DNA from: Antedon bifida
Lineage: Eukaryota; Echinodermata; Crinoidea; Comatulida; Antedonidae
Assembly: GCA_963402885.1 (NCBI GenBank)
Contig: OY727101.1
Span: 15,228,417 to 15,292,416 of the forward strand
Reading direction: 5' to 3'
Length of the DNA: 64,000 nt
Every line of letters begins with the position of its first letter. Position 1 is the first letter of the stretch. The notes beneath the pieces were generated by a model. It saw nothing but the letters and a program-made list of their open reading frames with translations. It did no database searches and was not told the DNA's origin. Below, one piece after another: positions 1-64,000 of the stretch. Both the position numbers and the translations under genes were made by a program.

Positions 1-161
1 CTTCATGCTCTAACTTTATTGTCTGATTTGTTCAGGAATTCAATAATTTGTTGATTTACATCTCTGGAAAACACTTCTTGAATTAATCAATTTAATGGAT
101 TTTTCTTTAAAAATAATCTAGTAATATTGTTATTTTTAAATGGAATTTTTTGAAAATTAAA

Positions 162-3100
162 ATGACGTCAACAGAGACAGTACCAAATACATCAGAGGTA
201 AGACTCAGTAAGACGACTTTGAACAGCAACATTGAAGACCCTTCTCGTAACTCTGCGGTAGTGACAGCGGCGGCACACTGGAAGAGCAATCGTCTGCAAA
301 GTATCTCCCTACCTCCGAACACCAATCTTCTAAGGGCCGATAGTACCGTCAAGGAAGATGCAACTTCTGATCCATCTGATCAACAACATTCAAGAAAAAA
401 CTCAAGAACGTCCTTGATTCCTGGAAGTCTGCCTCATAATGTTGCCGCTCAAAATGGCCAAAACTTAGCCCCGTCTTCAGAGATCATTAAATACCAGATA
501 CAAGCTGCCGCCATCATTGGTCAGGGAATAAACGCACAGAATGGAGAACTTGTAGAGAATGCCAACACTCGTGTTGGAGATTCCCTTCTTTTTACAATTC
601 CATATATGGATGTTAAGCTTGCCTACATCTGCCTGTTTCTGAATATTGTAATCCCAGGACTAGGTAGGTCTTTTCCGTTTTCTTAAATGAATGTCACTAT
701 CAGACTGGTACCACTACGTCATTGGTGAAAATGTGTAATGTTTAACTGTTGATGTATACCGTATTTTATTTAATAATATTTTATTATAAATAGGCCTAAT
801 ACAAACATTAAAAAATGTATGTTCTACTAATCTACTTGGCAACGTACTTTACTAGGTAAAATAACATGAACGTAAGATCAATGAAAAACACTGTTGAATA
901 TTATTACTAAAGCTCTGTCTACATCAAACTAGTTTGACAAAAAATGTGATTTGCCCAAATATGGTAGTGATATGCCCAAATGGTAGTGATATGACATCAT
1001 CATGTCCATATATGGGCACATCACATTTTTTTTGTCACATAAAGTTTGATAGTGTAGACAGAGCTGTATATCATCACAGTTAGTAGGGTTGCAAATTACT
1101 GTTTTAGAACATATTATTATTTCCAACCATAACAATCATTCACCAAATATGGTAGTGATATACCCAAATGGTAGTGATATGACATCATCATGTCCATATA
1201 TGGGCACATCACATGAAGTAATAACAATCATTCTTTCTTTTAAAACATTGTTCCAGATATACCATTCATTGTTTATTTTCTGTTCGTAAAATATATTTCC
1301 AAAAGTAGTATTTTATTGTAGAAACATGAACATTATTTCATAATTTTTTTATTAATTGTCGACTTTAAACTAACGTTTAATTGTGGCATTTTTCTGTTGC
1401 CCAATCCAACGATACTCGTTTGTGTTAAGTAGGCTATTTGTAACGTTGTATTGTTATTCATTTCGGTTGCCATGTCGACGCTATAATAAAGACTTATTAA
1501 ACTTCTTAATAGTAATTGCATTGGATTTGCTATTTAATCTAGTGTTCATTTATGGCATTCAAGCGTAAATGATGATGATAATGAAATATCCAACCGATTT
1601 CAAATTGTTTTGGAGAAAATTTACAAAATGTCATTATCAACTTACATTATTATTACCGGTTTCATATTATAATTATCTCTATCTATCAATTTTAATCAAC
1701 GTAATATGAATCAATGATGTGACGTCATAATCATAGTCATCATCTTTGGCCATATTTCCGCAGCCATAAAAAAATTATAAACAATCAGATAATTATTTAA
1801 AAATAAAGTGCACATGACCAGACATTACCGAACAACCAAGATCCCAATCACAAAGCAACAATTTGTTCTTCAGGTCAAAGGTTACAAGTTATCGCATTCG
1901 AATGAGAGATGATTATCGGTTAATTTTTCGAGCGGAATCGGTTAAACCCCGTTTCCACAGGAACTTTATCGGTTAATTATCGGTTAATTTTTATCGCGTA
2001 ATTATCGGTTAATTTTGGTTGCGTTCCATTATCATCGTCTCTGTCATTATCATCTTGTCATTGTTACGCATCTTCAATGGTCATTAACATTTTAATATTA
2101 TAACTATCATCATCATTATTACAGTGTTATTAATAATATTTCAGGCAACTCACAATATTATCAAGTATGTTTTAAGTATATGGTTATGCAAATTGCGTCT
2201 GAACCAATATTGAGTTTAATTACATTCTAATAATATACAATTGAAATTTAGACCGTATTGCACGATCTACCATAATATTATAATGGCTGTAAGATATCGA
2301 GATATACTCACTGTATTAATAATATTCTGTGCGTAGGAATGAAAATAGGTAGAACTGATCATAATAATCATATTGATTTTATTCTGTCATTATTAGCAAT
2401 TTGTATTCTAAATTGTTCATCTACGATAAGTTCAAATAAGTAATAACAGACACGAAGAGACACGCAAAGATAACAATAATAGCAATTGAAGAGATCGTTG
2501 TCAATCATCTAATGATAAACATTAGACTTACCTTAATTTAGGCCTATTGTCCTTTTTTATTTTAGCTCACCAGTTGACGTTATTATTATTTCATTTCTTT
2601 TCATTCAGATTTGAAACAGTCCAAGAAAAAAAACAAGCATACATTTACAATAATAATATATAATCATGAAACGCCAAATAGGCCAAAATATTTATCCTTT
2701 TACTGATATTAATCCGATATAAACATGAACGTTCGATGTTTTGGTGATATGATGATGTGATACATAATGTGGCACTGTATTACAGAATTTATATTATGAC
2801 ACCGGGAAGGTCATCTTTAGCTCTGTCTACACTATCAAACTATATGTGACAACACAAATGTGATGTGTCCATATATGGACACGATGATGTCATCCACTAC
2901 CATAGTTGGGCAAATCACACCTTTTTTTGTCAAACTAGTTTGATAGTGTAGACAGGGCCTAAGAGATCAGTACTAATAATCCTCTAGATAACTGGGGTTG
3001 TACCCAATACTAAAGTAAGCTAGTTTTCACAGCTTTTTATACATTGCGTCAGGATGAATGACAACGCATTTGATTGCCAAGTTAGGTCACCTGTGCTACC

Positions 3101-3971
3101 GGGATATTCAAATTTCCTTTGATAAGTATGCTCTATATTGGAAACGATATACAGTAGAGAACACTGGCTTGAACGGCACTAAGGCTGTTAAATGATTTAA
3201 AGTACCGTAACTAGGGCTTTGGAGAGTAAATAATTGTGTTCTTCACTTAAGGTAAGCAGGCCTAACATTCTGTTGTTCTCTTAGGCACAATCTTGTCCGG
3301 GTTTAGTGTGCTCTGCTTAAGCAGCAGTACACCTCAAGATGACCGTAAGCAAGACGAAGTAATGCAACTCTGCTGTTCCAATCTCTGCGTAGGCCTGTCA
3401 CAAATGTTCACGATAACATTCTTTCTGGTTGGCTGGATATGGAGCATAACGTGGGGTGTCAATATGGTTCTTTTAGCAAGTAAGCTTTTTTTTTTGTGTC
3501 ATTTTCCATCTTTCATCATAAATCAGTAAAAGAGTGTTGGTCTCTAAAAGAGATATCATTGTTCGAACACATTACATTTCAATACCTCGCTCACCACATC
3601 GACACAGTTGATGATAAAAAAAACAAAATAAGGGAAGAAAAAGACTACATTCCCGACAAAAACCTGTTCTTTTTGTGTGTATATTATGTGTTATATTAAT
3701 TTCCATACCAATCGATAACTATATTGCACAGTCGGCCATAACAGGTTTATTACACACTCTTATGCAGTAATAATAATCATAATAAAACCATAACAAGACT
3801 GAATATATTAGAAAAGCTAAAACGTATATTCGTGAAAACGAAATTAATCAAAAGTCGACTACTAAAGTGCTAAAAATCTTTTTTTTTTCAGATCATCACA
3901 GAAAGACCCAACAAGAGAGTCGCAACCTTAGCACTACTGTATCTGTAGCTCGAGCGTTTATGAGGATGTGA
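162..3971 (+). CDS. Spec3/stum-family two-pass membrane protein, copy 1 (three exons)
   Basis: Coding exons are 162-663, 3285-3479 and 3892-3971, giving 258 aa. Donors are GTAGGT and GTAAGC; acceptors are CTCTTAG and TTTTTCAG; both introns are phase 1. The start is the first ATG in frame; the codon at 150 is TTG. Residues 1-140 are hydrophilic, Ser/Asn-rich and probably disordered. The family domain begins at IPYM (146-149) and holds two membrane segments, about 152-180 (LAYICLFLNIVIPGLG) and 201-231 (GLSQMF...GWIWSITWG). A short basic tail follows. The family is known from sea-urchin Spec3, an ectodermal protein linked to cilia, and Drosophila Stum, which is needed for proprioceptive mechanosensing. 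The role here is inferred from family only. The neighbouring gene at 5269 is a tandem paralogue with identical exon 2 and 3 lengths. Confidence 0.9.
911..1065. mobile_element. MITE family M1, full copy
   Basis: A 155-bp element that begins AGCTCTGTCTACA and ends with its complement, TGTAGACAGAGCT. Subterminal ATCAAACT / AGTTTGAT also pair. The interior has the repeated phrase 'aaatggtagtgatat' and 'gggcacatcacat'. There are no coding frames. The family recurs at 1144, 2819, 4616, 13593 and 56940. Confidence 0.85.
1144..1214. mobile_element. MITE family M1, partial copy
   Basis: It matches the middle of the copy at 911-1065 almost base for base, from 'aaatatggtagtgatat' to 'gggcacatcacat', and lacks both terminal repeats. 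It may be a local duplication of the element next door. Confidence 0.75.
2819..2960. mobile_element. MITE family M1, full copy
   Basis: It starts AGCTCTGTCTACACTATC and ends GATAGTGTAGACAGGGCCT. The interior is in the opposite orientation to the copy at 911 (atatggacacgatgatgtcat ahead of the 'ccactaccata' segment). Confidence 0.85.
3480..3891 (+). other. Intron 2 of Spec3-like copy 1
   Basis: A 412-bp intron from GTAAGC to a polypyrimidine acceptor with eleven T. Nothing recognisable is inside it. Confidence 0.75.
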
Positions 3972-4070
3972 CCACAAGAGGCTGCAATTAAGACAATTCG
4001 TGTAGAATAAGTATTTTGTGATAGGACTGTCACTTTTTTTCAGAAGTAATTTTCATATTAAAGGCCAATT

Positions 4071-4206
4071 TACACAGACGAGAATCCTTATTCCTATTAT
4101 ATGATCATTTACACAAACGCGGAGCGGACTGCCTGGTGTTTTCCGCTCAAGATAGATACAGATTTTACGTGGGACAAGCTCGCAGTTTTCAGTGTAAATT
4201 GGCTCT
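4071..4206. mobile_element. MITE family M3, full copy
   Basis: A 136-bp element with ends AGGCCAATTTACAC and GTGTAAATTGGCTC. The interior has 'gatagatacagattttacgtgggacaag', also present at 61101-61262, so this is a dispersed family. It sits about 100 bp after the stop codon of Spec3-like copy 1, perhaps inside its 3' UTR. Confidence 0.8.
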
Positions 4207-4262
4207 AACTGACTCTCATTTTATGAAGATTTAAAAATTGTATCAACTTATAGTTATAAGTA

Positions 4263-4272
4263 AATAAATAAA
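4263..4272 (+). terminator. Candidate poly(A) signals for Spec3-like copy 1
   Basis: Two overlapping AATAAA hexamers about 290 bp after the stop codon, followed by T-rich sequence. In such AT-rich DNA this could be chance. Confidence 0.35.
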
Positions 4273-4615
4273 CATATATTAGTTTACGAATTTAGAGATG
4301 TTTACTATAATATAATCATAGAGAAATCTAACTTATTATTAAATAAAATTTAATGATAAAAAAGATCGAAGTTGTTTTTGGAACCATTCTTAAAATAACA
4401 AGCACCAAAGGGTGACAGGAAATACTTAATAATTAGTTACTAAGGCTGAAAAGCCTAAAGGCTAGGCTCCACCTAGTTCCTGAAAATGTTCCACTATGAT
4501 TCCGAAACGTCAATCCTTTTTGTCATTAAATTTTATTTTAAAGATAAATTAGTTTAGGTACAATAATTATTACTAGCCGATTTGTACACATGGCAAATAA
4601 TTTCACATATCTTAA

Positions 4616-4734
4616 AGCTCCACACTATCAAACTATGTGTGATATGCCCACATATTGTAGTGGTATTACATCATCGTATACATATGGGTATCACATTTTG
4701 TTGTCATATAAAGTGTGATAGTGTAGACAGACCT
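4616..4734. mobile_element. MITE family M1, shorter copy
   Basis: It has 'cacactatcaaactatgtgtg' at the left and 'aaagtgtgatagtgtagacag' at the right, with the shared 'gatatgcccacata...gtagtggtat' core. It is about 120 bp because of internal deletions. Confidence 0.8.
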
Positions 4735-4991
4735 TAACATCCAAACGCTACATACTGTGATGGCAATGTGGAGAATCGGATGAGTATAGTAAACAAAAGT
4801 TTGAAACAACGAGTAGGTTCTGATGATTGCACGTGATTTTGAGGAAGATTGTAAGTGGTTGAATGCGCGGGTCAAAGTTCGTCACGTAGCGTCAATTAAG
4901 ACCTTGGGGATAGAATATATATTTTAAAAAGCGTAACAAATACAAAATCGACGTATAAGAAGTAAGATTATTGACCAAACCTATTCAAAAG

Positions 4992-5000
4992 TATATAAAT
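4992..5000 (+). promoter_or_regulatory. Possible TATA box upstream of Spec3-like copy 2
   Basis: TATATAAAT lies about 270 bp before the ATG at 5269. Position is compatible with a short 5' UTR, but AT-rich background makes this weak. Confidence 0.2.
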
Positions 5001-5268
5001 ATGTAAATACGGACAATTGAAAATCGAAAGTCACTTAACGAATCATGAAGTATTGTTGCACAATGTAGTCGTTAAGAAAACAATGCAATTGTGCAAATGA
5101 TAACCAATCGATGGAGGTAAATAAATACAGCTTTCAAACATACAAGTTTGTGAGACACTACTTAACACCTTTACTGCATAATTGTGAATAAAATAAATTC
5201 GTTATTGTTGGATAGGCTAATTACGTTGTACGAGTACTAAATTGATACGTTAAAAAGAATGCAATGGT

Positions 5269-7739
5269 ATGTTTAGTAATCGTGGTAGAAGATCCTCAAT
5301 CGTAGAACCAATGATGGAAGCTGAGGTGGTGGTTAAAGAATTCCAGATAGATGAGTCTATAAAGTATAACGATGCAGTTGTGGAGGCTTTTACGGTGTGG
5401 CGAACGAAGACTGAAGCGAATAAGAAAATTGCTAATAATAAGAAAAGCATTTGGAATCGGATAGCTGGAAGTTTCAAGAAGAGCAATGACAACCGAGAAG
5501 AACGGGATTTCATGGCAAAACAAATGGAACTATCTGTAATCTACGCAACAATTTGGGAAAATGACTCTCTATTATCGACTATACCTTACATGCCACTTAA
5601 GCTCGCCTTTGTCTGTGCATTTTTAAACATAATTTTACCTGGGACTGGTAAGTTTATTCTAGATTATAGGGTTGATGGTGTATAGATGCGTACGATGCAT
5701 ATGTTTTCTCTTTTGTATAATACATTTATTTATTCTAGAATACTAGATATTGTTAATACATTAAAATGAATGATCTTCAAACTTTATATATTTTTAACTG
5801 AAACTGCAAACAGCGACAAGGAATAATGCTTGTTAGCCGGATTAAAACGTTATTGTATGATATAATAATAATATTTATTCGGCATCATCAAGCACAATCT
5901 TGCCGCCAGGAGCAAGCAATAGAATTAACTGATCTTGCTCTCCAACGAAATACAACAATAATTTATAAATAAAGTTAGCAAGTTAGTTAAAATGACATAA
6001 AAACAATACATAAACTAAATATAGGCCTACAAAATATTATACATGACTTACATTAAAAACGAAAATACAAATTAGGCCTAAAAGGGCATATTGTCAAAGT
6101 TAGTATGATGAAATCAGGTGATCAAAATTTGAGCTTTGAAGTTGGTGACCAAAGTGCAATTTTTAATATCTTCTGGGAACATTTTTCCATAGTCTAGGGA
6201 AAATTACAAAAGAGGAGTTTAGATAATATAGATAGGCAAAACATTGACCGTCTGCTAAATCTATAAGTTTAGCATTTATGTTATGCTGTAGGCCTACTTT
6301 TAGTGTATAAATGTACCTTTGAAAGTATTTTTCTCCAGATGAAATACCGTACTAAGTAATTTTTAGGGATAAAAATATCCATGTTATTAATTGTAATATG
6401 CAGGTGATTATTTATGTTTCCTTAGAAATCACAAAATCTCCGGTTTTCAGATAAGGAAGTTGTATATCTAAATATCTTGTTTTTATTTCAACATTTAATC
6501 CGATCTAATTTTTATTCATAACAACTTGTTTTTCTATTCAGGAACGTTGATTGGCGCTGTGAGTATATTTGTATGCAGTAATCCACAAGGCTTGTCAAAA
6601 CGTGATCCTGATGTTCTACAGGAGGCCTTTATAAGCAACGTGTGTGTTGGCTTATCGCAAATGTTCACAATCACGTTTCTTCTTGTCGGCTGGATATGGA
6701 GTATCGTATGGGGTATCAATATGATACTAGTCTCCCGTAAGTGGCAATTGTTTCCATCGTTATTTCCATCACATTACTATTTCACCCTTCTCTTATTACT
6801 ATTTCACCCTTCTCTTATTACTATTTCACCCATTTCTAATTACTATTTCACCCTTCTCTTATTACTATTTCACCCTTTTCTTATTACTGTTTCACCCTTC
6901 TCTTATTACTATTTCACCCTTTTCTTATTACTATTTCACCCTTTTCTTATTACTATTTCACCCTTCTCTTATTACTATTTCACCCTTTTCTTATTACTAT
7001 TTCACCCTTCTCTTATTACTATTTAACCTTTCTCTTATTACTATTTCACCCTTCTCTTATTACTATTTCACCGTTCTCTTATTACTATATCACCCTTATC
7101 TTATTACTATTTCACCCTTCTCTTATTACTATTTCACATTTCTCTTATTACTATTTCACCCTTCTCTTATTACTATTTCACCCTTCTCTTATTACTGTTT
7201 CACGCTTCTCTTATTACTATTTCACCCTTTTCTTATTACTATTTCATCCTTTTCTTATTACTATTTCACCCTTTTCTTATCATTATTTCACCCTTTTCTT
7301 ATTACTATTTCACCCTTTTCTTATTACTATTTCACCCTTATCTTATTACTATTTCACCGTTCTCTTATTACTATTTCACCCTTCTCATTACTATTTCACC
7401 CTTCTCTTATTACTATTTCACCCTTTTCTTATTACTATTTCACCGTTCTCTTATTACTATTTCACCCTTCTCTTATTACTATTTCAACCTTTTCTTATTA
7501 CCATATTCACCTTCTCTTATTACTATATTCACCTTCTCTTATTACTATTTCAACCTTTTCTTATTACTATATTCACCTTCTCTTATTACTATTTCACACG
7601 TTATGGCGACAACAGAAACGACTGAATTACATATTTTCTTTTCCATCTTTTTTTTTCAGAACACCACAATAGTCTTGTTGATAGAGAAATACATCGAATC
7701 AAAGCGTTATCATTGACAACCAAGTTGTTTGGTGTTTAA
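5269..7739 (+). CDS. Spec3/stum-family two-pass membrane protein, copy 2 (three exons)
   Basis: Coding exons are 5269-5647, 6542-6736 and 7660-7739, giving 217 aa. Donors are GTAAGT (both); acceptors are CTATTCAG and TTTTTCAG; both introns are phase 1. The start is ATG at 5269 (MFSNRGRR...). The N-terminal 100 residues are charged and do not align by eye with copy 1. From IPYM (105-108) onward the domain matches copy 1: segment 1 about 110-138 (LKLAFVCAFLNIILPG), then a Cys-containing loop, and segment 2 about 160-190 (GLSQMFTITFLLVGWIWS). The C-terminal tail starts QHHNS, next to NHHRK in copy 1. Exons 2 and 3 are exactly 195 and 80 nt, as in copy 1, so the pair arose by tandem duplication. 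The function is as inferred for copy 1. Intron 2 is largely a 22-bp minisatellite. Confidence 0.9.
5648..6541 (+). other. Intron 1 of Spec3-like copy 2
   Basis: An 894-bp AT-rich intron. Several TAGGCCTA octamers are present (about 6024, 6073 and 6291). No element or exon is recognised. Confidence 0.65.
6772..7597. repeat. 22-bp minisatellite in intron 2 of Spec3-like copy 2
   Basis: About 37 head-to-tail units of a 22-bp motif (cccttctcttattactattt plus ca) with single-base variants (CCCTTT, ACCGTT, ACATTT). The last units switch to a TATTCACC form. The array fills most of the 923-bp intron and ends about 60 bp before the acceptor. The strand is strongly pyrimidine-rich. Confidence 0.95.
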
Positions 7740-8929
7740 GACTTATAGCCTAGCTATAATGACATTGCCTCGACAATAAGATCATATAAAGCAGCTTAAA
7801 GCTGATGGTTACAGAGAAAAAAAACTATTTATTATGTACCATAATTAATATGGAATTATAGTAAAATATAAAAAAGGCACCAAAGAGATTTTAGTAGAAT
7901 AACTCCTTCTTGGCACCAACAGCCATAATATGTTATAGGACTATTATTAGCAAATCTCTTTATATCACACTCATCTTCCCTAGATTTCGTAACCAATTGC
8001 AGGATCTTTTATTGTAGACAAATCATTTTTTGGACGAGCCGATGAGATTTACTGCCCAAATTTACTGCGAAGGGCAGAGCAGAATGGGATACAATCTCTC
8101 TTCCTGATTGGGTGCCAATTTTCACGGATAATAGAAATTCAAACAGTCATTATCGATTTATGTTTTCATTATCGATTATTCACGAATTTAAATCTGTTTA
8201 CAATGTACATTATTTACTTTTAGCGTTGTTTAAAGATGTACATAATGATAAATAACACAACGCTTTATATTTGCGCGAATAGATTAGCTAAGTGGAAAGG
8301 TTTTTATCTATATATAGACCTATTTAATTATAGTAATTAAGCCTAGCCCATGGCCTACTGTATATCTTGTTAATTACACCTATTTAATACGATGGGCACT
8401 TATTACCAATAGGCTGTTTGAATCCTTTACACGTATTCTTTCATTATTATCGTAAGACATTGATATAGAATTTTTGATTAAGAAATTGATTAATGTTCCT
8501 TGGCAACGTCTTTCTAGTGACATAAGTATTAGAGAGGGCAGCATTTAAATAATTTTCCGAGATCAACCAATGAAGACTGACGCTCTCAGCGGCTATATTG
8601 GAGCGTATACAGTGTTTGAAACAACAAGATAGAGGACGACATTTATTTACAGAATATTATTCATTTATATTCAGAATATAAACGGTCAGGTCTATACTCG
8701 ATTGGAAATCAGTTACTATATTAACCGCCGCCCAAATCAATATTATTTTATGCCATGGCGACAGCATACTTCTTATGCGGATAACATAATTATAGTTGGT
8801 GTCGATATAAAATTGATGGTCAAAAGGAACGAAATTTTATATGAATTTGCAGTTTTGTTTGTAAATTAATCACTCCGTAAACAGTGTTTAAAACACTACA
8901 CCGTCTTAGCGCAATGATGTTTCTCTCCG

Positions 8930-9045
8930 TGGTCCTCTTCTCAGGGACTTAGGCCCCAGAACCCTGTATAACTTGAGTGTCTTGCAATTATCGGGTTGCA
9001 TGCTACTCCACCATATAGACTTTCCCCATGCCTGATTGGCATATG
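8930..9045 (-). repeat. Possible tRNA-derived SINE fragment
   Basis: Read on the minus strand, a TGGTGGAGTAGCATGC stretch (A-box-like) is followed about 40 nt later by AGGGTTCTGGGGCC (degenerate B box, GGTTCGANNCC). This spacing fits a tRNA-derived SINE head, but the body is unclear. Confidence 0.35.
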
Positions 9046-9085
9046 CTAGTCAGTCGACAGTCTAGTAAATAGGCCTATAGGCCTA

Positions 9086-9637
9086 CAGTTTAGAACCTAG
9101 GCTAACTCCGCCAAATGTAACGCTTATTCGCCAATGGCAGTAATCCACGTAAGTGCTATAAATTGCTCATTATGGATAATGTCTAACGAGAAATGTTTTA
9201 TATTAATTGATATTTGAACTTCATTTGTCTGACCTACATTCATGCCACATTCTCGACTGTTCTAAAAACAATGGTGATCATAAGGACGTTAAGTCGTACT
9301 TGGTCTCGCTCGTAAATATTATGGTATATGGTGGGCTACACTTTTAATCATTTCAATAATTAAGTCGAAATAGGCCTATACAGTTTAGAACCTAGGCTAA
9401 CTCCGCCAAATGTAACGCTTATTCGCCAATGGCAGTAATCCGCATAAGTGCTATAAATTGCTCATTATGGATAATGTCTAACGAGAAATGTTTTATATTA
9501 ATTGATATTTGAACTCCATTTGTCTGACCTACATTCATGCCACATTCTCTGTTCTAAAAACAATGGTGATCATAAGGACGTTAAGTCGTACTTGGTCTCG
9601 CTCGTAAATATTATGGTATATGGTGGGCTACACTTTT
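9086..9637 (+). repeat. Direct duplication of a ~260-bp segment
   Basis: Positions 9086-9345 and 9381-9637 are near-identical (about 97% by eye). They start 'cagtttagaacctaggc' and end 'ggtgggctacactttt', separated by a 35-bp spacer. A 3-bp indel at 'ctcgactgttc'/'ctctgttc' and a few substitutions distinguish them. A TAGGCCTATA motif precedes both copies, which suggests unequal exchange at that motif. Confidence 0.9.
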
Positions 9638-11220
9638 CGAAAAATATAGAAGATATCGATTCCCTGTGTCTTTTATCAAACAACGTGGTTGCCATGGGTC
9701 AGTAGAGGAACAATTGAATTTCATTTCAGTAAACGCCAAGAGACCATTATTTACATTTGTGTTGTAGAATTTCCCTAAATTCAAAATAGATTGATTTATT
9801 CAAATCACAACAATAATAACAGTGCTTGTTTGTTGTATCGAACAGAGATTATACCCCCTGCGCAAAAAATATTTGCAATGAATGAGGCAACAACTGATGG
9901 GTTTTGTTTAGTTACAGAATAGTCTCGAATGAATGTGCTATAAAAACCATGAACAATTACGGTACCAAATACAAGCACGCTACAACCACGCTCCCATCCA
10001 CATTTGCGTGAATAATAAATTATACAAGTAATTGTTTTCTTGATTTCTTTCCTTTCATATTATATACATCCGTACATAGTAACATACAACAAAACAAAAC
10101 AGACAATGTACCAGAAAGAAATTCGGACCCATAAAAAGTGTCCCTTTTATAATAGGGACATCCCTAAAATATGACCGTATTGTTAAAACATTTCCCCTCA
10201 TTCGTTTTACTATGGACAATGTTTCCAAAGGTGTCCCAACGGAGTTATTCTGTAATTATTCTAAACAAAAGATTTTAAATTAGTCAAAGGAATGGGTTTT
10301 AAGGAGTATTGCCGATATATTCCTTGCTTGAAACCATAATAATGATTTATATCATAGTTGATTGATCGAATTGTCATTTCACCCTTTTGAACGTTATGTA
10401 CAGTGTTGACATTTTGTGGGTTTAAAGATAATCTATAGGTGTAAAACATAGTGTTGAGTCATTGTGATATTCTTATTCTTATAATTAAATGTTTTATTAA
10501 AACAGTATTATAAATAACATATATATAGAATCCCTTATGTCATTAATATCTTATTCCCTGCGCCTGTTTCATTATCGTAGTCAAAATCCTAACAGGAATT
10601 TATCGACCTGTGGTCTGTGTGTCTAAGGACATACAGTTTATAATCAATAACAATGTTAATAAATACTATAATGATGATACAGACGTCCTATAGAATGTTG
10701 GACGTGCCTAATATGATCTTTAATTTGGTTCATAGAGTAATTCGGCAAGTTCAAAAAAGTAAATAATTTCATTTGTTGTTCATTATATTAAAAATGTGAC
10801 CTTCGTATTTCTGTTTACGTAATAATAATTATTGTTATCATATCACTTATTAAACCCAATTAGTTGTCTGGTAAATTTACGCAAACATAATTGATTGTCG
10901 GATTAACATGGCGGAGTTCATTATTCAGATAATAATCATGGTATCAGTTTCGTAATTATTTTTTAAAGGATAATTATGTAATACTATTATGATATATCCA
11001 TTATTACAAGAAAAATAATAATAATTTTGATAAATAATGTAGAATCTCAACATCACTCCCACAACATACCGCAACATCTACGCAGCACCTCGAATCACCC
11101 CCATAACATTATCCTCACAGCACCCCATAGTACACCCAACCCACAGCACCCCCCCCCCCCACATAGTATCCCACCACCATCCCCACATAATCCCCACAGC
11201 TTCCTCACCATACCCTAAAA

Positions 11221-12191
11221 CAGGCCCGTAGCCAGGAGGGGTTAGAATTTGTTAACCGACAAACCAGCAGGGGACTCAAAATTCACCTTTTTCCCACCAT
11301 GGTTGAGATTACGATGAGCGACATTTAAAATAATATGGCACCTCCAGATGCTCGGAAATTGCACTCTCATATAACATTTTTTGGGAGTCTGCAATGTTAT
11401 GTTGATCGGTAACGCATTCGTCGTGGCGTTTGTGACGGAAATGTTGTCTACTATTATTCATAAATAATGGTTTATTGTACAATATTCAATTAAAGATATA
11501 CATCAACACATCTGTTGCATTTCATGAATTAATGATTTTATTCATTAATTTAAAAAAAAGATTAAATTGAAATTCAAATTAATTAGTTATTATACAGCAC
11601 TTTATCAATTTTTATTTGAAATTTGAATCAACATTTTATTATATATTAATAAACAACAACCATACAGTACAGAATACAGCAAAAATCCCAACGCATTCAA
11701 CATTGTGGTTGTATTGTGTTTGCGTTGAACGGCTTTTAAGAAATAATAAGAGAGAGTTGAATGTGATGAACCTGTTGACCTAGTCTGGGTTCCAGACGGA
11801 GTTTTGGCTCAATATATTAGTAAAAAGATAAATATTTTGGCACATATGGCGTTTTATACGTATACTACTTGAGCTTGTAAACATCGAAAAGACTGACTAT
11901 CATTGGTCTGGGGGCAAGACAAGAACATTTTTAGAATAAGAACATTTTAACTTCAAGTTCAGGCTTTGAATTATAATATTGTATTATAAGGCCTAAATGT
12001 TAAAACGACCTATAATTTAGTACAAACATTTGTGATTTAAATTAAGTATCTATTTATATAATTTATTTATTTCTTTTGATTTTGTTTTTATTTTTATTTT
12101 CTCTTGGCTAAGCGGAGCCGGTTTTAGCAAACGGTGGGCTTCGTTCAAACACCCCCCCCCCCCCACCCCCCGACCCATGGCTACGGGTCTG
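11221..12191. mobile_element. Non-autonomous DNA transposon, possibly hAT-like
   Basis: The left end CAGGCCCGTAGCCAGGAGGG and right end TGGCTACGGGTCTG are imperfect inverted repeats, with TAAAA directly outside both. Ends of the type CAG...CGTAGCCAGG next to G-runs are common in hAT-class elements. The 970-bp interior has no long frame. An internal piece (about 11830-11870, 'gataaatattttgg...gttttatacgtatac') recurs at about 22488-22525. Confidence 0.5.
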
Positions 12192-12855
12192 TAAAACAAG
12201 GTTGTTTACTGTACTTGATGGTCAAGCTCACTCCGTAGTATCTGAAAGTTAATCAAAAGTATCCGACAACATTATAATATAAGACAAAACCATGTTACAT
12301 TTAACACACATAAAGTTCATGAACATATTTACACTCTATTTTGAATGTTTACCCAAGCGACACAATATGTTTCTACTTGATACGAATATGTTTAATATTT
12401 TATGATTTCCTACAAGGAAACCGTAATTGTATGAGCAACATTAGCATAAGACGCACTGTGACAATTGAGTCGCATTGTATCCGTCAGCTCAAACTTTGTT
12501 TGCCAACGGACATGTTCTATTTATAGACAATTCCCATAGGAGCTGTTAATATTAATTAGAGGATGATTATAAAATATTGCTTTTAAAATCATAACTTAAA
12601 TTATTTGGTTTTATTATTAGTATGTATGATTCCTTCATGTATCAAATTTAAAAGAAAGTGTTAAATTGAAGCATTTTAAATAGATTGGCAATTTTAATCT
12701 TACAAGGAAACATAATTACGATATTTAGAAAATTGTCAATATAATGATACCAGTAAGTCAATTGAAAAAGGCTGCTGGTTTACCGACAGTCAAGCAAACA
12801 AAATCCAAAGAGTTTAAAATGAAGGTTTAAACACTGTGCATAAGTGAACGGCCCT

Positions 12856-12962
12856 AAAGCTTGGTTCCCACTAGGACGCAACGCAAGGACGTAAGCGCAA
12901 CGTAAGCAAGTTGACCAATCACAAGCAAAAAGTCTGATAATCGTCCTAGTGGGAACCAATCT
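12856..12962. mobile_element. MITE M2, 107 bp
   Basis: TTGGTTCCCACTAGGACG at the left pairs with CGTCCTAGTGGGAACCAA at the right, a near-perfect inverted repeat of about 18 bp. The interior is rich in ACGTAAGCGCAACG and there are no frames. Confidence 0.85.
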
Positions 12963-13349
12963 TAAACAAAATGGAGAAATACAGAAAAAATGGAGTTACT
13001 GCAGAAACTGCAGTACAATAATGCTTACACTAGCGAACATAAAACATAATCAAAGTATGTACACATTTAATACATCCGTTCAAAGTTCTATTAATTTTAT
13101 TAGTCACAAAACAAACCGTTTTTTCACAAAACATCATGTTAATAAATAAGTGATATTACTAGATTATTTATGAATTTATTTAATGGACTCCATGAATCGA
13201 TGGTTATTTTAAAAATGTACGTTGTATGAGGCAGTTTACCTTATATTGCGAAATTCCCGCAAAGAAACAAAGGCTGGAAATATTAATGTTTTACACGTAT
13301 ACCAGAAGCAAACCAAATATCACCAGATTCTCGATACTGTATCTAGATT

Positions 13350-13505
13350 CTCAGTATCATAGGAACATTTGGTAATACAGCATCACATGTGTTTCACATG
13401 TATCGCCTAGTATCAAGACCATAACCCACCTCTTACAATATACAGACACCAAATGTAAAACAACAAATGATATGCTGTATTACGAAATATTCCTATAAAA
13501 TGGGA
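13350..13505. repeat. Fold-back repeat
   Basis: The left arm (TCATAGGAACATTTGGTAAT...) and right arm (ATTACGAAATATTCCTATA) are complementary over about 35 nt. The centre contains 'atgtatcgcctagtatc', which recurs in a second copy at the window end. Confidence 0.7.
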
Positions 13506-13592
13506 AATATTGTAGTATGGAGATACAGCAATGAGAAAATATATATTTATAGTAGAAGTGTATTAATTAAGTAGCCTGCTGTTGAGAGCTTA

Positions 13593-13738
13593 AGCTCTAT
13601 CTACACTAAAAACAAGTGTTATGTGCCCAAATACGGTAGTGATATACCCAAATATGGTAGTGGTATGACATCATCATGTTTATATTTGGGCACATCACAT
13701 TTTTTTGTCACATAAAGTTTGATAGTGTAGACAGAGCT
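13593..13738. mobile_element. MITE family M1, full copy with TA flanks
   Basis: AGCTCTATCTACACT at the left and AGTGTAGACAGAGCT at the right, with TA directly outside both ends. This suggests TA target-site duplication, as in Tc1/mariner-type insertion. Confidence 0.85.
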
Positions 13739-14052
13739 TAATACATTATAAGTCATAATAATAAATAACATTTGTAAAGGATGCATGACATATATTCACA
13801 GTGGCACTCAATCACATTCAAAGCCATTAATCAATGATTAGTAGGCCTGTGAATAGAATGATAGAAAAGGAATGATTTTGTTCAGACTACTGAATGGTTT
13901 TACAATAATTTAGTTGAAAACGAGTTTAATTTTTTTTTATTACAATGTCCTTTATATAATAATTTAAGAAAACAATTACTTCCACTCTAGCTGAGCCGGT
14001 ATACACTGGTACCATAGAGAAGGGGATGTGCTTACCGTCCTGTAGCAGGCAA

Positions 14053-14058
14053 TTTATT
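14053..14058 (-). terminator. Candidate poly(A) signal of TMEM26
   Basis: AATAAA on the minus strand, about 125 nt after the TMEM26 stop codon. Confidence 0.4.
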
Positions 14059-14180
14059 TAGAAATACGTGTCAAAGTTTCTGTTGTTTAATGAGTTAACC
14101 ATTTAGGCTTTTATCTAAAATAATTTTCCTGTTAATTTACATTTCAATATACATTTTTACATTACACTTTCAAATTGAAT

Positions 14181-17100
14181 TTACACACCCTTTACATCTA
14201 GTGCCACCATATCACCACTCTGAGAACTCTTCTTCCTTGGGGCACTTGCGTCTTCCATCACCTCAACAGCGTCACCACTATCTGCCGCTGGCTCGATCTG
14301 ATTTGAATCGGTGCAGACGATAAGAATTCTGTAAGCCTGCAACATTATGACTAGAAGGTTTTTGCACGTGAAGAAAATCATCATTTGGTTGACAATGTTA
14401 TGGTGGATAAGAAGATAAAGCCTCATCACCAGGAACGGTCCATCCTGCATCAGTAGTGTGATCGACAACGCCCATATCTCATTCTCACAGCACAGGCACG
14501 CTCGACAAATGTATATCTTCTTCGTCTTTTTAAACATTCGCACCTTAGCGCCGCTAACGGACGTTAGCACGAGCGTAAACTGGAGTAGGCTCCAGGCCCA
14601 GAGTCCTAGAATCATATAGATGAGTACAGCATTACATTTCACATTGTCTTCTTTTAAATTTTCAATTGAAAATTCAAGAATGTCAGCTGCCATGCCGATG
14701 TAGACGAGTAAAAGTTGCGATAGTTGATCACGTGTCAGCTCCCCTTTTGGAAGCAACCATCGTCCCAGAACCAAAAGACACAGTAATATTTGTTCAAGTG
14801 CGAGCACCCAATCACTTTCACTCAACGATATCGGTATGGTTACCTGTTTAAAACAAACAAATTAATTACTTTGCATTTCAAATTTTATTTTTGAAGCTGC
14901 CACTTTAAGGTACCTTTCATCTTACGAGTTTTTTTCGCAGTACTGTAAATGCCTCTGTATATAGTTAGTGCCCAGTGGCGAATCCAGAATGTTTAAAATG
15001 GGTGGGATGGAGGAATGTTTATCTTTGGAATTGTATTTGTGAACTTTGGTGGTTAGGGTGCCTTGGATCACCGATGAAGGTCTACATTAATATTTAACTC
15101 TGAAATGTTACATACGCGCATGCCGCAGTTCTGAATCCACCCATATAACATAATGCACATTATATTGTATATAATATAACTTTATTCACAATCTCAGATT
15201 AAAAGTATACATAAATAATTAAATTAAAGTAAATACAAAATTATTGAAGTTGTGAATGGGGTTAAGTTGTAAGCAAAACATTTAGACGCAAAGCCCCTTT
15301 AAATGAATAAATAAGTAAATAAATAAATAAAATCAGTAAAATGTACCATAATAATTGTAACGATAATAATAACAATATCATACTGACAAATCCGTGCAGT
15401 AAATATAAAATTACATACCCCGTTAACTTCTGAAAGGGCCACAGTGCTGTCATTTGCATAGCTGACACACTCGTCCCATCCCTGTTCATCCCGATAGTCG
15501 ATCCGGTTTTCATACAGTTGTAACTCCAGTAAGTAGATGCCGGGAACGACACTTGCTAGGTACAGCAACACACTTGGACAAAACCTATATATAATAAAAA
15601 CAATAATATAATTGTTTCTGACTTGTAATTGTATTGTAAGTTTGTGCTTTTAAATTTCAATAATGTAATAATTTATGATTATGTATATTTATATATATAA
15701 ACCATTGTTAATGTTTTTAATATAATATGTTGGCAAATATATACTTTATTTTATATTACGATATATACAGTATAGTCAATCTATTGTCTATTGATATTGC
15801 TATACACCTTTAAAATGATCAATTTTGCGGTATAACTTATCAATAGTTTTCGATCACATACTACCGTAAGTAATTTACATACGAATGGACACAGATGCTG
15901 GATTAGAATCTGAAAACAAATCATGATAACAATGGGTTTAACCGGTGAAGACGTGCTAAACACATAGCTCCTGTGATTTTCAATTTTACAATTGTACCTA
16001 TGTTGGTCCTATGTAATGTCACTCTTCCCTGAAGCGTGAACAATTACCAAATATTCATATCGACTCAAAATTGAAATGATTCCGAGAAATGAAAATCGTA
16101 TTCGAAGTATCAAAGTGTACGATGTCGAGAGCTGCTCGATAAACGCCGGCAAGACTGATTCAGTGAGCAAACGCCTAAGTGTAAGTAGGCCTACCCTGCT
16201 TTTTCCATGATTCTAAACTCGTAGGTCGATATAAATTACAACTGACGACATTAACGGATCTATATGTTTGTATACTGATATAAAGAAACTTTTCAAAGTC
16301 ATATCTAAGTACCCCTGAAATTAGTAGGTCTACCAACTAACCGAACAACTGTTCACATAATGGGGACGACACCCGACAAATACCTCAAACAGAAAAGTTT
16401 CGCAAAAACATTGAACAACTCCAGCCTCCCAGAAAATCTATATCACAAACATATTACTTTTCAATTAAATGAAAAGTTACGGTCAATATTGAAGAGGAGG
16501 AATGCGAGGATTTCCATTATTCGAATGCTGTAATGATGTGTCGTCACTAAAACAAAGATTAAACCAAGGAAACACAACTATTGACCATTGACACGATAAT
16601 GAGTTTTCATAACTGGAGAAAGATAACTTGACCAACCCGAACCAGCTAGCAAAAGTTAACGTATTCAATGGCGATACTAAGTCGAATATCGGACAGAAAC
16701 AGAGGTTGATGCATATTCCTTAAACAGTAACGATGTCATACAGCATCCTGTAGGCTCACCACCCTGCTGTAGCAACAACAGAAACAAACACAGATTCACT
16801 AATAATAAAATCATGGCTGTCTCCGTATACCATTGAATAATAATAATAACAAAAATACAATGGCAGAATGCAGACTACCTCTGCGGATATCTTTAATTTT
16901 GGAGGGTTTCTGATCAAAGCTTCAAGTCTATGAATGATACGCGACAATGTCATGACGCAAGGATTGGAATAGCTGCCTTGCTCATCTCCATCGGAAGTTT
17001 CGGTAAGAGACATTCACAATTTAACAACTTTTAGTTTTGAATCATTTCTTATTTTAGCAGGGCAGTTAGTTATTCAAAGGTTTTTAACCTACGTAGTCAA

Positions 17101-20100
17101 CAGCTCAATTGGTGATTTTATTAAATAGGCTACATTGAGTGTACATTTACTAGGGTCCTACTAAATACCACCGGAGAACTACCGGAACCTAATCGACAAT
17201 GTTGCAAACTGTAGGCTCAGCTTTTCTCCGTTTTTACGGCTCACTATGTCGGTCGGTCGATTGGTCGGTCGGTCGGTTGGTTGGTCGGTAAACACTAATT
17301 TGAGCACGCGACTGCAGCCATGTATATGGCCTTGTTACAGATTGAGTGTACTATCTACAATAATTTTTACAGATGATTGTAACAGATCATAATTTCTTGT
17401 GTTGTATGTCACATTGTTTTTCACTGTGCACATTACCTTAACCTGAACAGTAATCAATGACAAAATTGTAATTTTAACGAACATGTGATGCTCGGGAGAA
17501 TCTGGTTTCCGATTTATTGGATTGGCTATTATGTGCCTGATGGCTGCATATAAAACATCATTATGAATGTTGTTTCCTCGTACAATACTAATCAAAAGTT
17601 GCAAGTGCATACCGTATTTTTTGCCCGAATAATTATACAAAAGATTGGGCCATGCGCTAGTATTTTACAAAGGCTTTTTAATTCATATGAATCTGCTCTG
17701 TTTTTCTATTTAACACTTATTGTGTATTCTGTCAATTTATTTGTAAGACATTTCAAACATCTTAGAATTTATATTTTTAATAGTCTTTCACCTCGGCTGC
17801 TGACGCGCTTAAAGGCTTAATCTAATGTGTTTTTATACACATTCAACATCACTTTTCAATCAATTATTTAGATTTAACACATAGGTTTAGTGCCATAACA
17901 AAAAGTCAATTTTCATACTTAAACCCCAAGAGCAAAAGTACAACACGTACGTGACTTAAAACCGTAGTAGGCTTCTTGTAACATTTCTGGCTTAGCCAAC
18001 TGCACAACCGCAACATACCAACAAATGATGTAGACTTAAATAAACAATCCTATACGTAGCGAACAGCAACTACAGTTTAGACCTGTACCTTTTGTACGTT
18101 TTGAAAAAAAAATCAAATTATAACATAACATAATAGCAAATACAATTCACGCCATCTTTATTAATAGGCACTTTGTTTCGGATTTGATAATTGTATCAGT
18201 ATGATACAGTCATACTTAAATATGTTGCCTGTACCCCACATTTTAAAGCTTAAGCTTCCAGTGGGGTACCCCTTTTCTCATTTATTATGTATTATTTTAG
18301 AAAATGTTATCTGTACTTTTGTTTTTATTTGAGAAATAAAATTTATTATTGATATTGATATTATAATAATGTACAGTAGTATTAGATTAACGGGACTTAA
18401 CAAAGTGTCTCAAATGTATAGGATGTGTAGGCTATGGGTGTACTCTAGTGTTAACAAGGCCATATACATTACTGCAGAGCTGTAGAGTCTACAACACCCC
18501 TTACGTTTCACAGGAAAGTGTGCCCTTAGTAAAGATGTACACTGGATAAGGAGGGCTTCTACTGGAATAAGTTTTTGGAGGCTTGCTCTAACAAATAACA
18601 GGGACTTGATTAACAGTTAGGTCACTTATAATAAAACATGCATGATCAGAGGAATCACCACTCTTCCGAGATACATATAATACATGCAGGGTCACTGTGC
18701 TCGTGGTTTTGCAGTAACTCATGGCGATCGATACAACCGTTAAGTTGTTTATCAGATCCACAAATTAATTACTAACATTATACTCATTATTTATTTAAAT
18801 GATATAATATACTGTTAGCACACAATCAATCATGTTTACTGAAGAAAAGTTAGTGGTTGCCAGGGCATTTGCAGCAAACAACAACAGCAAATAATAGCGG
18901 TAGAGGATACCGTTGTTTGTAAAGAAACAAGCCTATGATCGGAAAAGACCAAGCCTATTATATTAGCCCATTAAACCGATATTATTGATTTGTCACAAAG
19001 CCATGTGTACTAACGTTGATTTGTTTAGTAATGATATCCGTTTTACATTGAGCCTGTCGTGTTTGATCATTCTTAACTTTGAGTGTCCCTAATTCCCAGA
19101 ACATTTATTATAATATATTATGAGGCGTACACAAATAATTTCACGATGACATGAAATATGATCAATTTAGGACAAATTAATACATATGATTCTGATTATT
19201 CCAATGCATGTTCTTGGAATTTAATTAGGGTTTTTTTTAAAATTCACTTCCTTTAGGAAAAAACCAACAAAAATAATGATTTCAAAAAGACATTTAAACG
19301 AGTTAAATTTACCCAAAATATTATTGTCTGACAGACAATTTGACTATTTTTTGCTTTAAATTACATTTTTTCAGGTAAATAATTTACCGATCACAATTTT
19401 GGTTTGGTCAAAGTGAATAACTAGTGTGTGACATTAAAATAGCATACTCAACAACAAAAAATGGGACAATATATCTGTAACAATAACAATTTGTTAAACC
19501 CAATTTAACATTTCCTGCTTTTATTTTTTATGTAAAGCGCATTGAGAGCCTGCTTATATGCGCTATATCAGAACAGACTATTATTAAACCCGGATTTTCA
19601 GTGGTTTATATTGTCCTTGTGACCAACTTAAATTAGGCCTACTATTTTATTGATTACGTTGTCCTACATTGCTTACTAAAATCAACATTTAAATTGAAAT
19701 AAAGATACGTCATTGATAAATTTAAATGACTTTTACAGTAGGCCTACATTCTTTTCATAAAAAATCCACAACAGTTACCGTATCCATACTACCTAATAGC
19801 CTTGAGTATGAAAAGTTTCTTCAGTGTAACTTACTGAATGTGGTTATTACAATGATCGGTATCCGCGATTTATTAATAAAGTAATACCGTATTTATTTCC
19901 TTGAACCATGCTTAACCCAAATAAAATAACACCGTCATTGTCTTAGACTATAGAATAGGAGTATAGGCCTACGTTAATGATAAATACAAATGACTTTACA
20001 GTGCATGATTCTTTTTAACCAAATCCATTGAACAACAGACCTACCTATTAAATAACCTTGCGTATTAAAAGTTGCGTCAGTGTAACCCACTGAATGCGGT

Positions 20101-21721
20101 TGCTATAAAGTATCCGCGGTTTATTAATAAGGTAATACATTATTTATTTTCTTAAAGCATGCCTAACACACAATTAAATAACACCGTCATGTCCGTAGAA
20201 CATATAATAGGCGTACCTTAATGATAAATTCAAATTACTGTTTTTTTCACAGTAGGCCTATCCTTTTTATCAAAATCCATTGAACAACAGTTAACCTTGC
20301 GTATTAAAAGTTTCTTCTGTGTAACGCCCTGAATGTGGTTACTATAAAGTAATCGGTATCCGCGGTTTATTAATAAGGTAATAATACATTATTATTTCCT
20401 TAAACCATGCTTAACCCAATTAATAACACCGTCATTTTCTTACAACATATTATTATTTATATTGTTTGTTTTCATTGAGACAAAATAAATAACTTATCTC
20501 ATTCTTATTTTATACATTCTTACTTTTAACACGCATTGCTATGTGAGCATTATGATAATTTTTCTCGATTTTTCAATAGTAATTTCCTGTTATTTCAAAC
20601 ATCACACACAAACGTCGTGTACTTCCGATACTTTCTTGAATATAATAATTCTTTCTATTATAACAATGTGTAAATGTTTAGTAATATAGCAAACAACACA
20701 GCTATATAATGCGTATTGTGTAGTTTTACAGCTCACTATGTCGGTCGGTCAGTCGGTCGGTTGGTCGGTCGGTACACACTAACTTGAGCACGCGACTGCA
20801 GCCATGTATATGGCCTTGTTAAATATAGAATCATGAATAAACTTACATCAATAATGCTTAGATTTTAAAGACAGACAACAAATTTGTTTTGTCTGAGTGA
20901 TGTATATATTTATTTGTATATATACAGTACCTCGTTATCATTAATTATATTAATTTAAATTAAATAAATAATTGTAATTAATAACTTTGCAGTATTAATG
21001 TCTAATTTGTTTGACTCAAAAATAGTCTTTTTGAATTGTTATTTTGATTGTATAAAGAGGGCCCATAGATATCATCTCCCCTCTGCGAGGAAACTGGAAG
21101 GGCCACCTTCTGTAAATATTGTTGAAATAAAAAAGAATAGGTCTAGGGTACCTCGTCTGTTCGGATCTAGGACTCCTGAAATGCAGGTGCCTATGTGTTA
21201 GTTGTATTGGTACTCTATACCTTATCAACAAGGCCATATACATGACTGCAGTCGCGTGCTCAAATTTAAGTTAGTGTTTACCGACCGACCGACATAGTGA
21301 GCTGTAAAGTCGCGTTTGCACGCCGACTAAAAATAGGTGATATGAACAAGTTGAACATTTTCTTGGATGAATACGATATCAGCGCTTCATCTTACATGGT
21401 TTAAGCAATCTTAGACATGACGTTACGTTTGTTTTACCATGTTTCTTATATACACATATTTAAATATTATAATATTCTTAATTACCTTTGATATTATTTG
21501 TTAAAATTGGTAAAAAAAGTAAGCACCTACCATTTCCATTCACCGTTTTCAGTAAACTTCAACGTAAAAATCATCTCCACCGCCAGTAAAATGACGGGTA
21601 TAAGAAGCAGATAGTAGATCTGATCATCCTCTAAATCGGTCACTCTCCACGCGACCAAAACTCCATGTACAGCGAACAAAATTCTCGCCACTACCGCTTT
21701 GATTAGAGATATTACAGACAT
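14181..21721 (-). CDS. TMEM26: TMEM26, multi-pass membrane protein (three exons)
   Basis: Exons in transcript order are 21721-21531, 15584-15419 and 14843-14181, giving 339 aa. Donors are GTAGGT and GTATGT; acceptors are TATATAG and TTAAACAG; intron phases are 2 and 0. Recognised from the vertebrate TMEM26 layout: VLVAWRVT (22-28), a second segment near 36-54, the split Trp of EWKW at 61-64, the third segment VLLYLASVVPGIYLLEL (69-85), GRWLLPKGELTRDQLSQLLL in exon 3, then AADILEF, a W-rich segment (WAWSLLQF), QDGPFLVMRL and NQMMIFFTCKNLLV. These are the family signatures. Vertebrate TMEM26 is about 368 aa, so this is close to full length. The molecular function is poorly known in any animal. 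The tail (last 55 residues) is acidic and Ser-rich. It is convergent with nothing nearby. Intron 1 is 5.9 kb and repeat-filled. Confidence 0.93.
14973..15140. mobile_element. Possible small inverted-repeat element in TMEM26 intron 2
   Basis: Left 'cagtggcgaatccagaa' and right 'ttctgaatccacccat' are imperfect inverted repeats around 130 bp. CAGTGGCG-ATCCAG ends are typical of hAT-type MITEs. The match is weak. Confidence 0.35.
17236..17336 (+). repeat. GGTCGGTC-family dispersed repeat
   Basis: The order is GCTCACTATGTCGG, a variable (GGTC)n/(GGTT)n stretch, AAACACTAA, GAGCACGCGACTGCAGCCA, and the small hairpin GCCATGTATATGGC followed by CTTGTTA. The same order recurs in eight more places in the window. 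Confidence 0.85.
19255..19495. mobile_element. Old copy of MITE family M4
   Basis: It shares the ordered phrases 'ttttttgctttaaattaca', 'ggtcaaagtgaataact', 'gacattaaaatagcata' and 'gggacaatatatct' with 57360-57537 and, more loosely, with the young copies near 34200, 39676 and 61445. Confidence 0.55.
19531..19587 (+). repeat. Non-LTR retrotransposon or SINE 3' tail fragment
   Basis: TGTAAAGCGCATTGAG...ATGCGCTATAT followed by a TATTATTA tail. This AAGCGC...GCGCTATA hairpin and short-repeat end is typical of many deuterostome LINE and SINE 3' termini. No reverse transcriptase lies upstream, so it is a truncated copy or a SINE tail. Confidence 0.5.
19708..20450 (+). repeat. Three-unit tandem duplication (~245-260 bp unit)
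   Basis: Units begin near 19708, 19972 and 20217 with 'aatgataaat-caaat-actt'. Each contains TAGGCCTA or its remnant, 'ccattgaacaacag', 'gtattaaaagtt', 'tccgcggtttattaataa' and 'aataacaccgtcat'. Divergence of roughly 10-15% between units shows the duplication is not recent. Confidence 0.85.
20728..20821 (+). repeat. GGTCGGTC-family dispersed repeat
   Basis: Same block order as the copy at 17236. It is paired with an inverted copy at 21227, enclosing 405 bp. Confidence 0.85.
21227..21309 (-). repeat. GGTCGGTC-family dispersed repeat, inverted
   Basis: Reverse complement of the family: AACAAGGCCATATACATG, then CTGCAGTCGCGTGCTC, TTAGTGTTTACCGACC and ATAGTGAGCTGTAAA. Confidence 0.85.
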
Positions 21722-23098
21722 TTTGATTTAGGCCTAAACCGCAATTTTAGAACACAATTAGCCTGTTCGTATAGTCTCCTTGTGCAAAAATCCTTTTGAT
21801 AATTCTAAAATACAATGCTAGAAATTGAAGTATTCCTTTACAAAACTTGATTGAAAACGGATATAAGGTTGGTTTACTGCTGTCAGTTGACTCTAAACAA
21901 TTTAATCTCAAATTTCGACTAGTTCCAATCTTGAAAAAGTTTCCGTTTAGGAATTGGAATAATCACAATCCGATTTGCAGTTTCTTCGGCGCATTCATGG
22001 TTGTATTAGACAGAGAGTAATCGTGAATTGTGGAAGTGTGTATAGAGTATTTCCCATCATCGAGTCGTGACAATCATTTCTATTGATCAAAATGTGTCGG
22101 AAACGTCATCGGCCAAATCCTATAGGACAATCGTTTTTGTTGCTACGTTACGTGATACAATGGACAAATAGTTTGTTTTGTAGTAATGGTTCGGTAGTCT
22201 TATTCTTTTTAAATGGGTTTAGCAAGAATTATCATACAAAGTTGATGCAAAGACGAAAAGGCTAAAATGCTGTATTACCAATAAACACTGTCAGTTAAAC
22301 TTTTCGTTATTTCGTATTGAATGTCAAATGTGAACGTAAACGCAATGGAGTTGTTTTAATTAATTTATAGCAAAATAATATTAATCACGAATTAAACTAT
22401 AGTTTCCCATGGAGATAATGATCCAATTACAACTATAAGTTGTTTGTTACGGTGTAGGTTCAAAAGTGTATTTCAACTTAATATAAGATAAATATTTTGG
22501 AACATATAGCGTTTTATACGTATACACAAATCGAAACGCCGACTGGTGGACTACCCGTTTTATTAGTCTCATATTATTATGTGATTTTTTCTTAAATGCT
22601 GTAATATATTATATTGATATAGGCCTAACATCATTTTTATTTATGTTTAAAGGATAACCATAAAGTTTTATTAAAGATAATTAATTTTTTAAGTGGAAAA
22701 CCTTGATTGTAGAAAGCGACATGTAATAATAATATTCAAGAATTCAAATAGATGTGGGATAATATTTAATTATGCTAAGCAGGAAAATACTAAACAGTAG
22801 GGCGCGTTCAACATGAGTTACACAGCGTGATGTCGTGACATGCTAACTTGCAGAGAGATTAGACATGGGACGTTCTTTCACTCCATTGATCATCACAGTT
22901 TTGGTGGAGTTTAGGTCAAAGCGACGATACGGCACAATGAGGTCGTAGGTCACAGGTCGTCGATCAGATCAAAACCTTTCTATTTATTTATCAGTGCCTT
23001 ATGTGTGCAAAATGTGTTTTTTTTTACATTTATTAAATAATGCAGACATATAGAGGGCGCTTGACTTCAACAACTGTGCCTTGCAAAAGTATGTTTTT

Positions 23099-23685
23099 AG
23101 TCGCGTGCAACGCGACACTACAGCTCACTATGTCGGTCGGTCGGTCGGTAAACACTAACTTGTATATGGCCTTATCTTGATATCAGTTTCATCTAGCTAA
23201 GTCAATTTTTCACAGTATATTCCTTATGGCCAGTTATGGTTAGGTTATGTGGTTATGTTTTCACGGTGCGCAATCAAAAATTACGCGGTCTACGCACGAT
23301 TTAACGAAATCATGTTTGTAATCATATCTTCACAAGCATGAATCACAATTAAATAAAATTTGGTACTCATAAATTTCAGGGCATAAATCATCATATGGCA
23401 ATACAATTACGTGCGTAGCGCATGCGTACGCGCGCTTAAAATTTTCAAAATTGTCGACATTTAAATTCGATGAAATAAGAGTACGTTTCGGGCAATTTTA
23501 AGCATATAAAAAATTGTATAAGTGCGCAGATTTTCGCGTTAAATATTAGTATGGCCTCTTTTTACACGATTTCTGTTTTACAACCTTTCTTTAATAATAT
23601 CATCATATTTGATTCACTTTTCAACTCGAAATTACGTTATACGAGCACGTAAAATATGACAGGCTACGCACGTGTAAATTTAAAA
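23099..23685 (+). mobile_element. Long form of the GGTCGGTC repeat (~590 bp)
   Basis: It starts with the palindrome TCGCGTGCAACGCGA and the GGTC core, and continues through 'ttatggccagttatgg', 'ggtgcgcaatcaaaaattac', 'gcataaatcatcatatg' and CpG-rich GCGTAGCGCATGCGTACG to 'gacaggctacgcacgt'. A second copy of the whole block is at 38851-39425, so the ~590-bp unit transposes or duplicates as one piece. Confidence 0.8.
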
Positions 23686-23721
23686 AATATTAATGTTTTT
23701 AAACATGTTCAGCAAATTCGG

Positions 23722-23790
23722 TCAGTTGGTCGGTCGGTCGGTAAACGCTAACTTGAGCACGCGACTGCAGCCATCTATATGGCCTTGTTA
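23722..23790 (+). repeat. GGTCGGTC-family dispersed repeat, short
   Basis: GGTCGGTCGGTCGGTAAACG, then GAGCACGCGACTGCAGCCA and a hairpin variant GCCATCTATATGGC, then CTTGTTA. It lies 40 bp after the long form. Confidence 0.8.
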
Positions 23791-24910
23791 ATATATTACG
23801 TACTCCACGATACTCAAATGTAAGTATTTGAAATTAAACACAAATAATGCACTAGTACAATGACATTGCTTGGTGACATCCTGTCCAGTTTTATTAATTG
23901 TTACTTTATGTCATTCCCGGTATGTTATTTCCTGCTGGAGTCATTGCCATTTCTTGAGACTTCTTGTTTTTGACTGCTAACGGAATTTATTTACTAACTG
24001 ATACAATACAAACAAAATGCTTCAACATCTGTAATCATCGACTACACGACACAGAGCATAAAGTTGTTGTCAAATACAATTGATCGAACGCAGATCGATA
24101 TTAAAATACCAAGAAGAAGTTGGGTATTAAGGCAGTTCATTTAATAGTACTATATCATACTTCTGTAGAGACTGCAATAACTTAATGGAAATACTTTTGG
24201 TGCATTTTCTTTCTCAACTTCGGTTTAAATTCTCATTCAATTCCATTTGTTATATGATTTGTATAATAGAAAATTGTGTCGTTCTGGGACCACATCACAA
24301 TACAATACAAAAAATACCCCCAGAATGTTACAAAAACCATAACACATCATCTTAACACAACATACCTTTATATCGTTCCCTCTATATACAGCAGATATTA
24401 GTACACCATTGGCTTTGTATTTCTATTTAACTCATTTATTTATACTTTTCCCAGTGGAAGGTACGGTTTTTACTGTATATGAAACTTACACACTTGGTTT
24501 TTATGTCAGTTGATTTTTTAAATATTGTAATTCAATTATATACCAACACTACAGTTCTCGTCTGCATACGGACTAAAAGCATTATCAAATATTTATTCAA
24601 ATTAAATAGAAGTTCCTATTATTTCTACTATGGTTTGTGTTATGATTAGACAAACATAATGCTAGGAGTAATGTACTCTTGAAAGACATCTTCGACAATA
24701 GAAACTATAAACGAATTTGCCATTTAAACAGTTTATTTATTGTTATAATTATAAATTACATAAATAAAAAATGTCTATTTATTTGTATTATGAAAGTAAA
24801 GTTTTTTTTTTTTTATTTTATCAATTTTTTCTTCACTCCTGAAGACTAAACAATCTGAATCTGAAAGTTTATTCAAGCATAACGACTTTGTTAGGAATGC
24901 TGATAATATA

Positions 24911-25073
24911 CAAATAATGAATGTTTATGAGTGTAATGGTACAAATAATGGCATGAGGTGAATGATGAAAGGTTATAGTCAACGAGGCAAAGCCGAGTTG
25001 ATATTTAACCTTTCATCATTCACCAAAGGCCATTATTTGTACTATTACACGAATATAAAACATTCATTATTTG
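24911..25073. repeat. Large palindrome, arms of ~65 bp
   Basis: 24911-24975 and 25006-25073 are inverted copies at about 90% identity (CAAATAATGAATGTTT... against ...AAACATTCATTATTTG) with a 30-bp loop. Transcribed, it would form a long hairpin. Confidence 0.9.
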
Positions 25074-25076
25074 TTT

Positions 25077-25733
25077 TATATAACATCTAAATAGATTCCT
25101 GTCATTTGAATCAAAAGTAATAAAAGGTAGCCCTAGCCTGGCCTACAGTTAATTCAATTGGTTTTTAATATTATTATATTAAACGTTATATTTATATGGA
25201 TTTTATAAACACACCTACTTTAGTGTTTTTTATGTCAACAAACGACCAAACATTTGAAGGTCTAGCAAGGCTAAAATGCTTAGGCTATGCCTAGCATAAT
25301 ACTAACAGGCCTAGGCCTCTAGGCTAGACCTAGTACTAGTTTGGCTGAAAGGCAAAACTTCGACAGACAATTGGAACTCATCTAGGCTAATTATGGTTTT
25401 TCCACGTCTTGTAGAGATGTTCCTATTAATTAATCAAAATCCTACAAATGATCTAAAGCTGATTTAAATGCCTTTTTGATCTAAATTAGTACGTGCTTCC
25501 ATCGTGAAAAACCAGTCATAACATTCAAATCGCCGCGAAAGTACAAAATAGGTGGCGCTGTTGTATTTCAAAGCAATAGTATAAAACAAAATATTTTCCA
25601 AACGCGAAAAGATTTTTTTTTCGTTCACGAAAAAAAATACTATTAAACGATCGTTTAATAGTGCGTACTATTGCACGTCATGTGACCCACATTCGTCCAA
25701 TCAAATGACAGGAATTCATTTAGGTGTTATATA
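25077..25733. mobile_element. Inverted-repeat element (~657 bp) abutting the palindrome
   Basis: Ends of about 33 bp are inverted: TATATAACATCTAAATAGAT...CCTGTCATTTGA at the left and TCAAATGACAGG...ATTTAGGTGTTATATA at the right. The interior holds a perfect 24-bp palindrome at 25639-25662 centred on AACGATCGTT. No coding frame. Confidence 0.75.
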
Positions 25734-26626
25734 ATATGCTTTATAAGTAGGCCTATCCTATAAATTTGATTAAAGGGTAGCTCCTGCTTCTACTGTTTCT
25801 ACAGAGTCAATTTCTTTGGATCAACAAAAAGAACATTTAATCTATAATATTTATGCAGCACCACTTTTTCATTCTGCTTCACCGCTGACGAAAAACAGGT
25901 GAGTTTTTCTAGCAATGTTGTTGCAATGATTTATATTTTAGAATAAACAATAAAAACTAGCCCGGAGCTACCCTTTAAGCATCCTTTAAAAAAAAAAACT
26001 TGAATACTTTCATGATGTTAGTAAAACATTGAAGTAGCTAAATTAGCATTTTCACCGTAGAGGATATAATGTTGTAACTAAAGTGACAATTCGAGCGTGA
26101 CACAAGGTTCATTATTATGCAGGTAATTAATTTAATAATAAATATTATACAATATATAGTGACTGTTAGTTGAATGGAGAGTGCAACAGTCAACGAATAG
26201 CAACACACAACACACCACAGGCTTCAAGCCTTTAATCAACACAAAACCCGCCATTTATATCTGAACCGGATGCTAGGCTACAGGTCGTTCACGCATTTTT
26301 TGTTTGGCTGCAGAGCAAAGCAATAATTATACAGCGCACTATTTGGTTGCTAAATAGACTACAGTAGGCCTATATCGGCCTAGCCTATCGCGTGGCTCAA
26401 ATAGCTCAAAATTGGACAACGAATACGAAAGCAACAAATCAAATCATGACAAGGATGATTTCTATACTGCACATGAATGATAGGCGTCCTTGCATCGTCG
26501 TGCCACTAATGATATAAATGCAGAATGTAGTTAGCCATGTTTAAAAAGTAGACCTAGTAGTTAATAATGCAGCACGGGTAGTTCTACCCCGGATATCCAC
26601 CTATCCGTACATATAACCATGAACAT

Positions 26627-26632
26627 TTTATT
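26627..26632 (-). terminator. Candidate poly(A) signal of FGF-like gene A
   Basis: AATAAA on the minus strand about 175 nt after the stop codon. Could be chance. Confidence 0.3.
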
Positions 26633-26803
26633 ACGGCAGTAATAGATTTTATAGGATTCCTGGAATATCTTCAAGGCCGGACATTTTATCTCCCAATTTT
26701 GTTTACGGCTATAGGCTAGGCCTATCTAAGTGGTTATAACTCATTTCAATTTTCAGTTCTCATATTTTCTGGTTAAGAGTTGTTTTCATAACCAATACAG
26801 TAT

Positions 26804-28727
26804 TCAATAAAAATTGGAGGAAATAAAAATGAATGTATTTCTAAATTCGGTTTGTGTATCAGAAGATGCGACACGACCACGTCTGCTTACCGTAAGAAAG
26901 CGCCCTCGTTTTGCTTGGTCGCTAGAGGGCTCATTTGCAGGTCGATCTCGAATACCAATTCTGAATTGTATTAATGATTGAAAAGAAACGAAACATGAGC
27001 GCCGACTGAAGCTTTCTCGCCACAAAATATCGAAGTTTTCTTCACACAGAATGTTTGACTCTGTATTCTGCGAAATAAAGAAATATATTTATTACACCGC
27101 TAATACATACCATGATTTGAATAAATCATAAAAAAATACATACAAAATGATAAAATAAATCACTGATATTACAAATATATACATTTATAAAAGATTTTCC
27201 AGGATAGCCCTAAACGCTTTTTAGCTTATTTTTTGGGATCCTTTAATATTCTAAATTAATCTAACAATTACAACGTATTGCATTAAACTAGTGAAAGTTA
27301 ATTAACTCTTCCCTGATTAAACAAAAATATAACCAAAATAGTAAATAAACGATGTCTCTATGCGCTCGATAATAAAGAGAAAGAGTGGAAAACAAAAGGA
27401 AGAGAACAAAAAGACAAAAACACCAAGCTAGCACTCAAACCGGAGTATGGGGATACACCATCACCGCTAACTTACACACTGTTCCCCAGTTAGCATCGGT
27501 TAAGTCTTTTCAGGGATCCGGTGCCTCCTAGCCTAGTCAGAAAACAACAACAAGCAAGAAAGCCACATGGATACTTACATTTCTAGCTGAAATCTTCCCA
27601 TGTTTGTCCATAGACAGATAAAGACCAGTATCAGCACCCCGGATAATAAACAAACTAGGCCCAACAGCGAATGTTGTCACAAGAACTGAAATCAAATTTG
27701 ATTTTTATTTTTTAAAATTGTATATTTAGGCAAGGATAACCATAAGCGAATTCATTCACTATCCTTCTTAAAGGTGGTTAAGACAAACATATACACAAGA
27801 TGCTCTACATAAACAAAGTCTTATTACAAGTCTTTGAGAGTGGAGTTGTAATTTGTCATTAGAAAAAAATCCTGACATAACCCAGGACCCTTGAATTGGT
27901 AACCAAGCATCATAACCACCAAGCCACAACTCCAATATTTAGATTGGCCAGTATTATTAAGGAATAGTAACTAGTAAACTAGTTGGTAGTCGTAATAGTA
28001 GAATGTTATAGTTGAACCATACAGATATTATCGTGAACTTAAAACTAGGACTAATTTGTAGTTATAGTAGATGTATACTAAAACTGGAGGAGTATACAGT
28101 AGGTCTAAATTAGAAGTGGTAATAGCGTAATAGTATACATTTAGTATGTATAAGATTAGGTCTAGGCCAGCTACTGTAAATGTAAATGGGGGAATAACCT
28201 GCGACTTGCAGCCGACTGGGCTGAATTGCAGAACTTCAGTAGTACTTCTGAAGGTGGATTACCAACAAAACAGAAAGTTACTTAAAATAGCACAACTAAG
28301 CCAGTCGAATAGCCAGTAGTGTGTAGCGCCTTATTTTCGTGACTAAAAAGCTTAACAACCGGAGAAAAGTGTTAGTATTATTATTTCCTGAACAAACCAC
28401 AGATAGTTCTAAGTAAATCAAATTCGTTTGTCACTCACCGTATTTATCTTTACAGTTGGTAGTTCCACTGACACGTCCTTCGGGATCAATACGAAGAAAG
28501 AAACCATTTCGTGATAAAATCTTTTTCACAAATTGGTGGTTTTCGTTCAAATTTGTAATATTGGAACCCATCTCTTTACTTTCTGAATTTAGTCCGTCGT
28601 TGAAGTAATCAACAATTGAGTCGTTCATTTCACTTTGGACAGTTGGCTCAACCAAGAAACTTACTGTTTCTTCCATTCCCCAGCTGATAAAAGCCCACAA
28701 CAAAACTATTTTTAGTACCGAATTCAT
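26804..28727 (-). CDS. Divergent secreted FGF-like ligand, gene A (three exons)
   Basis: Exons are 28727-28439, 27685-27579 and 27067-26804, giving 219 aa. Donors are GTGAGT and GTAAGT; acceptors are GATTTCAG and TTTCGCAG; phases are 1 and 0. An N-terminal hydrophobic stretch after Lys6 (IVLLWAFISW) suggests a signal peptide. Sequons lie at N35 and N56. The beta-trefoil core starts near residue 70: LSRNGFFLRIDPEGRVSG is the FGF first repeat, GADTGLYLSMDKHGKI (113-128) the G-x-YL-x-M-x-x-G repeat, WRESFSRRSCF (148-158) the FREQF-like strand, and FLTVSRRGRV...FIFIS the last repeat. A 107-nt middle exon between phase-1 and phase-0 introns is the FGF gene plan. Heparin-site differences and cysteines C92, C140 and C157 are unusual. 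By eye it is nearest FGF9/16/20, but orthology is unproven. Tandem paralogues are at 40983 and 53957. Confidence 0.85.
27715..27960 (-). mobile_element. tRNA-derived SINE in intron 1 of FGF-like gene A
   Basis: Read on the minus strand from about 27935: GGAGTTGTGGCTTGGTGGTT (A box) and GGGTCCTGGGTTATGTC (B box, worn). A body follows, then a tail 'ggatagtgaatgaattcgct...ggttatccttgcc'. That tail matches the SINE at 29720-30112 ('ggacagtgattaattcact...ggtaatccttggcc'). Confidence 0.65.
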
Positions 28728-29719
28728 CTTTCATACAGTGCAAAAGTTATCTGAAAAGAGAGGACAACTTACACACTAAGATAATATGTAATTTGTGTTT
28801 ATTTGGTATGCATAGATCATTAAACAACAAAAGATAAACGGGTATTGTAATTTTAAGTTATTGTGCTAATTAATTTGATTTAACTTTCCCGTGTAAATTA
28901 GTGGAAAAGAAATATAATTTTGATTGGGAAAAATCTGTGTCCACATAAGTACTAAAGGCCCTAAAGTCTTTACCACGCTAAACATACTGCAATGCAGATC
29001 TACAAAGCTACTAGTAAAATATTGATATCCATAGAACCCAGTCCAGTGGACACCTCGGACCATTCAGGGGACATTACTGTTAAGGGGACACTTTTCAACA
29101 TTATACTGACAACCACTAAACCTAAGATAGGGATGCCGAATACGCTTTGTGCGAGAGCAAAATAGACTCACCGTGCTCATGAGAGTTGTAGTTAATTCAC
29201 CAGCCTTTTGTACATATTATAAAATATAGAAAATAAAGCATCTGAATGATAGACTTAGTGTACAACAAAACCGGATACGTAACAGCAGGCGAAGACGAAT
29301 GTGGACAAAGCCTTGACCAATACAGACCGGTTGATGTGGAAGGTGCGCAAGGACATGCTCAGGAAATGTCAGTGTGGGAGGTTATTAATTGATACAGGGA
29401 ATAGATAAGTACTTATAGCTTCTTGCTCAATACACGGAAAACAATCAATGCTAAAACAAAGTCTACAGCTGCATATTTTTCAATCGAGTAATCTTTATTT
29501 CCACAATATTTTCATAGCAACTGAAATTCATTCGTTCATTGATTCCGTCATGACTGACGGTTCGTGACTGCAATGATGGATCGCCAATTAGATCGGTCTT
29601 CAGTTAGTTGATATATTATGTGTGTATAGGTTGTCCAATTAATTTACCTTTGTCGCAACTGATTTTACAAAATATGCATTTTCTTGTATTGTGTAGGACT
29701 ATGTAGAACAAGTTATTCC

Positions 29720-30112
29720 AAAATGTACGTTTTATTTATTTATTTTTTATTTATTTTATTTATTTTATGTCTTTAGGCAATGTGGCCAAGGATTACCAAT
29801 AGTGAATTAATCACTGTCCTATCAGATAGGTGGTAATCCCCCTGATACAGGGGCTATTGTGTGAACCAGTTCACCGGGGTAACCCCCTACTCTTCTTCGA
29901 ATAATGAACTGGGTTCTTTAAAGTACACACAGGTTATAACTGTGTACACTGGACCTACGGTTTATAGTCCTTATCCGAGAAGACTTGTTCCACCACCAGA
30001 ACTAGGAGCGAGTCGGCCTCGAACCCTTGCCGATGTTGTTGTTGGCTCTTTAGGTACGGTAAACGGCGCCCCTGCCTTAACCGCTCGGCCATATGACTCG
30101 CTAGTCATTTTT
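29720..30112 (-). mobile_element. tRNA-derived SINE, near full length
   Basis: On the minus strand the head GCGAGTCATATGGCCGAGCG...GGTTCGAGGCCGACTCGC has a perfect 7-bp acceptor-like stem, an A box (TGGCCGAGCGGTTAAGGC) and a B box (GGTTCGAGGCC). This looks like a tRNA-Ser/Leu type with a long insert. The middle carries 'ggactataaaccgtaggtcc...aagaagagtaggggg', a core shared with 55434-55640. The end is an ATAAAATAAATAA-type tail. Its length of about 390 bp fits a SINE. The head also explains the open frames seen here. Confidence 0.8.
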
Positions 30113-30218
30113 TTTGAAGTTAAAGTTTTAAAAAATGGAAAATATTGTTGCAGTATAAATTGTCTTCTCAAAATGAAGAATGATTTGAATTATTCTTAAC
30201 TTATGTGTCAGTGGCACT

Positions 30219-31085
30219 CTTCCGAATGGAAGGAGTAACAATCTGAACGGCACTCAACCAAACGATTAACTATCTGGTTGGAGTGAATCAATCTGAAGCG
30301 GCCCTCTGTAGAATGATGATTCACTCTGAAGGAGTAACAATCTGAACGGCACACTGCAAAACGATTAACTCTGGTTGGAGTGAATCAATCTAAAGCGACC
30401 CTCTGTAGAACGATTCACTCTGATGGAGTAACACTCTGAACGGCACTCAACCAAACGATTAACTCTGGTTAGAGTGAATCAATCTGAAGCCGCTCTCTGT
30501 AGACCGATTCACTCTGAAGGAGGAGTAACAATCTGAACGGCACTCTACCAAACGATTAACCCTGTTGGAGTGAATCAATCTGAAGCGGCCCTTTGTAGAA
30601 CGATTCACTCTAAAAGAGTAACAATCTGAACGGCATTCTACCAAACGATTAACTGGTTGGAGTGAATCAATCTGAAGCGGTCCTCTGTAGAACGATTCAC
30701 TCTGAAGGAGTAACAATCTGAACGCCATTCTACCAAACGATTAACTGGTTGGAGTGAATCAATCTGAAGCGGCCCTCTGTAGAACGATTCACTCTGAAGG
30801 AGTAACAATCTGAACGGCATTCTACCAAACGATTAACTGGTTGGAGTGAATCAATCAGAAGCGGCCCTCTGTAGAACGATTCACTCTGAAGGAGTAACAA
30901 TCTGAACGGCATTCTACCAAACGATTAACTGGTTGGAGTGAATCAATCTGAAGCGGCCCTCTGTAGAACGATTCACTCTGAAGGAGTAACAATCTGAACG
31001 GCATTCTACCAAACGGTTAACTCTGGTTGGAGTGAATCAATCTGAAGCGGCCCTTTGTAAAACGATTCACTCTGAAGGAGTGGAT
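30219..31085. repeat. ~92-bp minisatellite, about 9-10 units
   Basis: The unit order is GGAGTAACAATCTGAACGGC, 'attctaccaaacgattaact', GGTTGGAGTGAATCAATCTG, AAGCGGCCCTCTGTAGAACG, ATTCACTCTGAA. The middle units (about 30600-31000) are nearly identical at 92 bp. Outer units vary through small indels, as expected for an array homogenised from its centre. Each unit contains the inverted pair GAGTGAATC / GATTCACTC. Long minus-strand open frames here are translations of the repeat. Confidence 0.95.
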
Positions 31086-31782
31086 CAATCTAGATTAAAC
31101 TGATTTGATTTAATTCAGCATCATACAAAACAGTTACAGATAAAATTCAATGAATATATATAGGAAACAAAAGATTGAAACATCAACAATATACAAAAAG
31201 GTGATACCAAGGCAAAGCCATAAAAGTGAATTCAACCTAATTCCCACCCACTCCTAATACCAACTTAACCTTGTCATTGAAGTATATCTTTATCATATTT
31301 AATTGGCTAATCTTATCTTATATCGACTAATCTTTAACATTTGAAAGTCATGCAACTTACTTTCATTAGGAGGCCTACCGTAAGCTAGTCATATCTCTGT
31401 ATCTTGTTAGATTAGAAAATACAACTTTGTTATATTCCTCTCGTTGAACAACCAGGCTGCTACTGGTTATAACCATTCCTTACAGCATCAGATAAATTTT
31501 AATGATACATTAATTAGCATAAAAAATGTTTTTTCCATTGGATGTGTGGGTATTTTTTATTTAACGTTTATTTTACTACGAACAATGTTATAGGCCTGTG
31601 TCATACTTTTTAGCGTAATAAAAGAAATAGAAATTTATGAGGCAAATTAACTTGAAGTAACTCCAAAGTTAAATATCGTAACATAAATTATTCAGAAAGC
31701 TAATTTGCATATTGTGTTAACTTGAGTGATCTTTTTTCATAAAATCTATCGGATGTTTCTTTTATCTTTTAAGTTCTACATA

Positions 31783-31859
31783 AACAAGGCCATATACTTG
31801 GCTGCAGTCGCGTGCTCAAATTTGAGTCAGTGTTTACCGACCAACCAACCGACCGACTA
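31783..31859 (-). repeat. GGTCGGTC-family dispersed repeat, inverted
   Basis: AACAAGGCCATATACTTG, CTGCAGTCGCGTGCTC, GTGTTTACCGACCAACCAAC: the family blocks in reverse complement. The GCTCACTATG block is missing. Confidence 0.8.
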
Positions 31860-33374
31860 AAAAACACCGACCTTTTGTTTATATCAAGCAGTTGTATTTT
31901 CTTCAATACGCTACAGTGCACATTTCTACATCATTCTCAACTTTTATTTGTTTTTTCTGAAACTAACTTTACTACTACTTAATATGAGGTGTGGTACCCA
32001 AAATCCTTCAACATTCTGAACCAAAACCTTAAAAGTCATTTTCCACAATCAACTATATAGAACTTACTGTGTTGTAAGCTTACTGGCAATGACGCATGCG
32101 CAGTTTGATTTCTAGAATATAAATTATGGTAGGTCTATTGTATCGGATATTACCGATTGATTGTTGGTGTGCAATTAGTGCCATCATTGTTCAAGGTTGT
32201 CAATCAATCAATAACATATTTCATGATATGATATTTAAATTTTAAGAAAGAAGCGGGCGAATCCAACCGACAAAAACAAAAATAAAACGCCTTACGCGTT
32301 GTAGTTATCAGTAAAACGGTCCTTTAAATATCTTAGGTGTTACTTCGATAATGTAAAATAAACATTTATAGCTCATCTTCGTTGCTGTAATCATTGGGTT
32401 GACATGCTTAGCCATATGGTAAAATAACTATATCTTCATTTTACTGTCTTATAAATATTTATTTACACAATACTCAAAGAAATTTACCGCACATAAACAC
32501 ATTGGTAATCAGGAGTAGATAACATACACAGCTACCTATTATAAAACCGAAACAACACTTCAGGATTATATAAGGTGATTTACTATATACATAATATTAA
32601 TAAATATTTATTTCCCTTTACACAAAGACATTTTTCTGAACATAAAATGTTAATCTGCGTGCTATATAATCAGTACAGCCACCGTTCCGTAACAAAATCA
32701 TTGGTCTAACTGTATACAAAATGAGAATTGAATGAGTATAGGCCTACTGTAGTCAACACACATACATTGAGCACTTTTACAAAATAACGAATGGAGTTTA
32801 GTTTGCTTCAGTTTACTTTAGTTTAAGGTAAGTGTGATATTCATTAATAAAACAAAATTTAATTTTCTTAAATTTTCAGCAAGAAAATACATTTCTGGAT
32901 CCATTTTTTCTTTTCTGTACTATTTGGGACATTTTCTGTGGTTTTTCAGGCCTAAACTTAGGCCTAATATAATTAATTCAGTTTTAAATAATAGTCCCCG
33001 AAACCTTGAAATACCGTGATGGGGTGTCTCCAAAGAAAGGGGTTATATACTGTCCGTAAAACGCAATTTCTAGGCTATATTGTTTTGATATTTTGTTTCA
33101 TAGACAATGATAATTATGTACGACATTATAAATAACCTTTTGACATTTTGACCGTTTTGTGGCAGAAACATCATAATCGTTATAATTCTGACGTACTGGT
33201 AACTGACTGGTAACCGCTGTATGAACTTACAAATGGAGTAAACTTACGTACTTAAACAAGAATTCTGTAATACTGCAGACAGTCACACTAATTTCTATTT
33301 GATCTTTTATAGAAATCCATTCATCGTCCGTACACCAGAAGTAAGATACATTTTGTACATTAATGGATGAATTA

Positions 33375-33791
33375 AAGGACAATTTGACCGAGGACCATAT
33401 TTTAACAACGTATTAGGGACGTACATGTTATTTCAGAACGCGAGATTAAAGATATCGCCGCACGCGCTCGCCGTACAGCCGTCGCCCGTAATTTGCTGTG
33501 ACGTCACAGGTGCATCGTTATGAATTTTCTGGCAAAGTCTGTCAAACCGCGAAAATTTCTAGTAAACACACTTTAAATCGTAAAAAATAAAAATGTTGAT
33601 TTTGTTTTTGTTTCTTTCGCTTATCTGGACTCATTAGGTAGATTTTGCGATGCACCTGTGACGTCACAACAATTTACGGCGACGGCTGTACGGCGAACGT
33701 GTGCGGCGATATCCTTAATCTCGCGATTGTTCTGAAATTATGTACATTCTAAATACGTTGTAAAAATATGGTCCTCGGTCAAATTGTCCTT
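33375..33791. mobile_element. Fold-back element with ~143-bp inverted arms
   Basis: 33375-33517 and 33648-33791 are inverted copies at roughly 85-90% identity (AAGGACAATTTGACCGAGGA... against ...TCCTCGGTCAAATTGTCCTT) around a 130-bp loop. Each arm contains TGACGTCA, the CREB/ATF palindrome, and a CpG-rich 'gccgtacagccgtcgcc' block. No frame. Confidence 0.9.
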
Positions 33792-34199
33792 ATGTCGCCT
33801 TCCATTTACTGGTACGTTCACACGTACGGCTCAAATAGTAAGGTAATTCACGGATAAATGTCAAGGTGTTCACATGTACGGTGTTCGTTATATTAATGAA
33901 TTGCGTTAAACACACGAGTCCAAGTCTGAGCCCTTACTATTTGGTGTGAACAGCTTGTGCATACTATAACTTCAATTATGGCGGCGATTTCACTCCATAG
34001 CTAAGTGAGGAGGACACGAATACAAATTGATGTTCGGATTAAAGTATAATGTGTAAAACTGTGGCATGACGGCGACAAAATTATTGTTCTTCTCTTCTCA
34101 TATATGCTTTTAATCTCTTTTATGATTTACAGTACTAATTTCTTTTTACTCTCTTCACAATGTCATACTAAATGCTGAAAGCGACAAAGGGCGCGCTAC

Positions 34200-34719
34200 T
34201 TAAAGATGTATTGTCCCTTTGACTAATTCTACAAAAATTCATGTAAAAAAATATTTAGAAAAAAAGTGGGTCATTTTGAAGTATCATAATAGTTATTAAC
34301 TTTCACCAAAAATTAGTCAAAAAAAAAATCATTTAACTGAAATACAGACGTTTTTTTGTTCAAAAAGTTTTCGACCAAAACATATCTCATAATGCAACGC
34401 GCTTGTTTGGCTACTCTGTATGCATAATCATAAAACTAACTCGCGATCTGTGTGAAAACACATTCACCTGATGATCCTAATTAGCATCATGCATAATGCA
34501 TACTCGTGGTTTGAAATCTTTGTTTACTTTCGCTCGCGACGATTTTCCAGACGAAATTTAATTCAATTAATTTACCTGTTAATTACGTAAACTTGTTGTT
34601 TTTGGCTCGAATTTTCGACTTAAAGTAAATAACTTTATTATTACTTTGATATAGCCAATTTAAATTTAGAATATTTCTTTTTTCATTTTTTTGTGTTTCA
34701 AGGGACAATACATCTTTAA
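34200..34719 (+). mobile_element. MITE family M4, young copy
   Basis: Starts TTAAAGATGTATTGTCCC and ends GGGACAATACATCTTTAA, with TTAA at both borders. The 520-bp interior includes 'aagtgggtcattttgaag', 'catatctcataatgcaacgc' and 'ctcgcgacgattttccagacg'. It is near-identical to 39676-40213 and to the inverted 61445-61998. It lacks a ~25-bp stretch, 'ataactttgaattcc...', present in the others. Confidence 0.92.
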
Positions 34720-35330
34720 TATTTCGGTTCATATTTTATAAGGTACTGATAATTTGAGGCTTTTGTGACGTCACAAACATATATTTCCTGTATATATTTT
34801 CCTGTTTTTATCGTGCAAACAAAATGATATTTAAAATATTGTAATGTTTTATCACGGATCTTTGCACCCGCCCTATTTTTAATATTCTACAAGATGATGT
34901 TATTTATGATATTATAACATTATTTCCCAACCAGCAGACGACAGGTTAATTTAATTTTATGTTGATAAATTTAATATTTTATCCTAGTGTTTATCGAGGT
35001 CAACCCATTAGCCTAAATTTCAGTTTGTTGCTTACAAACTGAATCTTATTTGAATGAAAGAGTTGTAAGTTTAAACTTAAAAAAGGGCTCACTATGTGAT
35101 AATGTTTACCAGGCAAGCGAAGTCGGTTTGTATTGAATACGGTCTTTATTACTTAGTTTTGTTATTGTAGCCAGACAACAATTAACAACTGTTCTTTATT
35201 TTAATTGTACATTTTATATATACACAATTGGATGTGGTCTTAGACACATTACATTATGGAGGAATTAGTAACTAGTTTATCTATGTAAGTATACATATAT
35301 TATTATTATTATGTCTGTCTAATGACACGT

Positions 35331-35351
35331 GATATATATATATATATATAT
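35331..35351. repeat. TA microsatellite
   Basis: About ten TA dinucleotides between GTGATA and TTATCTCG. Confidence 0.9.
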
Positions 35352-37017
35352 TATCTCGTGACCGTTTTCTATGGCCACCACCAGGTAGGCTTACTTCATT
35401 AAGGCTTCTATGAATGGATGACTGGTTGGGATCAGGAACGCTAGTAGACCAAACCCAGTACCGTTTTGATTACGATCAATCGGGAAATTACCTCACGACG
35501 TTTATATATATGGCTCTGGCGAGAAGTAGGCCTAATTGGAAAACTTAAGTTTTAAAATTATTTTTTACAATTTGAAATAAATCATAGTATATACTTCTCT
35601 TTCAAATTCAATCGATCTAAAACGTAAGTAGGCCTACTATTTTGTTACAATAGTCAGATTTTCATTAATGCTGTAATTAAATTAAAACTTATTTCTTATT
35701 ATCTTTATTGCACCAATTCTAAGAATAAGCAAGAGCGCATCCGTATCTTATCAAAGTTTCTGTTGCGATAGGCTACGAAATTAAAATTGCACATATTTCG
35801 TCACCTCTCTGTTAATTCAGGTGTTTTATATAGGCCTATACTAACTAACTATACTTAGTTTGTGATAACCTACACGTGTCCTAATATTTTCAAAACTTAA
35901 ATGAATTATTATTTCATCTCTATACTTACTATATATAATTATTTGTTTTGTACACTTTAAAAAGTTTTAAAAAACCTTTTGTTGTGTTTCTCTAAATATC
36001 ATACCACTTTCTAACAATAATATTATGCTTTCGACTTAAATTCAACTTATGAATGAATGTACTTACCCTTATTTTTAAAACAGTAAGAGTTTTGAGAGGA
36101 AAACTTTTTCAGAAATGGCGAAAACAGATTTAGTTATTACAGTTGTTAACCATAACGGTTACTGTTTTGAACGTTTACATAAAATGTATTATATAAAAAT
36201 AAATTCTGCAGCTTTCTGCCTAAATATGGAAATGGGCGTTACTACAAAAAGAGATCAAAGTTTACGTCTATTTATCACTGTAGTTAAATGTTATTTGATG
36301 TAAAACAAACATTTTGACATGAATAACTTGCATAACTTTTGACTTAGACCTACATTACTCAAATTTATAACTTTTCAGGTCATACCAACTTGACAATAGA
36401 GAAACTTACTTTAAGGTCTTGCGCAATCCAAAATATCTGGCGACATTCAATTTTTTAAAGATATTTTGTAATTTTTATAAAGTTATTCACTTTCGCCGCA
36501 AAAAAATAACAAACACATAAACAATTTTTTCACAAAACTAACATTATTTCCCCACCGATTTATTTTGTATTTACGACAGGATCACCGGATTGTGTAATCC
36601 TGGAAAAAGATGTTAAATAAGCAAAGATAATGATTTTGCTTATATAAAAAAAGGGAAAACAAAAAGTTAAATTTAACAAAAAAAACTTATTTACTTCCAT
36701 GACATTAGGATTTCTTGACTATTTTATTACTTAATTAAAACTACGTGTTTCCAAGTAAATATTTATTGAAAATAAAGCTAAGCAGACCAAACAAGTTTTT
36801 AACGAATATACAAATCGAATTTGCCTTTTTAAAAGATTAAAAACTCTTAAAATGTGTAGACCGACTCAATAATGAACGTCAAGTTTCTTATGCTGTTTAT
36901 TTGTTTAAAGATTTTCTTTTCACTTAAATTATAAGTGTATTAGTGTTCATATACTAGATTCGCTAGACATCCAGCTAGACAATTTATTGTTTTGCAGAGA
37001 TAAGGCTGGCCCCGTAG

Positions 37018-37081
37018 CCTAATATATATATGTATCTGCATATCAAGCAGGCGGTCCGAGTTCGAGTCTCGGTTGGGGCGA
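37018..37081 (+). pseudogene. tRNA-like sequence, probably a tRNA pseudogene
   Basis: GCCCCGT and TTGGGGC form an acceptor stem with a wobble and a mismatch. TCTGC-ATATCAA-GCAGG forms a 5-bp anticodon stem with a 7-nt loop having T at position 33. CCGAG-TTCGAGT-CTCGG is a perfect T arm, and CTTTTT follows. The D arm is replaced by TAATATATATATG, so it is probably not functional. The nominal anticodon ATC (Asp) is atypical for a eukaryote. Confidence 0.5.
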
Positions 37082-37458
37082 CTTTTTCTCATTCTCACAG
37101 ATTTCCTCATCTTTATCGTTTCAAATTAATTAATTAAATTTCAGTATATCACCGGGCGGTTTCGAATTAATGTTCATCGCCTAAACGGGCGAAATAAATG
37201 TTTATAGGCCTACAGATAGTCTTTAACGAACTATTGTCTATAGGCTATGTACATTATTACGGCAGTAGGCCTATTTGTTTCTAACCTCACTGTATATTCA
37301 GTAGGTGTATGTACATGGTTGGCACGTTATGATGTTTAGATTGGGAAGATAACCTGAACCATAAAATGAATATTTATGTCCCTCCCAGCTGATCTTTGGT
37401 GTGTGATTTCAGTTCATTGCCCGTACGGTTTAAAATATTTGAGCATTTCAGTTTTTAC

Positions 37459-37549
37459 TCTACAGCTCACTATGTCGGTCGGATGGTCGGTCGGTTTGTT
37501 GGTCGGTAAACACTAGCTCAAATTTGAGCACGCGACTGCAGCCATGTCT
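37459..37549 (+). repeat. GGTCGGTC-family dispersed repeat
   Basis: CTACAGCTCACTATGTCGG, GGTC/GGTT variants, AAACACTAGC, GAGCACGCGACTGCAGCCA. The terminal hairpin is partly lost. Confidence 0.8.
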
Positions 37550-38850
37550 ATGACGTTAACCTAACTTGACTTGACTTGAAACTGTAATCGGTAGCTTAAC
37601 TGGAATAATACAACATGGAAGAGCGAGATTCACATTCCCTGATCAGACCACCACCGAAATTACGTTTGGGTGCCTAATTGATCCTTTTTCGGCCGAAGAA
37701 GTAAGACTATTTGTACAAATCTGACAGAAAGATTTAGTTAATACTCAGTAAGAAACTACATAAGAAAAAAAATGATATATATTTACCATTAGAATACTAT
37801 CTTGTAAGCCTGTTGTCCTGTCAATGTCGAGTTGCGGTAAAATCATTTGAGTTACGTTGAGTCGACAGATTTACAGGAAAGGGGGTGAAAATTGATATCA
37901 GAATAGATCACTGTCATTTTAACTAAATGACAGGAAAATGGGTTAAACCTCATAACAATCCACCGAAACCTCACATCGACAAAGACAGGCGTTAGTTACT
38001 TACAGATATTCGCTCGACTTCTTTTGTTTGAGTTACATTTATATATACATTTCAAAGCGTTGATAATTCATTTTCGACACTTAGTTCCAATATATCTTGT
38101 AATGTATATGCCATCATTTCTTTTGTACTATACACTGTAATTTATATTTCAATAAATTATTTTTTACACAAATAAAATAATAATAATAAATAGAAATAAA
38201 ATATAACGAAAATATAACAAATCCTGCGGATATACTCACTTTTTATCTACAGTAATGTTAAATACCAGCAATTATGGTTGTCTATAATGTGTAACCTGTG
38301 TTGAACTTGCCGTTCTGAACTCATTTGTTTGATGCTTACCGATGCTTATTAACCCTTCGTCTTTTTTAAACACAATACCAGAGACACATTATTTGTGAGC
38401 ATTTTCCGTTCGTACTCAAAAAGGAATTTATAATTAGTGAGATGGTTGTTTTCTTCAGTGATGATAACTGATAATTAATAAACTGTAAAATAATTGTTTG
38501 TGATTTGTAGGCCAGTACGTTAGCAAAAAAGTAGCACAAACAACCCAGCATAGGATGTATCGGCGGTATGATAGCATATACACTGTAGTTCAGATGACGT
38601 CATTATATAGTTTAGTATAACAACATTCATTAATAATACGGGTAGTAGGAAATGTCAGTAATGACGTGCTTTGTGTGTCTACTTTAGTTTCCACGAGCAA
38701 ACTCGCAATTCGCAAACAAAAGATAAAGTCTCTTATACTGTAAAAACAAATTTGTTTGCAAATGAAAGGAAATGGGTTATATGTTGTACTTTAATCTACC
38801 TTGTAAAACTTTGGGATTTTTTTTACTCTTGACTGAGTAGATGTTCTTTT

Positions 38851-39425
38851 TAGGCGCGTGCAACGTGACTCTACAGTTCACTATGTCGGTCAGTCGGTCG
38901 GTAAACACTAACTATGGCTTTGTCTTGATATCACTTTCATCTAGCTAAGTCAATTTTCACAGTATATTCCTTATGGCCAGGAAAAGATGTGGTTATGTTT
39001 TCACGGTGCGCAATCAAAAATTACGCGGTCTACGCACGATTTAACGAAATCACGTTTGTAATCACATCTTCACCAGCATGAATCACAATTAAATAAAATT
39101 TGGTACTCATAAATTTCAGGGCATAAATCATCATATGACAATACAATTACGTGCGTAGCGCATGTAACGCATGCGTACGCTCGCTTAAAATTTTCAAAAT
39201 TTATTTTCGATGAAATAAGAGTACGTTTCAGGCAATTTTAAGCGTTTAAAAAATTGTCATGAGTGCGCAGATTTTTGCACGCGCACTGCGCGGTAAAAGT
39301 TAATAGGCACTCCTTTTGCCCGATTTCTGTTTTAAAACCATTCTTTAATAATATCATCATATTTAATTCACTTTTCAACTCGAAATTACGTTATACAAGT
39401 GACAGGCTACGCACGTACGTGTAAG
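38851..39425 (+). mobile_element. Long form of the GGTCGGTC repeat, second copy
   Basis: Collinear with 23099-23685 over its whole length at about 90% identity, with small indels (for example 'gcatgtaacgcatgcgtacg' in place of 'gcatgcgtacg'). Confidence 0.8.
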
Positions 39426-39675
39426 TTAACAACATGGTAAAAATATGCTAAATTTTAAAATTAATATAGATCGTCAGAATGCTCGGGAACACCTATTTTG
39501 CATTTCATTTTCTTAAAGTGTATCATATGTATGATTTATTATGAAATTAAGAGAACAAAAGTTGATTAAGTCATCATTAATTGCATATTAAATTTTTAAA
39601 AAATAATTTCGACAATCAAACAAATTATGACATTTTCATAGGCCGAAATAACAAACTTATCATTAACTTTCTTCC

Positions 39676-40213
39676 TTAAAGATGTATTGTCCCTTTGACT
39701 AATTCCAAAAAAATTAAAAAAAAAAAATTTAAAAAAAAGTGGGTCATTTTGAAGTATCATAATAGTTATTAACTTTCACCAAAAATTAGTGGAAAAAAAA
39801 TCATTTAACTGAAATACAGACGTTTTTTTGTTCAAAAAATAACTTTGAATTCCAGTCAAAGTTTTCGATCAAAACATATCTCATAATGCAACGCACTTGT
39901 TTGGCTACTCTGTATGCATAATCATAAAACTTTCTCGCGATCTGTGTAAAAATATTTTCTCAACCGTGACGAGTCGAAACAATCCTAATTAGCATCATTC
40001 ATAATGCATACTCGTGGTTTGAAATCTTTGTTTACTTTCGCTCGCGATGATTTTCCAGACGAAATGTAATAAAATTAATGTACCTGTTAATTACGTAAAC
40101 TTGTTGTTTTTGGCTTGAATTTTCGACTTAAAGTGAAAAACTTTAATATTAAATTTAAATTTAGAATATTTTGACCTTCATTTGTTGTGTTTCAAGGGAC
40201 AATACATCTTTAA
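39676..40213 (+). mobile_element. MITE family M4, young copy
   Basis: Same TTAAAGATGTATTGTCCC / GGGACAATACATCTTTAA borders and interior as 34200-34719, same orientation. It retains 'aactttgaattccagtcaaag'. It ends 770 bp from the stop codon of FGF-like gene B. Confidence 0.92.
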
Positions 40214-40930
40214 AATGTTCATATATTACAACAAGAAAATAATGTTTAAAAAAATCAATGAAAGATTGTTTTATAGTTTCAAATATAGATTTATTTTATC
40301 AATGAAAAAAACAAATCAAGTGAGATAAGATTTCACTCAGTGTGTAACACCGATGTGAAATGGCATTTTTTTTATAGATTTAACAACAGCGCCCTCTTTT
40401 TCAAATACAACTATTTTTTTTCGTTTTTAAATGTTACATAGTTCTTAAATTGTAATTCTTTTATTGTTGTAGGAATGTAGGTGTTTATGTCTTAGTAAAC
40501 TAAAACGAAGGTTTCTCCAATAATTACGACTTAAGTCGCTTTAAAACAAAATAAAGTATAGATATAAAATATCTATATCAAGATCTATTATCATCAATCT
40601 TTAATTACAGTATACGATGCCTACATAATACTAATTTCCCAAAACATTTGAGTTACTTAAGAACACGATACTAGACCTATTTACTTGTTTTCGTCGTCGT
40701 TAGGCACTTGCCGTGATAAACGAGTCGTCTTTATATACAATTTGCGAATTAGACCTAATTGATTCATGAACATCATTTTACATTTATGTTCACACGCTGA
40801 TATGCATATTGTTTACATGCTTTATTGTTAATCTATCTAGGCTTAAGTTCACTCAGATATTACCTAGTTTTTCCTGCATTTAATTAAAATAGAAAGAATC
40901 CTCTTACTCTAGCTTAAAGTTTAAACACCT

Positions 40931-40936
40931 TTATTT
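40931..40936 (-). terminator. Candidate poly(A) signal of FGF-like gene B
   Basis: AATAAA on the minus strand about 47 nt after the stop codon, a plausible short 3' UTR. Confidence 0.45.
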
Positions 40937-40982
40937 GTAGCAAAAACTAAATTTCCTTGCGTTTAGGAACAAAACGAATAAT

Positions 40983-43900
40983 TTATGAAATTAAGATGAA
41001 ATTGCTTTTAAACTCAATGTTATTTGCCGATGATGTAGCTCTTCCTCCCTTATCGATCGAAAGGTAGCGGCCGCGTCGTTTTCCATTAGAAGATGCTGTC
41101 TGTGAGCGTACTTGCTTACCGACTCTGAATTGGGCTAACGACTGGAACGTCACAAAGCACGAACGACGGTTGAACTTTTCGCGCCACAAAATATCCGAAT
41201 TTTCTTTAGAAAGAATGCTTTCAGCTGTGTCCTGTAATGTAAATAAAAATACAAAGATTTTAAGATTTGTTTTATGGTTATTACCGGTCTCAACATTTGA
41301 CTCATTGATTTTGTTTGTCTTTCGTGGGAACAACCAACCTTATTAGTCGCGTTGACGCGACTCTATAGTTCACTATGTCGGTCTGTCGGTCTGTCGGTCC
41401 GGTATCACTATGCGTTTTATCGCTTTTCTGTACTTTTTGAACTGTTTGATGTACAGAAGAGTTTTAAAGTACATCACTTTTTGAAAGTTCATTTTTTTCT
41501 GAGAGCCCGCGACTTATGGCTGTTGGCCTTGTTATTTCTACTCTTTTTCTTTTTTTTTCATTACTTCTTACAAATAAGTTGACACCATTAATAAGAATGT
41601 GTTAAAATGGTAAAAGCTCTAAATACTTAATTATAGAAGGTGTGTTCTAAGTATTGCAATTATAGTAGCACACAAAAATACATATATACCCATGATTTTA
41701 AACAGTGCATTAAAGTAATGTTTTATACATAAAAAATTCGACTCATTTTATATTACTTAACCCTTGACACCAAACTAGTATCATTTTTTCTTTAAAATAA
41801 TGTATCTTATACTAAAAAGATGAAATCGACTTTGAATAAGTCATGTTTGTAATAAAGATTTCACTTATTTATGAAATAAAAATTACTGATATTGATATAA
41901 TAAAAACAACTATTTCCATACACACAATGCCTATCGGTTATTTTTTTTTAGATTACAATTTTATCAGGTAAATATTATATTTTCGATTTACATTTTTATA
42001 TTTAAACATGGCCTATTGAACAAATAAAGTTTATTTAATTTTTCATGGGAACAATTGTATCTTTAAACAATGAAGACACTGAGAACTATTTGGCCATGAT
42101 AATAATAATTTATTAGAAGCTTCACTTTTACAACAATTTTCAGCACTATAACTCCAAACTTCAAACAATAAATAGATAAATAACATAATATAAAAACAAT
42201 GAAATCTTGTCATACTTACATTTCTAGCCGACACTTTTCCAGCTTTGGTCATTGATAAATAAAGACCGGACTCACTTCCACGAATGATAATTAAACTAGG
42301 ACTAACAGCAAATGTCGTTACACGTACTATAAAGTAAGAATAATACCTGTAGTATATAAGATGGTTAATGTTTTCATACAGGTAATCAGTACTACAGTAA
42401 TGCTTTTTAGTCATGGTCTATAGTTTTGTTTAAAAACATATATTTTTAGTTAATTATCATGATAATAATTATTATAATGACAATTATGTTCACGGGTTAA
42501 AAGGAGTTAAATAAATGTACGACATAATATGACAAACTGGCACAATGAATTCCAACATTATTATATAAAAAAAGAGAGAAAGGTAACAATAAATAATAGG
42601 TACAGTATAGGTTAAGCGGAAGTCAAATAACTATTGAGGGAGGTAACATTCTTTATTGGAACCGCCGCCGTTTATTCGTTAACCTTGACATCATGTGACC
42701 TAAGAGATGCTTGTGAAGTACAGGGTAGGCGTAGCTATTTATTATGTGTAAACCATGTACCTGTAGGGCTAAATCAGTCTGTAGTCCTATAGTATACTGT
42801 ACGTGTCAAAACATGTTCTGAATTTTTACATCGCACATAAGACTAAGAATAATAAACTAAGAATGCGGCCTTTTTTAAACTGATGTTTTATTACAATAAA
42901 AATGAGATAGATTGTGAAAACAATATTATAAGATAGAGTCTATACTGACGTGGTTATCATTTTTAAATTCGTTTATTTGAGTTTGACTGCTTTTTTAGTG
43001 TTAGGTTTCTTCAAGAAGTTCAAAGTTCAATTTAATTCACCTTCATCAAAATTTACCAAATTTATGATCATTTAATATTTTTTAATGAAATATTTTCAAG
43101 AGAAAAGAACATGGACAGCATTCTTATTACTCTTGATATGAAAGAAACTCTGTGATGAGTTTGTTTTAATGTGTAATTTCTTCCTGTACATTATTGATAG
43201 CAGTCTTAACTCACAAATTGACAGGTTCCGGCAGTAATTATACTCTATTACGAATCATGGAAAATACGAACGTAAATTGAGGAGATTAATTTGTATATTA
43301 ACCTATCTATAAAATATAGAATTTAACCAAAAGGAACGTGTGTTTACGTAATTTAATACTGTATTAAAGTGAAAAAAAACTTTATTAAGTCAAAATAACA
43401 TATAAATCTAAAAGCAAATGAAAATACTGTGGATTCCAATGACTGCATCAATAGAAATTAGCAAAAAGCTAAATCAAAACGATAAAGTAAAATATTCAGG
43501 AATAAATTGCAAATCTTTCTGATAACACTAATCCTTCTTATCATGTTTTGGGGGGGATTTTTGTGAGATTAATTCGATTTTTCATAATATTCGATTCGTT
43601 ATACTAATAATCTTCGTTATTATTATAAAACCAATGTAGATGTTAGTAGCGGTTTCATCGCTGTTAATTGTGAACTGAATAAAATAAAATAAAATAAATA
43701 AAAAATAAAATAAAATGAATAAAAAATAAAATAATCAACATCTTTCTTTGAAACAGAAATTATTGTACTCTTTTTTTTGTTGTTTCTTTCCTCATCATTT
43801 TACATTTGAATAAGAGGACATTGATACATAATAATGAAAGTAAATTTTATAACACAATAGTTTACTTACCATATCTATTGTTACAATCGTCTGTTCCACG

Positions 43901-44107
43901 GACACGTCCATCTGGTCCAATCCATAGAAAGAAGCCATTTCTTGATACTATTTTATTTACGTTTTCTGTAGAAGCATGAAAGCGTTTTCCATTGTATTCC
44001 GTTATCTTCGTGTAAACAGTTGGAATAACTTGCAAACTCACAGATAGGTGTAGAAAGGACAACAGCAAAACACAAGTAAAATATATTTTCCTTGTCTTGA
44101 ACAACAT
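40983..44107 (-). CDS. Divergent secreted FGF-like ligand, gene B (three exons)
   Basis: Exons are 44107-43870, 42326-42220 and 41231-40983, giving 197 aa. Donors are GTAAGT (both); acceptors are CTTTATAG and CATTACAG; phases are 1 and 0. The ATG at 44107 is chosen because it opens a textbook signal peptide (MLFKTRKIYFTCVLLLSFLH). The frame extends upstream only from a GTG. The N-terminal spacer is about 20 residues shorter than in genes A and C and has no sequon. FGF-core landmarks are VSRNGFFLWIGPDGRVRG (54-71), GSESGLYLSMTKAGKV (96-111), WREKFNRRSCF (131-141), a basic KRRGRYLSIDKGGR segment, and a FILIS end. C75 and C140 are the only cysteines after the signal peptide. It sits in the same orientation as its paralogues on either side. 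Confidence 0.85.
41345..41545 (+). repeat. GGTCGGTC-family repeat just upstream of exon 3 of FGF-like gene B
   Basis: TCGCGTTGACGCGA palindrome, AGTTCACTATGTCGGTCTGT core, then a diverged body ending 'gcgacttatggctgttggcc' and TTGTTA. It lies in intron 2, about 115 bp before the exon-3 acceptor in transcript terms. Confidence 0.75.
43676..43733. repeat. AAAAT-type microsatellite in intron 1 of FGF-like gene B
   Basis: Runs of AATAAAATAAAATAAAATAA with one interruption (AATGAATAAAA). Confidence 0.85.
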
Positions 44108-46014
44108 TCTCAATCCCAAATTATTATATCTAAAAATAAAACTAATCACCTTGTTAATTATTTGTTTCTATCTTTCAAAAAGGATAACTGTACTGAAAAT
44201 ACAAATGTCCACGTATTTTGAGAATGAAAAAAACAGTTTTAAAACGTTAAAGATGTTTGAGTTAAGCCTATTCGCCTGCTTCCATAATGTAATTTGATTC
44301 TGAGACGCGCACATAAGTTGTTCATCTTGTGACTAGGCCAGCCAGACTGAACGAGTCACTTTTGGGGGTTACATATTATCGAATCAATTACATTTATTTT
44401 ATCTGCCAAATCGTTTCAGGTCGATCCTAGATGTTATTGAAACATTCCACGCTCATTGTAGCAAAGTGCGAATTATTTCTTGATTTTTTTTTATTTATGC
44501 TAATGACGTCAAACAAAATGGTTTTGCAGACTTTAACTACCTCGCATTTAGGTGTCTGTATATTCAATCATCTTATAATTTGTTTTCAACCAATCAATTT
44601 AAATTTAAATAGAATGTTTTGAGTTTCTTTAGGACTAAAATTCTTCATCAGCATAACAAGTCAGTAAAGGTAAATGGCTTTCGACCTTTTATTTAAATGA
44701 ATCTTTTTATCTGTAAATATCACAATCTCATGGGAAAACATATTTGGTAAACATTTTTTTTTTGTGTAATTTGGAAATTGTGATTTGTTTGATTCTGAAA
44801 AAGAGGGAGATTTAGTTGCAGATACTATCATTGTGTTTTCAACATATTATATGTTTATATGTTTCAATTTATGTTTTGTTGAATTTAGTGTCATAACTAG
44901 AAATCAAAGGAGAATAAATTAAAGATAAAATAATAATTTCCAGGTATATTCTGTACAAATATAAAGATATATTTTTGCTTCAATTAGACAACTATTGCTA
45001 TTCACTTAAACATTGTTTTTAAGTATATGTGTTAATCACTAGAAACAAATGGAGAATGACCGAAATAATTAATTATGTCTGTAGAAATAAAGATGTAAAT
45101 ATTTGTACTTTTAGATAATTACTGTTATGCATACTTGTAACAATACAAAACAGATATCTTTAAACAGCATATTTTGGATAAAATAAACTATATTAGAAAA
45201 CTATTACGAATGTTCAATACGACACATTCATTACACAGGGTGCTAGTAAATCCAATTCGAAAGGTGTCTTGTTCTTATATGTAAACAAGCACGTTTAAAA
45301 CCGATAATTGTTGTGCTTGACTTTAGAATTGAAGTGACGTAAATTACTTTATCCTGCGTCAGAACTTTCGTGTACAGATTAATTGTCGCACGAAAAAAGG
45401 TAATTGGAAATTGGTTGTGGGTGGGTGGGTCTGTTTTTTTTATAATAATAGTTTAAATCACTATTTTGTTCATTATTTTGGCAAAAGCGAACAACTTTAG
45501 AATGGCCAAATTCAAAGTTTGATTTTATTCATCTTTGTTTTTCATGTTTTGATGCACAATACATTTTGAAAATAGTGAGATTTTCGTGTCCTGCAGTGGC
45601 ATGAGTGTCAGTTTGACTGTTATATCTTCTGGCTAGACAGTATCGACAGAACTAATAACATTATGAGCATAATGCTGTAGTTAGGCCTATCCATGAAATA
45701 CGTGTACAGTAGTAGGGTAGTAAAATATTATAATATGACATTTTCCTTTAGTTTTGAATTTTAAATCAAATAAAAGAACTTTTAGAATATTCATTTTCAA
45801 AAAAACGTGTTATACTGTATTAATAGTATTATAATATTTGATATACCGAGTTTGGGAATAGAAATGCAGAAAAATATTAAATGTTAAAATGTTTTTTTCC
45901 CAAAAATGAATACAATTTTAGTTCTAAAGTTGTTAAGAAAACCCCAAAATGTTGATTTCCCTGATTTAAAAAAGACAAAATAAATGGTTACATTTAACCA
46001 GAATTCCATTTTCT

Positions 46015-46170
46015 TCCAGACATTTCTGACTTTTTTCCCGGTTTATTTGGTAAATATATTTTTTTCGATCCATTTTGAATAAGTAATAATAAGTAATATG
46101 CGACATTAAAATGGTGTATTCATTTTCAGAAATACTTAAACTTAGAACCAAAATAAAAACATTAAGGCTT
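46015..46170. mobile_element. Old, fragmentary MITE of family M4
   Basis: It shares 'gtttatttggtaaatat', 'gcgacattaaaatggtgta' and a 'ttcagaaatacttaa' end with the other old copies at 19255, 56265 and 57360. The match is diverged. Confidence 0.4.
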
Positions 46171-47149
46171 AAACAATCAACGTGAGGATGTAATTTTAAG
46201 GAGGTTTTTTATTGATTTTCTATCTCATAGTATTCATTTTCCAGTAAAACAAAACAAAAACAAAGTTAGAAACAATGCATTATATTTTTAAGCGACAAAT
46301 TTTAAACAATTACAATGGTACCGTATTAAAAATAAGCAATTTACAGATTAAAATAACTTTTATTTATTTATATAAGTTTCCATTATTCTTTGTTCAATTC
46401 GTTTTCACAAATACCGCACTACTTGTTATCAGTGCATGAATACTTGTTTTCTCTCTTCGGCATTGTTAATGATTTATTCACATCATGAAGGAATCAATTT
46501 AAATAAATAAATTAAAAACTCTTTTTTCACTGATCTTGTGTTTCATCTATTAACTTAATTATAAGGCTTTATTTTTTTAATCAAACTGTTATTAAACTTA
46601 TAAGTTTTGTAGATATTCGAGTAACAGTTTAATTCTAGCGTATTTCGTTCGAATAATATTATCTCAAGTGATTCGTAACATTTGACTTTGCGTAAAACTG
46701 TACCTTTCGACTTTTTTATGGATCTTTTCTTTTTATTTATTCATTTTAACAAAATGTTCATATATTTTACCAGTAAATTTATGAGAATTATGAATATGTA
46801 AATCATAAATGTTTTTCTAACTATGGTTAGTTATTAAATGTTAACAAAAATCACATTGCTTTGGTTGATAGGAATTGGCGACTTTGGTTCAGCCTCTCTG
46901 ATTGGCCAAAGCGAATCTCATAGAGTTGATTATCTGTCTAGTGACCAATCCTAGGAGACATATTTCAGCGTACATTTCCTTCGAAATATAAATAAAAATC
47001 AAGAAGAACAAGCTTAATAGTTTTAAAATCAAATCTAAGTATAATCTACATCTATTCGTTTAGACCAGCAGGCGGGTATAGAGACATTTTGAGGAGGGAA
47101 AGATGTGTATAAGGCCTATAGGTGGTAAAGTTAAGCGTAATGTGAAATT

Positions 47150-47300
47150 TAGGCTTACTGTACCCTTTACGATTAACTTCAGGGTTAGGCCTACTAACAC
47201 CATTTACGAATTGTAATTTAGGCCTACTGACACCCTTTGCGAATAGTATGTTAGGCCTACTGATACCCATTACGATTTCAATGTTAGGCCTACGGTTTTT
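47150..47300. repeat. ~45-50-bp tandem repeat built on TAGGCCTAC
   Basis: Four imperfect units, each 'ttaggc(c/t)tactgacacc-tttacgaatt'-like. A minus-strand open frame repeating 'GVSRP' is a by-product. Confidence 0.8.
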
Positions 47301-47849
47301 AGCTTTCGTTCACGCTAAATATGTTGGTTTATCGATATATATTTTAAGGTTTTTCGTAGGTGACAAGGAATCAGAACGAGGAACAACAATTTAGAAAACT
47401 GTAGAAGGTGAGTTTTTGTTCGCTATTGTTATTTGTAATCGTACATCTAAACACACTTTTTAACATTTTCGGATTCTGTCTAAATATTTTTTTTATAAAC
47501 AAGTTTTCGTTGATCGATAAGATAGCATTTAGTGTGACATAATTCATTTTTTTTATAAATAAACCAAATAAAAGAAGAATATATTGATATATCAATCTAT
47601 TTGATCATCAATATGTGATCTGTTCCTTTATTTAGAATTCCCTAGTTTTATTTATCTGAATTTAATCCGTGGATCTTTTAGATTATTTTCGTAAGTTAAA
47701 ATTAACAATTCGTTCAGTTCATTCATTCAGTTTTATCATTTCGTTCAGAGAGATTTAAAAATCGTTGAAACTTATAAAAAATGAATACTAAAATGCAAAG
47801 TAAAGGCCTATTTTTCTTTAAAATTAAAAGCAAATTTAACATATAGGTT

Positions 47850-49350
47850 GTTCAATTTTAAAATATGTAATATCTTTTTTTTTCAATGTTTGCAATAAAT
47901 TTTTGTAACGAAATTTGTTGAAATGCTCAGGAGATTTTTTTTTTTCGTTTGCCTAGTTTAAATTTGCATTAAAAACACAGAAAAACATTAATATTGGTTA
48001 TAAAACATCGCCTTGTTGTTCCGTTTGAAGAAAATTTAATATTCTCCAACTTTTATTTGGTCCTTTTTAATTGTACTTCTTATTTTCATTTAGTTTAAAT
48101 TAATATCGAAATGCTTAGAAGAAGCTTAGAATTTAAATTCAGAAAAAAAAATTGGTTAAAATTAATCTCCTTAATGTTCGGTTTAAAGAATATTACATAT
48201 TCTCTAACATTTATTTTGCTCCTTTTGTATTTTACATATTTAAAATAAATTTTGCTTGATACGATAATATCGAAATTGTTTAAAGACCTCCGCCTTGTTC
48301 TATTTGAAGAAAATGATTTAATCTATGCTTATCTGTTGCTTATTTTTTTACAACATAATCAATTTTGCTCAAGAAATTACTATCGAATTTCGATGAAATG
48401 TTTTGCTTCGAAATCTAATTTAGAATATTGTGTCTAAAACATCGCTTTGTTGATTTGAAAACAAAATATTCTATATATTCTTATTGTTATGTACACATAA
48501 TGTTTGAACTTTGCTTTAAAAAAATGATTTAAAGATTCCCATTAAATTATATTCACTTGAATTTTAATTTTAAAACAAATTACTATGGGCTAAAGAACGT
48601 ATTTTTGTGAGGTTTGAAGAAAATTAACTTTGGTTTTGGTCTTTTTGTAATACAGCAAAACATAATATTGAACTGTTGAGGGGATTTTAAATCGTTAAAT
48701 CATTTTCCTTTGCATTAGAATTTTAAAAAAAAACATTTTTTGATTGTTTCTAACGGGTTATAGAACATCGCCTTGTTGTGAGTGTTTTCTTTTGCTCAAT
48801 TTTGTTAAGAATAATAATATATATAATATATATAATAATATCGAATTCGTTTTTCAATTGAATTTGAATTCTTGAAGAAAATGTAGTATTGCTCTTTGTT
48901 GTTTTCGTTTGGTCCTTTCGTTTGGTCCTTTTATTATTACATACAAGAAATTGATTTCGGAAAGTTTAGATTTTGATTTGTTTTAAATAGTTCTCCAATT
49001 GACTATTGGTTAAAGAACATCGAGAGATTTGAAGTTGATATTGTTTTAGCCAATTTTTTTCATCGCAAAAAATGTATATAATTAATAATTAATAATAATC
49101 TGTTTACGAAATTAATATTTTTAGATTAAAAATTCGTTAAAAACTTTTGAAATATTGGAAATAAAATTGAATATAATTTGTTGCGATTGTGTTTGAAGAA
49201 TCATTTAAAATTTTCAATTTGTTCTTTTATATACTTCAATTTACAACTTATATTTAAATTAAATTTTAAGAAAAAAACGCACTAACCATTTAATAAGATT
49301 TTAAATTCACTTGTTTTCTTATCGCGATTTTTCGTTAGAAGTATTTCATA
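47850..49350. repeat. Eroded tandem array
   Basis: The phrases 'aaacatcgccttgttgt', 'gtttgaagaaaat', 'tattctc' and 'atttggtccttt' recur in order near 47998, 48170, 48284, 48435, 48590, 48765, 49008 and 49180. Spacing is irregular at roughly 110-240 bp. The units are heavily diverged. Confidence 0.5.
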
Positions 49351-49809
49351 TCTTTCTTAAAATTCATAGTTAAATGAACAAAAAACAATGATATTGTCTA
49401 CATCCAGTTCATGATAATTAAGTTTTGTTTTTTTTTTTTTTATGGCCGACGTCAATTAGTTTAAATTAATCTGAATAATCTAATCTAATAACTAGTAGTA
49501 TTATAATAATTAATTTGCTTCTTAAGTTCAACTTATTATAGGCCGAAATCGAGATATGTGTTTACCGTATTATTGCTTTTACCACAATTGTATGTACTCC
49601 AGTTTGAAAAAAATGTGTGTACATGTTAAGTATATTCATATTGTACTGTGATGTATAAATATGTATATAATGATGCTACGTACTTGATAAAATTATAAAA
49701 TATGGCCTCGTACGTCTTATGTACGAAATAATCATCAATAGTTTATTTCGGTTTAAGTGTATTAGTTACACAGCAATTAATTGTTTTGTTTCCTTTTTTG
49801 TTTTTATAC

Positions 49810-50130
49810 TTAACGCGTCTTTGGGGAGCGCCCTATTATGTCGCCGTCTCTGCTGAGTACCCATTCGTCTACATGAGCTTGTGATCGGTGCCCCTTATCC
49901 TTTGCTTGAGTCGGTAGGATCTCAGCAACGGAGACCAAACATATGTTTTACCGTCCCACATATTACATTACCTTATTAGGGATCTTTTCGACGACCTACT
50001 GTAAGTTCGGTCGTCGCCTGGACTTAAAATATGTCGAGGTATCAAGCACACGTCCCAATGTCCCCGCATGCGCACAATGTAGTAACTAGTCCTCGGTTCT
50101 TGATCGTCGCAAATCGCCCAACTCCCCCTA
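49810..50130. other. GC-richer block with a hairpin, unidentified
   Basis: A 300-bp island of near-balanced base composition inside AT-rich DNA. It contains CGACGACC-11 nt-GGTCGTCG (about 49989-50016), an 8-bp perfect stem. It is not 5S rRNA, tRNA or an open frame that I can recognise. It may be a small-RNA gene or a fragment of a repeat. Confidence 0.35.
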
Positions 50131-50556
50131 TTATTATGTACATAATTCTACAAAAATAGTTATAGGCTAATACTCTTGATTAGCAATATTTGTTTGGAAA
50201 TCACAAATCTTGGAATTATGAAGTAAATTATTCAAATGACTTATTCTCTCGCGTGGCACGTCACTAACATTATCCAGATTGTTATATTGTTTATTTATTA
50301 TATCGGCCTACTTTTGAATAAATAAAACATAGACTGCCCTCTATTTAGTCTATTATTGTGGTCGAGAAAACAACATACACTGTTTGAGTTGAGCTGGAAA
50401 AAAATGAAATTGAAAATCTTTTTATACAACAACAAATTTAATGAAAATGCAAATACAAATAAAAAATGACAAACTTTTAACTTAAAGTTGATAATGTAGG
50501 CCTTTTGTACTTTGGAAAGGAAAGAGAATCTACTGTACGCGAGTGAAAATACTCCA

Positions 50557-50640
50557 TCCGAGATTCGAACTCGGAACCGTTTGATTTGATATACAAACGA
50601 ACTGGTATTAGTCATGAAGTCTGTATGTATTTCATGGTAG
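50557..50640 (-). pseudogene. tRNA-like sequence
   Basis: The minus strand shows a perfect T arm, CCGAG-TTCGAAT-CTCGG, and before it a CGTTTG...CAAACG stem whose loop contains ATATCAA, as in the sequence at 37018. The acceptor arms pair only partly. Either a tRNA pseudogene or a SINE head. Confidence 0.4.
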
Positions 50641-52694
50641 GGCAATTATTTTAAATTTCCGTGTGGTGTTCAGCGACCTCAGTTCTCGATTGCGCACGCG
50701 CAACAGAAATCTATATCTAAGGTAATTTCGCATTTATTGAAATGAGAGCTTGCGGAATAAATACGGAAACAGAACACAAACCATTGTTTATTTACTATGT
50801 TTAGGTATCTATTAGGAGCCCATATATTTAGTAGGATATTTTATGTTTAGATCTTGGTATTTGTAGGCCTATATTGAAAGTTACACAAAACTTATCTAAA
50901 TTTAGGCCTATAAAGGCCTACCATACATTGCTATTCCCGTCTTTGACCATGTTTCTTTAGTCCCGTAAAACGTTTATGCCTGTTATACTGTAGGCCTATT
51001 TAACTATATATATATATTTTTTTTAACTCAGAGGTTGAAATGCATCTAAAATAGTATTAATAACATCGTTAAACAATACAGACAAAACTGTTAAGTTGAG
51101 CACTTCAGGCCCAAGCCATTCGCACCCCTTAACTCTAGTTCAGCATTCTAGATGCCACCTGAGAAGCGATCGGCAGGCGTGAGGAAATAATGTATACTGT
51201 TTCATGTGTATAATATGTAATTTTGTCCACATAATCATCCATGACGTTTTGTCGCTTGATTATGGGCTTCCGATTATCAAATCAGATTCCTTAGATTATT
51301 CTTAATTTCAAACAGGGAAAGTGAGATACCCACTCTTACATGATTTTAACATCCTTCATTTAAAAAGGTAAATCTTAATTTGGAGAACTTAAAAATGGGC
51401 TAGCTTTTATATTGCCGTCCTTCTGCTTTCGTAATTATGCCATAAATATTATAATATGACCGTGAGTGAAAAAATGTCCCACCTGACTTTTATGGGTAGG
51501 TAACATTGAATGTTAATGTCCTTTTCTAATTTTATGATAGTGTAATAACACTGACAGACTAGAATACACTTAACACTTATTAACCCCAGTCCCCATTGAT
51601 TATGAAGCAGTGCTTTAGAAGGTTAAAGTTCAAAATACTTATGGGTAAAACGAAAAATATAGAAATAAGAACAAATTAAAGGCTGTTGTCTGCTATGTTA
51701 ATGTATTCGCACGAATTGTGTTTCCGAGTTGTTATCGGTGTATAGCGTAGTTTCAGCATCGCAAGTAAATGTCATTTATATGCATACGCTTGCGTAGGCC
51801 TATAACTAGACACTTTCGACTCGTTTTCGACTTATGGAAAAAAGGCTTATTATACATTTTATACTGTAAAGATTTAGTATTTTTAAAATGGCTAAAACAA
51901 AGGTGTAAAGTTTCTAAAACTACACTCATATAAGTGTAAAATTAATTATTGGTTGGTTATCTTATTTTTATTTTTATATTTATTTCTATTATTTATTTAA
52001 TTGATTGTTAAAACTATGATTGAACATAAATGGTAATTAATAGGCTTCAGTTTGTCATTCCCAACATTACGGATAAACTAATAGATTTTAAGCCTACGTA
52101 TTTTTTGATGTCATCATTGCATCAAAAAAAGACAGGACCACAATGTAAAACAGATACACTGTTATCTGATTGTTTTATCCTGTATAAATATATTATTTAT
52201 TATTATTATTATTATTATTCGGAAATTGAAAACTCGGAGTTGAGCTTAAAAATTGTTTTAAATATGTCCTACTGAGGGTTCCGTAGGTATATTTTGATTG
52301 GTTGACTTGTTTTGTTGGTTCGATGGTTTATTATTGTTGTCAAGTTTATATTGTCGATTGGTAACGGAGTTGTAAAAGTACAACAGAAACAACTGTAACC
52401 AACAACATAATTTTCGCGTGCCCTTAATTTTCGCGATCGTTGCGAAAATAAAGGGTCCGTGAAAAATGTTGAATGAATTTGTACTGATTACAATATTTCA
52501 CACATGAAATTAAACTTATTATTAAAATCAATACATATTGTCTTTTTATTTTAAAAATAAGCATATTTGTACATTCTTATTCTAAGTTTCTTTACATATA
52601 CGGTACCATTATTGTTTTTTGTTTATGCATTCATAATAATTTAATCAGAGCCGAAAAAATGCATCCACTAACCATCTCTACAGTAGTTACTTTG

Positions 52695-52955
52695 ACCCTC
52701 TTGTTATATTGACCCTCTAGTTATATTGACCCTCTAGTTATATTGACCCTCTAGTTATATTGATCCTCTAGTTATATTGACCCTCTAGTTATATTGACCC
52801 TCTAGTTATATTGATCTTCTAGTTATATTGACCTTCTAGTTATATTGATCCTCCAGTTATATTGACCCTCTAGTTATATTGACCCTCTATTTATATTGAT
52901 CCTCCAGTTATATTGACCCTCTAGTTACATTGACCCTCTAGTAATACTGACCATC
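52695..52955. repeat. 17-bp minisatellite
   Basis: About 15 units of TTATATTGACCCTCTAG, with variants GATCCTC, GACCTTC and CTCCAG, trailing into diverged units to about 52995. Confidence 0.93.
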
Positions 52956-53552
52956 ATTTTAAATCTCCAGTTATACTGACCTTCTTCTACTGACCTTCTT
53001 AACGCAATTATTATATGATTATAGCTTAGCAAAGATGGAATAATTATATATATATATTTTATATATTAGGCCTATCTCTAGGCCTATATTAAAAAACGTA
53101 TTACAATTAAATTTTAATATTTAATATTGCATGAAAAAAACTATAGTTCACCCTCGCAAGGTTTAGTTGTGAGTGGCGAAAAAAAATAGTAGTAATTTAA
53201 GAAAAGCGACCGGTGTCGTATAACTTCCATTACTATTAAAATCAATAAGCAATATTCAAAAGCATTTAAATCTATTATTAAAGATAAACTATTTGAAAAT
53301 ATATGTAAAGCTGCTTTAACTTTGGAAGTCACGTTTACAGAATTATCCAATTAAAAAGCCCGGATCCGACCCCATGTGCATAATAATTTACGTACGTAAT
53401 CGATGCAGAAATATGAATTATTCATTATTCATACTCCGCTACCTTATTGAATATTCATTAGGTGTGACGTAGGAATTGACTTGACTACAATTCGCTTTTA
53501 CAAACGCTTTCCACCGAGCACCGAGCCGTCCACCACGTGTGTGTTGTCAAAT

Positions 53553-53615
53553 GGTTTAAAATATGGGCCTGTCGATGTATGGGGTTCGAATCCCATGCGC
53601 AACATCTTTTTACGA
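53553..53615 (+). pseudogene. Weak tRNA-like fragment
   Basis: GTTG...CAAC ends, ATGGGGTTCGAATCCCAT as a T-arm-like hairpin (an 8-nt loop instead of 7) and CTTTTT after it. The D and anticodon arms do not fold convincingly. Confidence 0.25.
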
Positions 53616-53956
53616 AGAGATATTATTTAGAGGGTTAGGTTGCGTTATAGATAGGAAATAAGTCGACTATCTTGTAATTCTTTCACATTGGAAATAATGA
53701 ATAATTCATGATTTCTGAACCGCTTACTTTGAGAGAACAAAAATTCGCTGGCCGGAGAAAACTTTGGGCTACGTTTTTAGACCACATATGTTTTGTACGT
53801 AGCCTTATTGGCGGAAGGCAAACAAACCTATTCTAGAACGTTTTCTATAAAATACAAAAAATAATACGATCTAGCACAAACTACCGTAAGCATTGGATAA
53901 TAGACGAACTAGAAACTACCCGTTCCACTTTTGATCGTTAATAATTCAAATTTTTT

Positions 53957-56781
53957 TTACGATATTAGGATAAAATTAGATTTAAACTCCGTATTAGTTT
54001 CGGATGAAACTACCCGGCCGTTTCTGTTAATTGTGAGAAAACGCGTCGTAGTCCTACTCGGAAACGCTGTATCGATATTGCGTTTACCTACTTTAACGTG
54101 TACTAACGACTGAAAGGATATAAAGCAGGATCGTCTGGATTTTTCCCGCCATAAGATATCAATATTTAGTTCAGACAGGATTTCGTCCTCTGTGTTCTGA
54201 AGGAAAAATAAATTTGACTTAAATAACTGTACTATTTTCTTCTCTATTATCATCTTCACCATACTTATTATCATCTTCTAATACACAATCATCATTATCA
54301 TCACCATCTATAATCACATATCTCATTTTATCACCACCACCATCATCGTCATCATCAATATCATCATCATAATCATCATCATCATCATAATCATCATCAT
54401 CAAGAACAACAACAACAACATTATCATCATCATAATCATCATCATCATCATAATCATTGTCACCAAGAACAACAACAACAACATTATCATCATCATAATC
54501 ATCATCATCATAATCATCATCATCATCAAGAACAACAAAAACAACATTATCCTCATAATCATCAAGAACAACATTATCATCATCATCATCATCATTAATA
54601 ACAACATTATCATCATCAAGAACAACATCAACATTATCATCATAATCATCATCATCATCAATAACAACATTATCATCATCATCAAGAACAACATCAACAG
54701 TATTATCATAATCATCATCAACAAAAACAACAACAACAGTATCATCATCATCATCATCAAGAACAACTTCAACATTACCATCATCATCTATAATCACATA
54801 TCTCATTTTATCACCACCACTATCATCGTCATCATCATCATAATCATCATCATCAAGAACAACAACAAACATTATCATCATATTAAATCATCAAGAACAA
54901 CATCATCATCATCAATAACAACATTCTCATCATCAAGAACAATATCAACATTATCATCATCAAAAACAACATCAACATTATCATCATCAAGAACAACTTC
55001 AACATTATCATCATCATCATCATCATCAAGAACAACTTCAACATTATCATCATCATCAAAAACAACTTCAACCTTATCATCATCATCAAGACCAACATCA
55101 GCATTATATCATCACCATCATCCTCATTGCATTAACATTATCGTCAGCCATCATCCACTTCTTAAAGACAGTTTCTAAGCCAACATACATTTCTTGCAGA
55201 TATTTTCCCAAGCTTGTCCATTGATAAGTAAAGTCCTGATTCAGTGCCTCGAATGATGACCAAATTAGGTCCGACAGCAAAAATGGTTAATTCAACTATA
55301 ATGTAAAACAAAACAAATATTTATTTTATTCATTTTTTATAGTATTATGCAAAACATGCAATGTTTACCAGCATCATATTACATTAATTCGTGAACAATT
55401 ATATCATCAGAGGGACATAATAATGATAATATCAGGCTGTGATGGGCATGGGTCCGAGCCTATCTGTACTATACTGATTACATCCTTAGGCCAGATGCTT
55501 TACTCTCATTGCCTCGTCCTTCAGATGGGATGTAAAGCAGTTGGTACCGAGTGCACGCTAAAGCACTTGGTACTGTTTGAAAAAGAGTAGGGGATCCTCT
55601 ACCGGTGTGCTGACTTGGTATGCGCTGCACTGCTGACTGCCGTGGGTCCGTGGAGGGCCTTATCCGAATTTCCTCAGTTTCCAGTTAAGCTTGTGAACCA
55701 GAATAAAATGCTTTACCTTTTAACTTTTGATTCATATAGAGGAGACTTTGAGGTGACTATGTCCGAAATAGTATTATGTGATATGGGTATAGTATTTACT
55801 CCTCGGACGGTGCCTTTCCGCCCAAATCGTAATATCTAATTTAGTAATATTGGCAGACAAAGAAACAACTATAAGAAATATAAAGACTATAATTGCGAAT
55901 TTTTTTCTTCGTAGTTCAATTTTTCATAAAAAGAACATAAAAGCAATGTTATCTATTTAGTTTTCTGTTTTGTGAGAATCTCTCACTTATATTTCCATTC
56001 TTTATTACAATAGCTCTTCATAATGACAATCACATTTTACCAGGTCGAAAATACAGTCTCGCCTAATCCAAGTATTGTTACTGTACTCTATATAGACCTA
56101 CAATAGACAATGTTATTCATTGTATTATTTATTTAATTTATTATTATTTTTTATTTAGTTTTTAAATAGTATTCCTATACAAAATTATTATTAAATAAGT
56201 ATTGTCAAACAATGAAATTGCTAAACATGAAATAACATAAAAGCGAACTTTGAATAGGCCATTTTGTAGTTTGAATAAACTTTCTCGGAAAAAACTCAAC
56301 AAACATGATTTCGCTTCAATCATTGTCTTTCGGTTTACTTTTTAAATAATTAATCAGGTTTATTTGGTTTGTTTTTTCAAAGTAAATAACTATTAGTATA
56401 CATTAAAATAGCATATTCATCAAAATTCATAAAAAAAAATTATTTTTCAGAGGGAAATTAATATATCTTTAATAATGAATTTGTTTACGAACCGTATTTG
56501 TTTTTACAGTTACTTGTGCCACGGACATGTCCATCTGGTCCGATCATCAGAAATAAACCAGTTCTTGACACAACTCGTGTTACAACTTCATGATGGTCCA
56601 ACATGGCTTCTTCGGTATCTGAGGTCGTCGTCTCCCTGTTTTTTAATTTGTCGTTAAAATAAGCCAATGTGGATTGGTTTGTCTCTATCTCCACCGTTGA
56701 TTCAATCAGCGAACCCAAGGATAACGATAACATAAATGGCATATAAAGCACACACAGTGACATTTTTCCTACTGGAGTCAT
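53957..56781 (-). CDS. Divergent secreted FGF-like ligand, gene C (three exons)
   Basis: Exons are 56781-56493, 55295-55189 and 54196-53957, giving 211 aa. The donors are GTTCGT (weak) and GTATGT; acceptors are CATTATAG and CCTTCAG; phases are 1 and 0. Exon 1 is 289 nt, as in gene A, and exon 2 is 107 nt, as in A and B. ATG at 56781 or Met7 could start a signal peptide (MSLCVLYMPFMLSLSLGSLI). It shares with gene A the sequon at N35 and the motif AYFNDKL/DYFNDGL. Core landmarks are VSRTGLFLMIGPDGHVRG (71-88), GTESGLYLSMDKLGKI (113-128), WREKSRRSCF (148-157), FLTINRNGRV and an FILIS end. C92 and C156 match the conserved pair. Exon 3 lacks one residue next to RRSCF relative to A and B. Intron 2 is mostly trinucleotide repeat. 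Confidence 0.85.
54240..55140. repeat. ATC/AAC trinucleotide satellite filling intron 2 of FGF-like gene C
   Basis: About 900 bp of (ATC)n interrupted by AAGAACAAC(AAC)n and ATT, giving blocks of irregular length. A longer non-repeat phrase, 'tctataatcacatatctcat', occurs at about 54307 and 54787, so a ~480-bp block has itself been duplicated. Minus-strand frames rich in Asp/Val or Met/Leu are artefacts of this array. Confidence 0.95.
55434..55700 (+). mobile_element. SINE-like element in intron 1 of FGF-like gene C
   Basis: 'cttcagatgggatgtaaagc...ggtaccgagtgcac' followed by 'aaagcacttggtactg' and 'gaaaaagagtaggggat'. The same order of blocks (GGACTATAAACCGTAGGTCC, TTTAAAGAACCC, GAAGAAGAGTAGGGGG) is in the minus-strand SINE at 29720-30112. 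This supports a shared SINE core. A B-box-like GGGTCCGAGCC lies at about 55451. Confidence 0.6.
56265..56473. mobile_element. Old copy of MITE family M4 at the exon-1 border of FGF-like gene C
   Basis: The phrases 'aaagtaaataactattag', 'acattaaaatagcatatt' and the end 'gggaaattaatatatcttt' plus 'aa' correspond to the M4 terminus GGGACAATACATCTTTAA. The terminus stops about 19 bp from the exon-1 splice donor. Confidence 0.5.
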
Positions 56782-56850
56782 CTTCCTCTATTTTCAAATC
56801 AAATTATCTGAAAACAAATTATTTATTTATTCACATTTCTTCCCAGTGTA

Positions 56851-57079
56851 ACACAAGATAGAGATATAAAAGGTATAAAGTAAATTACAAAACAGGTGGA
56901 CACGCCTATGCTAATTAGTCAATCCAAACCAGACATCACAATGTCTATATAGGGTACATCACATTTTTTGTCACATAAAGTTTGATAGTGTAGACCAGGC
57001 TTAACACAAAATGGAGATATAAAAGGAAAGTACAAAACGTGTGGACACACATATGCTAATTAGTCAATCCAACCCAGAT
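56851..57079. repeat. Direct repeat interrupted by an M1 MITE remnant
   Basis: 56851-56936 and 57003-57079 share 'agatataaaagg', 'tacaaaacaggtggacac' and 'atgctaattagtcaatcca'. The M1 right half (56940-57003, 'gtttgatagtgtagac') lies between them. All of this is within 300 bp upstream of the FGF-like gene C start. Confidence 0.75.
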
Positions 57080-57359
57080 ATAAAAACAATCTACAAGAAA
57101 TTTATCAATTTCTGCAAACATTGTTAATATCTAAAATAATTATTTAAATAGCTATTCAACTAAATATTTAGTACATTTAAACATAAAAGAAGTAAGATGT
57201 AAATAAATTGAAAAAAAAAAGATTTTTGGTAGACAAAATAATTTCATGTTTAGTTTAAAAAAGAAAATAATAGTTATTATAAATAAATATGTGGAAAAAA
57301 AACACGAACAAATAATATAAAATAACACAATAAATGTTTTGATTTAACCAAAAATCCAT

Positions 57360-57537
57360 TGGCTGGCAGCCAATTAGATCATTTTTTGCTTTAAATTACA
57401 GCTTTTTCAGGTAAATAAATTTTGTTTAGATCCAATTTTTGGTCAAAGTGGATAACTATTATGTGACATTAAAATGGCATATTAAAAAAAAAAGAAATTG
57501 TAAAAATTATTTTTTCAGGGGAAAAACAAATCTTTAA
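57360..57537. mobile_element. Old copy of MITE family M4
   Basis: 'ttttttgctttaaattacag', 'ggtcaaagtggataacta', 'gtgacattaaaatggcata' and an end 'aaatctttaa', collinear with 19255-19495. Confidence 0.55.
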
Positions 57538-57544
57538 AAGAAAC

Positions 57545-57830
57545 AGTTACGAAGTTGCAGTGGCTGTGGCCGAAGCTATTGCGAAGTAGCAGCGGTTGAG
57601 CCGATACAGTTACGAAGGTCCAGTGGCTCTGGCCGAAGCTATTGCGAAGTATGCAGCGGTTCAGCCGATACAGTTACGAAGTTCCAGTGGCTCTGGCCGA
57701 AGCCATTGCGAAGTAGCAGCGGTTGAGCCGATACAGTTACGAAGAAGCAGTGTGATAGCCGAAGTAACGGCGGTCATACAGTTACGAAGTTCAGTGTCTC
57801 TGGCCGAAGCCGATGCGAAGTAACATAACT
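57545..57830. repeat. 63-bp GC-rich minisatellite
   Basis: About 4.5 units starting CAGTTACGAAG, then 'cagtggctctggccgaagc', ATTGCGAAGTAGCAGCGGTT and GAGCCGATA. The last units are shortened. 63 is a multiple of three, so open frames run through it. Confidence 0.92.
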
Positions 57831-58879
57831 TCTAACGAAAAAACAGTTACAAACCTATTAAGCCTATAACATAAAGCGAGACAATATAAAACATTAGTTT
57901 TCAATAGCAATATGGAGTGTGTGTTGTGTTTTTCCCTGACAGTGAGTGTGCGATTATAGTATATTAAGACATTCAAATTGGTTTTATAGTATTGTGTATA
58001 TTGTCCAAATAACTGATGTTTATAAGTGGAATTAATTGAAGGAATATTTTTATTCATTGAAAGACAGTCTACGTTTAGTTTAATGAAATTGAGTTTAATG
58101 AATGAACAGTTTCTGTCTATTCCACAAATAAAAAACATTCATCAATCATTTGTTTTATAACACACCTTACTGTTTGAAGGCTAGGTCCATAAAATAAAAT
58201 ACGGCGCTCGGAATTATTTTAGCAGCGGAGTAAAGTCGCTACAGACGGCGCACTCTAACTGAGGTTGGGTTTTAACAGTTCCATCAGGATATTCGACCCA
58301 GGCGTCGCACACAATCTCAATATTTCTACACAAAGATATTACTGTACCTAAACGTGCAAAATGTACACCAATCGTAAGGATGTATATACAAATACGTCAT
58401 GTGACACCCAATCAACCAATCAAATGGCAAAGATACAAGAGGTGTGTTATACGTATTAATACACGACAGCACTGCCGTCGACGGATTGTTACTAGGCCTA
58501 TAACGCATGGTTACAAAAAGTTGGTGCATAATGACCATGTAACATTGCAACGAAAGATAACTAACTTAACTTAGCACAGGCGTGCGCTAATTCCGTCCTA
58601 GACGAGTACACCTACAGCAGTACATCATGAACGCAATAATCAAGAAAGACGGGCGGGGTCTCCACCTGTTACGTGTAATTAATTTAAACAAATTAACAGA
58701 TAAACAACGGCGACAAATTATGTGCAATTAGATATTTAGGAATAAAAAAAAGAATAAATTGTAGGGCTAAAAATACAAATGTGTGAAAACCACCCAGCAA
58801 TAATAGTATAATGAAAAAAAGTACCGTAAACAGGGAAAAATCTGTGATTATTGAAAAGTTTCCAAAAACACAAAATATA

Positions 58880-59508
58880 TTAAAGACCCCTTCCCTGCAA
58901 TTTTGGACGTTTTTTGGAAAATAATACATATATATCACCATTATTAAACCATGTCATTCCTTGTCTTAAATGTACGTTTTATGGTAAATTATGATAAAAA
59001 GTGAGAAACAATGCACTACCTAAGTAGCTCGCGGCGATCGACCTCTCGTGGACGGTCTTAGGCCTAGCCTAGCTAGGCTTAGTTTCGTAGGCCTAGCTGG
59101 TAAACATCGGTAACGTACGAACATCGTACGCTAGCTATATACCTAGCCTGACGTTGTATAGTTGCTGCATTAATTGTCTTTCTATTTTTGCCAGACTCCG
59201 TTGATACAAATTGGGGAAAACCCGGTATTTTCGCTGAAAAGTTAGGAGTCTTCCATTTGTTTTGGCCTCACGATCGATCGAAAAGTGGGCGAATTACAGG
59301 TGAAAAACAAAAAAATCAATCCGCGCGCAATGCATTTTGGGATTTATAGCGGGCCGCTATAATTATTAGAATCGACTTATTTTTCACATTTTTAACCGTT
59401 TAAAGACGAAAAAAGTTATCGCAATAGGACCATATAGTATTATTTTTACATTAAATATAGTTTGTGATCTTAAATTAGATCTAAAAAACGTAGGGAAGGG
59501 GGCTTTAA
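58880..59508. mobile_element. MITE M5 (~629 bp)
   Basis: TTAAAGACCCCTTCCCT at the left pairs with AGGGAAGGGGGCTTTAA at the right, again with TTAA borders as in M4. The interior is CpG-richer than its surroundings (for example CGCGCGCAATGCATTTTGGG, AGCGGGCCGCT). No transposase frame. Confidence 0.85.
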
Positions 59509-61100
59509 GTTTAGCTAGATTATTTTATAACCCCAAAGGCTATAAAATACTGGCGTTACATTGCCAATTATGTGTGCCATTATTTAAATGTAGGTCATTA
59601 TTCTAAAGGTTAATATGTTTTATAAGTCCATGTAATATTAATTTAATTACTTACGGAGGGTGAAAGTAATCGAGTGTTTTGTTTTAAATGTTGATATATG
59701 GATGGGTATGATAACACAAGTCTATCTAAATACAAGGTGGTTTTAGTACCTGTAATTGTTCACTTTTCTTTGCATATGAGGTAAGCTTAAAGTATTCCAA
59801 ATCCTGTAAGTAGTTGTTTCTTGTATACTTTATTCGGTTCGCCATTTTATGTAAGCTGGCCTCGCTGAAATCATAGCGACCACGACTGGGCGATTGCACA
59901 GTTATTGAAAGAGAGTTTGAACGAGCACTAAAGTATTTTGTATTAAATACATGAAGGATAACTTCTGATAATAGTCTTATGTCCTATTTTTATGGGTAAC
60001 GTGTTTGCCACGTTGTTTTAATTAAGACATTACAAAATCGAACAATTTTTAATATGTTATAATATTGAAGAGTGAAATTTCACTCTTTCTTGGGTTTACG
60101 GTATGGTACTGTCACTTACGTAAAGAAACAATAGGCTGTATAAGTGTAGTGTAAGTAAAACCGAGCATGCATGTTACTTATAACATTGAATGTAAGTTTT
60201 ATTGTTAAAAACACGTTTTTAACTATAGGTGTCATTGTGCTGTTATACTGTATTAAGATGTAACTTAGTTAAAACACAGCATACATATTATTTATAACAT
60301 TGAATGTAAGTTATATTGTTAAAATAAATTTTTAGCCAGGTAGGTGTCATATTGTGCTGTTATACTATATTGTTTAAGCCGTGATGATTTTAGAAATAAA
60401 AGTGGGAGAACCCCACATAAATTGACTTCTTAACCAAACTTAAAATAAAGAGACCAACGCACTGTTGTATTCAAAACTAGTAAGTATTATTTTACTTGTT
60501 TTACCTGATTTTAGACATTTCAACATTTTATTGCACACACAAACTGTTTGACGAAAGAAAATAAAAATCTCTCCTCAATCAGGTGCTTAGTAGTACTTGA
60601 TGATTGAAGAAAAGAGATTTTTGGAACATTTTAGTGTAAAATAAAAGTTTGAGTTTAAAAACATTTATTTTTCATAATTTAATGCCTTTCTATTTATTCT
60701 ATGTATAGGCCTAAGTAAATACAATTTTAAAAATGAAGTCCCACAATTGTATAGAAAAAGAGAAAATATGATAATTACACCTTATGAATACGCCTGAACA
60801 TGACCTTTAAATTATAATAGGCCTAAATACAACAAAAAACGATTTGTTATTATTTTTCTTATTCTCAATTGCCAAAACAAAACAAAAAACAGTAGTAAGT
60901 GGCACATAAAAAATAACATAAAGTATTATATTAAAATACTTTAATATAATAATCTAAAAATATCCACAATAAAAAATCTAGAATGTATTCATTGAAACTC
61001 AAAATCTGGCAGCACATTAACATAGAACAATGCACAATTAAAACTCCTTGTACCGATTAGTATTTTAGAACGTCAAATTTGAAACCAAACAACATACAGT

Positions 61101-61262
61101 TAAAGCCAATTTACACAGACGAGCGGTAACGCTAAGCGGAAAATAAAACTAATAGTATTATATAGAATCTATGTTATTTCTTATGACCATTTCCACTAAA
61201 CGCGGGCGATCTAGCGGTAACCTTTCCAGGATAGATACAAATTCTACGTGGGACAAGCTACA
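61101..61262. mobile_element. MITE family M3, copy lacking its right end
   Basis: TTAAAGCCAATTTACACAGACGAG at 61100 onward (compare 4071), then 'gatagatacaaattctacgt' and 'gggacaagct'. The right inverted repeat is missing. Confidence 0.75.
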
Positions 61263-61444
61263 CATCTCTTAATAATAACAAACCATTTAGGCCTACACAC
61301 AATATTAGAAATTTAAATTCTATAACTGTTTGTCTTATGTAGATTCGTCCCAATTTTATTTCATCTGTTAAAATATTGAGTTACAATACAATACATTACA
61401 CGTACAAAAAAAAAAAAAAATGTTGGATAATGTCATCAGTAGAA

Positions 61445-61998
61445 TTAAAGATGTATTGTCCCTTGAAACACAAAAAATGAAGGTCAAAATATTCTAAATT
61501 TAAATTGGCCATATCAAAGTAATATTAAAGTTATTCACTTTAAGTCGAAAATTTGAGCCAAAAACAACAAGTTTACGTAATTAACAGGTAAATTAATTTG
61601 ATTACATTTCGTCTGGAAAATCGTCACGAGCGAAAGTAAACAAAGATTTCAAACCACGAGTAAGCATTATGCATGATGCTAATTAGGATTGTTTACAACT
61701 CGTCACGATTGAGAAGGTGTTCTCACACAGATCGCGAGAAAGTTTTATGATTATGCATACAGAGTAGCCAAACAAGCGCGTTGCATTATGAGATATGTTT
61801 TGATCAAAAACTTTGACTGGAAGTCAAAGTTATTTTTTGGACAAAAAAACGTCTGTATTTCAGTTAAATGATTTTTTTTCCCACTAATTTTTGGTGAAAG
61901 TTAATAACTATTATGATACTTCAAAATGACCCACTTTTTTTCGAAATCTTTTATTTTTTATTTTTTTGGAATTAGTCAAAGGGACAATACATCTTTAA
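61445..61998 (-). mobile_element. MITE family M4, young copy, inverted
   Basis: Same borders as 34200 and 39676 but the interior runs in the opposite direction (begins '...tgaaacacaaaaaatgaagg', ends '...ggaattagtcaaagggac'). Confidence 0.92.
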
Positions 61999-63861
61999 CA
62001 TTATTTTTCAACTTTTTGTTTTTATTAAATAATCGTCTGACTCTTATTACAGTCCTTATAGTAGAATGTCTTAATACATATTACAATACATTGTGATAAT
62101 GTTATAATGGTTTTAGATTGAATGCATATTTAATGGTCTTTTCAACACATGTTTACTTTTTTTTATCATAACGCATTCGTGTGCAACTGTTTTAAAAGTG
62201 AAATTTTCAAATAAACTTCTTTTTTTTTATAACTTGTTTTGTTGACTGCACGTGTCTCAAAGACAAACCGCATTCGATTTTGTTTTATTAGATCACGATT
62301 TGTTTTATTCAAATCAATGGATTAGATCACAAATTGTTATTTATATTTTCTTATTACGGAAGCATTGATCATATTCCTATGTACATTGTATAAGATTATT
62401 ATGACATTATTATATATAATGTTATAGTAATTTATTAATTTCATAATTGAATGATTTGATTGTCATTGATGACTTAATTCATTAATTACCACATAAATAA
62501 TTATTATCATTCGATTTGCTATTCGGAATGGAAATTGCACACCGTGGTCATAAGCTAGATTAACTGGGTCATAGGCGGGATATAGGCCTAGGCGTAGGCG
62601 ACATAAGTAAGTGGCAAACGCGGCCTAAGCTGGTAAAGTGTGAGGGGCAGCAAACGACCATGAGTGCAGTCGGTAGCCTAAGTAACAGCCTGATGGCTAG
62701 ATTGTAACAGGCCTAGATCGGTTCAGATCACCCATAGGCCTATACAGTTATAGAAGAGAATTAAAATGAAATCGTCAATCTACTTTAAAAGTAAGTTAAT
62801 TTATTTTTTATATTAGCCATTGGGCTACAGTATTTTTATGTCAAAGATCAATACATTTTGCGCGCAATTCTGATGGTGCCTTGCAGAAGTCGGCCTACAA
62901 TTTACATAAAAAGACTTACCTGAGCTTATAATTATAACATATAATTATATATCAACAAAATTGGGGCAAGAAAATAAGCTTATTATTTTATTATTTATCG
63001 CCTGAATAACTGTTATTATATGCAGACATGTCGGTATTCGCGTGGGATTGTTAGTATGTGTACTGTGGGTGTATTTTGACACAATTTATTGTCAGACTTG
63101 TATTGGTCAAACCATTGCTTGAATTTGTTTTCTGTCGAATTTGAAAAACAATATTGTACAATAACCATAACCTAAATAATTTCTAGACAAATTCACATTT
63201 TACAGGAATCAAAGTCTAGAGACAAAAACGTATATCATAGGCCAATCACTGTTATCGGAAAAATAAATTCGCCATGATAAATTGAATGCAAAGGGAATTG
63301 AAATTAAATTAAATTAATTACTAGTTTTATATTCATAGTAATAATGGAATAATATCGTCTTTGTATTTTATTTATTTATTATTTTCAAAGTGGTACGAAC
63401 AAAAATATTTAATTTAAATAATTGTTTGTATCGTACAAAGATACCCACCCAGAGCGGTTTTCAAATGTAGTTTAATACCTTCCTAGGACCATTCCTGTCG
63501 TCCTGATACCCATGTTGTGTGTGGATGCGTGAAATAAAAAATGTACAACCATGGAAAATAAATTTTTTTTTTCTATATGTATAGAAGAACAAACGTACAA
63601 AAAGCTCTCTCTCCTTTAATGTAGGCCATGTTGTAAAGAAAACTAAACGTTAGTAGTGTCCTGGGTCTCGTACATATTTTTACAAACATTCTTGGTTGCT
63701 TCTGACCACATTTCATCTTTTAAATATATAATATTTGCATTGATTTATTTGATAAATGTATTCGTATTAATATGCTATCATAAACGCACTATTCTATACA
63801 TTTAAAAACCTACCGTACACCGCTTGGCATACGATTCTCTTACTGTATCTTGGTTTCTCCG

Positions 63862-63988
63862 ATCCAGTATCTTCCCTAACAGCATGTATCGCCTAGTATC
63901 TTGACATAACTCTTAACCTCTCCTTATAATACAGGCACATGTGAACCTATGAGATGCTGTATTGCCGAATATTTCTATGATACTGGGA
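63862..63988. repeat. Fold-back repeat, second copy
   Basis: It contains 'atgtatcgcctagtatc', then 'gacataactcttaacc', 'gagatgctgtattgccgaat' and 'tctatgatactggga', collinear with 13350-13505. Confidence 0.65.
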
Positions 63989-64000
63989 TAGTAATTGTCG

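Follow-up and report, generated by a model that had tools for sequence, protein, structure and literature searches.

A tandem array of six divergent FGF-like genes and its nine-member subfamily

FGF complements and tandem pairs in other animals

FGFs are central signals in development. The family's gene plan is one of three exons, with introns in phases 1 and 0 and a middle exon of ~104 nt. FGF8, FGF10, and others have signal peptides; the intracellular FGF11-14 have no secretion signal. Paracrine FGFs carry the conserved NYNTY receptor motif, whose Asn contacts the receptor linker in FGF2. Drosophila pyramus and thisbe are an FGF gene pair. In the excerpts of the papers cited here, the FGF numbers published for deuterostome invertebrates are small, ranging from one to eight: a single gene is given for each of A. 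japonicus, S. purpuratus, and A. planci (PMC5638244), Amphiura has two and hemichordates have five (PMC8180256), and S. kowalevskii has six (PMC3420111). These excerpts also describe tandem FGF pairs, namely, amphioxus FGFB/FGFE and a proposed ancestral FGF3 and FGF4/5/6 pair (PMC3420111), and give the glycine box as a feature of every paracrine subfamily that endocrine FGFs lack (PMC8465397).

Should the host be an invertebrate deuterostome, the obvious animals to compare are sea urchin, starfish, brittle star, sea cucumber, and hemichordates. By published counts, these have 1 to 6 FGFs, whereas we observe nine genes of one subfamily and three other FGF-type loci in a single genome. That most invertebrates have few FGFs, as assumed in the first-pass annotation of this DNA, is fair background on the excerpts used (PMC8180256, PMC5638244). 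The local expansion of diverging copies described there is indeed tandem and diverging, yet it was undercounted, with six genes in the array and nine exon 2 copies genome-wide. The FGF expansion is thus real, larger than first noted, and formed by a divergent subfamily. The amphioxus FGFB/FGFE and the FGF3-FGF4/5/6 arrangements are tandem like genes A to F described below, but they are pairs, compared with six genes of one subfamily. Among the literature matches listed, none describes a comparably large FGF array in an invertebrate, which leaves its absence unproven. If the host is an echinoderm, our observation would contradict the contraction of echinoderm FGFs to one gene, as published in the excerpted PMC5638244. 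Our preferred explanation, which we consider probable, is an old and divergent FGF ligand subfamily that was expanded in tandem and encodes secreted products that bind heparan sulfate weakly and contact receptors differently.

Gene structure and FGF family membership

The window, meaning the whole 64,000-nucleotide stretch of DNA analyzed, corresponds to C14:15228417-15292416 in a genome of 315.6 Mb and 27 contigs. It contains genes A (28727-26804), B (44107-40983), and C (56781-53957), all on the minus strand with three coding exons each and encoding proteins of 219, 197, and 211 residues, respectively. The interval first proposed for three same-strand FGF-like genes fits exactly, running from the ATG of gene C at 56781 to the final base of the gene A stop codon at 26804. 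The intergenic gaps are 12.3 kb between A and B and 9.8 kb between B and C (proposed spacing, 10 to 12 kb). The number of three genes does not hold, as the array comprises six.

28439..28727, minus strand: gene A exon 1, 289 nt; ATG, donor GTGAGT; signal-like N terminus and first trefoil repeat
27579..27685, minus strand: gene A exon 2, 107 nt; acceptor TTTCAG, donor GTAAGT; second repeat
26804..27067, minus strand: gene A exon 3, 264 nt with stop; acceptor TCGCAG; end of second repeat and putative third repeat
43870..44107, minus strand: gene B exon 1, 238 nt; donor GTAAGT
42220..42326, minus strand: gene B exon 2, 107 nt; acceptor TTATAG, donor GTAAGT
40983..41231, minus strand: gene B exon 3, 249 nt with stop; acceptor TTACAG
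56493..56781, minus strand: gene C exon 1, 289 nt; donor GTTCGT
55189..55295, minus strand: gene C exon 2, 107 nt; acceptor TTATAG, donor GTATGT
53957..54196, minus strand: gene C exon 3, 240 nt with stop; acceptor CTTCAG

The six introns of A, B, and C all have GT-AG borders and lie in phases 1 and then 0 around the 107-nt exon 2, in agreement with the FGF exon plan first suggested. At the amino acid level, exon 2 of gene A is 75% identical to exon 2 of B and C. Also as first noted, exon 1 has 289 nt in A and C, and a sequon is found at N35 in both (NDS in A, NQS in C).

The assignment to the FGF family, for which a search against the Pfam FGF domain (PF00167) had been suggested as a check, is upheld by that search, with E values of 1.8e-15 for A, 1.4e-15 for B, and 4.6e-16 for C, well outside the range of chance. 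All six array genes searched (G, H, and I, described below, were left out) exceed the cut-off of 24 bits, scoring 57.5 (A), 57.8 (B), 59.4 (C), 54.5 (D), 50.8 (E), and 62.7 (F). The same proteins show some resemblance to other beta-trefoil families (fascin-like, FRG1-like, or IL-1-like), to which they might belong instead: Fascin lies above its Pfam cut-off of 23.1 bits in A (24.6 bits) and F (31.0 bits), B, D, and E have subthreshold Fascin matches, and weak FRG1 matches are found below the cut-off in A and B. However, FGF exceeds Fascin by 31.7 to 39.5 bits in the five of six proteins listing both, and C lists no Fascin match. Matching an A-B-C profile to the PDB yielded 128 distinct sequences at E values up to 0.01, and the best 60 of these 128 are topped by FGFs and designed trefoils (best, 7.7e-14), the latter derived from FGF1; they include FGF7 (1.6e-12), FGF20 (5.4e-11), and FGF9 (2.3e-10). 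With FGF Pfam scores this much higher, we rejected the other trefoil families, whose chance of being the correct assignment we judge very small.

Alignment to human FGFs with hhalign reached 98% probability over 73 columns covering exons 1 and 2 only, with exon 3 unaligned, and a gap-free alignment with human FGF9 spans a 64-residue block over repeats 1 and 2. By sequence, three repeat motifs are visible, while profile-profile alignment reaches only two repeats. Exon 3 is weakly similar to exons 1 and 2 (GRYLSIDKGGRA / GLYLSMDKHGKI / GFFLRIDPEGRV; E values of 0.015 to 1.1), and both the alignment and the fold of this last third of the protein are to be read as predictions. All nine copies display a hydrophobic stretch of 11 residues near the N terminus, with a mean hydropathy of 1.87 to 2.71; this sets them apart from the intracellular FGF11-14 and resembles the signal-like N terminus of paracrine FGFs, which suggests that the products may be secreted.

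The array beyond the window, its relatives, and selection

A fourth exon 3 appears already within 10 kb to the right of the window. Searching 274 kb of fetched sequence, window included, with tblastn at E values up to 1 revealed three further complete genes (D, E, and F) to the right of the window on the same strand. Together, the six genes form a head-to-tail array of ~79 kb at C14:15255220-15334218. In the 127 kb to the left and 68 kb to the right, the same search gave no convincing additional copies, the leftover weak rows being chance-like. For the genome-wide count, we combined an exon 2 search with a PF00167 search. Using exon 2 of G as the query, nine places were found, corresponding to A to I, and all nine candidates were scored. 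The PF00167 search, at E values up to 10, gave 17 matches and led, with reading of the sequence, to genes G, H, and I; one match (L038) looks like a fascin by eye.

C14:15304084-15301650, same strand as A to C: gene D, 229 aa
C14:15328274-15326827, same strand as A to C: gene E, 215 aa
C14:15334218-15332467, same strand as A to C: gene F, 225 aa
C14:11.957 Mb: gene G, complete, 218 aa
C14:20.923 Mb: gene H, complete, 215 aa
C10:30.935 Mb: gene I, exons 1 and 2 read

Across the complete copies A to H, 16 of 16 introns are GT-AG, in phases 1 and 0, and exon 2 has 107 nt in 8/8, where for G and H the acceptor tried was the one yielding 107 nt, with an AG at that position. This agrees with the plan of the FGF family, and the two exons read in gene I fit it as well; a third exon of I was not found within the 1.5 kb read. 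Three other FGF-type loci with more ordinary motifs are present as incomplete models, two on C10 (E values of 7.2e-6 and 1.5e-5) and one on C8, the last being a weak match (E value of 0.058) supplemented by reading by eye.

Core identity among A to F is 49 to 59% in a MAFFT alignment, and 17 to 27% to five human FGFs, FGF19 included. The closer relationship of A and C to each other than to B, as first claimed, is not recovered: A-B, A-C, and B-C identities are each 59%, and no A+C grouping appears in the tree. The YFND-type motif on which that claim drew probably dates back to the common ancestor, B having lost it, since altered forms occur in D (YIND), E (MND), and F (YND). In the tree of 14 rows (the nine copies and five human FGFs), the nine copies separate from the human FGFs with support of 100/99 over a stem of 1.9 changes per column, D groups with G (96/95), and E groups more weakly with F (86/86). 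No vertebrate FGF subfamily can be assigned to the nine on this tree of five human FGFs. Forcing A to F into one clade is mildly rejected (p-AU of 0.03), consistent with common descent of D and G followed by a move of one of the two.

Recent duplication was rejected given the 49 to 59% core identity of A to F and dS near saturation. Core dN/dS is 0.13 to 0.27 in the 9 of 15 A-F pairs with finite dS, and the N-terminal part evolves much faster in A to F (pN of 0.49 to 0.62, versus 0.24 to 0.32 in the core). Genes A to F look constrained and kept by purifying selection. These data also bear on whether the array could be an assembly artefact or a row of pseudogenes, a reading that would suit the repeats and inverted copies in the flanks, the missing third exon of I in the sequence read, and two exon-1-like fragments on C16. 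Against it, core identity within the array is only 49 to 59%, frames are open with GT-AG sites in all eight complete copies, and dN/dS is low in A to F, leaving this reading scarcely credible.

The preferred explanation is that A, B, and C would belong to a single old FGF ligand subfamily of nine members, that tandem duplication would have given rise to the array A to F, and that at least one copy (G, sister to D) would now lie away from it. The array flanks contain repeats and inverted copies. The two C16 fragments are nearly identical to each other (97.8% over 3.1 kb). Noncoding similarity among gene neighborhoods looks like dispersed repeats, and an 808-base E-F identity proved to be merely the same DNA counted in both flanks.

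Heparan-sulfate loop, putative third repeat, and predicted receptor contacts

The glycine box of the heparin loop, GXXXXGXX(T/S) in the excerpted definition (PMC8465397), was found by pattern testing in human FGF2, FGF8, FGF9, and FGF10, i.e., in all four paracrine FGFs tested, and is missing in FGF19. None of the eight complete copies contains it. The net charge of the heparan-sulfate loop is 0 to +3 in A to F, compared with +4 to +7 in human paracrine FGFs. In the third repeat, a 27-residue segment of A to F aligns gap-free with FGF2, FGF8, FGF9, and FGF10, with a shuffle p of at most 0.0172 in 24/24 comparisons, unadjusted for the anchor having been picked by its motif.

With exon 3 anchored on this motif, the position of NYNTY reads CFVSF, CFVTF, CFISF, CFVSL, or CFESL in 8/8 complete copies, such that its Asn would be replaced by V, I, or E. 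This reading depends on the anchored alignment, which other programs do not reproduce: MAFFT places exon 3 differently, and the Pfam match in B, judged by its coordinates, probably does so too. Together with the missing glycine box, the putative change at NYNTY is newly noted here.

A to F resemble the paracrine FGF2/8/9/10 in their FGF domain, the gap-free block shared with FGF9, and the length of the third-repeat segment, and differ from them in glycine box, NYNTY (on the anchored alignment), and loop charge. Like the endocrine FGF19/21/23, of which FGF19 was the one compared, the complete copies have no glycine box, and the heparan-sulfate segment is less rich in basic residues; in endocrine FGFs the loop is shortened, whereas the 27-residue segment of A to F is not. 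We found no evidence of common descent with FGF19/21/23.

As a rival reading, the copies could be proteins derived from FGFs that no longer activate FGF receptors and act instead as decoys or antagonists or through another receptor (e.g., as immune or barrier factors), which would suit the fast N termini and the growth in copy number. The same holds for the apparent replacement of the NYNTY Asn and absence of the glycine box in 8/8, the long stem to the human FGFs, and an N-[ND]-T sequon kept at the exon 2/3 junction in all eight complete copies. On the other hand, the Glu of the WRE motif is retained in six of these eight, at the position of FGF2 Glu96, and human FGF8, which also departs from NYNTY (NNYTAL) and lacks the Asn, is nonetheless a ligand. 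We regard a loss of FGF receptor activation as unlikely.

Under the preferred explanation of a divergent ligand subfamily, each gene most likely would encode a secreted beta-trefoil ligand that signals via the animal's FGF receptors and is kept by purifying selection. Weaker heparan-sulfate capture and an altered receptor choice would be expected because the glycine box and, on the anchored alignment, the receptor-linker Asn are gone; the former could allow wider diffusion of the products. More tentatively, and with considerable doubt on our side, the nine could be diffusible FGF-fold signals that lack both the glycine box and the linker contact and employ a receptor mode unseen in vertebrate FGFs, or another receptor. 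The array and its nine-gene subfamily would offer a natural experiment in FGFs that selection keeps even though they can no longer rely on heparan-sulfate capture or the standard contacts with receptors. By eye, an intact glycine box seems to be missing from this genome's three other FGF-type loci as well, and the loss may thus extend to FGFs of this animal more widely instead of being special to the nine.

FGF-type loci outside the nine-gene family

Beyond the nine-gene family, which comprises the six-gene array and three members elsewhere in the genome, we observe three other FGF-type loci, two on contig C10 (L005 and L006) and one on C8 (L029). In the third-repeat segments read by eye for these three loci, an intact glycine box, GXXXXGXX(T/S) of the paracrine FGF heparan-sulfate loop, likewise appears to be absent. 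In addition, two FGF exon-1-like fragments were recovered from C16, a contig without any match in the whole-genome search with exon 2 of gene G:

C16:8553850, fragment L039
C16:9267540, fragment L040

Both fragments lie within duplicated DNA (97.8% identity over at least 3.1 kb), with the copies 0.7 Mb apart.

Genes surrounding the array

Two further gene types were identified within the window by Pfam profiles:

117-686, 3266-3529, 5254-5685 and 6499-6730, plus strand, Spec3-like exon frames (PF15795)
14184-14861 and 15302-15649, minus strand, TMEM26 gene (PF09772)

The four Spec3-like frames look like two genes in tandem with at least two exons each; three reach the Pfam cut-off for PF15795 (ectodermal ciliogenesis protein), the first falling below it. 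The TMEM26 exon frames score 210.9 and 32.4 bits. Open frames, read by eye, look like EML and hydroxyacid-oxidase-like genes to the left of the array (C14:15163000-15216000) and HECTD1, ENOPH1 and an RRBP1-like gene to its right (C14:15350000-15386000).

Tandem repeats in the window

Three tandem arrays were found:

6773-7597, 22-nt unit
30229-31081, 92-nt unit
52684-52952, 17-nt unit

A long, imperfect ATC microsatellite (54288-55127), with a higher-order unit of 63 nt, lies in intron 2 of gene C, flanked by exons 2 and 3.
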